A stretch of 64,000 bases of DNA from Bacteroidia bacterium. Its GTDB lineage: Bacteria > Bacteroidota > Bacteroidia > Cytophagales > JAAEPT01. Location of the stretch: assembly GCA_030431525.1 (NCBI GenBank), contig JAUIJC010000017.1, positions 1-64,000 of the forward strand. The letters are read 5' to 3'. Shown in pieces: positions 1 to 64,000 of this stretch; positions within the stretch are counted from its first letter, which is position 1, and every line of letters starts with the position of its first letter. Made by a program: the position numbers and the translations under genes. The notes beneath the pieces were generated by a model, which ran no database searches, was not told the origin of the DNA, and was given only the letters and a program-made list of their open reading frames with translations.

Positions 1-3000
1 CATCATCCACGGTGGTGACGCTAAAGGCCACACCTCCCGAGGCCGTATCCGACGGCGCCACAACATACTTCGGATTAAGGGCTTGGGCATTTGGCACAAA
101 GGTTCCAGCACCTGTGCTTGTCCATTGCACCCCAGAGGTCAGGCTGGTGTCGGCGGTCAAATACAAGGTATCGGCATCCGCACAAACGACTTGGTCCTCC
201 CCTGCATCTACGGTTGGCGCAGGCGTAATGGTCAACACCACATTCCCAATGGCAGGATTACAGGTTTCATTGTCCGTTGAAGTCAAGGTCAAGGTCAGCT
301 GACCCAAGCTTTTATCACGGTCCGATGGGAAATAATAAGTCGTCTGCCAAGAGGCATCTGGCGCAAAGACCCCTGTTCCGTTGGTGCTCCACAGCCCTCC
401 CGAGGTATGGGTGAATTCCCCGTAAACCTCCACGGAATCCTCCAATTCACACATGGACAAACTATCTGGAACCACCACTTTTGGCGCAGGTCTCAGGTCA
501 ACCACCAATGCGTCGCTCACGGGTTGACAGCCGTAGTTATCCACCGTCGTAAGGGTAAATTGCAAGCTCCCACGGGCGGTATCTTGAGCCGTCAAAATGT
601 AGTCAACCTCAAGACTATCCCTCGATGGCATAAACGCACCGTTTCCGTTGGTTGTCCATCGTGCTCCACCAGATCGGGTGAACTGACCGCTTAGGGAAAT
701 GCTTCCCACATCAGCACAAAGACTGAGGTCAGGCCCTGCCTCCACGGTAGGCGCAGGATTGATAAAGATGGTCACCTCATCGGACACAGGCTTACACAAA
801 CCATTATCCGTATAGGTCAGCGTCAAGATCACTTCGCCGTTTGCGATGTCCTCAGGACTTAAAGTGTACTCCGTCTGAACCGTATTATTTGGGTCAAAAT
901 TACCACTGGTTGGGCTGGTCCACACCACCGAACCATCGCCCACATAACTTCCTCGAAGCTGAACGGTTCCCACATCCTCACAGACCGTTTGACGGGTTCC
1001 CGCATCCACCTCCGGTTGTGGATTGATGAAGAGCGTCGCCGTATCGGTTCCCGCAGGACAAATGCCATTGCCCGTGGTTTTGAACACCAATTGCACCTGT
1101 CCGGTATCCGCATCAAAGCTGGATGGTCGGTACATGGTATTCACCGTATCCGCCAACGGAATGAACAAGCCCGTTCCATTGGTGGACCATTTTCCGTTTT
1201 GGGCATTGGTAAAGCTACCCGAAAGTTGGATGCCAGCCGTATCGGCACAGACCTCGAAATCAGGTCCGGCATCCGCCGTAGGAAGCGGTTGGAAACTAAG
1301 GGAAATACTATCCCGAACATCAGCACAGGCCGATAATCCGGAAACGATGTAAACCAAATCCACACTTCCGGCAGACTTATCCCCAGCACTTGGCAAATAA
1401 GCCGTGCTATCGGCCGAGAAGCTTCCCGAGCCTGAACTTATCCACCTGCCGGCTCCTCCATTTTCCACCTCAGGGCTTAGGAATACGGAATCGACATTTT
1501 CACAAAACTCTTGGTCCACCCCAGCTTCCACCACAGGACTTGGCACCACGAAGATGACTTGGCTGGAGGTCACAGGGGCACAAAGGCCATCGTCAGCGGT
1601 GGTCAAAGTCAAGACCACAACGCCGTCGGCAATATCATCCGAAGACAAGGTATAGGTGCCGTCCACATCCGAACGGTCAGAGAAATTGCCATTGCCACTG
1701 CTTGTCCATTGCACACTATCCGCATTCGCAATCGAAGCAGAAAGCTGAATAACCGTATCCGTTTCACACACCTCCAAGGTATCGGAAATAAAGCTCAACA
1801 CCGGCTCCGGCGCAATGCTGATGACCAAGCTATCATAAACCGGAGGACAATAGCGGTGGCCTACAGATTCAAACACAAGGGTAACCTGACCGTTGGCGGT
1901 ATCCTCCACGGAAGGATAATAAACAGGTGAATTCACCTCGGCACTTGGAGCGAAAGTGCCCGTTCCCAAACTCGTCCACAGACCACTGGAGGCATTTTCC
2001 ACGGTTCCCTCCAATGCGATGGAAGGCTGGTCTGCACATATTTCAAGGGAATCACCAACCGAAACATTGGCCAATGGTTCATCACTAAAGGCCACCCGAA
2101 GCGTGTCGAAGGCTGGCTGACAAGAGCCATTTCCTGTGGTTTCAACAAAGAAATCCACAAAGCCTTGGTCACGGTCTGCCGTGGAAGGCGTGTATTCCGG
2201 ATTCACGGAAGTCGAATCATCAAAACTTCCCGTACCCTCCGTGGACCAGCTCACCCCAGAAGCATTCGTCAGCGTGGCGGTCAAGTCAATGGTAGAAGTC
2301 CCACCACAAATGGTATCCCCAATCGCCGATGCCTCCACCATTGGCGGATCAATCGGATAAACGGTCACCGTATCCCACGCAGGAGCACACAATCCATTTC
2401 CTGTGGTTTGGACATAAACTTCTATCGATCCCGAGGCCTCATCATCAGCCGAAGGATAATAGACCACACTATTTGAGGCACGGTCTGGCAAGAACAATCC
2501 AGAACCGGAACTGCTCCATAGCACACCCGAGCTTTGGCTCTGGGAAGCTACATCCAATAAAATGCCCTCCTCCGTTGCACAACCAAAATCAGGGGTGGCC
2601 TGCACGCTTGGACCTGTTTGGATGGTCAAAACGGCATCATCCGTTACCGCCTCACAATAATCCCCAACACCATTCACAGTCAATGTCAGCGTAACCGATC
2701 CTGACAAGGTATCCGCTGGCGCAATGTTATAAATGGCATCCAGCACTTCATTGTCCGTAAAGTTGCCGGCCCCATCGGTACTCCAAGTCACTGAGGAGAA
2801 TGCGCCAACAGTCGGATTGAGCAAAACAAAATCAGAGGTCGTACAAACCACCGTATCCTCGATGGCGACACTTGGCGCCGGAATGAAAACCACACGCACA
2901 CTGTCCGTATGGTTTTCACAAACATCATGATCGGTAGTCAAATAAAGCATCACGCTACCGTTGGCCACATCCGAGGCTGATGGCTGGTAGGTGGTTGCCA

Positions 3001-6000
3001 AATTGTTGGCATCAGCAAAACTTCCACTTCCCGAACTGGTCCAGACTCCAGCCGTAACATCCGTCAAACTCCCCGAAACTGGGAACTCCGTGACTTGCTC
3101 GCACACCTCCAAATGATCTCCAGCCTCAGCCATTGGCGGAAGCTGGATATACATGTCCAAATCGGCTGAAGCCTCTGGACAATAGGTGGCGCCAACAGTG
3201 CTCACCGTGGCATTGATGACCTTTCCAATATCCGATGGGTCCACCAAATAAACCGTTTGGGCATTGTCCGTAGGCACGAAATAACCAGCGCCATTCTCCG
3301 TCCAAGCCACGGTTTCGGCATTGGTGTTCACCTCCAACACGATGTCCTCATCGGTACAGATTTCGGCATTTTCGACGATGACAAAAGGAAGTTCCTCAAT
3401 CGTTAATCGGAGGGTATCTCTGGCTGGCGGACAGATGTTCCCTGCATTTCGAGAACTCAAAATAATGTCCACAAAGCCCGCATCCCGATCGGCATCCGAA
3501 GGAGAATAATTGGCGTTCAAAGCTCGGTCATCATCAAAACTTCCTGTGCCTGAACTTGTCCACCAAAACTCATCGGCGAAGCCAATATTTCCGGTAATCG
3601 GAGTTTCCAAGACGGTTTCACAAAAGCCTTCATCAGCACCTGCATCCGCCACTGGCGGTTGGATAAAATGCAGTTCTATCTCTTGACTGGCCGGCGCACA
3701 GCCTCCAATGGTAGTCACGGTAATGGTCACCATGCCCGCCAATTCATCATCAGCGCTTGGCTCATACATCGGATAAGCAACATTCGCATTTGGGCTGAAT
3801 GTACCGGTGCCCGAAGTCGTCCAAGTAACGCCTGTCGCATCGCTGTAATTTGCGCCCAAAGGAACCTCATCGCCGATGGCACAAATCACAGAAGGACCGG
3901 CATCCAAGTCTGGCGCATTAGAAATACTGACGGTCATCGTATCCGACACAGGGTAACAAAGGCCATTGCCCGTTGTTTCCAACACGAGATTCACGCTACC
4001 ATTGGCGATGTCTGAGGCCGATGGCGTATAGCTGGTGTTGAGGTTATTTGCATTGCCAAATGAACCTCCCCCCATGCTCGACCACTGGCCACCCGTGGCA
4101 TTCGCAACGGAACCAGAAAGACTGACCGTTGGGGAATTGGCGCAAACAAACTGGTTGGGACCAGCATCCGCATCTGGCTTCGCCTGAATGTTGATGGTCA
4201 CCATATCAGTGGCCGGCAAACAGTTGCCATTTCCAACCGAACTCAGCGTAAAGTCAACGGTACCCACATCAAAGGCCGAACGGATATAAATCGGATTGAG
4301 CACTCGGTCATTCGGGTAGAAACTTCCACCGCCGGAACTGCTCCAACGCACCCCATTTGCTCCAGACACATTGCCAAACAACGGAATCGTATCCCGATCC
4401 TCACAGGTATTTTCCACGGTGATTTGCACTACCGGAGCCTCACCAAAGCTTATCGTCAGCTCATCCGTGGCCAATGGACAAGCCCCATTATTCGTCGTAC
4501 TCGCTTGGATAACGACACTACCGGCCAAGTGGTCATTCGCCGAAGGCGTGTACACCACAGTCAGGCTGGTATCATCTGGGCTAAAGGTTCCATCGCCGGA
4601 GGTGGTCCAAAGAAGATCAAAATTGCCGTCCAATTGCGCCGTCAGGCTGGTATCCTGCACATTCACACAAAGGTCGATGTCGGGACCAATGTCCAGCGTT
4701 GGCACTGGACTGATGGTGAGCACCACACTATCGCTTGCCGTTGGGCAGAAAGCATAATTCGCCTCCAACACAAGGACAACACGGCCACTATCCACATCCG
4801 CCTGAGAAGGCTGGTAAATCGCCTGCGGATCAGTAGCGCTCGGAAGGAAAGTTCCCGTGCCCGATGTGGTCCATTGTCCACCACTGGCCACTTCAATCAG
4901 CCCATCCAAAGGCACATTACTGCGGTCACCACAAATATTTATATCATCCCCAGCGTTCACCGTCGGGCTTGGTGCAAAGGTTACCGTCAGGCTGTCCGAC
5001 TCGTCGGAACAGGAATTTCCAGTTGAAGTCAATTGGAACACCAGCGTACCGTTGGCGATATCCGAAGCAGAAGGCGTGTAGGTCGTGGTCAAGCTGTTCG
5101 CATTGGCAAAGGTCCCCGTCCCTTGGCTTGTCCATTGACCGCCCGTTGCATTTCCAACGGTACCCGAGAGGTTGATTTGATCGGTTTCACAAACCACCAT
5201 ATTATTCCCAGCCTCAACCGTAGGCGCAGGACTCAAACTCAGCTCCACACTGTCCGTGGCAGGAATACAGCTTCCATTTCCCGTTGTGGACAAATACAAC
5301 ATGATGGATCCTGCCGTCATGTCCGCTCCAGAAGGGATATAAGTCGCATCCAAAGCATTGGCTGATGGCAGAAAATCGCCGGTTCCTGTGGTTGTCCAGC
5401 GTCCACCCGAGGCAATGCCGACTGAACCTTCCAAGGAGATTCCCGCTTCGTTTCCACAAAGCGTTGGCGGTCCGGCATCAACAGTCACACTTGGCGTAAA
5501 CTGAATGGTCAAGGTATCCATTACATCTGGGCAAACTCCGGAAGATATGGCACTCAAAACCAGCTGAACGCTACCGTTGGAAAGGTCGGTGGCTGAAGGT
5601 GAATAAGTGGTGATTAATTGATCGGCTTGCGCAAAACTTCCCGTTCCAAGGCTTGTCCATACCACCGACGAGGCATCCGAAGCTTGTCCCTGAAGATTGA
5701 TGTCTTGAACATTCTCACAAATGGTCACATCAGGGCCAGCATCCACTATTGGCGAAGGGTCGAAAATGACCGTCATTCGTTCCACATCGTCAGGACAACT
5801 TCCCTCAGCCATCGCCGTCAGGCGCAATACCACCACTCCAGCATCAAGCTGTGCTTGGCTAGGGGTAAAGACAGCGTCCAAACTATTGGCATCAGGACTA
5901 AATGTTCCCTCGCCGGAGGACGTAGACCATTGTCCAGCGGTCGCATGTTCAATTTGTCCATTCAATTGCAAAACGGCATCGGAAGCACACAAGGTGGTGT

Positions 6001-9000
6001 CCGGTCCTGCCGTTGCCACCGGCCCTTCTTCCACCGTAATCAAAAGGCTATCGAAAACCGGTGAACAGGTCCCATTGGCCGTACTCATCAGCACCAACTC
6101 CACCACACCGCTGTCCAAATCGGCAGTGGATGGGAAATAGGTGGCAGGACTACTGGACGCATTCGGACTAAAGGTGCCCGTTCCGGTAGTCAACCAAAGG
6201 CCTCCTCCTGCCCTCTCAATCGTGGTTGGATCCAGCAATACCCCAGACGAATCATTATTACAAATCACCTTATCAGGGCCGGCATCCACCATTGGCATCG
6301 GCGTCAAGGTCAAGGCAAAACTGTCGGCTACAGCCGGACAAATTCCGTTGCCTGTGGAAGTTAAGGTGACGTAGAAAGTCCCCGTCCCCTTGGATACAAA
6401 CTCAGGGTCATCTCCACCAATAACATACTCCGCATTTAGGTCGTCTACACTTGGGAAAAATGAGCCACTATGGTCAGCGAACCAGATTCCGCCATCGGCA
6501 TTCTCCACTTCCCCTTGCAAGGTGAATCGGTCAGCGTTTTCACAAATCGTGATGTCTGGACCAGCCTCCACCATCGGCATGGCTTCGAAACTGATCGTCA
6601 TGGAATCCGCCACGCTGGAACAAGCTCCCGTAGGCTCTGATTCCAGTCGCACCTGCACCTGCCCAAGGGTCAAATCATTGGCCGAAGGCACATAAGTGGC
6701 ATTCAAGGCAGAGGCATTCGGAGTGAATGTTCCTGTACCATCAGTAGTCCATTGGGCGCCTGATGCATTGGACATTATTCCTTGCAATGGAATTCCTGAA
6801 GTGTTCTCACAAACGGTGGTATCATTTCCAGCAAAAACTACTGGCGTTGGTTCGATGGTGACCAAAATGCTCGCCTCGGCAGGTTGACACAGGCCATTGC
6901 CTTGGGAACTCAAGGTCAGACTAACCGCACCATTGGCGATATCTCCCGCCGAAGGACGATAAACGGCATCCAACTGAGCCTCTGAAGGTAGGAAAACACC
7001 TGTTCCAGAAGTTCGCCACAAGCCACCTGTGGCATGAGTTACCGAGCCCTGAAGGGCTACATCTTCACCCGCACAAATGGTGACATCCGTTCCTGCATCA
7101 GCGATTGGCGCAGGAGTAATCGTGAGCAATAATGAATCTGATTCTACGGCACATCCTGATGCGCCCACCGTTTCTACGATCAAGGTGACTTGGCCCGCAG
7201 TCGTATCCGAAGCGGAGAGGGTATATACAGGGCTTAGGTCGTTGGCATCGGAAAAAGTCCCGCTACCTGAAGTTGTCCACTGCACCCCAGAAGCCACGGT
7301 TACCGAGGCTCCCAACTGCACGCCATTGGCATCGGCACATACGATCTGGTCGGGACCTGCTGAGATGGTCGGCGCTGGCTCAAAGCTGACTTCAAGCCTG
7401 TCTGACACCGCATTACAATTCCCATTTCCTGTGCTTGTTAAAGTCAAAAACACGGAGCCAAGGGCAATATCATTGGCAGATGGCGTGTAGGTTGTGGCCA
7501 AGCTGTTCGCATCAGAAAAGCTTCCACTTCCGGAACTGGTCCAAGTCCCACCTTGAGCATTCTCTACCTGCCCCCTGAGCTCCACATCAACATTGGCGCA
7601 TACCGTTTGGTCTGGCCCTGCTTCCACCACAGGTTCCTCCTCGAAGAGAACAGTCAGTTGGTCTTCGACGGCATTACAGGTTTTATTTCCCGTAGAATTC
7701 AGCGTGAAGGTTAATTGCCCCAAACTGCCGTCAGCCACACTTGGAATATAAGTAGCGTTCAATGCAAACTGACTTGGTGAGAACGTTCCTGTTCCGTTGG
7801 TCGACCACTCTCCGCCTGTGGCGATGTTGACATTTCCCGAAAGCTGGATTTCAGCAACATCACGACAAAGGGTTTGGTCCTGACCTGCATCCACCGTAGG
7901 CGCTGGCGTGAAGGAAAGTCGCATGGCATCTTGAGCACTTGGACAACCGCCATTACCCGTAGAAGTCAAAGTCAACACCACGGAACCATTGGCTAGATCA
8001 GCATCCGAAGGCTGATAGCGTGCATTCAAGCTTGTATTGTTCGGAAGGAAAGTTCCCGAACCTGAACTGGTCCAAACCCCACCTGTTGCCTCTTCGACAG
8101 TGCCATTCAACTGCATGGGATCCCCGTTGGCACACATGGACAAGTTTGGTCCGGCATCCGCCTCAATGGTCGGCGCAATGGTCAGTCGAAGTACATCAGA
8201 ATCGGGGCTACAGGAGAAACCCGTTGAGGTCAAAGTCAGGTCCACAAAACCGTTTTCCCTATCGACATTCGAAGGTGAATAGGTCGCATTGAGGTCATTG
8301 GCATTTGAGAAGCTTCCCGAACCAGAGGTCGTCCACCTTCCGCCGTCAGCATTTGTTACCACGCCTGCCAAACTCACCGAGGACTCACTACCACAAATGG
8401 CCAAATCAGGGCCCGCATCAACTTCTGGGGCAGGAAGCAAGGTAAACTGAACTTGGTCGGTCACCACCGGACAGGTGCCACTTGGAATGGTCGTCAAGGT
8501 CAATAGCACATACCCATTGGAAAGCTCATTGGCCGAAGGATTGTAGGTGGCGTTAAAGCTGTTCACATCCGAAAACGTACCTTCCCCTCCTGACCATCGG
8601 GCGGGGTTCCCGCTCCCCTCCAACTGAATGGGGAAATCATTGGCGCAAACCGTCCGGTCTGGTCCGGCATTAACCGTCGGAACATCTTCAAAGGTGATTA
8701 ACAATGTATCGTTGACTTGTCCACACCTATTATTCCCACGATTTCGTAGCACCAAGCTCACAGAACCATTGGCAATGTCTTCGGCTGATGGGGAATAGGT
8801 CGCATTCAGGTCATTGCGCTGAGAAAAACTACCACTACCCAAAGTGGTCCACCGTCCACCAGTCGCATTTTGCACCAACCCATTCAGCGCTACTCCCGAA
8901 CTGTTTCCACAAACAATAATATCCGGCCCTGCATTCACGGATGGACCATCCTCAAAGGTCAAGGTGAGTTGGTCCGAAACGGGATTACACAACCCATTTC

Positions 9001-10530
9001 CAATTGAAGTAAGCGTAAGCGTTACACTGCCCGCAGTCAGATCGGCAGGGCTTGGGGTATAGGTGGCATTCAGGTCATTGACATCCGAAAAGCTTCCGGT
9101 GCCTCCAGACCAAATTCCACCCGAGGCAATGGTTACCGAACCATTTAGGTCGATGCCGTTTCTGATTTTACAAAGGGTTTGATTTGGGCCTGCATCCACG
9201 GCTGGAGATGGCGTGAAGGTTATCACCATCTCATCTGAAACAGGGTTACAGTCGCCGTTTCCTGTACTTGTCAGGCTAAGAGTTAAACTGCCCGAAGTGA
9301 TTTCGGCATTGGTTGGTAGATAAGTGGCGTTCAAGCTTTGAGCATTTGGAACAAAGGTGCCGTTTCCTCCTGACCACACGCCACCCGATGCCTCACTGGA
9401 AACACTTCCATCAAGCGTGATCAATGCGTTATTCTCACAGACTGAAACATCCTCCCCTGCATCTACCAATGGCGCTGGTGTTACCGTAATCAAAACGGAA
9501 TCTTGGACCAGCAAACAATTATTGTCGCCTTCAGAAGTGAAATAGACGGTGGTTTGTCCAGCCGTCACCTCGGCATCCGAAAGGGTGTATTGAACATTTA
9601 AGCTTGTTTCATTCGGGGAAAAGCTTCCGCCATTCCCTACCCAAGTTCCAGCAGTAGCATTGACCAAACCGCCATTCAAGTCCGCCACCGGATTGTTTTC
9701 ACAAACCACAGCATCGGAACCTGCATTTACCAAAGGCGCATCGGTGAAGGTAAAGCTCACCGTATCAAAGGCTGGCTCACAGGTAATGGAACTGGAACGA
9801 TTGGCTTGCAAGATGAGCGTAAGGGAACCGCTGGCAATCTCTGAAGCCGTTGGGGTATAAACGGCATTCCTATCCGTGCGGTCTGGCGCAAAATTCCCTG
9901 CTCCACCTATCCATTCATACACATTGGCAACGCCCCCACCTTGAAGATTAATGACTGGATTATTCTCACAATAGCTTTGGTCTGGTCCTGCATCAGCCGA
10001 TGGCTTTGGCGCAAAAATAATTTCCAAGGTATCCTGAAGTGGCGGACAGGCACCAACCGAATCCACCCTTAAGAACAAGGCGATAATTCCTGCATCCCGC
10101 TCCTCCTGCGTGGGCACGTAACTGGCATCAGGAGTGAAATTATTGGGTATAAAAGTGCCTGTCCCAACCCACTCAATGGACAGCCCATCCGAAACGGTTG
10201 GATTAAGGGGAACAGACTCGGCGTTGGCACAGACAAAAATCTGAGCGCCGGCCTCAATCTCTCCAGTTTCCGTAATCCAAATGCGGGTAGTGTCATAGGC
10301 CTCATCACAAATGCCGTTATTATCCGTTCGAATCACCAAATCGGCAAAGCCCGAATCAATCTCGGCGGGTGTCGGCGTATAATCGGTGGTTAATGAGGTG
10401 GGATCAGAAAAGCTTCCATTTCCCGTCCACAAAATTGCCGTGGCATTCGTGGTCGCCGTGACACTTTGAGTGACCGACGAGGAACACATGAACACATCCG
10501 AAATGGCAACCACCCAAGGGGCAGTACTCA
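1..10530 (-). repeat. Array of about 40 Ig-like repeats, period about 264 bp
   Basis: The conserved Cys codon of each unit (near + strand CACAAA) recurs about every 264 bp, for example near 181, 713, 970, 1245, 1500, 1770, 2300, 3350, 5185, 7070, 8390, 9700, 9965, 10230 and 10484. That gives about 40 units of 88 aa. Each carries an AG(P/N)D start, a Cys, a G-x-W core, a GxGxF turn, Y-x-P-S and a second Cys near the end. Nucleotide identity between units is only moderate, so the array is old and diverged rather than freshly expanded. Confidence 0.85.
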
Positions 10531-12655
10531 AGCCATCGAAGTTGTTGCTGAAATCACATTCCACAAAATTTGGCCCCGGCCAATCGCTTACGGGGTCAAA
10601 AGGCAACGGCGTCGTGCCGTCGTCATTGGCAATAACATAGAGGTCGAAAGGTTGCGGAATCCCAGAAACATCAATGGTAAACGGTGCTGTAATGGAATCA
10701 TTGACGGGAATTGGCTCATTGAAAATGACGGTCGTAATCAACTGCGCTCCTGGCTCCAACGGATTCCCTGCATAAAAACTCACCGGAACTCCAGAGGGAA
10801 AATCCATGGAGCCCGTGTTGGCAATGGTGACCGTGACATCCACTTTTCCATCAATCACCCCGCAGGCACCCAACTCAAAAGAAGGGCTCAGGTTTGGAGC
10901 GGGATTGTACGGACAGCCCTCAGCATCCAACAAAGTCACCTGGGTCATGTGGTTGTTATAGGCCCTGGTGGGCGAACAATCACAACTGGCCCCACTACCG
11001 GTAATCACCGCCTTGTTGGTAGGGTTTCGAGGAACAGTCAGGTCATTATTGATGGTGGTTGGATGATAGGCATGTTGGTTCCAAATCGGTCGTGTGGCCG
11101 CCCACGGCAAAGACGGAGCTCCCTCAAATACCACAAGACGACCTTCATTGGTGCGTCCCGTCCGACAGAGGGAAACCGCCTCAGCAAAGCCATCACCATC
11201 GATGTCGGCAATGGTGGTTCGCTCGGCTCCCGTTCCAGAAGCACAGGCAATATTCAATAAATCCACGGCCGCATTTCCCGTACCGTCGATGATGCGCAGA
11301 CGGGTTTCATCCCTATAAAAAAGCTCACTTACGCCATCTGCGTTGATGTCAAAAAGCGAAATGCCCGTAACCCCAGAATTATCCGAGGTGTTCAACTGCC
11401 ATTTTACGTTCAACCCTCCCCCGTCGTAATCCAAGGCAAACACTCGACGCTCGGTGGTGTATCCAATCTCGGGGGCACAATCGTCATCAATATTTCCCAC
11501 AAAGGGAATTCCTACTGTGAATCCATAGCGTGAAGTGCTGGAAAGGCCATAAGTATCATGACGGCCCATAAAGGTGTTGGTCTGGCCATCCCACAAAATC
11601 AGATGGGAACTGTTCTCTCCACGCCAGGTATAAATGATGTCTAAATCTCCATCCAGGTCAATATCCGCAATGGAGGTGGTACCATCTCCCGCATTCGCCA
11701 CACCAGTAAGCTCGGCGCCTACTGTCATCGTATTACCTGCAGTTCCGTTGGGATTGGTGATGTTGACCGCATAAACCTGACTACCCGCAACTAATTCCAA
11801 ACCAGCGCTTGGGAGGATATCCGCAGCAATAGTCATGAAAAATCCTTCGTAGGGAGCTCTGGAGCCACTCCAACCAATGTTGTTGTTGGCACCGCCCTGA
11901 CAAAGCAGTTGACCCGTTTCGGCATTAAAAATTTGGTTGAGCAAATACACCTCGGCAATGCCATCCCCATTGAAATCGGCAATGCCCATGTTTGGGGCTG
12001 ACTGATATTCAGCATAGCCATATTCAATGGCCGAACGCCAATACTCCTCGTATTGACCAGATCCCGTGTTATACTTATAGCAAATCACCCGTCGGCGATC
12101 ATTCCCCTGATTAAATCGTCGGCCAGCGGTGGCCACAAAAATCTCGGCATAGCCGTCTCCATCCACATCAGCTATCGCAGGATCCATGGTGGTGGACCAC
12201 GCCAAATAAGGAGTAACAATGGTTTCTTCCACGGTGCCTGTTGCACCATCAAGAATATGAAGGTCCTGAGCCTCACGCGCGTTTCCGCGTCCCACCTCCT
12301 TAAAATTACGATCAGACTGGACGACCATTTCAGGAGCTCCATCCTGATCCAAGTCAGCAACTAAGACGGTATTATAGGTGACGGACAACTGCCCTGTGCG
12401 GTACTTTTCCCGAATCTCAAACTCAGAAACAGGCGGTTGTTGCGAACAGGTCATTGAATGCGAAAAGCAATCGGGATCCATATCGTCCACCATGCCATCG
12501 CCATCATCATCAATACCATTATCACAGATTTCCGTTCCTTGGGCAAATGCCATGGAAGGCGACAGACATAATCCTCCCCAAAGCATCAGCATGCAAAAGA
12601 AAACTGAAGTCCACCTGAAGCGCCTTGTCAATTCACCTTGTCCGATTCTCACCAT
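1..12655 (-). CDS. Giant secreted FG-GAP / Ig-like repeat protein (3' end outside window)
   Basis: One frame stays open on the minus strand from the ATG at 12655-12653 to the left edge, giving at least 4218 codons. The N-terminus has basic residues, a hydrophobic core and a probable signal peptidase site after Ala-Phe-Ala-Gln (about residue 37). Next comes an acidic motif, CDNGIDDDGDGMVDDMDPDC, that looks like a Ca-binding DxDxDG loop. Residues about 70-555 hold FG-GAP/VCBS-like turns (ADLDQDGAPE and similar). Residues about 575-700 resemble a CARDB adhesion domain. From about residue 710 to the edge there are roughly 40 Ig-like repeats of about 88 aa with the pattern AGPDxxxC...GxWxxxGxGxF...YxPS..D...G.V.L.L...GNG.C. 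Such proteins are usually outer-surface adhesins or gliding/biofilm factors exported by T9SS; a C-terminal sorting domain would lie beyond the window. Surface location is inferred and the ligand is unknown. Confidence 0.9.
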   Translation of the reverse strand, partial: MVRIGQGELTRRFRWTSVFFCMLMLWGGLCLSPSMAFAQGTEICDNGIDDDGDGMVDDMDPDCFSHSMTCSQQPPVSEFEIREKYRTGQLSVTYNTVLVADLDQDGAPEMVVQSDRNFKEVGRGNAREAQDLHILDGATGTVEETIVTPYLAWSTTMDPAIADVDGDGYAEIFVATAGRRFNQGNDRRRVICYKYNTGSGQYEEYWRSAIEYGYAEYQSAPNMGIADFNGDGIAEVYLLNQIFNAETGQLLCQGGANNNIGWSGSRAPYEGFFMTIAADILPSAGLELVAGSQVYAVNITNPNGTAGNTMTVGAELTGVANAGDGTTSIADIDLDGDLDIIYTWRGENSSHLILWDGQTNTFMGRHDTYGLSSTSRYGFTVGIPFVGNIDDDCAPEIGYTTERRVFALDYDGGGLNVKWQLNTSDNSGVTGISLFDINADGVSELFYRDETRLRIIDGTGNAAVDLLNIACASGTGAERTTIADIDGDGFAEAVSLCRTGRTNEGRLVVFEGAPSLPWAATRPIWNQHAYHPTTINNDLTVPRNPTNKAVITGSGASCDCSPTRAYNNHMTQVTLLDAEGCPYNPAPNLSPSFELGACGVIDGKVDVTVTIANTGSMDFPSGVPVSFYAGNPLEPGAQLITTVIFNEPIPVNDSITAPFTIDVSGIPQPFDLYVIANDDGTTPLPFDPVSDWPGPNFVECDFSNNFDGLSTAPWVVAISDVFMCSSSVTQSVTATTNATAILWTGNGSFSDPTSLTTDYTPTPAEIDSGFADLVIRTDNNGICDEAYDTTRIWITETGEIEAGAQIFVCANAESVPLNPTVSDGLSIEWVGTGTFIPNNFTPDASYVPTQEERDAGIIALFLRVDSVGACPPLQDTLEIIFAPKPSADAGPDQSYCENNPVINLQGGGVANVYEWIGGAGNFAPDRTDRNAVYTPTASEIASGSLTLILQANRSSSITCEPAFDTVSFTFTDAPLVNAGSDAVVCENNPVADLNGGLVNATAGTWVGNGGSFSPNETSLNVQYTLSDAEVTAGQTTVYFTSEGDNNCLLVQDSVLITVTPAPLVDAGEDVSVCENNALITLDGSVSSEASGGVWSGGNGTFVPNAQSLNATYLPTNAEITSGSLTLSLTSTGNGDCNPVSDEMVITFTPSPAVDAGPNQTLCKIRNGIDLNGSVTIASGGIWSGGTGSFSDVNDLNATYTPSPADLTAGSVTLTLTSIGNGLCNPVSDQLTLTFEDGPSVNAGPDIIVCGNSSGVALNGLVQNATGGRWTTLGSGSFSQRNDLNATYSPSAEDIANGSVSLVLRNRGNNRCGQVNDTLLITFEDVPTVNAGPDRTVCANDFPIQLEGSGNPARWSGGEGTFSDVNSFNATYNPSANELSNGYVLLTLTTIPSGTCPVVTDQVQFTLLPAPEVDAGPDLAICGSESSVSLAGVVTNADGGRWTTSGSGSFSNANDLNATYSPSNVDRENGFVDLTLTSTGFSCSPDSDVLRLTIAPTIEADAGPNLSMCANGDPMQLNGTVEEATGGVWTSSGSGTFLPNNTSLNARYQPSDADLANGSVVLTLTSTGNGGCPSAQDAMRLSFTPAPTVDAGQDQTLCRDVAEIQLSGNVNIATGGEWSTNGTGTFSPSQFALNATYIPSVADGSLGQLTFTLNSTGNKTCNAVEDQLTVLFEEEPVVEAGPDQTVCANVDVELRGQVENAQGGTWTSSGSGSFSDANSLATTYTPSANDIALGSVFLTLTSTGNGNCNAVSDRLEVSFEPAPTISAGPDQIVCADANGVQLGASVTVASGVQWTTSGSGTFSDANDLSPVYTLSASDTTAGQVTLIVETVGASGCAVESDSLLLTITPAPIADAGTDVTICAGEDVALQGSVTHATGGLWRTSGTGVFLPSEAQLDAVYRPSAGDIANGAVSLTLSSQGNGLCQPAEASILVTIEPTPVVFAGNDTTVCENTSGIPLQGIMSNASGAQWTTDGTGTFTPNASALNATYVPSANDLTLGQVQVRLESEPTGACSSVADSMTISFEAMPMVEAGPDITICENADRFTLQGEVENADGGIWFADHSGSFFPSVDDLNAEYVIGGDDPEFVSKGTGTFYVTLTSTGNGICPAVADSFALTLTPMPMVDAGPDKVICNNDSSGVLLDPTTIERAGGGLWLTTGTGTFSPNASSSPATYFPSTADLDSGVVELVLMSTANGTCSPVFDSLLITVEEGPVATAGPDTTLCASDAVLQLNGQIEHATAGQWSTSSGEGTFSPDANSLDAVFTPSQAQLDAGVVVLRLTAMAEGSCPDDVERMTVIFDPSPIVDAGPDVTICENVQDINLQGQASDASSVVWTSLGTGSFAQADQLITTYSPSATDLSNGSVQLVLSAISSGVCPDVMDTLTIQFTPSVTVDAGPPTLCGNEAGISLEGSVGIASGGRWTTTGTGDFLPSANALDATYIPSGADMTAGSIMLYLSTTGNGSCIPATDSVELSLSPAPTVEAGNNMVVCETDQINLSGTVGNATGGQWTSQGTGTFANANSLTTTYTPSASDIANGTLVFQLTSTGNSCSDESDSLTVTFAPSPTVNAGDDINICGDRSNVPLDGLIEVASGGQWTTSGTGTFLPSATDPQAIYQPSQADVDSGRVVLVLEANYAFCPTASDSVVLTISPVPTLDIGPDIDLCVNVQDTSLTAQLDGNFDLLWTTSGDGTFSPDDTSLTVVYTPSANDHLAGSVVIQASTTNNGACPLATDELTISFGEAPVVQITVENTCEDRDTIPLFGNVSGANGVRWSSSGGGSFYPNDRVLNPIYIRSAFDVGTVDFTLSSVGNGNCLPATDMVTINIQAKPDADAGPNQFVCANSPTVSLSGSVANATGGQWSSMGGGSFGNANNLNTSYTPSASDIANGSVNLVLETTGNGLCYPVSDTMTVSISNAPDLDAGPSVICAIGDEVPLGANYSDATGVTWTTSGTGTFSPNANVAYPMYEPSADDELAGMVTITVTTIGGCAPASQEIELHFIQPPVADAGADEGFCETVLETPITGNIGFADEFWWTSSGTGSFDDDRALNANYSPSDADRDAGFVDIILSSRNAGNICPPARDTLRLTIEELPFVIVENAEICTDEDIVLEVNTNAETVAWTENGAGYFVPTDNAQTVYLVDPSDIGKVINATVSTVGATYCPEASADLDMYIQLPPMAEAGDHLEVCEQVTEFPVSGSLTDVTAGVWTSSGSGSFADANNLATTYQPSASDVANGSVMLYLTTDHDVCENHTDSVRVVFIPAPSVAIEDTVVCTTSDFVLLNPTVGAFSSVTWSTDGAGNFTDNEVLDAIYNIAPADTLSGSVTLTLTVNGVGDYCEAVTDDAVLTIQTGPSVQATPDFGCATEEGILLDVASQSQSSGVLWSSSGSGLFLPDRASNSVVYYPSADDEASGSIEVYVQTTGNGLCAPAWDTVTVYPIDPPMVEASAIGDTICGGTSTIDLTATLTNASGVSWSTEGTGSFDDSTSVNPEYTPSTADRDQGFVDFFVETTGNGSCQPAFDTLRVAFSDEPLANVSVGDSLEICADQPSIALEGTVENASSGLWTSLGTGTFAPSAEVNSPVYYPSVEDTANGQVTLVFESVGHRYCPPVYDSLVISIAPEPVLSFISDTLEVCETDTVIQLSASIANADSVQWTSSGNGNFSDRSDVDGTYTLSSDDIADGVVVLTLTTADDGLCAPVTSSQVIFVVPSPVVEAGVDQEFCENVDSVFLSPEVENGGAGRWISSGSGSFSADSTAYLPSAGDKSAGSVDLVYIVSGLSACADVRDSISLSFQPLPTADAGPDFEVCADTAGIQLSGSFTNAQNGKWSTNGTGLFIPLADTVNTMYRPSSFDADTGQVQLVFKTTGNGICPAGTDTATLFINPQPEVDAGTRQTVCEDVGTVQLRGSYVGDGSVVWTSPTSGNFDPNNTVQTEYTLSPEDIANGEVILTLTYTDNGLCKPVSDEVTIFINPAPTVEAGPDLSLCADVGSISLSGQFTRSGGARWTTNGNGAFMPSRDSLEVDYILTAQDTARGSLQFTLTTVDNYGCQPVSDALVVDLRPAPKVVVPDSLSMCELEDSVEVYGEFTHTSGGLWSTNGTGVFAPDASWQTTYYFPSDRDKSLGQLTLTLTSTDNETCNPAIGNVVLTITPAPTVDAGEDQVVCADADTLYLTADTSLTSGVQWTSTGAGTFVPNAQALNPKYVVAPSDTASGGVAFSVTTVDD

Positions 12656-13036
12656 AGTCTGACAGTGTTGCTTTCCCCACGTAAGTTATTGACTGCCAGT
12701 GTGCAATCCGCGTACCAACATCTTTTTCAACAGACTGGTTATTAGTACGTTACATATCATTCCATGGATAAAAACTCAGCCAGACTAATGCTTCCAACAA
12801 ATCAAAAAAACGACGCTCAAGACCCCTCCATTGACCCCAAACGGACATTATTCTCACAAACGGAAAAAATTTCATTCGCTTTGAATGATTCTTTTGGGGA
12901 ATGATTTTGCTGTGACCCACTGTTCATAAAAAATCTTTTTCCTCTGATTTCCAGCCACATAAACATATCCCCCTGATGTACCATTCTGCTAAAAGTCACC
13001 AAAAACCCTTATCTTCTGAGGTTAACCCCATACCCT
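12656..13036. other. Divergent intergenic region between the giant repeat gene and the GH18 gene
   Basis: This 381-bp gap separates two divergent start codons and must hold both promoters. I see no convincing TTTG/TAnnTTTG Bacteroidetes promoter pair, no strong hairpin and no repeat. A 61-codon minus-strand reading frame at 12817-13002 has no recognisable features and is not called. Confidence 0.5.
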
Positions 13037-14233
13037 ATGCGCCACCTCTATTCCCTTCTATTGCTCTTTTTTGCGGTTTCTGCCCAAGCGCGAAATGTGA
13101 TGTCTTGGGTACCACCCTACAGCATCCAGACTTCTTACAACCTGCTTAACACTGGAAGCCCAGCCAACATTGAAAATGGCTTGACCCATTTGGGCCTCCA
13201 ATGGTGGGTACCTGATGGCACTGGAGGCATCACCTTTATCACTGATTATCAATACACCTCCTTGGGGGATTTAAGTGATGAGGTAGAAATGTTTGTGGAT
13301 TGGGGCGATGCCAATGATGTGGAAACCATGCTCTGCCTTTTCAATATCCATGATGATGATTTTGACTGGGATATTGCTATTTCCGCTTTTGGCCAATACC
13401 AAGATGAATCGGTAGCCTCAATTATCGCCGAGGTGGAAAAATACAATTTGGATGGCGTGGATATCGACTTTGAGGGTGGTGGTGACCAGTCCCTCGACAT
13501 GAGCGATTTTGCTGAATTCCTGTATAAGCTCAACAACGAACTAAAGAAAAATGGAAAGACATTGTCGGTTGATGTTTTTCCATCGCCATGCTACAATGCG
13601 CCCAATGTAAATTGGATTCCAAACCTGGCTCCCTATTGTGATTTCGTGAACGTGATGGGCTACGATGAAACTTATGAAGGGAATTCCGCATCTTTTTATT
13701 GCTCCCAAAACTCAGATTACAGCCACCAAGCAGTTTTGCAATACAGCTTTATCAAAAGCTTCCTTGACAAAAATGACATTGACGATTTCAAAGTGAACTA
13801 CGGCGTTCCTGGCTGGATGGAATATTGGGGAGAACCAAGTGAAAACAGCCAGACCATTTTGGGACACATGGCCGATATCGAGAACCTGACGGACGGAGCT
13901 GGAATGGCTATTTGGGACATTGCCCTGATGAATGGGGGCACGTGGAGGGAATCAACTACTTGGGACAAAATCGAGGAATTCAAAGCCACTCCGACACTAA
14001 GTGTTGAGGATGGCGAAGAGGACAATCATCCTATCGCTTACAATCCTGCTTCAGAACAAATTATGATCGAAGGCAAAAATGGGACGCTCGCCTTGGTAAG
14101 TGTGGACGGCAGGGTTTTACAGCAAACAAAAGACAACACCATGGACCTTAATGCGCAGAACCCTGGCATTTACATCGTCCAATTCACCAGTACCAACCAA
14201 GAACAATTCAGCCGAACAGTGGTGAAATACTAA
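13037..14233 (+). CDS. Secreted glycoside hydrolase family 18 (chitinase-like) with T9SS sorting domain
   Basis: The 398-aa product has a signal peptide ending near Ala-Gln-Ala (residues 1-18), then a GH18 TIM-barrel. The catalytic strand-4 motif DGVDIDFEG lies at residues 139-147, matching the family DxxDxDxE with Glu146 as the predicted acid/base. Downstream, NVMGYDETY fits the conserved barrel strand carrying Met and Tyr. After about residue 320, the last 75 residues (IAYNPASEQ..., VSVDGRVLQQ, GIYIVQF) form a type A T9SS C-terminal sorting domain, so the enzyme should pass the outer membrane and be released or anchored. Family members hydrolyse chitin or other GlcNAc polymers, or act as endo-beta-N-acetylglucosaminidases; the substrate here is not determined. 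The next gene starts 3 bp after the stop, suggesting co-transcription. Confidence 0.93.
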   Translation: MRHLYSLLLLFFAVSAQARNVMSWVPPYSIQTSYNLLNTGSPANIENGLTHLGLQWWVPDGTGGITFITDYQYTSLGDLSDEVEMFVDWGDANDVETMLCLFNIHDDDFDWDIAISAFGQYQDESVASIIAEVEKYNLDGVDIDFEGGGDQSLDMSDFAEFLYKLNNELKKNGKTLSVDVFPSPCYNAPNVNWIPNLAPYCDFVNVMGYDETYEGNSASFYCSQNSDYSHQAVLQYSFIKSFLDKNDIDDFKVNYGVPGWMEYWGEPSENSQTILGHMADIENLTDGAGMAIWDIALMNGGTWRESTTWDKIEEFKATPTLSVEDGEEDNHPIAYNPASEQIMIEGKNGTLALVSVDGRVLQQTKDNTMDLNAQNPGIYIVQFTSTNQEQFSRTVVKY

Positions 14234-14236
14234 CCC

Positions 14237-14473
14237 ATGTACAAGCCCAAAAAACCATTGGAAAAACTCCTGGCAGTGCTGGTCTTGACGAGTACAATGC
14301 TCGTCGGCCTGGCTCTGCTGGGAGGAACCTCTTGGTTTCAGGAAAAGCCACCGAGGCCAGAATTCCATCCATATCCACGTCGCATCAAGGAGAAGAAACC
14401 AAGCACCCTTTGGCAACGGCTCCAAGACTCCTCTTTTCAATCCACTCCAGATTCCACGACCCACACACCATGA
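14237..14473 (+). CDS. Small single-pass membrane protein of unknown function
   Basis: This 78-aa frame starts 3 bp after the GH18 stop, and its TGA overlaps the next ATG (ATGA at 14470-14473), a layout typical of translational coupling. A basic N-terminus (MYKPKKPLEK) precedes one hydrophobic segment at about residues 10-30, then a Pro/Lys/Arg-rich soluble tail. I recognise no family. The tight spacing on both sides is the main reason to call it real; composition alone would not be enough. Confidence 0.6.
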   Translation: MYKPKKPLEKLLAVLVLTSTMLVGLALLGGTSWFQEKPPRPEFHPYPRRIKEKKPSTLWQRLQDSSFQSTPDSTTHTP

Positions 14474-15186
14474 TTGATCCCATGGGTCAGGCCATTCAAG
14501 ACTATCTTGAACAGCCCGACGAAAATGCCATTATCCACGTTGCCACGGAATTGATCGGCAACGAAGACCTTCCCGTCTCCTACCTTTTCCGAACCTTTGA
14601 CGAATGCCCCATCACCGAGCAGACGGCGTTAAAAGCTTGTCGAGGCAAAGTGCTGGACATTGGCGCAGGAGCTGGCTCGCATAGCCTTTGGCTCCAAGAA
14701 AACGGGGTTGAGGTGACCGCCCTTGAAATCTCGGGGCAGTCCGTGAATGCCATGAAAAATCGTGGCCTCAAAAACGTGGTCCACGGTGACCTTTTCAATT
14801 ATCAAGGGGAAACCTACGACACCATCCTCCTGCTGATGAACGGCATTGGGCTGGCGGGTCAATTGGGTGAGATGCCCAACTTTTTAGAAAAGCTCAAGAC
14901 CCTGCTCAATCCCAACGGACAAATCCTCGCCGAAAGCGCCGATTATCTCCATGATATGCTGGACGAAGACGGCAATCCTGCCATTGACTTGGAAGGCCAT
15001 TATTACGGCGAAGTCCAATACCAAATGAGCTACAACAACCAACAGGGAAAACCCTTTGACTGGCTGTATCTTTCTTATGGGTTGTTGAAGGATTATGCAG
15101 AGGCTTCGGACTTGAATTGTACGCTGTTAGATGAGGGCGAGGATGGGGAATTTTTGGTGAGGTTGGTAGATAAAAATTTCGTTTAA
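14470..15186 (+). CDS. Class I SAM-dependent methyltransferase
   Basis: The 238-aa product has the Rossmann SAM-binding motif I VLDIGAGAGSHSLWL at about residues 61-75, an acidic residue ending strand 2 (VTALEIS), and a motif IV-like strand (YDTILLLMNGIGLAG). The ATG at 14470 was chosen over the in-frame ATG at 14332 because the earlier start would overlap almost half of the preceding small gene, while 14470 gives an ATGA overlap and a normal family N-terminus. The substrate is unknown; the family is broad (small molecules, proteins, quinones). It closes a probable GH18-small membrane protein-methyltransferase operon. Confidence 0.87.
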   Translation: MIDPMGQAIQDYLEQPDENAIIHVATELIGNEDLPVSYLFRTFDECPITEQTALKACRGKVLDIGAGAGSHSLWLQENGVEVTALEISGQSVNAMKNRGLKNVVHGDLFNYQGETYDTILLLMNGIGLAGQLGEMPNFLEKLKTLLNPNGQILAESADYLHDMLDEDGNPAIDLEGHYYGEVQYQMSYNNQQGKPFDWLYLSYGLLKDYAEASDLNCTLLDEGEDGEFLVRLVDKNFV

Positions 15187-15220
15187 AACCCGTCCAGAAA
15201 ATTATAGTCTGAATCACGCA

Positions 15221-15290
15221 CTGTCATCCTGAGTGTAACAAAGGAACTGGAAAAAACTTAGGCCAGATGCTTCGTTCGTCAGCATGAAAG
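15221..15290. repeat. Degenerate TGTCATCCTGAG-type intergenic palindrome
   Basis: The gap after the methyltransferase carries CTGTCATCCTGAG at its left end and GATGCTTCGTTCGTCAGCAT at its right end, two halves of an imperfect inverted repeat. From general knowledge, this sequence type is scattered between genes in many Bacteroidetes genomes; only one copy is seen here and it is degenerate. Confidence 0.5.
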
Positions 15291-15314
15291 TCCATTTCTT
15301 AAGATACACTTAAA

Positions 15315-16178
15315 ATGAAATCATCATTTTTCCTACTCCTTTTCATCACTGGATTACTAAGTGCTTGCAATCAACAGGCAACAAAAAACGAACTTGAATC
15401 AACTACCACAGCTGTTGATTCAAATGACAAATTGCCACAAAAAGATTCAGCTTTTAAAGAGGAAATCACAGCCAAAGATCAGGAGGTGCTTGACAGCATC
15501 AAGTTTGCTCAAATGCTTCAAAATGCCCTTTCTATCTCCAAAAAACATCTTAATGCAAATCATTTTGAACAAACCATATTAGACTCTATCCCCTACCTCT
15601 GTGGAACTTTTATAAAACTCGGCCACCTTTTTTCGGAAGAAAACCGACATGCCATTATCCGACGAGAAAACAGCGGTATTGTGTATATCGATATTTTCCT
15701 CATTGAACAGGATAGTTTAAGACCAGTCCTTTTCCACGAAAACGCACAAATGTGTTACATCGGGGACACCATTCAAGATGTGAACGGAGATAACAGAAAT
15801 GATTTTTTGGTTCATTGGTATCCTATGAGTGGCTGTTGTTTAAGAGACATATTCGAAGTTTACTGTCAAACAAAAGAAGCCTCCTTCACGCAAAGTACTG
15901 AATTTATAAACCCTACCTTTTCTCCAAAAGAAAGATTGGTTCGCGGGGTCACATATGGCCATCCTGGCCAAAATTCGGAGCTTTATAAAATAAGGTGGAA
16001 AGGAGCATCCATCGACACATTGGAGTTCATTTCCATCAACCCAAAGGATTCTACAAAATATATTAAAAGCAAACGGGGTCGTTATGTTACTCCTGAAAAC
16101 GAGCAAATTAACATTGATAAGATTCCAAAAGAATATAGAAACATCTATGCAATTGACTGGTTCAAAGGGTTTATTTAA
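15315..16178 (+). CDS. Predicted lipoprotein of unknown function
   Basis: The 287-aa product has a lipoprotein signal with lipobox LSAC, so Cys18 is the likely lipidated residue. A Thr/Asp/Lys-rich linker follows to about residue 60. Later, DVNGDNRNDFLVHWYPMSG resembles an FG-GAP-like Asp/Asn-rich loop, followed by a Cys-Cys pair. I recognise no named family. The gene is visibly more AT-rich than its neighbours upstream, as are the two genes after it, so this patch may have a separate history. Membrane anchoring is well supported; function is not. Confidence 0.8.
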   Translation: MKSSFFLLLFITGLLSACNQQATKNELESTTTAVDSNDKLPQKDSAFKEEITAKDQEVLDSIKFAQMLQNALSISKKHLNANHFEQTILDSIPYLCGTFIKLGHLFSEENRHAIIRRENSGIVYIDIFLIEQDSLRPVLFHENAQMCYIGDTIQDVNGDNRNDFLVHWYPMSGCCLRDIFEVYCQTKEASFTQSTEFINPTFSPKERLVRGVTYGHPGQNSELYKIRWKGASIDTLEFISINPKDSTKYIKSKRGRYVTPENEQINIDKIPKEYRNIYAIDWFKGFI

Positions 16179-16190
16179 CAGTTCTTTAGA

Positions 16191-16607
16191 ATGAAAGTTT
16201 ACATAGACATTGACGGCGTATTGCTTACCAAGTCTTCTGAGGTTCCTGATTATGGAAAAGAGTTCATCCATTTTTTAACCAACAACTTTGACTGCTATTG
16301 GCTAACCACCCATTGTCGAGGTGGGGAAAACAGAGCCGTCGAATACCTCTCCAGATATTACGACAAGGAAACTTTGAATATCCTAACCTCCATCCAACCA
16401 ACAGATTGGATGGATAAAAAGACAGAGGGAATAGACTATTCATCGGAGTTTATTTGGCTCGAAGACAATCCTTTTGAGGCCGAAAAAATGGACTTGATTG
16501 AATTTGATTGCCCTCACTCCCTGCTCATCGTTGACCTAAACAGACCTGATGAATTGAGAAATTTGGAGTTAAAATTAAAATCACTTAACAAGCTTAAAAC
16601 AGACTGA
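16191..16607 (+). CDS. Small HAD-like phosphatase
   Basis: The 138-aa protein begins with the HAD motif I (YIDIDGVLL; Asp6 nucleophile and Asp8 acid/base). WLTTHC is a plausible motif II Thr, and FIWLEDNPF resembles the acidic motif IV that binds Mg. There is no cap domain and the length is short for the family, so it is a minimal HAD core. It starts 12 bp after the preceding lipoprotein gene and may share its transcript. The substrate cannot be predicted; similar small proteins are often annotated as HAD hydrolases with no known role. Confidence 0.75.
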   Translation: MKVYIDIDGVLLTKSSEVPDYGKEFIHFLTNNFDCYWLTTHCRGGENRAVEYLSRYYDKETLNILTSIQPTDWMDKKTEGIDYSSEFIWLEDNPFEAEKMDLIEFDCPHSLLIVDLNRPDELRNLELKLKSLNKLKTD

Positions 16608-16653
16608 CAATTACACTTTGATCAATCTTTTAATTCGATAAAAGTATTCTAGA

Positions 16654-16965
16654 ATGAAAAAATTTAACCTTCTCTTCATCCTCGCCCTACTCGCCTCCTG
16701 CCAAAAAGATTTTGAATGTGAAAAGGCGCGTTTATCGGTGGTAAACATTGGAAAGGACACCATCTATTACTGCTGGAACTGTTATCATTCATATGAAGAA
16801 AAATTACCTCCAGGTGACACAGCTTCGACATATTTCTATGACATTTATTATGATTGGGATTGGTCTGGAATAGAAGAATCTACAGGTTCCGCTTTATTTT
16901 CCAGTTCTTCTGGAAACTATGAATTACCTATTAGCACTTGTAAGGAAACCTACTATATCGAATAG
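16654..16965 (+). CDS. Small predicted lipoprotein
   Basis: The 103-aa product has a typical lipoprotein signal (MKKFNLLFILALLASCQ) with Cys16 as the predicted lipidated residue. The mature part has further Cys residues (ECEK, YYCWNCY, ISTCKE) that could form disulfides, and several Tyr/Trp. I recognise no family. It follows the HAD gene by 46 bp in the same AT-rich patch. Confidence 0.7.
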   Translation: MKKFNLLFILALLASCQKDFECEKARLSVVNIGKDTIYYCWNCYHSYEEKLPPGDTASTYFYDIYYDWDWSGIEESTGSALFSSSSGNYELPISTCKETYYIE

Positions 16966-17025
16966 AGTAGATTGATTCCCCAACCCCTATAAATCACTTG
17001 ATAGGCAAAGGATTTCACCCTTTAC

Positions 17026-17085
17026 TGACATATTTCGCCCTTACAGGGCCTCCACCCTCAAGCCCTGTAAGGGCGAAATACGTCA
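17026..17085. terminator. Palindrome with TTTCGCCCTTACAGGGC arms between convergent genes
   Basis: Two 24-nt arms (17026-17049 and 17062-17085) pair with one mismatch around a 12-nt loop. The element sits between the stop codons of two convergent genes and could end transcription from both sides, though there is no clear T-run. The left arm is repeated at 37708-37730 and partly at 35388-35404, so it is also a member of a dispersed repeat family. Confidence 0.65.
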
Positions 17086-17127
17086 ACGATGGATGTTAAT
17101 CCATCGCATCGAGACCAGCCCGTAGCA

Positions 17128-18159
17128 TCACCTCTCCGCACTCACCACCAATTCCCTCGTCGGCTCCACTTCCACCATCACCAAATTTGGAGCAACCACC
17201 ACAGTGGATAACTTTTTCCGCTTCTGGCGAATCTCAACAGCCTCAGCATTTTCCACTTCCAAAAGAAGTGTCATTGAAACAGGCTCATTTTCTCCCAACT
17301 GCTGAGCATCCAGCAAAAATGAAATGGTGGTTTCCCCATTAGCCTCAACCTTCGTCAGGCTCACCGCCTTTCGGGTTTTGTGGTAAGCCAACACCTCGCT
17401 TGGCGTAGCCACCCAAAGCTCACCGCGTTCCTGCTTGGCTTGAAGTGAATCCAAATACTTCCGGTAGTCCTTGAGCCAAAGTGTGTTCCATGACCCATCA
17501 TTCACGCCGTGCATGGACTGAATGGCAAAGCCTCCAGAAGATGCAGTGAGGTCCGCCACACTATCCATTTGCTCAATGGTCAACTCGCCATTTACCATGA
17601 AAAAGTCAAGCTCCATCGGGCTGGCAAAATCATAAGGATTCACCCGATTGTAATGTCCTGCCCTTGCACCTTGGTAGCCGATGGATTGGATATAAGCATT
17701 GCTGGTATCGGTGTGGATATCATAAGGATAAATGAAAAACGTAGGCTCCTCACCCAAGTTCTTCTTCATCAACTGATGGCATTGGAGGTATTCCTCCTCG
17801 TAATCCTGCGGTTGCAACACATAGCAGTCAGGCCACCACGTCAAACTATCGGCGGAACGGTGCTGGTGCGTATGATTGATGGGCTCATGACCACGCTTGA
17901 TCATTTTCTTGGCGTAGGCCCAATCCTGATAGGTGCAATGCTTGGACACCACTCCAAATGCGAAAGGAATGTTTCGGTTAAATGCCATCGTATCGGCATA
18001 GTTGCGGATACCGTGCGTCATCGGGACGCAATAATCATCGTGGATGATGGAATAAGCGCCTTGGGCATTATGGCGCCAAGGAGCGATGCGCACGCTTTTT
18101 ACTTGGGCAACCGCCGACAAAACAGACAACAGGAAAAGAGGGATAAAAAGAAATTTCAT
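17128..18159 (-). CDS. Secreted polysaccharide deacetylase (NodB-like)
   Basis: The 343-aa product has a signal peptide ending near Ala-Val-Ala-Gln (residue 19). NodB motif 1 appears as SIIHDDY (His40-Asp41-Asp42) instead of the more common TFDD. Motif 2 is NHTHQHR, with His96 and His100 as the likely metal ligands. Later elements include FFIYPYD (motif 3-like) and QSMHG (motif 5-like). The family removes N- or O-acetyl groups from chitin, peptidoglycan or exopolysaccharide; which one is not visible. A C-terminal 90-residue beta-rich part (from about 255) has no clear match. The gene is convergent with the small lipoprotein gene and divergent from the SDR gene. Confidence 0.88.
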   Translation of the reverse strand: MKFLFIPLFLLSVLSAVAQVKSVRIAPWRHNAQGAYSIIHDDYCVPMTHGIRNYADTMAFNRNIPFAFGVVSKHCTYQDWAYAKKMIKRGHEPINHTHQHRSADSLTWWPDCYVLQPQDYEEEYLQCHQLMKKNLGEEPTFFIYPYDIHTDTSNAYIQSIGYQGARAGHYNRVNPYDFASPMELDFFMVNGELTIEQMDSVADLTASSGGFAIQSMHGVNDGSWNTLWLKDYRKYLDSLQAKQERGELWVATPSEVLAYHKTRKAVSLTKVEANGETTISFLLDAQQLGENEPVSMTLLLEVENAEAVEIRQKRKKLSTVVVAPNLVMVEVEPTRELVVSAER

Positions 18160-18247
18160 AGTTTATGTTTTGGAATTCTTTCCAACCACAAAAATAGCTG
18201 GTCACAATGGCTATTGTTTAACCGTTTGTCATGTGATTCCTACCAGA

Positions 18248-18310
18248 CAAACATTGTGCATTAGACCTGACAGGTTTTGGAAACCTGTCAGGTCTAATGC
18301 ACAATGTTTG
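18248..18310. repeat. Perfect 30-bp inverted repeat with 3-nt loop
   Basis: Arms 18248-18277 and 18281-18310 are exact reverse complements separated by TGG. The core, ACCTGACAGGTTT around the loop, is a sequence often seen between genes in Bacteroidetes. The element lies between two divergent genes, 16 bp before the SDR start, so it is not placed as a simple terminator; it would lie within the 5' leader of the SDR gene if transcription starts upstream. Confidence 0.9.
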
Positions 18311-18326
18311 ACAAAAACGAAACGCT

Positions 18327-18998
18327 ATGAAACCCCAACGCATTTTTATCACTGGCGGAAGCTCCGGCATTGGCAAGGCCACCCTTGAACTTTTAAAGCA
18401 GGAAGGTGCTCAATTAGCGTTCTGCGGATTGGAAGAAAACTTGGTGAAGGAAGTCAGCCAAGGACTGGAAATTCCCGCCATTTGTGTGAACTTATCCACA
18501 GAGGATGGGGTTCTGGAAGCCCATCAATTCGCCGAGGACTGTTTGGGAGGAATTGACGTGTTGATCAATAACGCGGGAGGAGCACTCGCCAAGCCCTTTG
18601 AGGCGTTGACCAGAGCGGACTTTGAATACATGTACGCCCTTAACGCCATTGCGCCAGCCCGACTTTCCCAATTGGTCCTACCTCATTTCCGACAAAAGGG
18701 ACAGGGCGACATCATTAACATCGGGGCGACTGGCGCCCATTATGGCTTCAAAACAGGAACGGCCTATGCCTCCAGCAAATCGGCTTTGGCGAACATTTCA
18801 AAATGCATGGCCACTGAATTGCGGGAGCACAACATCAGGGTGATGCATATTGACCCGAGCCGTGCTTTTGACGAACCAACCAGAGCCAAAGGCCAACTCA
18901 CCTATTCGGATATCGCCCAAATGATTGTGGCAGTTTTGAAAATGGAACGGAACGCCTTTGTGCCCGAAATGAGCGTGTGGGCCACCAATCCATTTTAA
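18327..18998 (+). CDS. Short-chain dehydrogenase/reductase (SDR)
   Basis: The 223-aa product is a classical SDR with the TGGSSGIG cofactor loop at residues 8-15, the NNAGG motif, and the YASSK active-site Tyr and Lys. The usual catalytic Ser strand reads NIGATGAHYG, so a Thr may replace Ser. At 223 aa it is slightly short (typical 240-260) because the C-terminal substrate loop is trimmed. It probably oxidises or reduces a small alcohol or ketone with NAD(P); the substrate is unknown. It stands alone, preceded by a strong palindrome. Confidence 0.9.
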   Translation: MKPQRIFITGGSSGIGKATLELLKQEGAQLAFCGLEENLVKEVSQGLEIPAICVNLSTEDGVLEAHQFAEDCLGGIDVLINNAGGALAKPFEALTRADFEYMYALNAIAPARLSQLVLPHFRQKGQGDIINIGATGAHYGFKTGTAYASSKSALANISKCMATELREHNIRVMHIDPSRAFDEPTRAKGQLTYSDIAQMIVAVLKMERNAFVPEMSVWATNPF

Positions 18999-19154
18999 AT
19001 AAATGTTAAATATTTATTAGCACGTTTATATTTTTGGAGAAAACCGTGTCCATACACTAAATTATCATAAGAGGAACCGTACCAATTTCCCACTATTTAG
19101 GAATTCCCGCTGTTTTCGATTCCACACATCCACTTTCGGAGGCTCACGCAGAAT

Positions 19155-20501
19155 ATGTCCATCACCTCAAAAATCAAGAAATCCCTTTTTCGGCTGGTCA
19201 CGCCAGAAAAACTTCAAAACTATCCCATCCCCCACGATGAGATTGCCCGTTTGAACAGCCTTCTGAGCTACGACATCATGGACACGCCTTCGGAGAAGGC
19301 CTTTGACGACATCGCTAAATTGGCGTCGGAAATCTGCGACGCTCCCATTGCCCAAATCAATTTCATTGGGGAAGAAGAGCAATTCTCAAAAGTGTCCCTT
19401 GGTTTGCCAGACGGGAACCTCCCGCGCATGGCCTCCTTTTGTAACCACACCATTATGCAAAAGGAGATTTTGGAAATCATGGACATCGCTAAAAACGATT
19501 ATTTCAAAGATGCGCCCTCAGTAAAATGGTTCCCGAAACTTCGGTTTTACGCGGGCGCCCCAATCACCACCTCTGATGGACATAACTTGGGAAGTCTCTG
19601 CGTCTTGGACAAAAAGCCTGGAAAACTCAGCGATTTTCAACGTCGGGCCCTGAAAACTCTTTCGGAGCAAATCATCAAACAATTGGAGTTGGGGAAAACG
19701 GTGAAGAGCTTCCACAAGGTCAACCTATTATTGGCCGAAAGGGACCAGCGCATCACCGATTCCATCAATTACGCCAAGAACATCCAAAGTGCGCTATTGC
19801 CGTCCAGTCTGCTCTTGAAAGAAATTCTACCCGAGCACTTTCTACTTTTCAAGCCAAAAGATGTGGTTTCTGGGGATTTCTATTGGGTGAAAACCTGGGG
19901 TAACAAAAGCCTCATCGCCGTAGCCGACTGTACAGGTCATGGCATTCCTGGAGCCTTTATGAGCATGTTGGGCATGGGATTGCTCAATGAGATTTGTCAA
20001 GACCACTGCCCCAAACCAAATGAAATTTTGGAAGTGCTCCGCGAGAAGGTCAAAAGCTCACTGAAACAACATCTGGGAGAATCAAGCTCCAAGGATGGGA
20101 TGGATATGAGCCTTTGTCTGTTGGACATGGATAAGCGGGAACTCCAATTCGCTGGGGCCTATAATCCTCTTTGCATCGTTCGCCAAGGAAAAATCAACAT
20201 CACCAAGGCCGACCGTCAGCCCGTTGCCATCTACCCTAAGGAAAAGCCGTTCACCAACCATACTATTCCATTGGAGCATGGCGATTATGTTTACCTGTCC
20301 ACCGATGGGTTTGCTGACCAGTTCAATGCTAAGGGAGACAAGTTCAAGTCAAAAAACTTCAGAACGCTTTTGAATGATATTGCCCAGCTTCCTGCCTCAG
20401 AACAAGGCGAAAAATTGGAAAACGAGTTTAAAGCATGGAAAGACGGCACTGAACAATTGGATGATGTGACGGTCTTGGGATTTCAGGTTGTTTTTGAATG
20501 A
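19155..20501 (+). CDS. GAF domain-SpoIIE/RsbU-type serine phosphatase
   Basis: The 448-aa cytoplasmic protein has a GAF sensor domain at about residues 25-175 (FDDIAKLASEIC through GSLCVLDKKPG) and a PP2C-type SpoIIE phosphatase domain at about 205-446. Metal-binding motifs are visible: VVSGDFYW, ADCTGHGIPGAF and STDGFADQF. The linker (residues 185-215) looks helical. Such proteins dephosphorylate STAS anti-anti-sigma factors in partner-switching pathways, or act in other Bacteroidetes signalling. A stand-alone STAS protein lies at 32395-32778 and could be its substrate, which is inference. No anti-sigma kinase is seen in the window. Confidence 0.92.
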   Translation: MSITSKIKKSLFRLVTPEKLQNYPIPHDEIARLNSLLSYDIMDTPSEKAFDDIAKLASEICDAPIAQINFIGEEEQFSKVSLGLPDGNLPRMASFCNHTIMQKEILEIMDIAKNDYFKDAPSVKWFPKLRFYAGAPITTSDGHNLGSLCVLDKKPGKLSDFQRRALKTLSEQIIKQLELGKTVKSFHKVNLLLAERDQRITDSINYAKNIQSALLPSSLLLKEILPEHFLLFKPKDVVSGDFYWVKTWGNKSLIAVADCTGHGIPGAFMSMLGMGLLNEICQDHCPKPNEILEVLREKVKSSLKQHLGESSSKDGMDMSLCLLDMDKRELQFAGAYNPLCIVRQGKINITKADRQPVAIYPKEKPFTNHTIPLEHGDYVYLSTDGFADQFNAKGDKFKSKNFRTLLNDIAQLPASEQGEKLENEFKAWKDGTEQLDDVTVLGFQVVFE

Positions 20502-20536
20502 TTTTTTGAGTCGATGGGATAAATCCCATGGTTAAG

Positions 20537-20612
20537 ATGAACCGCCTTTTCAGGGCTACAACTGTACAGCCCTGAAAGGGCGTCTCTTCTCAGCAAAGGA
20601 CTTCAGTCCTTT
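20537..20612. repeat. Intergenic palindromes of the CAGGGCT / GGGCG family
   Basis: An imperfect hairpin (about 20543-20582) built on CCTTTTCAGGGCT and AGCCCTGAAAGGG is followed by a perfect AAAGGAC-TTCA-GTCCTTT hairpin (about 20595-20612). Related pairs occur at 35361-35408 and 37568-37646. They may also end transcription of the phosphatase gene, but no T-run is present. Confidence 0.7.
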
Positions 20613-20692
20613 GTTTGGTTGTTTCCCAACCGAAAAAATTTGAATCCTTCCCTACTTTTTCCATTTTTCAATCCTCATAAAAACTCCCCCTC

Positions 20693-21667
20693 ATGAAAAA
20701 GCAATTCTTCCTATTCTCACTTTTGATTGCAATGTTTTTTGGTTGCCAAAAAGGCAATCAGGAAGGCCTCGTCCCTGTTGAGGATATGGCCTTTGAAAAG
20801 AGCACGGAAGAAATCGAAGAGGAATTATTTGTCGAAGGCGACAATGAAAAAGTTTTTTTCACAAATGCCAGTGGAACAAACGTGCAAACTGCAGTCTTAT
20901 CAGATGCAAGTTTAAGCACCTCTCATGCAACATTCTCAGGAAACGCATCACCTCCAAAAAAACAGGAACCTGTTCCCTCTATTTCCCAAGACAAAAAAGT
21001 CATCAAAACTGCCCACGTGGGTTTCGAAACGGATAGCGCCAACTACACCGCCCAGCGCATCAATAGCATTTGCCGTGAGTTTGGAGCTTATGTTTCCAAG
21101 GAAAAAACCGACAACTCCAGCTACCGCATCACCACAGAAATCACGCTCCGCACGCCAACCCAGCATTTCGATGCGATATTGGAAAAACTGACCACCGGCG
21201 TTAAAAAACTCGATTACCAAAACGTGGACGCCAAGGATGTCACGGAGCAATTCGTGGATATCAAAGCCCGCCTAAAAGCAAAAAAGGAAGTAGAAAAACG
21301 CTACATCGAACTGTTGGGCAAAGCCAAAACCATTGAGGAAATCCTTTCGATTGAGGAACGAATTCGCAGAATCCAAGAGGAAATCGAAGCAAAAACAGGA
21401 CGCCTACGCTACCTACAAGACCAAGTTAGCTACAGCACCATCCACTTGGAATATTACCAAAACAAGGAAACCAAAGTTGTGGTTGCCAAGGGCCCGGGCT
21501 TCTTCGGAAAAAGCTTGACGGCCATCAAAAAAGGTTGGGATGGGATGCTTGGTTTTGTCGTTGGGATACTGCACATTTGGCCTTTGGTGCTTATTTTAAT
21601 TTTGGGTGGATTTGCCATTCGCCGAAAGTTCAGTAAAGTCCAAAAATCGGGGCAAAAACCCCTTTAA
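20693..21667 (+). CDS. DUF4349-family lipoprotein
   Basis: The 324-aa product has a lipobox ending at Cys18 (FFGCQ). It contains the DUF4349 pattern: a beta-strand part with IKTAHVGFETDSANYTAQ, then ITLRTPTQHFDAILEKL, the VTEQFVDIKARLKAKKEVE coiled coil, and YLQDQVSYSTIHLEYYQ. A C-terminal membrane segment (about residues 283-307) is followed by a basic tail, so the protein would be held both by lipid and by a transmembrane helix. The function of DUF4349 is not known; envelope roles are often assumed. It lies 27 bp before the amidase gene and the two are probably co-transcribed. Confidence 0.88.
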   Translation: MKKQFFLFSLLIAMFFGCQKGNQEGLVPVEDMAFEKSTEEIEEELFVEGDNEKVFFTNASGTNVQTAVLSDASLSTSHATFSGNASPPKKQEPVPSISQDKKVIKTAHVGFETDSANYTAQRINSICREFGAYVSKEKTDNSSYRITTEITLRTPTQHFDAILEKLTTGVKKLDYQNVDAKDVTEQFVDIKARLKAKKEVEKRYIELLGKAKTIEEILSIEERIRRIQEEIEAKTGRLRYLQDQVSYSTIHLEYYQNKETKVVVAKGPGFFGKSLTAIKKGWDGMLGFVVGILHIWPLVLILILGGFAIRRKFSKVQKSGQKPL

Positions 21668-21694
21668 GTTTCAGAAAATCATAAGCAACTGCGT

Positions 21695-22657
21695 ATGCGC
21701 AAACATTTACTGTTTCTACCTGTTGCCCTTTTTCTTATAATTTTTGGTGTGGTTACGCCGGCCATGGCCGACAATACAACACCATTCTTTGTGGTCATCG
21801 ACGCAGGCCACGGAGGAAAAGATCCGGGCTATATGCCCAGCTCAAAAAAGTACAATAAGGAAAAGGAGATCAACCTTCGCATTTCAAAGAAGTTGGGTGC
21901 TTACATCAACGAGAACCTTCCTGGTGTTCGGGTGATTTACACGCGTACTTCTGACAAATACTTAAGCCTTGATGAGCGCGTAGCCATCGCCAACCGCAAT
22001 GGCCGAAACGGCGTGTTTATCAGCGTCCATTGCAACGGAAGCCCACGTCGCTCCAGCAAGGGAACCGAAACCCACATCCACAGCCGTGAGTTCTCAAGCA
22101 GTGTACGCTTGGGCACATTGGTGGAAGAGGAATTCAGAACCCGCGCCAAGCGCAACAGCCGTGGTATCAAAACCAAGGAAGACCGCAATCATAACTTGCA
22201 GGTATTGGCGGAAACCATGATGCCGGGCGTTTTGATTGAGACGGGCTTTTTGTCCAATCCTTCCGAGGAAAAGTTCTTGAATTCGGACCATGGGCAAACA
22301 TTGGTTGCTTCAGCCATTTTCCGTGCATTCAGAAGCTATTATTACGGAAAGGTTCCTCCTTCGGCGCGTCCGAGCGAACCAGCTCAACCCGCAATGGCCA
22401 CGGCAAAGGAAAAGCCTGCCACAACTACTGCATCTACGGAAACCAAGAAGTACCGCGTACAAGTCTTGGCTACCTCGGAACCTGTTAAATTGAGTGACTC
22501 TCGTTTTAAAGGTGTGACGGTACAGGAGTTCCAAACGCAAGGAACTTTTAAATACAAATACGTGGTGGGTGAAGCCTCCACGCCTGAAGAGGCCCGTAAA
22601 TTGGCCAAACAGCTTAAGAAAAAGGGATTTGAAGGCGCCTTTGTGGTCAGCCTCTAA
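21695..22657 (+). CDS. N-acetylmuramoyl-L-alanine amidase (Amidase_3) with SPOR-like C-terminus
   Basis: The 320-aa product has a signal peptide ending near Ala-Met-Ala (residue 25) and an Amidase_3 domain at about 31-215. Zinc and catalytic motifs are IDAGHGGKDPG (His39), KEKEINLRISKKLG (Glu), FISVHCNGSP (His) and VLIETGFLSNP (catalytic Glu). A linker rich in Ala/Thr/Pro leads to a C-terminal domain of about 70 residues (YRVQVLATSEPV through GFEGAFVVSL) with the SPOR pattern, which binds denuded glycan at the septum. The enzyme should cleave the amide between MurNAc and L-Ala in the periplasm during cell separation. It forms a pair with the DUF4349 gene and ends at a strong terminator. Confidence 0.93.
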   Translation: MRKHLLFLPVALFLIIFGVVTPAMADNTTPFFVVIDAGHGGKDPGYMPSSKKYNKEKEINLRISKKLGAYINENLPGVRVIYTRTSDKYLSLDERVAIANRNGRNGVFISVHCNGSPRRSSKGTETHIHSREFSSSVRLGTLVEEEFRTRAKRNSRGIKTKEDRNHNLQVLAETMMPGVLIETGFLSNPSEEKFLNSDHGQTLVASAIFRAFRSYYYGKVPPSARPSEPAQPAMATAKEKPATTTASTETKKYRVQVLATSEPVKLSDSRFKGVTVQEFQTQGTFKYKYVVGEASTPEEARKLAKQLKKKGFEGAFVVSL

Positions 22658-22683
22658 TGCTTTTTTAGGTAAGTGGTAAACAT

Positions 22684-22746
22684 AAAAAAAGAGGTAAGCA
22701 TCTCGAATCCAGTAACTTGTATTCGAGATGCTCACCTCTTTTTTTA
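22684..22746. terminator. Bidirectional intrinsic terminator
   Basis: Arms 22684-22708 and 22721-22745 pair over about 25 bp with one mismatch, with A7 at the left foot and T7 at the right foot. It lies between the convergent amidase and rhodanese genes and can serve both. Confidence 0.92.
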
Positions 22747-22764
22747 TTACTTCTTGCCTCTTCT

Positions 22765-23463
22765 TTATGCGGCATAGGAGCAAATGCCATTCTTGCAGAC
22801 AACATTTGCCTTCTTGAACTCTTGGAAGTGGCCAAGAACCACCGTCAATCGGTCATAGCCAGCTCGTTTCAAAACCGAGGCGGCAACCATTGCCCTGTAA
22901 CCTGTTGAGTCATACAGATAGCAATTCCACGACGGGCTAACTCTCTTTAGGTTATTGTGAATAAGGCTCAGTGGATAGAACAAGGCATCCTCCACATGCT
23001 CATCAATATATTCATCGGAGCGCCTTACGTCGATACAGGTAATGCCCGGCTCCTTGAGCTCAGCGCCAAATCCCATCGGACTGATGGTTGATATGGTCGC
23101 AATATCCTGATGCCTCGACTTCCAGTTCTCAAAGCCGCCTTTTAGGAATCCGATGGCTTTGGAAAAACCGATTCTGGCCAGTCGCTTCACAACCTCCTTC
23201 TCCTCTCCTTTAGGACAAACCAGCAATACAGGCGCGTCATATGGTCGAACCACTGCCGCCACCCAATAGGCAAACGGACCATCCAGCCCCACGTTAATAG
23301 ATCCGGGAACGTGTCCACGAGCAAAGAGCTGTGCGGGACGGGTATCCAACACCACCGCACCCTTGTCCAATTCCTTTTTGAACTCCTTTATGGTATATAG
23401 AGGCAGTTCCTGCACCACAACTGTCTTTGCGGTAGAGGGCCGTTTTTTCGTTTCTTTCTTCAT
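22765..23463 (-). CDS. Tandem rhodanese-domain protein
   Basis: The 232-aa product has two rhodanese domains (about residues 20-115 and 125-218) and no signal peptide. The first contains VVLDTRPAQLFARGHVPGS and an active-loop Cys83 (LLVCPKGEE). In the second, the loop position is Asp185 (YLYDSTGYR), so it is probably inactive. Motifs such as FLKGGFENW closely match the double-rhodanese half of metallo-beta-lactamase/rhodanese/rhodanese fusion proteins (persulfide dioxygenase type), but the beta-lactamase domain is missing. It may transfer sulfur in trans with such an enzyme; that is inference. The C-terminus has a CKNGIC pair that could be a redox site. Confidence 0.87.
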   Translation of the reverse strand: MKKETKKRPSTAKTVVVQELPLYTIKEFKKELDKGAVVLDTRPAQLFARGHVPGSINVGLDGPFAYWVAAVVRPYDAPVLLVCPKGEEKEVVKRLARIGFSKAIGFLKGGFENWKSRHQDIATISTISPMGFGAELKEPGITCIDVRRSDEYIDEHVEDALFYPLSLIHNNLKRVSPSWNCYLYDSTGYRAMVAASVLKRAGYDRLTVVLGHFQEFKKANVVCKNGICSYAA

Positions 23464-23785
23464 AGGTCCTGATCGTTAGCGGGACAAAAAGTGGCTTATC
23501 CCCATCGATAGAACGCTCCCCTACCCTGCCAGCGTATCTCAGCAAGGCATGAAAAATTGAGCAGATAGGGAAGATTATGTAACTTGTGCCTTTGCTTTTC
23601 AACTTAGCGAAAGAAAAATAATAAGCTGAACCAGTCACCTTGTTCTTTTGCCCGCTGTTCGTAGCAACTTGATTTGCGATAGCTACGCTATCCCTGCATC
23701 AACTTGCCACAAACAGCGAACAAAATAACTGTGCCTTAGTGGACCAGTTTATTATTTCACTTTCGCTTAAAGTCACTTTCTGTCA
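23464..23785. other. Intergenic region upstream of the K+ channel gene
   Basis: This 322-bp gap between divergent genes is about half filled by the long inverted repeat at 23606-23767, entered separately. The part at 23464-23605 shows no repeat or clear promoter. A minus-strand frame of 114 codons running through 23294-23638 is a shadow of the rhodanese gene. Confidence 0.5.
23606..23767. repeat. Long imperfect inverted repeat (about 160 bp)
   Basis: The left arm (23606-23683) and the right arm (23687-23767) are reverse complements at roughly three quarters of positions, starting with AGCGAAAG / CTTTCGCT at the outer ends and closing on a perfect GATAGC-TAC-GCTATC core at 23678-23692. The element ends 18 bp before the K+ channel start. 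It could be a folded RNA in the leader, a non-autonomous mobile element remnant or a large REP-like unit. Confidence 0.8.
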
Positions 23786-24859
23786 ATGACTTTCTTTAAT
23801 AGAAACCGCCTCAAGAAACTGTTGATAACGGCCTTGGGGGTCTTCGGCTTTTTGGGAGCGCTGGAATTGCTCGTCTATTTTGAGAGCCATTCTCCAGACT
23901 CTTCCATCCACAGCTTGGCCGACGGGCTTTGGTTCTCCTTGGTCACCTTGACCACGGTGGGCTACGGCGACATGTACCCCGTCACCCCAATCGGAAAAAT
24001 CATCGGCTCGGCCTACATCCTGCTGAGCGTCGGACTCATCGGTTTCTTAATCGGTAACATCTCCTCCCGCATCAACCGCTACATGGAAAACAAAAAACTC
24101 GGACATATGGGCACCAACTTTGACAACCACATCATCATCATTGGCTGGGACGATTTTGCCCGCCAAGTGACCAACCAAATTTTTCACTCCAGCCAGAACG
24201 TGGCCATCGTTACGGACAACCGCAACGACATCGAGCTCATCAAGGACCTCTATCCGGGAAACAAAGTTTTCACCCTTTTTGCCGACTACCACAACTTGGA
24301 GGCTTTGGATAAGGTGAACATTAAACAGGCGGCCAGCGTGTTCATCAACCTACCTGATGACACAGAGGTGTTGGTGTATATGCTGAACATCAAAAAAGCC
24401 TTTGGCGAGGTGCCGATCGTTGTTTCACTGGAGAACCCAAACCTCAAGGACACCTTTAAGGCGGCGGGCGTAACCTACATGATTTCAAAAACTGAAATCG
24501 CTTCCAAGCTGGTAGCCAGCTTCATTTTTGAGCCAGATGTGGCGCACCTCACCGAGGATATCATGTCCACGGCCATCGAGGGTGAAGAAGAGAACTTTGA
24601 CCTTCAGCAGTATTTGGTCACTGAAGAAAACCCTTATGTGGGGAAAAATGGGCTGGAAGTCTTCATGGACCTAAAAACCAGCCACGATACTGTCTTCATG
24701 GCCATCAGCCGTGGCAAAAAGCTGATTAAAAACCCTTCCAAGGAAATGATTATTCAGGCTGGCGATTACCTCATCGTTATGGCCAATGGCTTCACCAAGG
24801 CCAGTTTGGAAAAGACCTTTCAGGTGACCGAAGGCAAAGGAGTCGCTACTTGCCTTTAA
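23786..24859 (+). CDS. Two-TM potassium channel with RCK (TrkA-N/TrkA-C) domains
   Basis: The 357-aa product has TM1 at about residues 10-28, a pore loop with selectivity filter TTVGYGD at 56-62, and TM2 at about 68-90. The cytoplasmic part has a TrkA-N/RCK Rossmann domain (about 107-225) and a TrkA-C domain (about 265-345). The first RCK strand reads HIIIIGWDDFARQV, so the usual GxGxxG nucleotide loop is changed to GWDDFA, which may alter ligand binding. This is the MthK-like architecture: four subunits form a K+-selective inner-membrane pore gated by ligand binding to the RCK ring. Start at 23786 places the N-terminal basic residues just before TM1. It is convergent with DUF302, with 3 bp between stops. 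Confidence 0.93.
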   Translation: MTFFNRNRLKKLLITALGVFGFLGALELLVYFESHSPDSSIHSLADGLWFSLVTLTTVGYGDMYPVTPIGKIIGSAYILLSVGLIGFLIGNISSRINRYMENKKLGHMGTNFDNHIIIIGWDDFARQVTNQIFHSSQNVAIVTDNRNDIELIKDLYPGNKVFTLFADYHNLEALDKVNIKQAASVFINLPDDTEVLVYMLNIKKAFGEVPIVVSLENPNLKDTFKAAGVTYMISKTEIASKLVASFIFEPDVAHLTEDIMSTAIEGEEENFDLQQYLVTEENPYVGKNGLEVFMDLKTSHDTVFMAISRGKKLIKNPSKEMIIQAGDYLIVMANGFTKASLEKTFQVTEGKGVATCL

Positions 24860-24862
24860 GAA

Positions 24863-25252
24863 TCAAAGCTGGTCCAGCACATTCAGCAACTTGCGTTTGA
24901 GCTGGACGAGCCAACGTCCCAAAGCGAAGTTTCCGATGATATCCATGGACGCCTCGGGGTTGACGATAAACACCTCGATGGCGCCATCATCATTTTCTTC
25001 CACCACCACGTTCCAAGGCATAATAGCACCCGCCTTGGCTTCAGTCTGGAGAGCTTGGTGAGCGATTTGGGAGCTAAACACCCCAAACACATGGTAGTTT
25101 TTGAAAGCCACATTTAACTGTTCCTTCAGCAAGTCCTTGATGCTGATGTCCGTGAGGATTTGGAAACCTTCCTTGGAAATGGAGTCCTTGACCTTTTGCT
25201 GAACAAGGTCAAAACTGGTATTGTGGAAAATACGGTGTAAATAGTAACTCAT
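24863..25252 (-). CDS. DUF302 family protein
   Basis: The 129-aa product matches the DUF302 pattern: an N-terminal helix of the form FDLVQQKVKDSISKEGFQIL, the middle strand YHVFGVFSSQIAHQAL, the MPWNVVVEE strand and an acidic GAIEVFIVNPEASM segment. The fold is a small alpha/beta unit whose function is not known; family members occur in many bacteria, often beside sulfur or metal genes. No signal peptide is seen. The stop is 3 bp from that of the convergent K+ channel gene. Confidence 0.8.
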   Translation of the reverse strand: MSYYLHRIFHNTSFDLVQQKVKDSISKEGFQILTDISIKDLLKEQLNVAFKNYHVFGVFSSQIAHQALQTEAKAGAIMPWNVVVEENDDGAIEVFIVNPEASMDIIGNFALGRWLVQLKRKLLNVLDQL

Positions 25253-25417
25253 ACGCCTTTTCGCCCTGCAACCCTTCAGGCAAAAGCCATGATTTGGATG
25301 AGGCCTTCCAGCCGAACTGGTGTTGTTGCAAAAGAACGAAGGCCTTCGAGAAATAGTTTATCAAGCTTATTCCATCACCGCAGACCTCCTTATTCTGCCT
25401 CCTTGACACACTCAACT

Positions 25418-26482
25418 ATGTGGCTGTTCTCAAGAAACAAAGACTTGCTCTGGCTTTTCATCCCCGTTTGGTTGACATGGGGACTTTGTTTTTTGATGCC
25501 TGAATCGGTGTTGGCCAAGGATTTACCCCTCTGGGGATGGGTGCTCGTGGTACTCGGTATTGACGTCAGCCATGTGTGGAGCACGATTTACCGCACTTAC
25601 ACGGACCGCCAAGAATTCCAAAACCACCGCTGGCTTCTCATCCTCACCCCTCCCCTCGTTTTCCTTGCCGTGTTTGGCATTGCCCAAGGCGTGTCCAACG
25701 GCATGTTTTGGCGAATGATGGCCTACTTGGCACTCTATCATTTCATCAAGCAACAGTACGGCTTTTTGATGCTCTACCGAGCGAAAAGCGGTCAACGCAA
25801 CGAGAAAGGCTGGGACAGCTTTGTCATTTACCTAAGCATGTTGTGGCCTGTACTTTTCTGGCACCTTGACAGCGGACGAAATTTCAACTGGTTTGCAGAA
25901 AATGACTTCCTAAGAGCCTCACTCAGCAATGACCTTATCAGCACGATTAGCTGGGTTGGCAATTCTCTTTATTGGATGATTATTGGCAGTTGGGTAGGCT
26001 ACAACCTTTGGAAAAAGGCCAGTTTTGGGAAAATCTTGTGGACTGTAACCACCGCCCTGAACTGGTGGCTCGGTATCGTCTATTTCAACTCTGATGTAGC
26101 CTTCAGCCTCACCAACGTAATTGCCCACGGTATTCCATACATGACTTTGGTCTTCTACTACCAAGAGCGAAAAGGAAACCTGAACAATTCTCCACAGCCC
26201 ATCAAAAAGGTGGCGGTACAAATCGGCCTGATGCTTCTCGGCATCTTTGTATTGGCCTTTGGTGAGGAATACCTGTGGGATTTGTGGCTTAACAGAAACA
26301 AACAGGCATTTTTTGGAGCTATTCTTTCCTACCCTATGGAGGCCATACAAAACCCTATCTACCAATCACTTGCCTTAGCACTGCTGTCCATTCCTCAGGT
26401 CAGCCATTACGTGATCGACGGATTTATCTGGAAAAAAAGCCCAAAAAATCCTTATTTACCGAAGGTTTTCTCTTCACGTTAA
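25418..26482 (+). CDS. Polytopic membrane protein of unknown function with conserved-looking His residues
   Basis: From the ATG at 25418 the product is 354 aa with about nine or ten predicted membrane helices. An in-frame ATG at 25289 adds 43 residues of poor composition, so 25418 is preferred. His residues fall near helix ends (DVSHVWSTIYRTY, YHFIKQQYGF, VIAHGIPYM, QVSHYVIDGFIW), a pattern that would suit metal binding in a membrane oxidase or desaturase-like fold, but this is inference. The stop TAA shares its last A with the next ATG (TAATG), so the downstream exported protein is probably translated with it. Confidence 0.78.
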   Translation: MWLFSRNKDLLWLFIPVWLTWGLCFLMPESVLAKDLPLWGWVLVVLGIDVSHVWSTIYRTYTDRQEFQNHRWLLILTPPLVFLAVFGIAQGVSNGMFWRMMAYLALYHFIKQQYGFLMLYRAKSGQRNEKGWDSFVIYLSMLWPVLFWHLDSGRNFNWFAENDFLRASLSNDLISTISWVGNSLYWMIIGSWVGYNLWKKASFGKILWTVTTALNWWLGIVYFNSDVAFSLTNVIAHGIPYMTLVFYYQERKGNLNNSPQPIKKVAVQIGLMLLGIFVLAFGEEYLWDLWLNRNKQAFFGAILSYPMEAIQNPIYQSLALALLSIPQVSHYVIDGFIWKKSPKNPYLPKVFSSR

Positions 26483-27411
26483 TGCCAAGACTGTTATCCT
26501 TTCTGTTGTTGTTCCTTGTTTCCTTTGCGGGCTTCGCCGAAAAGGGCTTGGATTCAACATACATGCATTTTTATAAGAAAAGGCTTCTTGTCAGAGGCTT
26601 TTTGGGCTCCAAGGATTTCAGGCAACATTACGGCTCCACAGTACTGGAAAACCACCGACAACTTTATGCTGGTGTGGCTGGGCACTACAATGGCGTGGGC
26701 GGGCATATTTGGTTCTCCCTACCTGTCTATTTAGAGGATCAACCACGGGGCGAAAACCAACGCGTGTTCGACTTTCAGGGGAATTACTACCGCAACCGAA
26801 TGGTGTATGACCTGAATTTCCAATACCACCGTGGCCTTTATCAAAAAGACGAATTCAGGGAGGACGTTGAGGTTGTGAACTTCAATGCCAACGCAGTTTA
26901 TGCCTTCAACCGGCAATTCGCCATTCCCGCGGGCTTTATTCAAACCATCCGCCAAACCAAGTTGATGGGCTCCTTCCTTGTTTCTGCCGGTGGGCTTTTT
27001 CAACGCACGGAAGCAGATTCCACCTTGAGCCTACTGACTACCACCCTCAACGAAACGGACGTTAAGTTGCATGAAACGGCCATCTATCTGGGTGGTGGCT
27101 ATGGCATTAACATCCCCATCAAGAAATTCTTCGTATCCTTTATGGGCACCATCGGCCCAAGTCTTCAATTCCACAACCTGACCGATACGCGAACCACTGT
27201 CGGACTTCATTACACAGGCAGGCTGGGAATGGGCTATTCTGGTGAACGCTACATTGGCGGGATTACCTTTGTCTCAGATGGGCATTTCCATAGCATTGAG
27301 GGCAAAGACCGATTGGGCATCAAACAACATGTGAAGGTGTTCTTTGGCTTCCGCATTGGCTATGAAATGAATCCCAAAAGCAAGTTCCTCAGGAAGTTCT
27401 TCAACCTCTAA
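26482..27411 (+). CDS. Exported beta-rich protein, DUF4421-like
   Basis: The 309-aa product starts with a signal peptide (MPRLLSFLLLFLVSFAGFA, residues 1-19). The mature part alternates hydrophobic and polar residues and ends in GFRIGYEMNPKSKFLRKFFNL, suggesting an outer-membrane beta-barrel. The overall pattern (VFDFQGNYYRNRMVYDLNFQYHRGLY) resembles the Bacteroidetes DUF4421 family; I recall this family from its sequence pattern and cannot check it here. It overlaps the upstream membrane protein gene by one base and precedes a TPR gene by 33 bp, so the three may form one unit. Confidence 0.7.
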   Translation: MPRLLSFLLLFLVSFAGFAEKGLDSTYMHFYKKRLLVRGFLGSKDFRQHYGSTVLENHRQLYAGVAGHYNGVGGHIWFSLPVYLEDQPRGENQRVFDFQGNYYRNRMVYDLNFQYHRGLYQKDEFREDVEVVNFNANAVYAFNRQFAIPAGFIQTIRQTKLMGSFLVSAGGLFQRTEADSTLSLLTTTLNETDVKLHETAIYLGGGYGINIPIKKFFVSFMGTIGPSLQFHNLTDTRTTVGLHYTGRLGMGYSGERYIGGITFVSDGHFHSIEGKDRLGIKQHVKVFFGFRIGYEMNPKSKFLRKFFNL

Positions 27412-27444
27412 AAACGGCTTGAAGGACTTCAAACCCTTCAACCT

Positions 27445-28113
27445 GTGAACCTAAATATCTCCCTGTTTTTGAGCCTTGCTTTTTCCCTCACAGGACTGTT
27501 TGCCGTGAACAGGCTAAAAGATGGGGCTGAACGGCATTTCCAGCAAGGGAATTTCTCGCAAGCTATTTCGGATTACACCGAGCTTTATGATTCTTTGTCT
27601 CCAGAGGCAAGCCAAATTGAACTCAATCTGGCGCACGCCCATCTTTTCCAAAAGGACACTTTAAAAGCCAAGGAACTTTATCGTCGGGTAATGCTCTGTC
27701 ATGACCCTAAACTTCGGGCAATCGCCCATATCCAATTAGGCAATCTCAACTTCCAAGGACCGACAAACTTGGATAGCCTCCCGATGACCGACCGCCAGAA
27801 GGTCGGAGCTGAAAACGCTTTGAACAACTTCAAAAATGCCCTTCGAGACAATCCAGAAAACGACATAGCCAGATACAATCTTGAATTATTGAGCCGCCTA
27901 TTGGCCAAAAACGCTGAGGCTGAAACCCCTGAAACAAGCTCTAATCCTCCCCAAGCTCAGCCCAAAACCACTGCTGACCGTCTTAAAGAAATGGAATTAA
28001 GCCCACAGGAAGTAGAGCAAATTTTTCAATCCTTGGAACAGCGAAGCCAGCAATTCCTTCCGATGCAACCTGTCCCCTCAATTCCTCAGGACCCGAACTT
28101 ACCTGACTGGTAA
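27445..28113 (+). CDS. TPR protein resembling BatC/BatE of the Bat aerotolerance cluster
   Basis: The GTG at 27445 gives a 222-aa product; no better ATG is nearby. It begins with a hydrophobic segment (LNISLFLSLAFSLTGLFA), then TPR-like helices at about residues 25-165 (AERHFQQGNFSQAISDYTELYDSL, AENALNNFKNALRDNPEN). The C-terminus is rich in Pro/Glu/Gln. BatC-type proteins share a membrane-anchored TPR layout followed by a Pro/Gln-rich tail, but here the partner BatA, BatB and BatD genes are absent, so the function is uncertain. Confidence 0.72.
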   Translation: MNLNISLFLSLAFSLTGLFAVNRLKDGAERHFQQGNFSQAISDYTELYDSLSPEASQIELNLAHAHLFQKDTLKAKELYRRVMLCHDPKLRAIAHIQLGNLNFQGPTNLDSLPMTDRQKVGAENALNNFKNALRDNPENDIARYNLELLSRLLAKNAEAETPETSSNPPQAQPKTTADRLKEMELSPQEVEQIFQSLEQRSQQFLPMQPVPSIPQDPNLPDW

Positions 28114-28183
28114 AGGAGACAACTAAGGGCAAAGGGCATTCGTATTCAAACAAGACCGTTTACAGAAGCTTTTTAGCCTGAAT

Positions 28184-29368
28184 ATGAACCGCTCCATCTA
28201 CATCATTGCTGCCAAACGCACACCCATTGGAAGTTTCAATGGAAGCCTCTCCTCCATTCCAGCCACAAAACTGGGAGCCACGGCCATCAAAGCGGCCATG
28301 GATGCCGTGAACTGCCCTCCTGAATTAGTGAATGAAGTATTTATGGGCAATGTACTTTCCGCTGGACTGGGGCAGGCACCTGCACGCCAAGCAGCCATTT
28401 TTGCTGGAATCCCCAACACGGTGCCGTGTACCACGGTCAACAAGGTATGTGCTTCAGGCATGAAAGCAATCCAGTTGGCTGCTCAATCCATTGCCCTTGG
28501 TGAGAATGATTTGGTAGTCGCTGGAGGCATGGAAAACATGTCCCTTGCCCCTCACTACCTCGAAAATTCCAGAAAAGGATACCGCTACGGCCACTTTCAG
28601 GCAATCGACGGACTCCTCAAAGACGGACTTACCGATGCCTACGACCAAAAGGCCATGGGCTGTGCCGCAGAACTTTGTTCCCGAGAAGAAAACATCTCAC
28701 GAGAAGAGCAAGATAAGTATGCCATCACTTCCTACAAACGCTCCGAGGAAGCTTGGAGCAAGGGCCTTTTCGACAATGAAATTGCTCCTGTAGAAGTCCC
28801 TCAACGCAAAGGAGACCCACTCCGAATCGACACCGATGAAGAGTACACCAATGTGAAATTTGAGAAAATACCTTCGCTACGCCCTGTCTTTGAAAAGGAA
28901 GGAACAGTCACCGCCGCTAACGCCTCCACCATCAATGATGGTGCTGCTGCCGTTATACTCGCTAGTGAGGAAATGGTTGCCAAGCTTGGTGTAAAACCTT
29001 TGGCCGTTATCAAAGCGTGGGCGGATGCTGCCCAAGAACCCGAGCGATTCACCACAGCTCCAGCCAAAGCACTCCCAAGAGCAATTGAACGCGCAGACCT
29101 TTCCTTCGCTGACATTGATTTTCTTGAAATCAACGAGGCCTTTTCCGTGGTCAGCCTCGCCAATATCAAACGCTTGGGACTCGACCCTCACAAAGTAAAC
29201 ATTCACGGGGGGGCTGTTTCCTTAGGACACCCCTTGGGTTGTTCTGGAGCAAGAATCATCGTCACCCTCATCAATGTGCTCCATCAAAACAATGGAAAAA
29301 TTGGAGCTGCTGGCATCTGCAATGGTGGCGGTGGCGCCTCAGCGATGGTGATAGAAAGAATCAGTTAG
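28184..29368 (+). CDS. Acetyl-CoA acetyltransferase (thiolase)
   Basis: The 394-aa product is a full-length thiolase II. The nucleophile Cys89 lies in VNKVCASGMKA, the base His349 in VSLGHPLGCSGAR, and the second Cys379 in GICNGGGGAS; the N-terminal RTPIGSFNG motif is also present. It condenses two acetyl-CoA to acetoacetyl-CoA or runs the reverse thiolysis, in ketone-body, mevalonate or fatty-acid pathways. No pathway partner lies beside it here. Its TAG stop codon forms the first bases of a heptanucleotide repeat array. Confidence 0.95.
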   Translation: MNRSIYIIAAKRTPIGSFNGSLSSIPATKLGATAIKAAMDAVNCPPELVNEVFMGNVLSAGLGQAPARQAAIFAGIPNTVPCTTVNKVCASGMKAIQLAAQSIALGENDLVVAGGMENMSLAPHYLENSRKGYRYGHFQAIDGLLKDGLTDAYDQKAMGCAAELCSREENISREEQDKYAITSYKRSEEAWSKGLFDNEIAPVEVPQRKGDPLRIDTDEEYTNVKFEKIPSLRPVFEKEGTVTAANASTINDGAAAVILASEEMVAKLGVKPLAVIKAWADAAQEPERFTTAPAKALPRAIERADLSFADIDFLEINEAFSVVSLANIKRLGLDPHKVNIHGGAVSLGHPLGCSGARIIVTLINVLHQNNGKIGAAGICNGGGGASAMVIERIS

Positions 29369-29441
29369 CAGGTAGCAGGTAGCAGGTAGCAGGTAGCAGG
29401 TAGCAGGTAGCAGGTAGCAGGTAGCAGGTAGCAGGTAGCAG
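29366..29441. repeat. Heptanucleotide tandem repeat (TAGCAGG) about 10.9 copies
   Basis: A perfect 7-bp repeat of 76 bp begins at the thiolase stop codon TAG (29366-29368) and ends at 29441. Copy number could change by slippage without altering the thiolase product, because the repeat lies after the stop and each unit supplies another TAG. Confidence 0.97.
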
Positions 29442-29520
29442 TTAAGATATCTCATAACGATTGCCTCCACAACCGTTTAATTGATAAATGTTAACCCTTG
29501 AGCCCTACGTCCCAAGTCCA

Positions 29521-29562
29521 TCAGCTGTTAACTGATAACCGTTAACTGATAACTGTTAAATT
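29521..29562. repeat. GTTAACTGATAAC-type simple repeats
   Basis: Several tandem-like copies of GTTAACTGATAA with small variations fill this stretch between thiolase and the YwqK-type gene. Similar sequence occurs at about 37530-37553 and 37806-37840. These are AT-rich, dispersed short repeats. Confidence 0.6.
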
Positions 29563-29612
29563 TCAAAATCATTACCTTGCAAGGTGTACCCGCCTATCAA
29601 TTGGCCTGTCCT

Positions 29613-31301
29613 ATGAAAAAACTCCTTGCGCTACTCACCCTATTTTGCACTGTTTCGGCCTTCGGGCAATCCACTGTTAAAACCTACTACAAACAGTACA
29701 AGGATCCCGTAACGGGAAAGATGGGCGAAAAAGTGGTTCGTGAAGAGTTTCAGGCAACGGTCAAGAATGGGGATACCATCAAACAGGGACCATATACCGA
29801 GTACTACGAGTTTCAGGACCAAGTAAAAAGAGAGGGCTTCTTCCGAAAGAATAAAAAAGACGGAGCCTTCACCGACTTTTTTGCTGACGGCACCCCAAAA
29901 TGGGAACGCACCTACAAACAGGGCTATTTGACTGGTGAGGAAAACTACTACAATCAGTACGGTCAACTGGACAGCCGAGGCGTTTATGAAACCACCTTTG
30001 ACGAAGAAGGTGCGAAAACACATTACCAACGCTTCTACCCTTCAGGGAAATTGCAGGCTGAAACCAACTTGGTGAACGATTCCCTCCACGGGGAATACAA
30101 GGAATATTTCGAGAATGGAAAACCTAAAATGGCCTTTACCTATGACATGGGAAAAAAGGAAGGACCATTCACGATTTACAATGAAAACGGTACCCCTTCC
30201 CAACAAGGCAGCTATTCAAACGGGGAACTGGACAACCAGCTGAAAACCTTTGACGAGGAAGGCAGAATCAAAATTGATGGGCAATTCACCAACGGCGTTC
30301 CCGATGGCCTGATGACCCTCTACTATGCCAACGGCAAGGTGATGGATCGCGCCACCTACTACTTGGACACCCTTCATGGACAGCGCGAGACTTTCTATGA
30401 GGATGGCTCCAAAAAAAGTGTTTCCGGCTATCACAAAGGGAAATTGCAGGGGAAATTCTCCGTTTGGTATCCTTCCGGCCAGTTAAAATCGGAATACAAC
30501 TATGTGCTGGACACCCGCCACGGTCCTGCCAAGGAATTTTATGAAAGTGGTAAACCTCGTCTGGACCAACATTATCATCAGGACTTGTTAGAGGGAAACA
30601 GCAAAACCTATTTCGAAAACGGCCAAATCCATCAGGACTACAACTACCACAAGGACCAGTTAGTAGGTAAAAACACTACCTATTTTGAAGATGGGAGTAT
30701 TGAGCGATTGGAGGTTTACAAAAACGGGAAACTACAGGGCATTGAGGAATACTATGCCGATGGCACACCTAAGCTGAAAACCTCCCTGAAATACAAGGTT
30801 GACAAAAAGAAGAACCAAGAAGTGGTCCGCAAGACAGTTGAGGAATACCACCCAAGCGGCAAATTGGCCAGCAAGGAATATTACCTCAACGACCAAAAAA
30901 TGGGCACTTGGGAAACCTATTACGACCAAAAGAAAAACAGCATCTTCTCGAAACCGAAATCCCTTGAAGAGAACTACCTGAACGGCAAGTTGCATGGTGA
31001 CCGCAGAACCTATTTTGAAAATGGGAAAGTGGAGAGCATTGAGCGCTACCAATACGGAAGAAAACAGGGAACATGGGTCTATTACCACGATAACGGCACC
31101 CAAAAGGAACTTTTGAACTATAAAAGCGATAAATTGCAGGGTCCTTACTCCGCCTTCGACGCCAAAGGCCAGATGACTACTTCTGGCAACTATAAAAACG
31201 GCAAAAAGGACGGCACTTGGGATTACTACGAAAACGGTTCTAAAGTAAAGACTGAAGTCTACAAGAACGGGGCTTTGGTTAATACAGACATTAGAGAATA
31301 G
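29613..31301 (+). CDS. Exported MORN/YwqK-repeat protein
   Basis: From ATG 29613 the product is 562 aa; the earlier in-frame ATG at 29577 adds 12 residues before the signal peptide and is not favoured. A signal peptide (MKKLLALLTLFCTVSAFGQ) is followed by about 20 repeats of the MORN-2/YwqK type (for example KHYFENGQIHQDYNYH, TYFEDGSIERLEVYKNGKLQG, TWVYYHDNGTQKEL). Each repeat is about 22-24 aa, forming a long beta-ribbon. The YwqK family was once named an antitoxin component, but the evidence for that role is weak; in Bacteroidetes these proteins are often exported and of unknown function. No toxin gene is adjacent. Confidence 0.88.
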   Translation: MKKLLALLTLFCTVSAFGQSTVKTYYKQYKDPVTGKMGEKVVREEFQATVKNGDTIKQGPYTEYYEFQDQVKREGFFRKNKKDGAFTDFFADGTPKWERTYKQGYLTGEENYYNQYGQLDSRGVYETTFDEEGAKTHYQRFYPSGKLQAETNLVNDSLHGEYKEYFENGKPKMAFTYDMGKKEGPFTIYNENGTPSQQGSYSNGELDNQLKTFDEEGRIKIDGQFTNGVPDGLMTLYYANGKVMDRATYYLDTLHGQRETFYEDGSKKSVSGYHKGKLQGKFSVWYPSGQLKSEYNYVLDTRHGPAKEFYESGKPRLDQHYHQDLLEGNSKTYFENGQIHQDYNYHKDQLVGKNTTYFEDGSIERLEVYKNGKLQGIEEYYADGTPKLKTSLKYKVDKKKNQEVVRKTVEEYHPSGKLASKEYYLNDQKMGTWETYYDQKKNSIFSKPKSLEENYLNGKLHGDRRTYFENGKVESIERYQYGRKQGTWVYYHDNGTQKELLNYKSDKLQGPYSAFDAKGQMTTSGNYKNGKKDGTWDYYENGSKVKTEVYKNGALVNTDIRE

Positions 31302-31372
31302 ACCTTAGACATTTGCACTTACTTCGCACAGAAGCTATTGTCTAAACTCTAAGGCCTAAAGTCTTTCCCCCT

Positions 31373-32314
31373 ATGCAAGCTATCAAGGAAACCAGCTACA
31401 ACTTTCCGGGCCAGACCGGATACTATAAAGGAAAAGTTAGGGACGTCTATTCCTTCGATGACAAACTAGCGGTTATCGTTTCCGACCGCATCTCCGCCTT
31501 TGACGTGGTGCTTCCACGCCCTATCCCATTCAAAGGCCAAGTGCTCAACCAAATTGCGGCAAAGTCCCTTGAAGCAACAAAGGATATTGTTAAAAACTGG
31601 GTGATTTCGGTTCCAGACCCAACCGTTACGGTTGGTCTAAAATGCGAAACCTATCCAGTGGAAATGGTGATTCGTGGTTACTTGGCAGGTCACGCATGGC
31701 GCGAGTACAAAGCTGGTAAGCGTAGCCTATGTGGCGTTGCTTTGCCAGAAGGGCTAAAGGAAAACGATAAGCTTCCTGAGCCTATCATCACGCCTACAAC
31801 AAAGGCTGAGCTTGGTCTCCACGATGAGGACATTTCACGTGAGGAAATCCTTGCTCAAGGATTGGTCTCCGAGGAAGAGTACGTAAAACTGGAGGATTAC
31901 ACTCACAAGTTATTCCAGCGTGGAACTGAAATCGCAGCCGAACAAGGCTTGATTCTGGTGGATACCAAATACGAATTCGGCCATAAGGACGGGGAAATCA
32001 TCTTGATTGATGAAATCCACACCCCTGACTCCTCACGGTACTTCTACGCTGATACTTACGAAGAGCTCCAAGCAAAAGGTGAGCGCCAACGCCAGCTCTC
32101 CAAGGAATTTGTTCGCGAATGGTTGATGGAAAATGGCTTCCAAGGCAAGGATGGCCAGCAGGTTCCTGAAATGACTGATGAAGTTGTGGAGGGCATTTCC
32201 AAACGCTACATCGAACTCTATGAAAAGGTAACAGGTGAAAAGTTTGTGATTGCCGAAGAGAATGATAAATTAGAAGATAGGATTCGAAAGAACATCTTGT
32301 CCGCAATCAACTGA
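31373..32314 (+). CDS. purC: Phosphoribosylaminoimidazole-succinocarboxamide synthase (SAICAR synthetase)
   Basis: The 313-aa product matches the longer, yeast Ade1-like PurC form common in Bacteroidetes. Visible motifs are [25 protein letters not shown], the [14 protein letters not shown] signature, [12 protein letters not shown], and the [15 protein letters not shown] signature (about residues 194-208). It ligates CAIR and L-aspartate with ATP to give SAICAR in purine synthesis, in the cytoplasm. It stands alone and ends in a terminator. Confidence 0.97.
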
Positions 32315-32319
32315 TAATG

Positions 32320-32378
32320 AGCACGGAGTACCGCGCCAATCTCACTCGCTCGGTACTCTGTGCTTAACTTTTCATTTT
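32320..32378 (+). terminator. Intrinsic terminator after purC
   Basis: A stem of 14 bp with one mismatch (AGCACGGAGTACCG / CGGTACTCTGTGCT) spans 32320-32365 and is followed by a T-rich tract. It starts 5 bp after the stop codon. Confidence 0.8.
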
Positions 32379-32394
32379 TAACCATTCGAAGATT

Positions 32395-32778
32395 ATGAAG
32401 CACACTCTCGACCAAAAGGAGAAATACGCATTACTCAAAATTGAGGAGAGCAACCTTACTGCTGGTGTTGCCCCAAGCCTGAAAACGCTATTTGTTGAAC
32501 TTCACAGCAAAGGCCTTCGCAACATTGTACTCGACATGTCTGAAGTCCGCTACGTGGACTCCTCTGGCTTGAGCGCCATCTTGATGGGCAACCGCAACTG
32601 CGATGAGCTTGAAGGCCAATTGGTATTGGCTGCCATTAACCCTCACGTGGAAAAGTTGATCCACATGTCTCAGTTAGACAAAGTTTTGAACATTCTTCCA
32701 ACCGTGGAAGAGGCCGTTGATGATGTCATCATGGCTGAGCTTGCTGCCGAGTTGGAAGCCGAAGAGGACGACGAGTAA
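32395..32778 (+). CDS. STAS-domain anti-anti-sigma factor
   Basis: The 127-aa product is a single STAS domain. The phosphorylation loop VRYVDSSGLSAI holds Ser56 and Ser57, as in SpoIIAA/RsbV. The last 15 residues are strongly acidic (AAELEAEEDDE), which is longer than in typical family members. Partner-switching proteins of this type bind anti-sigma kinases when dephosphorylated; a SpoIIE-type phosphatase lies at 19155-20501. In Bacteroidetes such STAS proteins may act outside sigma control, so the output is open. It stands between two terminators. Confidence 0.92.
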   Translation: MKHTLDQKEKYALLKIEESNLTAGVAPSLKTLFVELHSKGLRNIVLDMSEVRYVDSSGLSAILMGNRNCDELEGQLVLAAINPHVEKLIHMSQLDKVLNILPTVEEAVDDVIMAELAAELEAEEDDE

Positions 32779-32839
32779 AAAAGGCTTCATTGAGAAATAA
32801 GATTTAAGCTTAACGCTCAAGCCTTATTGACAGTCAAAT

Positions 32840-32881
32840 AAATGGCTGGATTGTGTTTTACAGTCCAGCCATTTTATTTTT
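32840..32881 (+). terminator. Intrinsic terminator after the STAS gene
   Basis: Arms AAATGGCTGGA (32840-32850) and TCCAGCCATTT (32864-32874) pair perfectly and are followed by TATTTTTG. Confidence 0.88.
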
Positions 32882-32976
32882 GCGTTAACAGCAAGCCAAC
32901 CGTTTTTCATTTTGTAATTCTTTGAAACGGAGCGTATGGCCTGTTGCTACTTGGTTACCTCTAACGACATCCTCCC

Positions 32977-33894
32977 ATGAAAGTCCATATCCTCGGAAGC
33001 TCCTCGGCATTCACCGCCTTCGGACGTCACCCCTCTTCGCAATATTTGGAAATCAACAACACCCATGTGTTGATTGATTGCGGAGAAGGTACGCAGGATA
33101 GGATTCGAAACAACAAACTCAGCATGGCGAAACTGGAGGCCATTTTCATTTCCCACCTCCATGGGGATCACTTTCTGGGACTTTTCGGACTGCTCTCCAG
33201 CATGAACCTATTGGGCAGAAAACGGCCATTAAAACTTTTCGGCCCCGTAGGATTGATGGAACTCCTCACCACCTACCAAAAATACTCCGGCTCCCCGTAC
33301 AACTTTCACCTTGATTTGACCGAAATCCCTTATGGCACTACCGAAGTAATTTTTGAGAACAATAAAATTGAGGTGAGCACTTTCCCTCTCTATCACAGGG
33401 TGGATTGCCAAGGTTATCGCTTTGAGGAAAAGCCAAAACTTCGACACCTCATTTCGGACAAGCTTCCTAAAGAAGGAATGCTCCCAGAGCACTATAAAGC
33501 CCTTGGAAAAGGAGAGGATTTATATGACAGCGATGGTGGTTTATGGGTGAAAAACGAAGAGGTTACCCGTCCCCCAAGCAAGTCATTTTCCTACGCCTAC
33601 TGCTCGGATACCCGATACAACGAATCCATCATCCCCCACATCAAGGGCGTGGATTTACTTTATCACGAGGCCACCTTCAAAACTGAAAGTGCCGACCGAG
33701 CTGAATTTACTGGCCATTCCACCACGACTCAGGCGGGAATGATTGCCCAAAAAGCACAAGCGGGAAAACTCATTATTGGCCATTTTTCCTCGCGCTATCA
33801 ATACCTTGAGGAATTGCTGGAAGAAACAAAGGCTATTTTTCCACAAACTGTTTTGGCTGAGGAGGGAACCTCTATTGACACGAAAGCTGTTTAG
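32977..33894 (+). CDS. rnz: Ribonuclease Z (tRNA 3' endonuclease)
   Basis: The 305-aa product has the metallo-beta-lactamase HxHxDH motif as SHLHGDH (His60, His62, Asp64, His65), and later ligands in YCSDTRYNE (Asp), YHEATF (HEAT motif) and IIGHFSSRY (His). The insert between about residues 150 and 195 corresponds to the flexible arm that holds the tRNA. Length and motif order match the short RNase Z of bacteria, which cuts the 3' trailer from tRNA precursors in the cytoplasm. It is convergent with the SLC13 gene, with 15 bp between stops. Confidence 0.95.
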   Translation: MKVHILGSSSAFTAFGRHPSSQYLEINNTHVLIDCGEGTQDRIRNNKLSMAKLEAIFISHLHGDHFLGLFGLLSSMNLLGRKRPLKLFGPVGLMELLTTYQKYSGSPYNFHLDLTEIPYGTTEVIFENNKIEVSTFPLYHRVDCQGYRFEEKPKLRHLISDKLPKEGMLPEHYKALGKGEDLYDSDGGLWVKNEEVTRPPSKSFSYAYCSDTRYNESIIPHIKGVDLLYHEATFKTESADRAEFTGHSTTTQAGMIAQKAQAGKLIIGHFSSRYQYLEELLEETKAIFPQTVLAEEGTSIDTKAV

Positions 33895-33909
33895 CCAATT
33901 TCTCTTCCA

Positions 33910-35274
33910 CTAAACAATCAGCATCACCCAACCCAACACCAGCAAGGGACCTACCAGCATAAAGAAGATTCCCGACAACCTAAAGTCCTTTTGCTGTATT
34001 TTTCCTGTACTGTAGGCAATCGCATTTGGAGGCGTGGATACAGGCAACAGCATAGCATTGGACACCGCCAAGCCAAGAATCACCCCTAAAGCAAACATTT
34101 CCTCAGGCATGGCCGCCAAGGCGATGGGAATCAAAAGGGCGGCTGTGGCAGTATTGCTCATAAAGTTGGATAGGAAAACTCCCAAATAGGCTAAGCCCAA
34201 GAACATCCATATAGGATTCTCCAGCTCGGCCAGCGGCTCCAAGTACGCTACCAAATGATCAGCCAATTTGGTGTCAACAATCGCCTGACCCAAGGCCAAT
34301 CCCCCTGCCACCAAGGCCAAGGTATCCCACGGCAACTCCCGAAACTCTTTTACGCCACACACCCTTGAACCCGTCAGGATGACGATGGGAATTCCTGCCA
34401 CCATAGCCACGGGAATGCCATGAAAAGAGGAAGTCAACCACAATATTAGCGTTATCCCAAAGGTGATAAATACAATAGCCTGCTCAACCCTACCCCTTCT
34501 CGAGCGCTTTTCCATCACTGGAGATTCCAACTGAATTGGCTCCGAACCCAAGGGATAAAACATGGGGAGAACAAACCAAAAAATAATAACCAATAACAGG
34601 GAAATCGGCATCCCGAATTTCATCCATTGAAAGAAGTCGATATTGATGCCGTAATCCGCCAAAGCGCCAACAGCAATGGCATTCGGGGGACTACCAATAA
34701 TGGTCCCCATTCCCCCAATTGAAGCTGAAGAAGCAATCCCAATCAAGAGTGCCTTGCTCAGACTTGAGTCCTTTCCTTCTTTGGCGAGCAACGGCGATAC
34801 CGCTGCAATCATCATGGCCGCTGTGGAAGTATTTGACATAAAGCCCGACAAAATCGCTGTGCTCACCATCAATCCCAGAAGAACCATCTTAGGTTGGGAA
34901 CCAAAAAGTGAGGTCGCAGCCTTGAAAAGTGTTCCGTCCAAACCAGTCCGCTGAAGTCCGCTGGCGAGCACAAAACTGCCCAAAAACAACATGATGATGG
35001 AACTCGACCATGTGTTCACATATTGCATGACGGGCATGGGGTCACCATTTAGCCAACCTCCACCCAAGGTGCCCACCAAGTAGAATATGATTAAAATGCT
35101 GACCGCAAAAGGAGGAATCAGTTCGGTTACCCACAAAAAAATGGACGCCATCACAAGAATTGCCACCGCCTTTTGGTAAACCGTAAGGACAGAAGAGTCC
35201 ACCACCTGCCAGATAACAAGTCCAACGACCAAGCATAACAGCCCTACGATTAAGGCTACTTTAAAATTCTTCAT
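33910..35274 (-). CDS. SLC13/DASS-family permease
   Basis: The 454-aa product has about 12 membrane helices. Signature elements of the DASS family are two SNT motifs: FMSNTSTAAMM (about residues 145-155) and FMSNTATAALLIP (about 365-377). GIASSASIGGMGTIIGSPPNAI and SVSTPPNAIAYSTG-like Pro-Asn-Ala loops (LPVSTPPNAIAYSTG) are also present. Members move dicarboxylates, citrate or sulfate with Na+ across the inner membrane; the substrate cannot be read from sequence. There is no adjacent metabolic partner. Confidence 0.92.
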   Translation of the reverse strand: MKNFKVALIVGLLCLVVGLVIWQVVDSSVLTVYQKAVAILVMASIFLWVTELIPPFAVSILIIFYLVGTLGGGWLNGDPMPVMQYVNTWSSSIIMLFLGSFVLASGLQRTGLDGTLFKAATSLFGSQPKMVLLGLMVSTAILSGFMSNTSTAAMMIAAVSPLLAKEGKDSSLSKALLIGIASSASIGGMGTIIGSPPNAIAVGALADYGINIDFFQWMKFGMPISLLLVIIFWFVLPMFYPLGSEPIQLESPVMEKRSRRGRVEQAIVFITFGITLILWLTSSFHGIPVAMVAGIPIVILTGSRVCGVKEFRELPWDTLALVAGGLALGQAIVDTKLADHLVAYLEPLAELENPIWMFLGLAYLGVFLSNFMSNTATAALLIPIALAAMPEEMFALGVILGLAVSNAMLLPVSTPPNAIAYSTGKIQQKDFRLSGIFFMLVGPLLVLGWVMLIV

Positions 35275-35310
35275 GACATCTATTCCATCAAAACGTGTGC
35301 TCAGGGCACA

Positions 35311-35352
35311 AAATAAAAGTCATGAGGCAACTATCCATCATGACTTTTATCG
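35311..35352 (-). terminator. Hairpin between the 35451-36149 gene and the SLC13 gene
   Basis: Arms ATAAAAGTCATGA (35313-35325) and TCATGACTTTTAT (35338-35350) pair perfectly. Read on the minus strand it is followed by TTTTG, so it could end transcription of the upstream minus-strand gene before SLC13. Confidence 0.7.
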
Positions 35353-35360
35353 TAATACCA

Positions 35361-35408
35361 CAAAGGACGTTGTCCTTTGCTAACAGATTTCGCCCTTACA
35401 GGGCTTCC
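35361..35408. repeat. Partial copy of the dispersed CAAAGGAC / CGCCCTTACAGGGC repeat
   Basis: A perfect CAAAGGAC-GTT-GTCCTTTG hairpin (35361-35379) is followed by TTTCGCCCTTACAGGGC (35388-35404). The second arm of the CGCCC palindrome is missing, so this is a half copy of the element at 17026-17085. Confidence 0.8.
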
Positions 35409-35450
35409 CTTAAAACCTAAAATGAGTAAACCTTTCCAAAGGATTAACTA

Positions 35451-36149
35451 CTACTTCACTTTTTCAAAATCGTAATACTCATTGGTGACTTTTACGATGC
35501 CCTCCTTACCCAGCACTTTAGCCTTAAGCTTGAGGTCCTCACGCTCCCGAAACATTTCTCCCGTTTTGGAATCCTCCATCAACTCCACCACCAACATCAC
35601 ATCGGAGACCTTCAAGACACTGAATTTCAACTCTTCTTTGACATTGAAAAAACGGATGCGCTCCAATTCCTTGGTGTGTTTATTAAACTCGGCAACACCC
35701 TTACAATCAGCCAAAAACTCCAATTTCTTGGGTAAAGTCGCACGTAGCAAGGTAAAACCAACATCGAAATACACTGGCTCATCCCGCTCTACAGTCAACT
35801 GGTCTATTCTGATATCCGGCTTTTCCCGCTCCTTGTTACGTTCCTTATTGAAACGCTTTACCTGCTTCTTGGTCGGCGGATTTCCATTCACAGACAGCAG
35901 TTCCCACTTCTCGCCTTGCTCACGACTGGGGTCAAAGGCTATTTCTTGTATCTGAGTCTCCTTGGGAGTCATGGTGGTGCTCTTCACCCGAAAGGCATAA
36001 CTGGCCGTTTCCTCGTTCAGGTTATCCACCAGCCACTCCTTGTCAAAGCCGTATTCCTGCATTTTCCTCAACACCTCCAAGTTTTCCACTTGGGCCATGG
36101 CAAAGCAGGGAAACAGCAGAACGGCCAGATATAGGATTCTTTTCCTCAT
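35451..36149 (-). CDS. Exported protein of unknown function
   Basis: The 232-aa product has a signal peptide (MRKRILYLAVLLFPCFAMAQ, cleavage after about residue 19). The mature part is rich in charged residues (KKQVKRFNKERNKEREK at about 100-116) and beta-strand-like segments afterwards. I recognise no family. A Cys in the signal region (PCFAMA) does not fit a lipobox well, so a soluble periplasmic protein is more likely. It is divergent from the next gene with only 38 bp between start codons. Confidence 0.78.
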   Translation of the reverse strand: MRKRILYLAVLLFPCFAMAQVENLEVLRKMQEYGFDKEWLVDNLNEETASYAFRVKSTTMTPKETQIQEIAFDPSREQGEKWELLSVNGNPPTKKQVKRFNKERNKEREKPDIRIDQLTVERDEPVYFDVGFTLLRATLPKKLEFLADCKGVAEFNKHTKELERIRFFNVKEELKFSVLKVSDVMLVVELMEDSKTGEMFREREDLKLKAKVLGKEGIVKVTNEYYDFEKVK

Positions 36150-36187
36150 CTTTGAAAGATATTACACGACTCTTCATTTGTACGCCC

Positions 36188-37048
36188 ATGACAGACGCCG
36201 AGTTAAGGTCAAAAAAGTTGAATCGGACGATTCTGGAGACCGCCACATGGATTGAAAGGGTTAATCCTGATTATGAGGAGAATGGTTTTCGAAGTGTTGA
36301 GCTAAAGCCTGTTCATTACCTCTATGATCGAAACCTAAATCCCAGACAGGAAATCCTAAATAGGCTTATCAAAAGGAGGTCCGAGATTATTGAACAATTG
36401 GGAATCCCTTTGCTTACTCCTGATGAAGTTCTCCAAGGAGGTCGGATGATAAAAATTACACCGACAAAAGACCTCCAAGACTCACAAATTTGCCTTCTTT
36501 CCAACTATCTATTCGACCGTAATCAAATTCCATCATGGGACACATGGATTCATATAGAAAATGGACATCTCTTTTCTTGGGTTCCAAATCGCTTACTCAA
36601 TCAAGTATATACCGCCCAAAAAATGAATTTTGTAGGTGGGGTTTCATTTGATGGACCAGAGAATCAAGACGATAATCCTTTTGTCAGCAAAATTTCCGAA
36701 ACCCCTTCACACCTTCAGTTTGATACTCCAAAACCTTTTTATAAACACTTAAAAAAGAACTTTATTAGACTTGTCCAACCTACTAAAGAGGAGCAATCTC
36801 CAAAGGAAAATATCAGTCAAAAGGAACCTTTAGTCAGCGATGCAAAGCAATTTCGTATAGGCTTAAAACTCATTGGATTTCTCCCTCTTTTCATAGGTAG
36901 CTATTATATGCTAAAGTATGATTTAAGCTATGATGAGCCATCTTATAAACCAGCACCAGAATTCACTCTTCCAGCAAATTTCTCAGACAGCCTTTCAGAA
37001 TCTTTAGAACAACTCTGGAAACCTCCGTATAAAGACACCTTAAAATGA
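36188..37048 (+). CDS. Membrane-anchored protein of unknown function
   Basis: From ATG 36188 the product is 286 aa; the in-frame ATG at 36152 would leave 2 bp between divergent genes and is less likely. A soluble region of about 220 residues precedes one membrane segment near residues 231-246 (IGLKLIGFLPLFIGSYYML) and a short outer tail rich in Pro and Ser. No signal peptide is seen, so the bulk should be cytoplasmic. I recognise no family. It is AT-rich compared with neighbours and overlaps rlmH by 4 bp (ATGA), so the two are translationally coupled. Confidence 0.72.
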   Translation: MTDAELRSKKLNRTILETATWIERVNPDYEENGFRSVELKPVHYLYDRNLNPRQEILNRLIKRRSEIIEQLGIPLLTPDEVLQGGRMIKITPTKDLQDSQICLLSNYLFDRNQIPSWDTWIHIENGHLFSWVPNRLLNQVYTAQKMNFVGGVSFDGPENQDDNPFVSKISETPSHLQFDTPKPFYKHLKKNFIRLVQPTKEEQSPKENISQKEPLVSDAKQFRIGLKLIGFLPLFIGSYYMLKYDLSYDEPSYKPAPEFTLPANFSDSLSESLEQLWKPPYKDTLK

Positions 37049-37518
37049 AAGTCACCCTCCTCTGCATCGGGAAAACCGATGAAAACTACCTCAACCAAGG
37101 CATCGACATCTATTTGAAGCGCCTCCAGCACTATTTCAAAACGGAGCTTGAAGTGATTCCCGACTTGAAAAAGGTGAACAAAATGGAGGTAAATGAACGG
37201 AAAAAAAAGGAAGGAGAATTGATTCTGAAAGGTCTTCAACCCTCCGACCAATTAATCCTGTTGGACGAAGGCGGAAAGGAATTCGGCTCCCGTCTGTTTG
37301 CCGATTACCTGCAAAAACGAATGAACATGGGTGCCAAGCGCATCGTGTTTGTTGTGGGTGGTGCCTTCGGGTTCTCAGAGGAGGTTTATCAACGTGCCAA
37401 CGGCACACTCTCCCTCTCAAAAATGACCTTCTCCCACCAGATGGTCCGCCTGTTTTTCTTGGAGCAACTTTACCGCGCGTGTACGATTCTGAATAATGAG
37501 CCGTACCACAACGATTAG
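37045..37518 (+). CDS. rlmH: 23S rRNA (pseudouridine1915-N3)-methyltransferase RlmH
   Basis: The 157-aa product matches the SPOUT-fold RlmH in length and motifs. The SAM-binding knot reads IVFVVGGAFGFSEEVY (about residues 100-115), and the C-terminal LSLSKMTFSHQMVRLFFLEQLYRA and EPYHND complete it. It methylates N3 of pseudouridine 1915 in helix 69 on the 70S ribosome. The ATG overlaps the stop of the preceding gene (ATGA). Confidence 0.96.
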   Translation: MKVTLLCIGKTDENYLNQGIDIYLKRLQHYFKTELEVIPDLKKVNKMEVNERKKKEGELILKGLQPSDQLILLDEGGKEFGSRLFADYLQKRMNMGAKRIVFVVGGAFGFSEEVYQRANGTLSLSKMTFSHQMVRLFFLEQLYRACTILNNEPYHND

Positions 37519-37831
37519 GACAGTTATCAGTGAGCAGTTAACGGTTATCAACAGCGTGTGTGTGTGAGCAAAGGATTGAAATCCTTTGCTGTGGAGAACC
37601 ACCCCTTCAGGGCTATCACTTGATAGCCCTGAAAGGGAGGTTCTCCAGAGTGACTGGGTAAAAACTAATGTTGTCAACTTTTTGAGTAGGGCTATTCGCC
37701 CCACTCTGACATATTTCGCCCTTACAGGGCTCTCAGGAATGGATTGCAGACGTCATTCCATAGTTAAGTTGGCAACACTCATCGCCCCGAGAATCGTGTT
37801 GCCATCTGCGTTAACTGTTAACCGATAACTG
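37519..37831. other. Intergenic region made of stacked short repeats
   Basis: This 313-bp gap between convergent genes is almost entirely repeats: GTTAACGGTTATC-type repeats (about 37530-37553), a perfect AGCAAAGGAT-TGAA-ATCCTTTGCT hairpin (37568-37591), a 26-bp-arm hairpin with two mismatches and a 2-nt loop (37593-37646), the TTTCGCCCTTACAGGGC arm (37708-37730, identical over 23 nt to 17027-17049), and GTTAACTGTTAACCGATAAC-type repeats near the right end. Together these would end transcription from both sides. Confidence 0.8.
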
Positions 37832-39379
37832 TTAACTGTTCCTCGGTTCCACCAACAGCACCTCCTCCCGCTCATAAATCACCTTTCCGACAACCCCACG
37901 CACTTTTCGAACATACTTGCGCTTGGTGCAAATCACTGGACAGACCGTATCGTTTCTGCGCTTCGAGAAATAGCCAGCCAACTCTGCGGCGCGCTCCTTC
38001 ACGCTTTGCGGGAACTCCTTGCCCGACTGGAATTTGATCAGGACATGGGAACCGAAGACGTCCTTGGCGTGCAACCAAAGATCTTCCTTATTGGCTGAAC
38101 CAGTCAGCTCATCGTTGTTTTTGGCGTTTCTACCGATTTGGATGCGCCAACCCTGAAACTCAACAGTTTTGAATCGAGAAGCTTCCTCGGCTTTGTCCAA
38201 AGTCTTTTGATCGAGTCCCTCAGCCTTGAGATATTTGCGTAAATCACGGTGATTATCAAAGTCCTCAATGTCCTGTAATTGGCGTTCGATGCGCTCGACT
38301 TGCTCCAAACGAGCCATCAGATTGTCCTCCAAGGACTGTAGTTCCTTCTTCTGGTTTTTAGCCTTTCGGTAATAGCCCTCTGCATTTTTCTGTGGACTGA
38401 GGTTTTTCTTCAGCTTGATTTTAATGGGGCAATCCCGATAAAAATCGTGGAGCTCAACTTCCGAAACACCCTTTTCGATGGCGTGTAAATTAGCCATCAA
38501 AATATGCCCAATTTCTTCCTTGGAAATGCCTTCAGACAGCTTTTGTAATTGATGCTCGGTATTGGAAATATACTTTTTCGACTGCTCCAACCGCTTTTGC
38601 AAATCCCTTCGGATGAGTCCCCTATCCCGATTGATGTAAAAGGTGTGACCGAAAAAGGAGAAGAAGGCATTCAGAGCTTCCAGCGGGTCTTGATGAGTCG
38701 CCTCTACCTCGTCCAAAGACAACATGGAAAACACAGGCTTTTCATCCACCAAACAGAGATAAAACGGTGGCGTTTCCATTTCCTTGATCAAATCTTGAAG
38801 GATAGCCCATCGTTCCTCCAAGTTGGCCTCCCCTTCCCAGCGCTTTTCCAATTCCTTCAAGGCAAGTTTTCCCAAGGTGGGATAAACCGCTTTTACCTCA
38901 CCTTCGGCCTCAGCAAAGGCCTCGAAAGTTTGCTCAATCGGGCGGTTCTGTTCCTCAGGCACCAACTCGGCATCCCGATGAAACTTATTCATGAACATCT
39001 CCTGATACTGCCCGTCTTTGTATAAAACCGCATTAGAGCGATTGCCATACAGCTTGAACAGAAAATCAAACCCACCCGAAAAGTGCAACACAAAACTCCG
39101 CTCATTTTCATGAAGCGTAATGCCCTCAACAACTTTCCCTTTCAGCTCACCAAACAGGTTGACGGTGTTCCGCTTGGCCCGAGCAAAATGGTCGGGAAAT
39201 CCCAGCGAGGAAAACTCCTGAAGAAAGTTCGCACGCATCCAAAACTCATATCGCTCACCAGCAAACCCAAGCACCAATTCATCCTTGCTTTGCGAAAAAC
39301 ATTCAACCAGTTCCAATCCAACCATTTTTTCACGGAGAATGGGAACAAGTTGCTTAAGGAAGTGATAGTTGTTTTGCAT
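37832..39379 (-). CDS. NFACT-family protein (RqcH/Tae2/FbpA-like)
   Basis: From ATG 39379 the product is 515 aa. The upstream in-frame ATG at 39448 adds a segment (FNTPTLQHSHTPS) that is the translation of a common intergenic repeat, so it is rejected. The NFACT-N domain spans about residues 1-230, a long coiled coil about 260-385, and the NFACT-R (DUF814) domain about 395-515 with GWRIQIGRNAKNNDEL and DLWLHAKDVFGSHVLIK. The family binds the 50S subunit with peptidyl-tRNA and in several bacteria adds C-terminal Ala tails in ribosome rescue; others are surface fibronectin-binding proteins. Here the ribosome-linked role is the more likely. Confidence 0.93.
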   Translation of the reverse strand: MQNNYHFLKQLVPILREKMVGLELVECFSQSKDELVLGFAGERYEFWMRANFLQEFSSLGFPDHFARAKRNTVNLFGELKGKVVEGITLHENERSFVLHFSGGFDFLFKLYGNRSNAVLYKDGQYQEMFMNKFHRDAELVPEEQNRPIEQTFEAFAEAEGEVKAVYPTLGKLALKELEKRWEGEANLEERWAILQDLIKEMETPPFYLCLVDEKPVFSMLSLDEVEATHQDPLEALNAFFSFFGHTFYINRDRGLIRRDLQKRLEQSKKYISNTEHQLQKLSEGISKEEIGHILMANLHAIEKGVSEVELHDFYRDCPIKIKLKKNLSPQKNAEGYYRKAKNQKKELQSLEDNLMARLEQVERIERQLQDIEDFDNHRDLRKYLKAEGLDQKTLDKAEEASRFKTVEFQGWRIQIGRNAKNNDELTGSANKEDLWLHAKDVFGSHVLIKFQSGKEFPQSVKERAAELAGYFSKRRNDTVCPVICTKRKYVRKVRGVVGKVIYEREEVLLVEPRNS

Positions 39380-39430
39380 GGAGGGAGTGTGAGAGTGTTG
39401 AAGTGTGGGGGTGTTGAAGTACTGCCCCCT
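39380..39430. repeat. Simple repeat of TTGAAGTGTGGGGGTG type
   Basis: The stretch upstream of the NFACT gene holds near-tandem GTGTTGAAGT units. Read on the minus strand it would translate as Asn-Thr-Pro-Thr-Leu-Gln-His-Ser, a typical false N-terminal extension in these genomes. Confidence 0.65.
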
Positions 39431-39483
39431 GTAATTTGTGCTCAGCAAAGGTAAAAAGTCGTTGAGGAAAAGATTGTATCTTG

Positions 39484-40080
39484 ATGAAGATAGCTATGAG
39501 AGAAGCAGTAAAAGGCGTTTTTTCCATTGAGGAATACCTTGCCTACGAACAAGAGGTTGGAACCAAATGTGAATTCCACAATGGGGAAGTTTTTGCCATG
39601 GCTGGTGGGACCCGAAATCATACGATTTTATGTACCCAAATCTATGATGTAGTCCGTGATTCTCTCCGTAAATCCGATATCCCCTGTCGCCCTTATACCA
39701 GCGAAATGAGGATTGCTTTAGACCACCTGAATTCCTTTGTTTCCCCAGACCTATCTGTTTTCTGTGGTCCAATTGAATGGTCAAAAAAAGAACCTAATAG
39801 CGCCATAAATCCTATCGCTGTAGTCGAAGTCCTTTCCGAAAGCTCAGAATCCTATGACCGTGGCGAAAAGTTCTACAAATACAGGCAATTGGATTCCTTG
39901 AAGGATTATCTGCTGATTGACCAAGATAAAGCCGTTGTTGAGGTATTTTCTCGTGAATCGACCAATGGTCTTTGGAAAATTACAAGGGCTTCGGAACTGA
40001 GCGAAAGCATCGAACTGCCTTCAATGGGGATTGAAATTAGCTTGAAGGAGTTGTATGAAGGTGTGGAGGTGAGTATCTAA
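39484..40080 (+). CDS. Uma2-family (DUF820) restriction endonuclease-like protein
   Basis: The 198-aa product has the Uma2 pattern: EEYLAYEQEVGTKCEFHNGEVFAMAGG near the start, then SPDLSVFC (Asp) and IAVVEVLSESSESYDRGEKFYKYRQL, with the PD-(D/E)XK-type Asp, Glu and the Lys in the EKFYKYR segment. The family is very common in cyanobacteria and spreads in Bacteroidetes; nuclease activity is presumed and rarely proven. ATG 39484 is used rather than the TTG one codon earlier. It is convergent with the DUF1853 gene. Confidence 0.9.
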   Translation: MKIAMREAVKGVFSIEEYLAYEQEVGTKCEFHNGEVFAMAGGTRNHTILCTQIYDVVRDSLRKSDIPCRPYTSEMRIALDHLNSFVSPDLSVFCGPIEWSKKEPNSAINPIAVVEVLSESSESYDRGEKFYKYRQLDSLKDYLLIDQDKAVVEVFSRESTNGLWKITRASELSESIELPSMGIEISLKELYEGVEVSI

Positions 40081-40122
40081 TTATACCTTCCCTCCAATGT
40101 CAAGACAAGGCATGCCTTGTCT

Positions 40123-40932
40123 CTACCACCACACCACAAACATCCTCTCAACACTCCCCTCTTCATTTTTCACCCAAAGCATAGGCGCTTTCTTTTTGGC
40201 CAAAAGGCCGTCGAGTTCTGAACGGATTTCTTCAAAGGGCTTCCATGTTTCATGGCCTTCAGGATCTGTCACCCAATCCTGTTTCTTTGGAATGTAAAAC
40301 TGTGATCGGCCGTAAGCTTCTTGGGTAAAATCCGAGGCATAAATCCAGCACCCCAAAATACAATCATTATTCACCTCTGGGAATTCCTGCCCCAATAACG
40401 GCTTAGGCACAAACAAGGAGGCCTTGAAACACAATGCCTGCTCAATCAGCATGGAGGAGATTTCCAATTCATCCAAGATAGACTTGGTCTGGTTATGAAA
40501 CAGCAATGGAAACTGATGCTTTTTGAGCTTATCCAACTTAAACACCAAACAGTCTTTTCGATTGGGGCCAATCCAATGATCCAACTCCGTTTCGCCTTCA
40601 GTGGGATCATAGAGGTAAAACCTGCAGACCAACTCGACATGCAACAGTTGCCCTGTCTGCTCATCCTTCAGCAAATAATCCAACTCACCAACAGTCCGCT
40701 TTTCCTCAATAATCTGGAGATTTTTGCCCAAAACGGCATAGCGCGAAGACTCCTCAAGGGCATATCCAAAGAAATGCTCCACCCGTTTTCCCAATACCAG
40801 CCTTTCGGGGATGTCCATTGGCGCAAAAGGAATTTCCTCGGTGAAAGGGAACATTGGAAAGCCAATTGGGCTGTCATCCTTCCATAAAGTCGGAATCCCA
40901 AAAAATCCCTCGTATTGTGCCTGCTGATCCAT
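40123..40932 (-). CDS. DUF1853 family protein
   Basis: The 269-aa product fits DUF1853 by its central motifs: LGKRVEHFFGYALE, RTVGELDYLL, QLLHVELVCRFYLYDP and WIGPNRKDCLVFKLDKL. These resemble a PD-(D/E)XK-type core (Glu in GELDYLL, then Glu in HVELVCRFYLY), so a nuclease-like fold is possible but not shown. The family is of unknown function and is seen mainly in proteobacteria and Bacteroidetes. It has no signal peptide. Confidence 0.88.
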   Translation of the reverse strand: MDQQAQYEGFFGIPTLWKDDSPIGFPMFPFTEEIPFAPMDIPERLVLGKRVEHFFGYALEESSRYAVLGKNLQIIEEKRTVGELDYLLKDEQTGQLLHVELVCRFYLYDPTEGETELDHWIGPNRKDCLVFKLDKLKKHQFPLLFHNQTKSILDELEISSMLIEQALCFKASLFVPKPLLGQEFPEVNNDCILGCWIYASDFTQEAYGRSQFYIPKKQDWVTDPEGHETWKPFEEIRSELDGLLAKKKAPMLWVKNEEGSVERMFVVWW

Positions 40933-40980
40933 GATGCAATATTTATCCCGCTGAAAGGCCTAAAACCATTCAATGATAGA

Positions 40981-41015
40981 CAAAAAAAATCCCGAACCGT
41001 AATGGCTCGGGACTT
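40981..41015 (-). terminator. Intrinsic terminator of the 41037-41636 gene
   Basis: Read on the minus strand, a TCCCGAGCC / GGTTCGGGA stem (one mismatch) is followed directly by eight T. It lies 20 bp after the stop. Confidence 0.9.
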
Positions 41016-41036
41016 TAAATAACTTTCAAGAAAGGC

Positions 41037-41636
41037 TTATTCAGTAATCACTTCTCCAGCCTCTTCAAGCACCTCCTCAGCTTTCTTTTTCATTCGCTTG
41101 CCCTGCTTAATCTTCTCCTCAAGGTCGTCAAGGGCTTTTTCAGCACGGTCAATTTTGTCTTTCTTTTCCTTGTACTGCTCTTCGGAAAGCTTCCCCTCCT
41201 TCTTCTCCTTCTCCACCTTGTCCTTGGCCTTCTTCACTTTTTCGCGACCTTCTTTTGCTTTGGTCTCGTTGTCAGTGATGGTCTTGTCAAGATGCTTGAT
41301 TTTCTCCTTCTGCTTGGCACGGGCCTCAGCAGAGCGGGCTTGACCGAACTCTCTGCCTGACTTATCCCCTTTATTTTTACCATGGGCATGGCCTTTCCCC
41401 TTATGCTCCTTCTCCCCATCATGGTCATTCTTCTTATCCTTGCCATGACCTTTACCTTTACCTTTGCCCTTGCCTTTCTCCTCGTCCTTATCGTCGTGGT
41501 CGTGTTTATGCTCCTTCTGGGCGTGATCTGGTTTCCCTTTGCCCTTACCATTCCCATGACCTTGAGCAAAAGTTGGGTTCCCCGCAAAAAGGATCAACCC
41601 AAGGCCGAGCACTGCAATCTTAAAATTCTTCATCAT
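41037..41636 (-). CDS. Exported Gly/Lys/His-rich protein with coiled-coil tail
   Basis: The 199-aa product has a signal peptide ending near Thr-Phe-Ala-Gln (residue 25). Residues about 26-100 are low complexity, dominated by Gly, Lys, His and Asp (KGKGKGKGHGKDKKNDHD), which could bind metal ions or polyanions. Residues about 105-190 are a Lys/Glu-rich coiled coil (KEKIKHLDKTITDNETKAKE). I recognise no family. It lies just downstream of an 83-aa lipoprotein on the same strand with an 11-bp gap. Confidence 0.8.
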   Translation of the reverse strand: MMKNFKIAVLGLGLILFAGNPTFAQGHGNGKGKGKPDHAQKEHKHDHDDKDEEKGKGKGKGKGHGKDKKNDHDGEKEHKGKGHAHGKNKGDKSGREFGQARSAEARAKQKEKIKHLDKTITDNETKAKEGREKVKKAKDKVEKEKKEGKLSEEQYKEKKDKIDRAEKALDDLEEKIKQGKRMKKKAEEVLEEAGEVITE

Positions 41637-41647
41637 ACCCTCTCGAA

Positions 41648-41899
41648 TTAAAAATCTTTAAGTTCGTCCAATGATTTTTCCACCTTCTCTTGGGCATCCT
41701 CGATTTCGTGCTCAATCTCATCGATTTGAGTAGAATCGGGAGCTTCAATCGGTTCCTCTTCCACCTCCATGGAAGAGTCTACTTGAGAGGAAGTATCCTC
41801 CATTGGCGCAGAATTATCTTCGCCTGTTTTGCTTTCGTTACCACCACAGGACACCACCAACAAGGCAGTGATTCCAAGTGCAAGTATGCTTTTGTTCAT
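41648..41899 (-). CDS. Small acidic lipoprotein
   Basis: The 83-aa product has a lipobox (LLVVSCGG, Cys18), then a strongly acidic region (EDTSSQVDSSMEVEEEPIEAP) and a C-terminal helix (EIEHEIEDAQEKVEKSLDELKD). It could pair with the basic 199-aa neighbour by charge and coiled-coil contacts; this is inference. A strong hairpin separates it from the TPR gene upstream. Confidence 0.78.
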   Translation of the reverse strand: MNKSILALGITALLVVSCGGNESKTGEDNSAPMEDTSSQVDSSMEVEEEPIEAPDSTQIDEIEHEIEDAQEKVEKSLDELKDF

Positions 41900-41932
41900 A
41901 ACTTTAGTTTAAAAAGATTCGAATCACAATCA

Positions 41933-41975
41933 GATGAAAACCATGATTCTCCCAAGGAGAATCATGGTTTTCATC
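41933..41975 (-). terminator. Perfect 20-bp stem with 3-nt loop after the TPR gene
   Basis: Arms 41933-41952 and 41956-41975 pair perfectly. On the minus strand this follows the TPR stop by about 18 bp; a T-run appears about a dozen bases later. It probably ends the RHS-locus transcript. Confidence 0.82.
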
Positions 41976-41992
41976 CTCTACTTAAAGAGATC

Positions 41993-42892
41993 TCATTCCA
42001 TTTTAGAAAGTGCATTTGACTTCTCCCGATCATTTTTTGCTTCCTTCTCTTTTCCAAGCTTTTCCCTAGCCACAGCCCTAGAACTATAGAAATAATGTAC
42101 TTCTGGAGAAATTTCAATCGCTTTGGAATACTGTTCTTCGGCATTGAGATAATCTTCCATATCCATATAGACATTACCCTTTCTAAAATAATCATCACTA
42201 TCTCCAGGTTGAAGAAGTATTGATCTGTCAAATGCCTTAAGAGCGTCTTCAAATCTTCCCAAAGCATGAAAAGCTAAACCTAACCCATATGGCCCTCTAA
42301 AACTAGTATTACTCTGTTCACAAAGTTCATTAAAACATTTAATAGCATCTTCTGTGTTTCCCAATTTCAATTGAGATCTCCCTTTATAATATAATGCCAA
42401 CTCATGGAGCATATCATTGAAATTTAACGCATAATTAAAATCAGAAATCGCATAACGATAATTCCCCAGATTATAATAACACATTCCCCTCCAATAATAA
42501 TCATCCTGAATCGCCTCAAAACGAATTGCTTTATTGAATTGCTTTATTGCCTTCAAATATTCTTCCATATCATAATAAAGTAACCCTTGGCAGTGATACA
42601 CCCAGAAGTTCTTTTTATCAATGGAAATTGCTTTTTCAAAAGCTTCAAAAGCTTTTTGAAATTCTCCTAGCTCCCTATAAACATTACCCATCCCTATATA
42701 AGCTTCTTTTCCTTTATCAGGATAGATTTCCCTTGCTTGCTCATACAGTATTAGACATTGGGCATGATTATTCTCAGAAAGAGCGAATAAAGAATCTGCT
42801 TTACACACTAACTGCTCATAAGAGTTTTGTGCAAATAGTCTAAAAGACATCAAACAGATTAGAGAAAATATAACAAGTCTTAAATCCATCAT
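41993..42892 (-). CDS. Exported TPR protein, translationally coupled to the RHS giant
   Basis: The 299-aa product has a signal peptide (cleavage near Leu-Phe-Ala-Gln, residue 22) and about seven TPR units in residues 30-290 (AYIGMGNVYRELGEFQKAFEAFEKAI, FRKGNVYMDMEDYLNAEEQYSKAI). Its ATG at 42892 overlaps the giant's TGA (42889-42891), so it is made with the RHS protein. TPR proteins in this position could be a secretion partner, chaperone or, less likely, an immunity protein; none can be shown from sequence. It carries no toxin or immunity family motif that I recognise. Confidence 0.85.
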   Translation of the reverse strand: MMDLRLVIFSLICLMSFRLFAQNSYEQLVCKADSLFALSENNHAQCLILYEQAREIYPDKGKEAYIGMGNVYRELGEFQKAFEAFEKAISIDKKNFWVYHCQGLLYYDMEEYLKAIKQFNKAIRFEAIQDDYYWRGMCYYNLGNYRYAISDFNYALNFNDMLHELALYYKGRSQLKLGNTEDAIKCFNELCEQSNTSFRGPYGLGLAFHALGRFEDALKAFDRSILLQPGDSDDYFRKGNVYMDMEDYLNAEEQYSKAIEISPEVHYFYSSRAVAREKLGKEKEAKNDREKSNALSKME

Positions 42893-45800
42893 TTCTTTTT
42901 AGTTGCACCTCGTTTCCTACTCGCTCTTCCACTACCAGCTCTTCGTCCTTTCCCTCGACTGTTATTCTTCTTACTTGAGTTTGTTCTTTTCTTTCCTCTT
43001 GCTATTTCCACACTCTTGTTTTTCATCGTCCTCTTCTGAGCCTTATTATCCTTCTCTCGTTGTTTATCATGGTCAGGACATTTCACCTTTCGAGACTTAA
43101 AAATCTGAGGCAACTTAATTTTTGGAAGTCGAATTATTGGCAAACGAATTTTTGGAAGTCGAATTCTTGGTAAACGAATTTTTGGCAAACGAATTTTAAA
43201 CGGCTCTATTTTAACATTAAAATCCTTAGAAGGAAATGTTTTTAAAGGCACAAGCTGCTCAAACTTTACATAAGTAAAACGTTCAATTTTGAAGCGAGTA
43301 ACTTCATCTAAAGGCGTTAAACTTACATCCAATTTTGCCCCACCTTTTTCGGCTGAAACCGCTCCATTAAAACTAACTGTTCGATCAGGTATCACTGAAG
43401 AATTTTCAACATTCCAGAGATTAGCATGATAACCCAAAGTTTGAACTATTGGTTGTTGAGACACCAAGGCCGGAAGTACATTTCGCCCATGGAAATCGAT
43501 AGACAACCCAGTCTCCTGACTAAATTCATCCCTTTTCACTAATCCCTTAAAACCTTCAGCAGTCAGTTGATGGTTCCTCCACAACATTCCTGGACTATAT
43601 CCATATTCATTGAAACCAAAGCTTTCATTTGGGTTATTATTGAAGGCCGAATAAGTGGATGGGATATATAGACTTGGGTCGTTATCTCTTAACAACCACC
43701 TACCTAATCTAGGATCATACAATCGATCGTTCACATAGGAATTACCCGCACCCTTCAATTCATCATCCTTCTCCATTCCCTTCATTCCATAACGGTACCC
43801 TCCTGACCCCACATTACTGCGGCCATTGACCAACATGCCAAATGGATAATAGTTACTGAAAGACTCTACCTCTACAGCATTGAGAAGTATGTTAGTTCCT
43901 GAACCATTTTTAGAAACAGTAGCTAATCGACGGTCGGTAATGACAGTCCGAACGTTTCCTGCATGGTCATTTATCTCATAGAGTTTATCACCAATATTTC
44001 GATACGCTAGCCTTGTAAGAGGCTTGGCTTCAAGATACAATCGATGTGGCTGAAGGCTAAGGCTGTATGCATAACCATCTGCACCAGCAACAGAGAAATT
44101 CTGGGCATTCTGAACGGAAAGCATTCCATCCTCCATCTCCTCATAAGCAAGAATACCTTGAGTCTCATCCGCAATTGTTATCAAACCATCTTTAGTTCGG
44201 CGTATACCTCCCCAAACATCAGCTTCTAACACTTGGCTTGTATCCTTCTCTTGATCCAAGAAAATAAGCGCAGTCTTGGTTACCGCTCCATTTTCCAAAC
44301 TGGCCACAACAGGGAACTTGGCAGTCAAGTAAGCTTTACCATCATGTCTTCCCCAATCAAACCCGCTTTCCTTAAACAAAGGCAATGAAGTACCTGAACT
44401 CTGATCCAAAACTTGAACCTGAGTAGTTTTCAACTCTGGAGCACCTACACCTGATGCCCTCAAATGATTTACCCCTAAAGGAATGGAAACAAAATCTGTT
44501 TGGTAGTAATCAAACCATGGGGTTGACTCCTTCATTCTCAACCAACCAAGGGTGTTACCAGTCGAATCCAACTGGAGTTCACTTCCAGCCAAACTCTCCT
44601 TGCCCTGATAATTACTGAGAACCTCTGGATTCTGACTCAGGATGTTTTCTTCAAAAGTAAAGGCTACTAATTCAGCTCCTCCAGATACCTCACGTACAGC
44701 ATATACATGGCTTATCTCCTGAACATAATCCTCATATGCTTGCAAGGAAGAACCAAAGCTGGCTCCCTCTTGATCGAGAGTTATATTGGATTGAATCAAC
44801 GCTTGGTCAGCTGGTAAAGAAGGATCAACAATATGGCCGTAGAGCTTTTGGTCTGCACCCCTAGTCACCAAAACAAACTGTTCACTATCTCCAGGTCGCT
44901 TTACAAATACTGGATTTGTCTGACCATCCGTATTAATAGCATCTGTGCCCGTTAACAATTCATTATTAGCATTCAGAAGCAAACACGCGTCATCATTTCC
45001 TAGTAATCCATCTCCAATTACAGCTGTGAACTTTAACTCTCCTGTTAGAGACTCGGCAACGGCTGTCTTAACATGGTCAGCAGTTAACTCCAATACAAGA
45101 TTCCTAGAGAACGTAGCATTAGTTTCATCATAATTCCAATGATACAATGCTTGGTTGGTAAGAAGATTTCCACCGATTACAACATTCTCTTGAGATGCAC
45201 TAAACAGGTTAGTGTTCTCAGTGACACGCCTCCAGTTCTGCTGATTTAGCAGGAATACATCCTCATAGTCTTCTCTACGGTAATCGAAGGAAGCCACAAA
45301 CTCATTGGGTAACCACAGGCCCTCAATTTTTTCTCCATAGAGTGACCCCTCCAACAATTTAACCGTTGCAGTCAACTGATTTGGTGAGTTTGTATCTAAC
45401 ACTCGATCAGTCCGCTCATAGATGGCCAAAGTGTTTCCAGAAACGTCATTGACATATGAGGTAACCGTGATATCCTCATAGTTGCTGACCAACGTATCCC
45501 CATTCTCATCATAAGGGCGATGGTTAACAATCTTCTTCACCCTATTGCCATTAGCATCATATACAAATCGGATATGAGGCTTCTGTTCTATAGAGTTGGT
45601 ATCAGGAATTATTTCATCGATTTCACCATACAAGTTCCAAACATAGGTCAAACCTTCCTGCTCGTCCCTTACCAAATCGCCATTATGATTGTACTTGTAG
45701 TTATCCCCTGCCTGTCCAGCATCTATATCATCTGGGAAGTTTCCGTCTAGACTCGCATCATCCGAAACACTCACCAACCTATTTGTTAAAGGCTCATAAT

Positions 45801-48800
45801 TATAGAAGAGATTATCCATGCGCAAAGCATTCACCCCACTTCCATAGCCAAAACGATTGACATTAATAAAATTGCCATTTGCGTCATAGGAGTAAGAAGT
45901 CCTTAAAATATCCCCTTGGGACGCATAGTCATTCCCGTCATGGAGATAGTAATTACTCGCCCTCAAACGGTGGTTTTTATCATAGACATAGGCATATCCA
46001 TTTGGCGAAAGTCCTTCTGAGCGCAAATTCCCAATTGCCCCTGATACCAGACCATTGTAATACTGACGATCAAGGCTCATGGAATAAGACGTTCCCACTG
46101 AGAAGTTATGATTAGTGGTCAAGCCTCGATCAAAATCTCCCTGATAATAGAAAAGGGAATAACCGAACTCATCAGAAAGATATCCATTGGTTACGCCATC
46201 ACCTCCCAAATCATCCAACCCAGAAAGACTGGCGGAATTCAAGCCCTTGATTGCCCCATTTATCGTATAGATATAATCCAACCCTTGAATCAAATCTTCA
46301 CCAATCTCCTGGCGTTTCAATGGACCGTGGGCATAATAGCTGTACTCAAAATCACGATCCCAAACCAACTTGTCTCGAGACGTTTCAACCCTTGTCAATC
46401 GGTTTTCCGAATCATATTTGAAACGGTGATAAAGAGCATCCTGCTGGCCTGCATTAAAGGCGGTAGATTTTAGATTACCCGTTAGTAGGTTATAGTTAAA
46501 GTCTACAGCATACCTACCCAAGCTAGGCACCTCTTGAAGAATCCATTCAGTGTTGGCATGAGGATCATAAGAATAGAAGGTATAGGCCTTCTCTCCATTC
46601 CCATTAACTCGATAGGTATAGCTTAGTTTACAACCAGTATTCCGCTGAAGTTTGCCTTGGTTAGAAATCCAATTAGCAGGCTTATCATACACCAAGTAAG
46701 TTGGCTCATTGACCTGCTGTGGGAAGCTTTGATCAGCAATCTGTGCAGGTGTGAAAGACAATGCAAAAGAATCACTTGGTGTCAAATAAGCCTCTCCCAC
46801 CTCAATTAACCTGCAATAGGCATCATACTTATTATATGAGAAACGGTTAGCAGGTTTTGGATCAAAGGCAGACCCCAATCGTTGCTCTGTGGTTTGTGCA
46901 AACCTCAAGAAACCTTCCTTACTGTAGACATAATGAGTTTCTTCTCCATCTGGTGTCTCGTTACGGAGTATCCTGCCAATGGAGTTAAAATCACTTTCAG
47001 TAATAAAGGTATGGTCAGGAGCTACACTCAAATTATTTCCAACATCATCGACTCCCTTAGGTGGTACGTAGCGGACTTGGTTACCCCCACGGTCATAATA
47101 ATACAACTCAAAGTTGTGCAAGCCTTGGGTGTACTGGATGGACATCTTGTCCTGAAGCGTTGCAACATTGAGGCAATTCAACTCAAACTGTTCCTGCATC
47201 TGAGCCTCTTGATCCTCCTCACATTTCTGAAGTTGGTTATTGATCTCATCAATTGCCTGTTGGGCAACAATTTTTGGGAAAGAAGGCTTTGTCCATGGTT
47301 CTGGAGTATTCGTCTTAACCCTTGGACCAGTCCTTTTAGACCCAGTCCATCGCATACAAATATCAAAAGATCTTGCAGGAGCCTGCTCCACGGTAAACGG
47401 ATCGGAAAGGTCTGTGGTACCGTTGATGTCAATGACCCGCACAACATAGGTTCCCGGAGGAAGCTTCACTACCGGATCCAAATTGGACAGATCAAAAGTC
47501 TCATCATTGGTGCGTGGGCTTTGGTATTCCACCCTGCTGGTCCCATCGGAGAGTTGACGAATAAACTCGTAAACATAGCCCGGTGTCCCAGAAGCCTCCA
47601 CCACAGTGGCAAACCCTGTACAAATGGCATTTGTGCCGGCCGTTTCAATAAGTACTCTTGGCAGCCTTCTCACCCGCATATCGGAGTAGGTTACCGCACA
47701 GCCAGCCGGATCGGTTACCGTCACGCTATACGTTCCTGCAGGGAGTGCATTCTGCTCGGCACCATTTCTCTTAACACCATCTTGATCGGTCCACTCGTAG
47801 GTGAACGGACCTACAGCCCCGTAAGCCAAAGCATTGATATGGCCCGGCTCCATCTCCTTCACCACTTGAGGAACGACCTTGAAGCCATCGACCTCATCAA
47901 TGGTAAAGCTTGTCTCTCCGGAACAGTTGTATTGGTTATCGGTAACCACTACCCTGTATTCTCCGGCGTTCAAGAATTTTATCTGTTGAGTTTCCTCCAG
48001 ACTCTCACTGGCAAAAGGCACATACTGCCCGGATTCATCTTTGCGCTCCCAAACGTACTTGTAAGCCGTAGGCGCTGGACTGGTAGGAGTTTTACTTAGG
48101 CTGACGTTTATCGTAGCCTTGTTATTTCCCGTACCACAAGTGGATCCGAGTTGAAGCTGGTTCGAGACGTTAACAGTAGGCGTTTTCACCTCGAGCTCCT
48201 TGCTCAATTGACATCCATCAGCCTTGGCCTCTCGAATTTCCAAAGTCAAATCCGGGCCGCTGGCAATGTTGCTGAATTCCTTGTTTTGACCGTAGGTAAC
48301 AGCCGTCCAGCTCGGATAAGCACCTGAACCCTCCAAACGATACTCAAAACCATAACCGTAGTTGGCCCCTCCAATAGTGAACTCCACTTGGGCGTCGTTG
48401 CCGGGCACGCAAGAGGAATTGGTACTTGAAGCTGACAATGTTGGCCCGGCGTATGGGACAACGGCAGGTCGGCTACCCACACAACCATTGGCATCTTCTA
48501 CTGCAATCCAATAAGTTTTGTTGTCTAGGTCTTCAAGGGTGAAGTTGGTGGCAACTACGGCTTGTTCAGTACCGTTATTGACTTGATAGGTGTTATAGGA
48601 ACCTGAGCCTCCTGAAATGGAAACTTCAACGTAGCCATCTTCCTTATCGGGGCAGGAAGTCCCCTGTATTGTTCCGAAAGAAATTTGAGGACGTGGACGC
48701 ACCCCAACGCTGTAGGCTGTAGAGGCTTGACAGCCAAACCCGTCCGTTACCGTCAATTGATAGTTAGTAGATTGAGCTGGGCTTGCCGAAGGATTAAGTA

Positions 48801-51800
48801 CAATGGCATTACTCAAACCAGCTGCTGGAGACCATTGATATTTCAGCGTGCCAGAACCACCAGCCGTAGTTGGAGGCAATACCGTAGCCTCTCCCGCACA
48901 AATGGAATAACTATCAGTTCCGATGACTTGCAATGGGTCGCCCAAAGTATAAGTCTTGGTATCCTGTTTCACACAGTTACCGTTATCCACTTCCAGCTTT
49001 ACGGTGTAAACTCCCTTCCCATTGAATTGGTAAGGAAGCGTAGTGCCTTGGCCTACTTCTATTCCGTTGATGGACCAAGTGTAGGTAGTAGAAGCGTCTT
49101 TTGGCCCCGTAGATTCCTCGGTGAACAATGTTGGTTGGCCCACACAAAGTTTATCAAAGCTAAAGACTACAGTTCCACATTCATCTACTCCGGTCTTTTT
49201 CGATAGACGGGAAGTAGAACCATAAGGACTACCCTTACGGTAGGCGTGGGTTACGGTGGCAACTACATCTCCCAAGAATGGTGTTGCTGGTTGCTCATAT
49301 CTCCAACGGAGGGTTCCGTTATCGTCATAAACCACAATGGGCTCGGCGTTAATGAGCCTAAAGGCATCATTTTTACCATCTTCCCTACTTTCAAAGAGCT
49401 GAATGACATCCCCAGCCTGCGTCACGGGGTCTTGTGGATCGATGATACCGAAAATAGCGATCTCATTGGATTCCTCATCAATCAAAGGTTTACGCACGCC
49501 CTTATTGACTTGGAAGTTGTTTGGACCAAAGTAAATGCTTTCCCCGTAGAGGTTCTGGTTTCCAAAAATTCGGTTTTCCGAGAGTTGGATGTTCTCCGTC
49601 TCGATTCCTTGTAATGAGACCCCTCCATACACGTTTCCTACCACGGCGTTGGCCTCCTCATTTTCACCACCCACCAAAACATCTTGGGAGTAGCTTATGG
49701 CCAAACCGTAGGGGGCTTGGGACTCCTGAACTTCATCTGCCTTGTTCAATCCAACAAAGTTGCCTTGGAAAAGCCCCCCGTCCACGTTGATGATTTGAAC
49801 CTGAGCATCGTATTGACTATTGGAGAAAATATAGTTCCCCCCAACTTGGTCGGTTTCATGGTCGCGGCCAATCCACACGTTGTCTGATTCATAGACATAG
49901 AGTGCGGAGTAGGCAGACGAAAGCGTTTCCTCTCCTCCCTGCTTAAAGCCGATGAAGTTATTCAGAATGGAAATCGGTGCGTCATCAGCGTATTGGATGG
50001 ACACTTCTCTGCCCAGGTTTCCAGAAATGATATTCTCAAGTCCTTTATCCACGCCACCAATACGAACTTGGGTTTCTCCCTCCAAGCCTTGAAGCAAGCG
50101 GTCCGAATTGAAAATGAGTTCAACACCGTTCCCTTTGTTGGCATAAGCTTGTCCATCAACAAGGCCAATTTGGTTGGCCTCCAGCACGAATTCCCCTTTC
50201 AGGGTCCCAAAAATCGAGACCCCAGTTCCTCCGTGGCCCACAATATTATTCGTGGAGATTGCCGTGCGAGTTCCTGTGAAATTTCCTGTGAAATACAAAC
50301 CATTGCGGCCACCTTGGTATTCCTGATCGAGTTCACCAGCGGCGGTAATACCTACTCTGTTACCATTTATAGAAAGTAATGAAGACTGCACTTCCGTGAA
50401 GTTCAGTGCATCTCGCCCCTTACCAATTACCGTGTTGGCAAGGTCACCCTCTCCACCAAAATTCACGGTCAGAGCAAGGGCGGTATCAACCGTAAACACA
50501 TCGCGACCAAAACCCTTGGCGGGAATAGTATTTCCACCTGGAAGGCTCAAGTTTCCAAGGGCTCCAAGCTCATTGGAATAAATGTTCAGCCCAAGGCTGT
50601 CCACCTTAAAGATGTCAATCCCGTTTCTACTCCAACCGGCAACGAGGTTTCCTTTGTTCTCTCCACCAACATTCACCGTGGTTCCTCCCAAATCAACATT
50701 CTCCCAACCTGTGTTGTCATACTCATCATAACCGATGAACAAGCCCGAGCGTCCATAGCCCTGGCTTACAATCTGGTTGTTGAAAATGTCATAGGTGGAG
50801 TTTTTGGAGGCAATAATGTTGATACCATCCCTGCTGGCAGAAATGAAGTTGCCTTTATTTGCTCCAATGGCTACTTGGTTGTTCTCTCCCCCCATCAAAA
50901 TAGCATCACGCATATAAGGCATGATAGTATTCTTGTTATGGGAGAGATCGAAGTAGTTCTCGTCGATGGCAATATTCTGGTTGTTGTAACCTGTAATTTC
51001 AACACCCTCCTTACTACCGGAAATGAAGTTCTTCTCAATCGTAATATTCTTGGAAGACTCTACCACAATACCCAGCTGGTTACCATAAGCCTGATCATCT
51101 AGGTCCAAGCCGATATGGTTATCGGATATGCTTAGGCGGAAGTCGGCATCAAAGCAATTTTTAACTCGAATGCCGGCATCGGCCGAGCCAAATATGCGGT
51201 TGTCCTTATGGATATTTACGAGGCCTTTGACATTTTGGAGGTAGATGGCATTCTCGCCGTTACCAATTTGAGTCTCCTCATCTTTATCAAGGCCAAAGAC
51301 GTTGCCCTCAATACTGATATTCTTACTGTCTGACCAAATTAAATCGATGCCGTTAAGCTGGTTGCCCGCAATGTAGTTGCCTGGGCCAATGGTTAACTTA
51401 TAATCATCACGAGCCCAGTTTCGCTCAAAAATCTCGATACCATTACCCGTGGAAGAGAGAATTGTACCATTGGCCAGCTTCGAGTAACCAATAATATTAT
51501 TGGTAATCGTAATATCGGCCGCAGGATCCATGGTACTCGTTTTCACCTGTGCACCACTATGACCAAATAGCTGGTTGTTTTGAATCAGATAATCCGTTGG
51601 TTCACCGTCGGAAATAGAGCTTGAGATGTGTAACCCGATTTCTCCGGACTGTTGAAGACCGTCATAGTCCGTACCATCAAAAAGGTTATTCTCGACAACA
51701 AGACCAGTCATCTTTGAAACACGAAGGCCTTCGGTATACTTTCCTAGGAAAGTATTCTCTGAAACCTTCATGTTTTCACAGACTGCAGCAGAAAATCCTG

Positions 51801-54800
51801 TTTCGCTAATACCCCAAGTGTCGGAACCAAAAGTATTATCCTTTAATTGAACATTAAGACAATTACCAATATATCCACCTGACCGGACATTATCCATCAC
51901 GTTTCCAAGAATGGACAGGTCCTTAATACGACTCAATTGCATTACCCTATCATTCTCCTCAAGACTGGAATAGGTCTTGAGTTCATCAGGCAATCCAAAC
52001 TTGTTATTGGCAATGGTCACTCGTTCAGCCAAAAGTGAATTAGAAAGCTGAAAGTGAATCATTAATCTATTCACGTCATAAAAGGAGTTGTTTGAGATAA
52101 CAATATCCTTAAAGTCCTTCTCCACCAATGATATTACCCCATTGCCAGAATAGAATTCTACCTGTCCAGAACCCGGAGTAATAGCATAGCCAAATTTGTT
52201 ATTCGTAATACGCAAATTATGCACACTGTCTACCACACCAGAATTAAAGGTCCTAAAGGCGTATTCAAATCCAGCCAAAGCATTGTATTCAAAAGTGATA
52301 TTTGAACCCAAAATACTCACTCCCTCATCCCACGAAGGGCTACTACCATAAACCTCATTTGATTCACTCAAAATACGAAGTCCCTTTACCGTACAGTAAT
52401 CGTGATGAATCTTCAATAAAGAAGTAAAACTTCCTGCCCCTCCAACATTAAAAATCTCCACTTCAGGCTCACCATTCACCATCCATTCAGTAGCATCAAT
52501 GGTGATAAAGTTTTGAAGAGCTGGAAGATTATTTTTACTGGTAAAGTCAATCTTAAACGGTTCCTTAAAACGAATAACAGCAGGATCTTCAGCAGTAGCT
52601 ACAAAACAGGCATTAGCATTAGCTTGATTAATACAATAAGGCAAGGACCCCACTATATTCTCGTCCTGAGAATTATTGGTTACCCAATAGACACAACCAT
52701 CCACCACTTGAGATGGAATACCAAATGGAGAGGTGTATCCGGCAGGTGCTTCATTTGTAGGATAATGGGTGAAGTTTGCGACCAATGACTTACCCAAAAG
52801 GGTATCGCTAAGGGTGGCCGTAAACTCCAATTGACCATCACCGGAAACAGCATCCGAAACGACCAAGTTTACTCCGGTCAACAACGAATAGTTTCCAGCA
52901 AATCCTTGATAACCATTAAAATCAAAATTTAGGAAAACAGAATTATCCGCATCCAACTCGTACAAATCCACCTTATAAGTAGCCGGATTTTCATCGGACA
53001 AATGGACTGGAATAACTCCAGACACCGTCTTGTTTGTCGTGGTATAAACCGGAGCTTCAATGTTTGCATTTGCCGCAGAAGTCAAGGTATAAATGTCATT
53101 CAGATTAGCATAAACACCCCGAATTTTATTATTGCGGAAACTTACACCTGAGACATCATCTGACCCAATCTCAACAACTTTTGATGGAGTTGTTCCATGA
53201 TCAAAATAGAACTCGTTTTCTTTCCCATTATCAAAGGTATCGGCACCGATGCGGATGTTTTTGGCTTGGTCGGTGATGAAAATTTCACCTCCTGCATTAG
53301 CTACAGATATGATTCCTCCGGCTGTTGGAGTGCTCCCTAAATAAGTACCCTCAATAGTGATATTCTCACTTCCTCCCCCAATAAAAATCCCTTTACCCTC
53401 ACTATCAGCAATTGTACTTTTTCTTCCATCAGACGATGGACCCAAATAAACATTATGAGCGTTTTGGAAGGTTATCCCATTCCCACCATTACCCCTAATC
53501 TTGGGGCCGCCTCCATTAAATGCCTTTCCCACATTAACCCCCTCAAGCGAAACCGTAAATCTTGGATAACTGGCGGATCCTCTAACATAGATACCACCCA
53601 AAGCATTATTCACTATCACATTGGAGCTACCATCTTTGGAGGTAACAATATGCTCCCCGCAACGAGAATAAAATGACATTCCATACCCCTTGTTAGGCAA
53701 ATCTAATCCCGTATAATCGGACGTATAACCAATTTGGTTTCCTGTGATTTCAATGGAGGGGTTCTCCATATCATCGCTTATATTCAACAAATTGGTAACA
53801 ATACCATTGTTAACACCACCAATAATATTATCATGAATCTTAACCTTTAACCCTTCTGAGCTATAGCCAAAAAACTTGATCCCATCGCCAGACAAATCAT
53901 AGGTCAGAAGTGGGTTCGTACCACCCACAACCTTAAACCCAATATCATTTCCAATGACATCTACTGTAGAATTCTTACTCAAGAAGTATATTCCGACAGA
54001 AGAAGTGGCAATAATTCTATTTTTCTGGGAACTCTCCTCACCGCCAATAAGCAGATTCCTATTGTTCCCATAGTCCCCTATTCCAATCTCACAAGGGAAA
54101 AGTTGGTAGCTGTATTCACCAATAGTATTCCCCTGAACCTTCACATCCTCAGTCCCATAGAAATACATTCCCTTTTCTGAATTCAGAACCGTATTTCGGA
54201 GCACATCAATCCTGTCTCCTGTGAGTAAAAGACCATAGGAAAACATTTCTGTAGCCTGAATAGTAAATGGAGGCCCAGCAAAACCAATGTTGTTTCTTTC
54301 AACAAGACAATCTTCACTGGCTACGAGCTCGATGGCTGAGGTCTCTACCTGCTTGGACTCAAAGGAGTTGTTGGTAATGTAAACCTTCTTCACTTTACCG
54401 GTGGCACCACTTCCTTTGATCGAAATACCATTGGTCGTGCCTGAATATTTCCCAAAAACATTATAAAATCCACCAAAGTAGTTACGATCAATCACCACAC
54501 TATCGGCGACTTGATCATTCACCTCTAAACTCACGGCATTTCCCAAATCACCAGTCAGGAAATTCCCTTCCATCCTGAAGTTGGAAAAATCAACATGGAA
54601 AAAATAAATATGTGAACCGGTAGGCTGATCAACCCAAGTATAACCACCCGATCCGTTTGATTCTAAACTGATTCCAAAACGGTTATTCTTAATAAGAACT
54701 CCGTGAAGGGGGCTGGAATCGTAGTTGGACAACGATTTTGGGAAGCCGCCAATGGTAGTATTTTCCAATGTGAAATACCCATCATACAGCTGAATACCCA

Positions 54801-57800
54801 AATACCTATTAGAATTTCCTGGAATATACTTGTCGATATTATTCGACAGAATGGATAATCCATTTATTCCACAATGGCTTGATTGAATGTCAAAAAGGGC
54901 CTTGAGACTTGAAGGTGAATCCAGCCAAATTTTAACCCCAGGAACAGAGAACTGCCCCAAGTGCTCTGAGGCATCAATCAAAATATAATTTGTCAATGCA
55001 GGAAGCTGCTCAACATTAGAAATGTTAATCTCCATCGGCTCGGCAAAGCGAATCACCGCTGGGTCCGTTGGCGTGGCCACATGACAAACATTCCGATTCG
55101 CCTGATCAATACACCAAGGCAAAGAACCTTGTACTGTTACGTCATTGGAGTTATTGGTTACTAACAACTCACAGGTTGGGGAAACTTCGACTTCCTCGCT
55201 GAAGCCAGAAGTATAACCAAAAGGGCTGGTATCAGAAGGAAGGTGGGTAACCTGGGCGACAAGCTTGCCTGAAAACTCTCCCAAATTCGCACTGAAGTTG
55301 AGCTGCCCGTCTCCTGGCGAATCATCTGAAACAGTAATTGGGACGGCCTGCAAATCCCCATATACCATTAGGCCATATTGGTCTGTTGCATTCCGAATCG
55401 ACAACTGGGAATTATCATCCGTCAACTCGTATAGAGAAATCGTATAATTCTGAGGATTTTCGTCACCCAAATGAACAGGAATCACGCCAGTAAGACCTCC
55501 CTGAAGGTTAATCTCCGGCGACTGAATATCACTGTTTCCTCCAGTTGTCAAATCATAGACCGTGGACAAGAAGGAATACTGCCCCGCTAAGTGATTGTTT
55601 AAAAATTGAATCTTTTCCGAACCACCATCAATATCTATTAATCGCCTTGACCCATTATTTCCAAAAACAAACAGATTCTCTTTACCTGGCTCAACACTAC
55701 CGATACGAATATTTCTAGAACCAGAAATATCAATTTCTCCACCTTGGTTTGGTGAAGGTGAATATCCCCATGGTTCCTTTGTTGCGCCAAACCAAGTACC
55801 TTTAATTACGATATTATCCGCATCAGAAAGCTTAATTCCTCTTTGTTCTCCGCCTACAATTATATTTGGAGAAGAGGCACTCCCCTTAAGCGAAATATTC
55901 GATGAGTTTGATACCTCGATACCGTGGGAATTATTTGGGCGAACATTCCAACCTAAACCAATATGAGTCCCTGAAATTTCAGCAGAGAATGTTGTTGATC
56001 TACAACTCGAAAACTTAATAGCACTCCTATTGCAATTTACAATCTTATTTGGCACACCATTAAACGCACTAAACTTCAATGATCCATCAAAAGAGTTAAA
56101 ATACGTACCATATCCCTGAATTGGCAAATCCTGAGCAGTACTACTACTACCGTAATACCCCAATGTATTCCCTATAATCTCAACATTTGGAGCTCCGCTA
56201 ACCAAAAACTCAATTGCATTACCATTAATAGCCCCAAAACTATTCTCCTCAAAGCGGTAAAAAGAGCCCGAATGATCCCCCAAAAAATAAAACCCTCGTC
56301 CATTTAAATCATCAGATGACACTACAGCTCCGTTAGGCCCATTTGGTTTGAACCCAAAATAATTCTTCTTAAACGTCAAATTAGAATTAGAAACAGAACT
56401 CAATTTTGCCTGATAATTCCGTGCACCAACAAGCACATTGTCTTGAAAAACCCCATCATTACCAGCCCCACTCACATCAAAACCAAACTCAATATAATAA
56501 GGAGTGTAATTATAAACACCAAAATCATTCCTGTAGAATTTACAATCTAAAACCCCATTTATCTTCACCCCTATCTGAACATTAAAAACTGTGTTTTGCT
56601 CAAGAGTTACTCTTTCTGCTCTAATCAAATGAAAACCATTTTGAAAAAATGGAGACTGAAAAGTAGATATAGTACTAGGCGGACCTACAACACCAATAGT
56701 ATTTTGTTTAACTAACGCACTATCAACCTCAGCTAAACTAATTGCTGTATATCCTTTCTGAGACCCAGGCTTACTCGCAAAAGAATTCCCTGACACCTCC
56801 AAACCCCTCAATCCATACGCCCCGTCAACCGAAATACCCCCTCTATTTTCCGACTCAAAATAACCCAAAACAGAATAATAGCATCCAAAAGTATTATTAT
56901 TAACCCTAATATCTGAAACAGTCTCATCCACCTTATTAGCCACTGAAATCGAAGAGGAAGAACTAGAGAAAAAATGGTTATTATTCACTAACGCACCAGA
57001 GAAATCTCCAGTAATCAATACAATACCTTGCTTTTGCGGATATGAAACAAATGAATAACTACCTAAGTTTTCCAAGAACTCTCCACCAAACATATTTCTC
57101 TCAATACGCAATCCTTGAATAGAACCTCCTGCCACAAAGTAATCCGCCAATCCTTCTTTAAAACCTGCAATATTACAATCTAACAGGGAAAAACTTGGGG
57201 CGTTTACAACAATTCCAGGATTCACATTTGGATCATCTTTACTCCAAGTCTGATAACTATTTGAAATAATAGACAGAGCCTCCACAGTACAGCTTTCCGA
57301 CTTAATTCGAAATGCAGCTTTGGATTTCACCAATGATTCAATTCGAAGTCTAATACCTGGAATATTGAATTGCCCAAGAAGATCAGACCCATCAATGTGC
57401 ATTGGTTTAGTCAAATCAGGAATCTGATTCACTGAAGTAAACAGTATTTCCATCGGCTCGGCAAATGTAATCCTCACTGGATTACTAGAACCTGCACAAC
57501 TATTTTGGTTTGCTTGAGCAATACACCACGGCAATGAGTTGGTAACATTGACATCATTCGAATTATTCTGCACCACATACTCCATATTTCCACATGGAGA
57601 AACATGGAATATCTGAGAAAGTACAGAAGTCTGACCGGAAGCAGATGTTGCTGTTAATACATAGTCACTTCCATCATAGGCATTAAATGAACTATCAGGA
57701 AGTGAAATTGAAAAACTGCCGTTAGTTGCAACTCCTTCTGCTAAATACCATAACGCATTCCCCTGAACACCATCATTATGATATACGTGTATTATGTCTC

Positions 57801-58848
57801 CCACTTCTGAAGTACCAGAGAGTGTAACCACACCATCAGTTACTGTTGATGTGAGAGAAGAATAAAGAGGTGGATTTTTATAATTAGAATACTCCTTGTA
57901 AGTAATACCGTAGTTTCCAGTTACTGGACCATTATTAGTTATATGGTTATAAACAATTGAATTACCTGTTGCTGTTGATATTACCAAAACCCCGTTAAGT
58001 CCATTATTTATAATTGTATTGGGTTGGTCTTTCTTACCTATAATGTTGTTATCACCAAAAATGATGATTCCGTCCTTATTAGTGATACCAGAAACGCCTG
58101 GTTTTTGCCCAATATAATTGCCATAAAGACTATTGCTATTGCCACTAAGATTCAAAGCATTTCCTTGCGATGTCCAAATTCTATTGTCCTCCACTGTACA
58201 GCCATCAGCCATCAAGTCAAAGGCGTTAGAAGCATCATAAATTGTATTACCTCGGATAATATGATTTAACCCACGGATGGTTAAGGTAGATGTAATGCCT
58301 AGAGGGTTGTCCTGAGCATCTACCCCAAACAAGTTGCCTTCAATTAAACAGTCAGTAGATTGACTGCCCAAACCAAATGTGACACTGTTAGAAGCAGCGA
58401 ACACATTTTCAAGGATAGAAATGTTTTTATAGTCATTACTAATCGCAATGGCTGAGGGAAAATAGAACTCAAGCCCCTTTATCACAACCCCATCTGCCTT
58501 TACAGAAAAAGCAGAATTCAAGTTAGTTCCCGTGTATTTCAACTTGATCTTGGGCTGTCCCAGCATATAACCATTCTGAGTAGATGCATCAATAGTCACC
58601 TCTCTAGTTAAATCGCCAAGACCTGAAGTCAACTCAATAGTTTGAACCGTTCCACCTGTATTTGGTACAGCAAACTCAATGCGATCATAGGCACCAGCAT
58701 TAGCTTGGGCTATAGCATCCCTAATAGTTCCTTCACCTGAGCCGATACCATCCGTGGACGTTACGATATAGGTTTGTGCACTTAAGTTTCCAATGCCAAA
58801 GCAAAGCATCAAAAAGGCACTCCAAAAAACGCTACTTGTCAACTTCAT
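42889..58848 (-). CDS. Giant beta-helix / PKD / RHS-repeat surface protein
   Basis: From ATG 58848 the product is 5319 aa; an in-frame ATG at 58890 would bury the signal peptide (MKLTSSVFWSAFLMLCFGIGNLSAQ) and is rejected. Residues 25-3220 hold four related modules: parallel beta-helix turns followed by a beta-sandwich. Modules 2-4 start with VTNNSNDV-type cysteine-linked motifs and SLPWCI near residues 418, 1226 and 2051. Residues 3222-3830 hold PKD- and SprB-like domains. From 3830 to about 5080 there are YD repeats (YYYDRGGNQ, YDANGNRVKK) and an RHS core, RLYDPRLGRWLLRDNDP, near 5043. The last 240 residues lack a known toxin, ending in KIRLP repeats and a basic tail. Size and modules suggest a surface or secreted shell protein; an intertoxin role is inference. 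Confidence 0.9.
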   Translation of the reverse strand: MKLTSSVFWSAFLMLCFGIGNLSAQTYIVTSTDGIGSGEGTIRDAIAQANAGAYDRIEFAVPNTGGTVQTIELTSGLGDLTREVTIDASTQNGYMLGQPKIKLKYTGTNLNSAFSVKADGVVIKGLEFYFPSAIAISNDYKNISILENVFAASNSVTFGLGSQSTDCLIEGNLFGVDAQDNPLGITSTLTIRGLNHIIRGNTIYDASNAFDLMADGCTVEDNRIWTSQGNALNLSGNSNSLYGNYIGQKPGVSGITNKDGIIIFGDNNIIGKKDQPNTIINNGLNGVLVISTATGNSIVYNHITNNGPVTGNYGITYKEYSNYKNPPLYSSLTSTVTDGVVTLSGTSEVGDIIHVYHNDGVQGNALWYLAEGVATNGSFSISLPDSSFNAYDGSDYVLTATSASGQTSVLSQIFHVSPCGNMEYVVQNNSNDVNVTNSLPWCIAQANQNSCAGSSNPVRITFAEPMEILFTSVNQIPDLTKPMHIDGSDLLGQFNIPGIRLRIESLVKSKAAFRIKSESCTVEALSIISNSYQTWSKDDPNVNPGIVVNAPSFSLLDCNIAGFKEGLADYFVAGGSIQGLRIERNMFGGEFLENLGSYSFVSYPQKQGIVLITGDFSGALVNNNHFFSSSSSSISVANKVDETVSDIRVNNNTFGCYYSVLGYFESENRGGISVDGAYGLRGLEVSGNSFASKPGSQKGYTAISLAEVDSALVKQNTIGVVGPPSTISTFQSPFFQNGFHLIRAERVTLEQNTVFNVQIGVKINGVLDCKFYRNDFGVYNYTPYYIEFGFDVSGAGNDGVFQDNVLVGARNYQAKLSSVSNSNLTFKKNYFGFKPNGPNGAVVSSDDLNGRGFYFLGDHSGSFYRFEENSFGAINGNAIEFLVSGAPNVEIIGNTLGYYGSSSTAQDLPIQGYGTYFNSFDGSLKFSAFNGVPNKIVNCNRSAIKFSSCRSTTFSAEISGTHIGLGWNVRPNNSHGIEVSNSSNISLKGSASSPNIIVGGEQRGIKLSDADNIVIKGTWFGATKEPWGYSPSPNQGGEIDISGSRNIRIGSVEPGKENLFVFGNNGSRRLIDIDGGSEKIQFLNNHLAGQYSFLSTVYDLTTGGNSDIQSPEINLQGGLTGVIPVHLGDENPQNYTISLYELTDDNSQLSIRNATDQYGLMVYGDLQAVPITVSDDSPGDGQLNFSANLGEFSGKLVAQVTHLPSDTSPFGYTSGFSEEVEVSPTCELLVTNNSNDVTVQGSLPWCIDQANRNVCHVATPTDPAVIRFAEPMEINISNVEQLPALTNYILIDASEHLGQFSVPGVKIWLDSPSSLKALFDIQSSHCGINGLSILSNNIDKYIPGNSNRYLGIQLYDGYFTLENTTIGGFPKSLSNYDSSPLHGVLIKNNRFGISLESNGSGGYTWVDQPTGSHIYFFHVDFSNFRMEGNFLTGDLGNAVSLEVNDQVADSVVIDRNYFGGFYNVFGKYSGTTNGISIKGSGATGKVKKVYITNNSFESKQVETSAIELVASEDCLVERNNIGFAGPPFTIQATEMFSYGLLLTGDRIDVLRNTVLNSEKGMYFYGTEDVKVQGNTIGEYSYQLFPCEIGIGDYGNNRNLLIGGEESSQKNRIIATSSVGIYFLSKNSTVDVIGNDIGFKVVGGTNPLLTYDLSGDGIKFFGYSSEGLKVKIHDNIIGGVNNGIVTNLLNISDDMENPSIEITGNQIGYTSDYTGLDLPNKGYGMSFYSRCGEHIVTSKDGSSNVIVNNALGGIYVRGSASYPRFTVSLEGVNVGKAFNGGGPKIRGNGGNGITFQNAHNVYLGPSSDGRKSTIADSEGKGIFIGGGSENITIEGTYLGSTPTAGGIISVANAGGEIFITDQAKNIRIGADTFDNGKENEFYFDHGTTPSKVVEIGSDDVSGVSFRNNKIRGVYANLNDIYTLTSAANANIEAPVYTTTNKTVSGVIPVHLSDENPATYKVDLYELDADNSVFLNFDFNGYQGFAGNYSLLTGVNLVVSDAVSGDGQLEFTATLSDTLLGKSLVANFTHYPTNEAPAGYTSPFGIPSQVVDGCVYWVTNNSQDENIVGSLPYCINQANANACFVATAEDPAVIRFKEPFKIDFTSKNNLPALQNFITIDATEWMVNGEPEVEIFNVGGAGSFTSLLKIHHDYCTVKGLRILSESNEVYGSSPSWDEGVSILGSNITFEYNALAGFEYAFRTFNSGVVDSVHNLRITNNKFGYAITPGSGQVEFYSGNGVISLVEKDFKDIVISNNSFYDVNRLMIHFQLSNSLLAERVTIANNKFGLPDELKTYSSLEENDRVMQLSRIKDLSILGNVMDNVRSGGYIGNCLNVQLKDNTFGSDTWGISETGFSAAVCENMKVSENTFLGKYTEGLRVSKMTGLVVENNLFDGTDYDGLQQSGEIGLHISSSISDGEPTDYLIQNNQLFGHSGAQVKTSTMDPAADITITNNIIGYSKLANGTILSSTGNGIEIFERNWARDDYKLTIGPGNYIAGNQLNGIDLIWSDSKNISIEGNVFGLDKDEETQIGNGENAIYLQNVKGLVNIHKDNRIFGSADAGIRVKNCFDADFRLSISDNHIGLDLDDQAYGNQLGIVVESSKNITIEKNFISGSKEGVEITGYNNQNIAIDENYFDLSHNKNTIMPYMRDAILMGGENNQVAIGANKGNFISASRDGINIIASKNSTYDIFNNQIVSQGYGRSGLFIGYDEYDNTGWENVDLGGTTVNVGGENKGNLVAGWSRNGIDIFKVDSLGLNIYSNELGALGNLSLPGGNTIPAKGFGRDVFTVDTALALTVNFGGEGDLANTVIGKGRDALNFTEVQSSLLSINGNRVGITAAGELDQEYQGGRNGLYFTGNFTGTRTAISTNNIVGHGGTGVSIFGTLKGEFVLEANQIGLVDGQAYANKGNGVELIFNSDRLLQGLEGETQVRIGGVDKGLENIISGNLGREVSIQYADDAPISILNNFIGFKQGGEETLSSAYSALYVYESDNVWIGRDHETDQVGGNYIFSNSQYDAQVQIINVDGGLFQGNFVGLNKADEVQESQAPYGLAISYSQDVLVGGENEEANAVVGNVYGGVSLQGIETENIQLSENRIFGNQNLYGESIYFGPNNFQVNKGVRKPLIDEESNEIAIFGIIDPQDPVTQAGDVIQLFESREDGKNDAFRLINAEPIVVYDDNGTLRWRYEQPATPFLGDVVATVTHAYRKGSPYGSTSRLSKKTGVDECGTVVFSFDKLCVGQPTLFTEESTGPKDASTTYTWSINGIEVGQGTTLPYQFNGKGVYTVKLEVDNGNCVKQDTKTYTLGDPLQVIGTDSYSICAGEATVLPPTTAGGSGTLKYQWSPAAGLSNAIVLNPSASPAQSTNYQLTVTDGFGCQASTAYSVGVRPRPQISFGTIQGTSCPDKEDGYVEVSISGGSGSYNTYQVNNGTEQAVVATNFTLEDLDNKTYWIAVEDANGCVGSRPAVVPYAGPTLSASSTNSSCVPGNDAQVEFTIGGANYGYGFEYRLEGSGAYPSWTAVTYGQNKEFSNIASGPDLTLEIREAKADGCQLSKELEVKTPTVNVSNQLQLGSTCGTGNNKATINVSLSKTPTSPAPTAYKYVWERKDESGQYVPFASESLEETQQIKFLNAGEYRVVVTDNQYNCSGETSFTIDEVDGFKVVPQVVKEMEPGHINALAYGAVGPFTYEWTDQDGVKRNGAEQNALPAGTYSVTVTDPAGCAVTYSDMRVRRLPRVLIETAGTNAICTGFATVVEASGTPGYVYEFIRQLSDGTSRVEYQSPRTNDETFDLSNLDPVVKLPPGTYVVRVIDINGTTDLSDPFTVEQAPARSFDICMRWTGSKRTGPRVKTNTPEPWTKPSFPKIVAQQAIDEINNQLQKCEEDQEAQMQEQFELNCLNVATLQDKMSIQYTQGLHNFELYYYDRGGNQVRYVPPKGVDDVGNNLSVAPDHTFITESDFNSIGRILRNETPDGEETHYVYSKEGFLRFAQTTEQRLGSAFDPKPANRFSYNKYDAYCRLIEVGEAYLTPSDSFALSFTPAQIADQSFPQQVNEPTYLVYDKPANWISNQGKLQRNTGCKLSYTYRVNGNGEKAYTFYSYDPHANTEWILQEVPSLGRYAVDFNYNLLTGNLKSTAFNAGQQDALYHRFKYDSENRLTRVETSRDKLVWDRDFEYSYYAHGPLKRQEIGEDLIQGLDYIYTINGAIKGLNSASLSGLDDLGGDGVTNGYLSDEFGYSLFYYQGDFDRGLTTNHNFSVGTSYSMSLDRQYYNGLVSGAIGNLRSEGLSPNGYAYVYDKNHRLRASNYYLHDGNDYASQGDILRTSYSYDANGNFINVNRFGYGSGVNALRMDNLFYNYEPLTNRLVSVSDDASLDGNFPDDIDAGQAGDNYKYNHNGDLVRDEQEGLTYVWNLYGEIDEIIPDTNSIEQKPHIRFVYDANGNRVKKIVNHRPYDENGDTLVSNYEDITVTSYVNDVSGNTLAIYERTDRVLDTNSPNQLTATVKLLEGSLYGEKIEGLWLPNEFVASFDYRREDYEDVFLLNQQNWRRVTENTNLFSASQENVVIGGNLLTNQALYHWNYDETNATFSRNLVLELTADHVKTAVAESLTGELKFTAVIGDGLLGNDDACLLLNANNELLTGTDAINTDGQTNPVFVKRPGDSEQFVLVTRGADQKLYGHIVDPSLPADQALIQSNITLDQEGASFGSSLQAYEDYVQEISHVYAVREVSGGAELVAFTFEENILSQNPEVLSNYQGKESLAGSELQLDSTGNTLGWLRMKESTPWFDYYQTDFVSIPLGVNHLRASGVGAPELKTTQVQVLDQSSGTSLPLFKESGFDWGRHDGKAYLTAKFPVVASLENGAVTKTALIFLDQEKDTSQVLEADVWGGIRRTKDGLITIADETQGILAYEEMEDGMLSVQNAQNFSVAGADGYAYSLSLQPHRLYLEAKPLTRLAYRNIGDKLYEINDHAGNVRTVITDRRLATVSKNGSGTNILLNAVEVESFSNYYPFGMLVNGRSNVGSGGYRYGMKGMEKDDELKGAGNSYVNDRLYDPRLGRWLLRDNDPSLYIPSTYSAFNNNPNESFGFNEYGYSPGMLWRNHQLTAEGFKGLVKRDEFSQETGLSIDFHGRNVLPALVSQQPIVQTLGYHANLWNVENSSVIPDRTVSFNGAVSAEKGGAKLDVSLTPLDEVTRFKIERFTYVKFEQLVPLKTFPSKDFNVKIEPFKIRLPKIRLPRIRLPKIRLPIIRLPKIKLPQIFKSRKVKCPDHDKQREKDNKAQKRTMKNKSVEIARGKKRTNSSKKNNSRGKGRRAGSGRASRKRGATKKK
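43111..43197 (-). repeat. 15-bp tandem repeats encoding IRLPK-type pentapeptides
   Basis: Five to seven units of about 15 bp (such as AATTTTTGGAAGTCG and AATTTTTGGCAAACG) encode consecutive (I/K)RLP(K/R) pentapeptides near residues 5218-5247 of the giant. Units differ at a few bases, and the array is in frame with no stop. Confidence 0.9.
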
Positions 58849-58947
58849 TGTTGTATTCAAAAAAAGCAACCGCTTAAAATTCTCAATCAAATTGTAGAAA
58901 TGGCTAACCAGATAAAACTATCTAAAACTGGTAGCCACAAGCTTCAA

Positions 58948-61900
58948 TTAGTCTTTCTTCACCTCAATTTTTATTGGAACAGAGGCCTTCTCATCCAAGT
59001 CATTATTTGGGTCTGGATCAACTAACTTCCCTTCGCACCCATCCTTATCAATGTCATTATTACAGCTCCCTCCAAACGTGGTCTGGCCTTCTTCCCCCTC
59101 ACACATCGACGGCAAATCAAATTCCATATCCCACCACATAGCTTGGTCCCACAATAACTGTTGACAAGCTGTACCAAAGTATGTTTCACTAAGGTTGTCT
59201 TCCACCGTAATCTCCAATGCTGTCGTAAGGGGATTATTTGGGTCAAAACCTGTAATGTTAGGCTTGATAAGTAGGCACTGTTCCTTGATTTCACACACAG
59301 GATAATCAGGTTCATCACCCAGCTGACACTGAGCTTTGCAAATGTTTTCAACCACTTCATCGACAATGGCTTCAACATCGGCCTCCGATACCACCGCAGG
59401 ATTTGTACCGTCATAGCAACCATCAAATGTGTAGCAACGGCTTAGGAAGGCCTCTCTGACACGAGCCCTTACTTCTCCTCTCCTTTCGTCGCAACCTGTT
59501 TCGCAAGTTGAAATCAAGCGATCCCGCTCATTCTTCAACTCCTGCTCACTCGGACAAAACTCCTCGTCATCGGATTCCTCAGGGTCTGCATGCACATAAT
59601 TATCTGCACACCCTTTGAATTCAGCAATCTGATCACAGGTCCAAGTCCTAAAACCTTCTTCATCTTCACAAGGCTGTTCATAACAAAGAGGTGTTCCAGG
59701 ATTTTCCTGAATTGCTGTCTGAATGATGTTATCGTACATTGAAGGATCAAAACAGAGCATTTGCTCACAAGGAATAGAGCTATAACGGCGATAGATGTAA
59801 TACTTGTAAGAGAACATAAATCGGCCCTTCCCTACTTGATTAAACTCAATCTCATCCTTCTCATAATTGGCATTAACCGTACTCAACTCCTCTGTTTCCC
59901 AGTAATGAGGCACATTCCATAAAACTGACTTACCAATTATTCCTGAAGGACCAACATAGTGCTCAAGCACAATAGCCACATGCTGATAACCGATACAATC
60001 AATAAACTGAATAGCCAAATCATCTTGATATCCAGGAGTGGAACTACTCTCCTTCTCCATCTTCTCATCCAAGCCCATAAGGCCCAAGAAAATCTTAAGA
60101 ATCTTAGGATTGTAATTGTCTAAAAAGTGATCTCCAAAGTCTGATCCTTGCCCAGAACCTGTTCCTGCATATCCTCCCTGATTTGCGTTTTCATTGTATT
60201 GTTTTACAATGATTGAAACAGCATTCGCCTGGTTGATAAAGCACTTCCAAACATCTTCACACTTATAAGGCTCACAGAGATCCTGATCGGTCAACATATG
60301 ATATACCAAGCGATTCATATCCCCCTGGCGGAAACCTGTTTCCTTGAAAGCCAAATCATACACCCCGTCAAATAGGTGATAGTCCTCATTGGCCACTACA
60401 GTCTCCCAATCAATAGGGTTATTCCCATCAGTTGAAGCGATGGAATTAATCAAGTATTGCTCGACGTCCCATTCCTTAATAGCAAAATTCCCTGGATAGA
60501 ATTGTTTGTTAAACGCTATCCAATCCATCACCCCTCCACTCTCAAAATCAGAAGCTGGTCTAATCAACCCGTCGTAGGCACTTAAGTCCTCTGGACATTC
60601 ATAAGCCCCGTTATCCACTCCAATACCCACATCAATGCTTCCACAGCAACTTGTCGAAATAGAAAGGGCTACAGGCTTATCTGGCTCCTCCTCTGAATAA
60701 GTCAGGTTTAGATCTAAATCATCCGCAACGGCATCAAAGTCAAAATCATCAAGATCAAAATCAGGTTTGAACTTGGCTGCCTCTTGACGAATCATCTCGT
60801 ATTCTCCATTCTTTAACCAGTTCTGAACATCCTCAAAGGTGTTGTAAGCCTCCTCCATGTCCTCATCATCCTCAACCCCCGCAAAAATCATCTGGATAAA
60901 GGTGGTAAACGGTGTAATTTTCTCGTCAATATTGGCACTTAGGTTCTCATTGACCTCAACGGTAGGATCGTTTACAAAAAGATGTTTTTCCACAATAAAG
61001 GTTCCTGGGCCCACATTCGCACCTGCAAAAGGATCCCATGCTTCCTGCAACCTCATATAGCTTCCATCACACGCACTAAGCTCCATCGTATCAGACTCTA
61101 CAACCTGACCCGTTTCCAAGTGAAAAACCAAAAACTTCACTTTGTACTTACAGGAAACTCCACCACAACCGGCATTTTGACCATCATCTCCAGCACAACT
61201 CAGCTGGTAGTCCACCATTAGTGGTGAAGGCTGTGTTAATGGAATTCGCTTAGAACTAATAAATTCATCCCCCCTCAACACACTAGTAGTTACTTCATCA
61301 GTCACCAATTGTGAGGCTATCGGACCGTCCAAATCAACCAATGCCGTATCATCGCTCAAAGCCAAGGCCTTTGCAATAATATTTCCTGCATTGTCATAGT
61401 AGGTTACAGTAGCTGTACTGTTTTCATCAAGCTCCACCTCCTTAAAAGTGCGTTCGGCAAAAGGAGTCTCATCACCAAAAACGCGCACTAACTCATCTGT
61501 AGTTGGCGTTCCGTAATATCTTCGGGTCGTATGTCCATTTCCCATGGTATGAGCTTCTCCTGGTAAGGCAAGCTCATTAAAGCGATTGGTACCATCAGCC
61601 ACCCAAAGGCCTCTACCATAAGGATGCCCTTTGGCATTTGGTATCGTTTGATCTGGATTGTTGTTTGAATAATAGGAATAGGCCTCCGGATTGATATCCA
61701 ACACCTTAAATGGACTTTGATAAGTTGTATCCGCATCAAAATGCTGGGAATGAAAAACAGCATTATCATCAGCCTTCATAAAGTCTTGCTGATACCCTTG
61801 AATTCTGCCATTGACTGGAACTGGCAAGCTTTTCATAGCCTCTCTACCAGAGTAGTCGGGAACAGTCTGTTTAATAAGAGTCTGATCATCAGAAGACTGG

Positions 61901-63180
61901 TAATACTGCTCCTGTCTGAGTTGTTGAACATCGGAATAATAATCGACCTCCTCAGACATTTGAGTTCCTCCCCCATAGGTCCTGCTTACCTGATAATTGG
62001 TACCAGCATCCGGGTCATCAAAATAGAGAAAAGCTGAATTACTAGCATCTAATAACAAATTAGACTCTAAAGACACTGAAGGATCCAAGGGTAACGGATT
62101 CAATAATGGAAGCCCTTGAAGAGGTGCCCAAACGGAATTGAAATTCGTCCCTGCCATACCAACATCACCTTCCGTCATTGGATATAGACCCCAGTTAGCA
62201 CTATTAGCATAGCCTCCAGGATAATACGTTCCTACCGGTCTTACTCGCCACGCATAGTAACCAGACCCTTCTGCCAAAGGTAATGTTAGCAATGTATCAC
62301 TGCTCTTTGTCTCGATAGTTAAAGCTTGACTCCAATCCACAACAGATTCAAAACCAAGAGGCCCTTGAGCAAGTTGTTCAGGCAAAATATTCCCCAACTT
62401 AACCAGCTGAAACTCATAGTTGGGAAATTCCCAACCTTGGTTGTCCCAAGCAAAAGTGACATTTCGATTCGTCACATTCCTGTTGCTAGGTACGGCATGC
62501 TGAATAACAAAAGGCGGAGTCAGCTTAGTTGCCAAAGCATCTCTATCCCTCACATCAATTTCATACTCATACTCATAAGAAACCTGTAGCCGAAGCGCAT
62601 TAAATAATTGATCTGCCACAGGAACAAGAGGAGAATTCGGATTCAAAGCATTGGACCTGTTGACAATTAAATCCGTCACTCCAAAAGAGGTGAATTTATC
62701 AATGTCCTTGGTGATATCTACCTCCAAAATAGCTCTTGGCTGCCCCTCAGTAATAGTAATTGTTTGAATTGCTCCTGGACCAATATCAAACAAGCCTCCT
62801 CCATTTACTCCTTTTACAAAAAAAGTGGTGACAAACTGAAAGTCAGGATTAGGACTTGGATCGCCAAACTGATAGACAGGCCCCATATCCAACTGAATCC
62901 GAACCACAGCTTTCTTAACCTTATGCTTTAAATCAATTTTTGGAGGAAGGAAAAGTACTGGACTTGGAAGCTGGTAATCAGGAATATTGAGATTAAGAAA
63001 ATCAACCCCAATTAAACTTGTAGTGACGTCAATATCTCGTTGACACCCACAAGTTGAATTTTCGCAACCACCATTATTCCACCCAGGAGCACAGACACCC
63101 ACTTGGGCCAACAATGAAAAGGTTTTGAAGAAGAGTAACAATAGAATAAAAGCGCCCTTCTTCGGCAAAGACAAAAACAT
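58948..63180 (-). CDS. Large exported cysteine-rich protein, partner of the RHS giant
   Basis: The 1410-aa product has a signal peptide (MFLSLPKKGAFILLLLFFKTFSLLAQ). A Cys cluster follows at about 29-46 (CAPGWNNGGCENSTCGCQ). Residues about 60-360 look like a beta-sandwich region; 360-680 resemble the leader segment of Bacteroidetes RHS proteins, with a YD-like motif VTYYDNAGNIIAKALAL near 593. Residues about 1138-1381 hold about 20 Cys, likely disulfides. The C-terminus has CNNDIDKDGCEGK, like the Ca-binding motif at the start of the 1-12655 protein. It ends 99 bp before the giant's start. A missing RHS repeat and a shared leader suggest a split system in which this protein cooperates with the giant. 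Function unknown. Confidence 0.85.
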   Translation of the reverse strand: MFLSLPKKGAFILLLLFFKTFSLLAQVGVCAPGWNNGGCENSTCGCQRDIDVTTSLIGVDFLNLNIPDYQLPSPVLFLPPKIDLKHKVKKAVVRIQLDMGPVYQFGDPSPNPDFQFVTTFFVKGVNGGGLFDIGPGAIQTITITEGQPRAILEVDITKDIDKFTSFGVTDLIVNRSNALNPNSPLVPVADQLFNALRLQVSYEYEYEIDVRDRDALATKLTPPFVIQHAVPSNRNVTNRNVTFAWDNQGWEFPNYEFQLVKLGNILPEQLAQGPLGFESVVDWSQALTIETKSSDTLLTLPLAEGSGYYAWRVRPVGTYYPGGYANSANWGLYPMTEGDVGMAGTNFNSVWAPLQGLPLLNPLPLDPSVSLESNLLLDASNSAFLYFDDPDAGTNYQVSRTYGGGTQMSEEVDYYSDVQQLRQEQYYQSSDDQTLIKQTVPDYSGREAMKSLPVPVNGRIQGYQQDFMKADDNAVFHSQHFDADTTYQSPFKVLDINPEAYSYYSNNNPDQTIPNAKGHPYGRGLWVADGTNRFNELALPGEAHTMGNGHTTRRYYGTPTTDELVRVFGDETPFAERTFKEVELDENSTATVTYYDNAGNIIAKALALSDDTALVDLDGPIASQLVTDEVTTSVLRGDEFISSKRIPLTQPSPLMVDYQLSCAGDDGQNAGCGGVSCKYKVKFLVFHLETGQVVESDTMELSACDGSYMRLQEAWDPFAGANVGPGTFIVEKHLFVNDPTVEVNENLSANIDEKITPFTTFIQMIFAGVEDDEDMEEAYNTFEDVQNWLKNGEYEMIRQEAAKFKPDFDLDDFDFDAVADDLDLNLTYSEEEPDKPVALSISTSCCGSIDVGIGVDNGAYECPEDLSAYDGLIRPASDFESGGVMDWIAFNKQFYPGNFAIKEWDVEQYLINSIASTDGNNPIDWETVVANEDYHLFDGVYDLAFKETGFRQGDMNRLVYHMLTDQDLCEPYKCEDVWKCFINQANAVSIIVKQYNENANQGGYAGTGSGQGSDFGDHFLDNYNPKILKIFLGLMGLDEKMEKESSSTPGYQDDLAIQFIDCIGYQHVAIVLEHYVGPSGIIGKSVLWNVPHYWETEELSTVNANYEKDEIEFNQVGKGRFMFSYKYYIYRRYSSIPCEQMLCFDPSMYDNIIQTAIQENPGTPLCYEQPCEDEEGFRTWTCDQIAEFKGCADNYVHADPEESDDEEFCPSEQELKNERDRLISTCETGCDERRGEVRARVREAFLSRCYTFDGCYDGTNPAVVSEADVEAIVDEVVENICKAQCQLGDEPDYPVCEIKEQCLLIKPNITGFDPNNPLTTALEITVEDNLSETYFGTACQQLLWDQAMWWDMEFDLPSMCEGEEGQTTFGGSCNNDIDKDGCEGKLVDPDPNNDLDEKASVPIKIEVKKD

Positions 63181-63209
63181 GTGACTGGATTCTGTAAAAT
63201 TGTTTGAAT

Positions 63210-63938
63210 TTAAACTCCTCGTCGGATGACTTGATATCCTTGGTATTTCCTTAGCAGGTTCCCCTTACTATCAAACACCTGGCTTAATGCATTCTTTCTG
63301 CTTTTCTCATCCTGCTTAACCTCAAGACGTTCAAAAGTGGTTGAGGTCTTCTTTATTTTCTTATTAGGAAGAAAATGGGAGTCAATCTTCACCACTCGAT
63401 GTTGCTTGGTATCAATAAAATAATCCACCCTCCCTAAACGCGTGCGGCTCTGCATTTCCTTGGAAGGTGCTGTTTTCACCAACAGTAATGGCCTTCCAGC
63501 AAGCGTTGTGGAAACCGAAGAAAGAATCTTGGAAGACCTCACTAAGCTATCTTGAAGTGCAAAAACTTGCTCAGATGAAATCTTCTTTCTTTCCTTTAAA
63601 CTACTCTTGGTCAGAATAACTGCCCTTTTATTGTGCATGACCACCACTGCAAGCTCTTCATCCTGGTGCACCTCCATATCATCCCCAATTAGCTCGTAAT
63701 AATGGTTTGATAAATGATGTTTCTGACGATCAACCATATAGGTAATCATAGAAGCTTCAGGATATAAAAAGGTCTCTTGCTTGAGCTCCATTTCCAATAC
63801 CTGCCCCTTCTCCAAGCGCATCAAATTGGCATTGGCACGAACACAGGCCATTAACTCTCCCCGAGCATCCAGTTGCACAAAAGCAACATGAATGAATATC
63901 CCAAGGCATGCCCCAATCACTACTAAACATTTCTTCAT
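63210..63938 (-). CDS. Exported protein of unknown function opening the RHS locus
   Basis: The 242-aa product has an N-terminal hydrophobic segment (CLVVIGACLGIFIHVAFV, residues 4-21) that may be a signal peptide. The middle and C-terminal parts alternate strands and basic turns (VDYFIDTKQHRVVKIDSHFLPNKKIKKTSTTFERLEV), a pattern loosely like LolA-fold carrier proteins, at low confidence. It lies 29 bp before the 1410-aa gene on the same strand, so it is probably the first gene of the locus, and the 62 bp to the right edge may hold the promoter. Confidence 0.75.
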   Translation of the reverse strand: MKKCLVVIGACLGIFIHVAFVQLDARGELMACVRANANLMRLEKGQVLEMELKQETFLYPEASMITYMVDRQKHHLSNHYYELIGDDMEVHQDEELAVVVMHNKRAVILTKSSLKERKKISSEQVFALQDSLVRSSKILSSVSTTLAGRPLLLVKTAPSKEMQSRTRLGRVDYFIDTKQHRVVKIDSHFLPNKKIKKTSTTFERLEVKQDEKSRKNALSQVFDSKGNLLRKYQGYQVIRRGV

Positions 63939-64000
63939 GTCCTGTACACTTAAGGGCGAGTTGCCATGTTTGTATGTTTCTCCACAACTGTCTGTCGACC

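What the first reader, a model, noticed from the sequence alone, without database searches (positions are those of the whole stretch)
41993..63938. Four-gene locus around a 5319-aa beta-helix/PKD/RHS protein
Four minus-strand genes in close order (242, 1410, about 5319 and 299 aa; gaps of 29 bp, 99 bp and a 4-bp overlap) all encode exported products. The giant combines a four-module beta-helix stalk with an RHS shell, and the 1410-aa protein has a YD-like motif and a Cys-rich tail. Known RHS toxins usually have a shorter N-terminal region and a distinct toxin plus immunity gene. This arrangement looks like a bipartite or four-part surface system and may be undescribed; the toxin interpretation is inference.
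Basis: partly seen in the sequence, partly recalled or inferred. Interest (0 to 1): 0.82.

Follow-up and report, generated by a model that had tools for sequence, protein, structure and literature searches.

The report
Split RHS toxin cassette in Bacteroidota
The locus belongs to a widespread gene set of Bacteroidota bacteria that appears to build a giant toxin-carrying capsule from separately exported pieces, with chaperone-like helpers and a surface lipoprotein encoded beside it; we found no published description of the set as a whole.

Summary
The four genes are as described, but the window cuts the locus. Upstream on the same strand and contig lie a 2067-aa SpvB/DUF6531-like protein (A), a lipobox lipoprotein (Z) and an OmpH/Skp-like protein. 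The cassette OmpH-Z-A-B(242 aa)-C(1410 aa)-D(giant)-candidate immunity gene recurs across Bacteroidota. Of 42 split-type loci with enough flank, 41 have A and 39 have B just upstream. Z and C co-occur in 37 of 291 Cytophagales genomes (43 with C, 41 with Z; Fisher p about 6e-36). C and D are two halves of one RHS polypeptide: about half of relatives encode them as one protein, and split rows form essentially one clade. A natural compact C-D fusion is predicted (pTM 0.79) as an RHS shell resembling TcB-TcC. D ends in the Rhs core plus a hypervariable C-terminus (4 similar pairs of 990), as polymorphic toxins do. Best reading: a multi-protein RHS toxin system with a shell split between two secreted proteins, helped by LolA-like and Skp-like periplasmic proteins.

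The parts
42889..58848 (-). D: giant secreted RHS protein, 5319 aa (signal peptide, beta-helix, PKD/Ig-like modules, RHS half-shell, Rhs core, variable C-terminus)
49459..58776 (-). D: right-handed beta-helix stalk, residues about 25-3130; modules 2-4 are tandem homologues
47359..49173 (-). D: PKD / Ig-like / SprB-like region, residues about 3226-3830
   Evidence: weak single matches; similar region in split relatives
45349..47265 (-). D: RHS/YD repeat half-shell, residues about 3862-4500
   Evidence: family profile hits solved Rhs, Tse5 and YenC2
43633..44028 (-). D: Rhs repeat-associated core, residues about 4941-5072; the NNP motif that follows is kept, but the D-x-x-G after it reads NEYG
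42892..43632 (-). D: orphan C-terminal domain, 247 aa, with KIRLP-type repeats and strongly basic tail; candidate effector
   Evidence: no Pfam match; only short repeat-like matches in 2 of 290 other genomes
58948..63180 (-). C: 1410-aa secreted protein, N-terminal half of the RHS polypeptide
61111..62043 (-). C: DUF6443-like RHS start region, residues about 380-690
   Evidence: 16 of 19 family members, best 2e-7
58951..60600 (-). C: Cys-rich tail, residues 861-1410, homologous in part to the linker of fused C-D proteins
63210..63938 (-). B: 242-aa divergent LolA-like periplasmic protein
41993..42892 (-). E: 299-aa signal-peptide TPR protein overlapping D by 4 bp; candidate immunity
63950..64000 (-). 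3' end of A, the 2067-aa SpvB/DUF6531-like protein (contig C29:63950-70153; continues outside the window, with Z at C29:70166-70798 and an OmpH-like gene at C29:70779-71324 upstream of it)

Best explanation
This is one member of a conserved Bacteroidota cassette, OmpH/Skp-like - Z (lipoprotein) - A (about 2000 aa, SpvB/DUF6531-like start) - B (LolA-like) - C - D - candidate immunity gene, that makes a polymorphic RHS toxin. C and D are the two halves of one ancestral RHS polypeptide, each exported by its own signal peptide. C supplies the DUF6443-like start of the shell plus a Cys-rich domain; D supplies the remaining shell, the Rhs core and a swappable C-terminal effector. They would assemble outside the cytoplasm into one closed shell, as TcB and TcC do. 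The Skp-like and LolA-like proteins would hold or escort the huge beta-rich chains in the periplasm, and Z (with A) would anchor or assemble the complex at the outer membrane. D's variable N-terminal stalk (here beta-helix plus PKD) would project the shell or bind targets. Shown: gene order, co-occurrence, split/fused homology, predicted shell fold of a natural fusion, hypervariable C-termini. Inferred: assembly in trans, chaperone roles, surface location, toxicity, that this C-terminus is a toxin and the 299-aa TPR protein its immunity protein. Export across the outer membrane is unresolved: the genome has SprA (T9SS), but none of the large proteins shows a convincing T9SS sorting domain.
For: Synteny: A upstream of C in 41/42 and B in 39/42 split-type loci with >2.5 kb flank, Z in 30/33 with >8.5 kb; in fused loci A 30/30, B 17/30. 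Z and C co-occur in 37 genomes (43 with C, 41 with Z, of 291; p about 6e-36), and strong B hits lie directly upstream of C in 21/23 cases. An ORF of OmpH size abuts or overlaps Z in 41 loci; 4 of 4 tested are Pfam OmpH, own copy E=1e-24. Split versus fused: the same colinear regions occur in one chain in about 30 relatives, the Cys-rich tail is partly homologous to the fused linker (hhalign prob 99.2, E=1.4e-19), and split rows form essentially one clade (34 of 35; support 99; 2 changes against 23 in shuffles). Fold: compact natural fusion L128, pLDDT 80, pTM 0.79; Foldseek best hits are RHS shells, TcdB2-TccC3 TMq 0.47 and TcC chains alone 0.37-0.39. D profile hits Rhs/TcC sequences. Hypervariable C-termini: 4 of 990 pairs similar; a same-strand ORF within 100 bp downstream in 25 of 45. 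The sister cassette in the same genome ends in a CDI_toxin_EC869-like domain (E=5.5e-4, below cut-off). B resembles LolA3 in 8/36 members (best 5e-9), and its profile also finds true LolA proteins.
Against: The C model alone is poor (pLDDT 57, pTM 0.40), so the shell role of C rests on the fused relative. No complex was modelled. The C-terminus of this giant has no toxin match, is rich in KIRLP repeats and Lys/Arg, and has lost the D of the D-x-x-G motif after the core, so this copy may be non-toxic or processed differently. The TPR protein has a signal peptide and no known immunity family. Only 25 of 45 D genes have a close downstream ORF. No export route for A, C or D was identified. B's LolA likeness is below the family cut-off.
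Confidence: 0.68

Rival explanations
1. A non-toxic surface or adhesion system: the RHS shell with beta-helix/PKD stalk acts as a structural adhesin (as teneurins use a YD shell for cell adhesion), and C-termini vary because of surface antigen variation.
For: The stalk is very long and adhesin-like; this copy's C-terminus has no toxin signature and a degenerate core-adjacent motif; teneurin shells appear among the Foldseek hits.
Against: C-termini differ as whole 200-300 aa blocks after a conserved Rhs core, often with small downstream ORFs, and the sister cassette carries a CDI-nuclease-like end; this is the polymorphic-toxin pattern.
Confidence: 0.17
2. A true Tc (ABC) toxin: A = TcB-like, D = TcC-like, with a TcA translocator elsewhere in the genome.
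For: A family matches SpvB (8/18, best 4e-5) and DUF6531 (13/18); D resembles TcC in sequence and fold.
Against: No TcA TcB-binding domain found in the genome (the control also rang nowhere, so weak); signal peptides, C, B, Z and OmpH have no counterpart in Tc loci as I know them; A has no hit to solved TcB.
Confidence: 0.07
3. An ordinary single-gene RHS toxin broken in two by mutation, with unrelated neighbours.
For: Relatives with C and D in one chain exist.
Against: The split is shared by 34 rows in one clade across many families, D has its own signal peptide and stalk, and the neighbours are conserved.
Confidence: 0.03

Closest known systems
Tc toxin TcB-TcC cocoon
   Same: RHS shell made from two polypeptides, SpvB-like start on an upstream gene, variable effector after the Rhs core
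   Different: Bacteroidota; the split lies after a Cys-rich domain; every piece has a signal peptide; extra OmpH, lipoprotein, LolA-like and A genes; no TcA detected
RHS/YD polymorphic toxins (Zhang et al. 2012, PMC3482391)
   Same: RHS repeats, Rhs core, hypervariable C-terminus, often a downstream small gene
   Different: Shell split across two proteins and a conserved multi-gene set around it; very long beta-helix/PKD/SprB N-terminus on the second half
TANFOR polymorphic toxins of Bacteroidetes (PMC7073777)
   Same: Large Sec-exported Bacteroidota polymorphic toxins in T9SS-bearing organisms
   Different: No TANFOR (TIGR02542) match in this genome; RHS shell instead; different neighbours
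Neisseria MafA-MafB (as described in PMC3482391)
   Same: A conserved lipoprotein gene upstream of an exported polymorphic toxin
   Different: Proteins appear unrelated (from description; not compared here); no RHS shell split
T6SS Rhs effectors (RhsA, RhsP, Tse5)
   Same: RHS shell fold and core
   Different: No T6SS sheath gene in the genome; Sec-type signal peptides

Membership tests
RHS polymorphic toxin | RHS/YD repeats and Rhs core | tested here: met
   in this copy core and repeat scores are near the cut-offs
RHS polymorphic toxin | C-terminus after the core is hypervariable among relatives | tested here: met
   4 of 990 pairs similar
RHS polymorphic toxin | Effector domain of recognisable toxin type | tested here: inconclusive
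   none in this copy; CDI_toxin_EC869_like in the sister cassette at E=5.5e-4, below cut-off
RHS polymorphic toxin | Cognate immunity gene | tested here: inconclusive
   4-bp overlapping TPR gene here; close downstream ORF in 25/45 relatives; no activity test
Tc (ABC) toxin | RHS shell split over two polypeptides | tested here: met
   (assembly not shown)
Tc (ABC) toxin | TcA translocator | tested here: inconclusive
   no PF18276 match in the genome, but nothing rang in the controls
T6SS Rhs effector | T6SS in the genome | tested here: not met
   no T6SS_VipA match
TANFOR polymorphic toxin | N-terminal TANFOR domain | tested here: not met
   no TIGR02542 match in the genome
T9SS substrate | C-terminal sorting domain (type A CTD) | tested here: not met
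   no terminal CTD in A, C or D; only a weak internal match in D; SprA is present in the genome
LolA (gene B) | Match to LolA models above cut-off | tested here: not met
   8/36 members match LolA3_fam, best 5e-9, own copy below cut-off; reverse profile search finds LolA proteins
OmpH/Skp (gene upstream of Z) | Pfam OmpH above cut-off | tested here: met
   E=1e-24, 88 bits, cut-off 32

The most novel reading that the evidence does not exclude
A distinct Bacteroidota toxin-delivery machine in which a two- or three-part RHS shell (A+C+D) is exported piecewise through the periplasm with its own Skp-like and LolA-like chaperones and assembled on the cell surface on a lipoprotein, a route to the outside of the cell not described for RHS toxins.
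Probability: 0.35. Interest if true: 0.88.

Novelty: new variant of a known kind. Interest (0 to 1): 0.7.

Why it matters
RHS shells enclose the toxin chain in a closed cage; how such proteins cross two membranes without a T6SS is open. A conserved set that exports the shell in pieces beside periplasmic-chaperone-like genes would address that directly, and would explain a large class of poorly annotated giant genes in Bacteroidota (C-family hits in 43 of 291 sampled Cytophagales genomes; also Flavobacteriaceae and Chitinophagaceae). It makes testable predictions: C and D co-assemble, and loss of B, Z or OmpH blocks surface display.

Tried and rejected
First alignment of C (A1) was too diverse for a collection scan; a narrower one worked. 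My first conclusion that the Cys-rich tail is confined to split proteins (HMM: 0/33 fused) was overturned by profile-profile comparison and by conserved Cys columns in the fused linker. A fragment-based alignment for folding misaligned and was dropped. The model of C alone was low-confidence and was not used for fold search. PDB profile searches for A, B and C found nothing convincing. TANFOR, T6SS and TcA hypotheses were tested. Ten literature searches found polymorphic toxin, Tc, RHS and LolA papers but no description of this cassette; the library holds open-licence papers only, so an existing description cannot be excluded.

Full report
What is there. The four minus-strand genes exist as described. 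The window is the first 64 kb of a 102,937-bp contig of a 4.24-Mb genome. The relatives drawn from its order include contigs matching Microscilla and Sporocytophaga records, so the order is taken to be Cytophagales. Reading past the window edge shows three more genes in the same orientation and almost without gaps: A (2067 aa, about 11 bp upstream of the 242-aa gene), Z (210-aa lipoprotein) and an OmpH/Skp-like protein of 181 aa that overlaps Z by 20 bp. The naming below is OmpH - Z - A - B (242 aa) - C (1410 aa) - D (giant) - E (299-aa TPR).

It is a conserved cassette. In 291 Cytophagales genomes C has matches in 43. A scan of species genomes brought 80 further named loci from Cytophagales, Flavobacteriaceae (Aquimarina, Flagellimonas, Maribacter, Joostella), Crocinitomicaceae, Chitinophagaceae, Marinifilum and others. 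Counted over those loci, A is upstream of C in 41 of 42 and B in 39 of 42 split-type loci with enough flank, and Z in 30 of 33; in fused-type loci A 30/30, B 17/30, Z 10/22. Independent searches for Z and B gave the same picture from the other side. Z occurs in 41 of the 291 genomes and 37 of these also have C (Fisher p about 6e-36), and 21 of 23 strong B hits are just upstream of C on the same strand. The Fisher value treats genomes as independent, which related genomes are not. An ORF of OmpH size sits directly against Z in 41 loci. Z has an invariant Cys at the lipobox position.

What the parts are. D ends in YD repeats and an Rhs core. The D profile finds solved Rhs structures RhsP, Tse5, RhsA and the TcC protein YenC2. 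After the core, 45 different C-termini (median 272 aa) show only 4 similar pairs of 990 once the core edge is removed. That is the polymorphic-toxin signature. The sister cassette in the same genome (contig C60) ends in a CDI_toxin_EC869-like domain (E=5.5e-4, below cut-off) followed 3 bp later by a 233-aa ORF. In this copy the C-terminus (247 aa) is an orphan with KIRLP-type repeats and a basic tail, and the D-x-x-G that normally follows the NNP motif reads NEYG. The N-terminal stalk of D is variable between cassettes: beta-helix here, in L037 and in L045, PKD in L036 and L038, SprB in L060.

C is the other half of the RHS chain. 16 of 19 C proteins match DUF6443, weakly but consistently. In about 30 relatives the C region and the D region are colinear in one polypeptide with 23-43% identity in every segment to the compact fusion L128 (L147: 54-59%). 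The Cys-rich tail of split C proteins is partly homologous to the linker of fused proteins (hhalign probability 99.2, E 1.4e-19). So the split lies after the Cys-rich domain, and D restarts with its own signal peptide and a stalk. On a tree of C, 34 of 35 split rows form one clade (support 99) and two changes of state suffice, against 23 in shuffles. The direction of the change is not resolved.

Fold test. Two natural compact fusions (L128, L147) join C directly to D without linker or stalk. Residues 62-1261 of L128 were predicted at pLDDT 80 and pTM 0.79. Foldseek against the PDB gives RHS shells throughout: mosquito SGS1 (TMq 0.53), TcdB2-TccC3 (0.45-0.47 with rmsd mostly 8-10), T6SS Rhs proteins and teneurins. 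TcC chains alone reach TMq 0.37-0.39. The gain from TcC alone to TcB-TcC fits C filling part of the TcB position, but the residue-level alignment was not available, so this is an inference. The window's own C, folded alone, was poor.

The helpers. The OmpH-like protein is a clear Pfam member (E=1e-24); OmpH/Skp proteins are known as periplasmic holdases (general knowledge). B is a divergent LolA relative: 8 of 36 members match LolA3_fam (best 5e-9), and the B profile finds genuine LolA proteins in genomes without the cassette. Deletion of Flavobacterium johnsoniae LolA3 did not affect gliding or amylase secretion (PMC11885536). A starts with an SpvB/DUF6531-like region (8/18 and 13/18 members) and is strongly conserved (about 35% identity over 2000 aa), but has no hit to a solved structure. 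Roles as chaperones, anchor and third shell part are proposals from family knowledge.

Export. The genome has SprA, hence probably a T9SS, but no terminal sorting domain was found on A, C or D, and there is no T6SS sheath gene. One relative (L035) has a T9SS-sorted FG-GAP protein inserted between C and D. The route across the outer membrane is open.

Comparison. It works like a TcB-TcC shell and, by its end, is an RHS polymorphic toxin. It is not shown to be a Tc toxin (TcA not found; the test was weak), not a T6SS Rhs effector and not a TANFOR toxin. Within the open-licence literature searched, no account of this cassette was found. Overall it is a new variant of a known kind, with a real chance that the delivery route itself is new.

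Noticed in passing
window 2-12655 (-): A second giant gene (4218+ aa, runs off the window start) with an FG-GAP-like N-terminus and dozens of about 75-aa Ig/CHU_C-like repeats; separate from the cassette.
   Followed up: no
own genome contigs C60 and C57 (L055, L054): Two further RHS cassettes in the same genome: C60 with A, a 235-aa gene in the B position, a fused C-D of 3969 aa and a 233-aa ORF; C57 with Z, A, a 1671-aa RHS protein and a 299-aa ORF overlapping by 11 bp.
   Followed up: partly
L035:8363-9856: A 497-aa FG-GAP protein with a T9SS sorting domain sits between split C and D in this relative; L050 has two genes (650 and 675 aa) in the same place.
   Followed up: partly
L112, L121, L128, L129, L131, L132, L138, L139, L141, L147: One Bacteroidetes MAG (nzgw115) carries at least ten paralogous fused cassettes, an extreme local expansion.
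   Followed up: no
L087: A contig labelled Candidatus Brocadia (Planctomycetota) carries the complete split cassette including a short D (1949 aa); transfer or binning error.
   Followed up: no
window 42892-43632 (-): C-terminus with tandem (K/R)IRLP units followed by a Lys/Arg/Ser-rich tail resembling a histone-like or nucleic-acid-binding tail; unexplained.
   Followed up: partly
window 44029-45348 (-): About 440-aa insert between the RHS repeats and the Rhs core of the giant, absent from shorter relatives; resembles a beta-propeller by eye.
   Followed up: no
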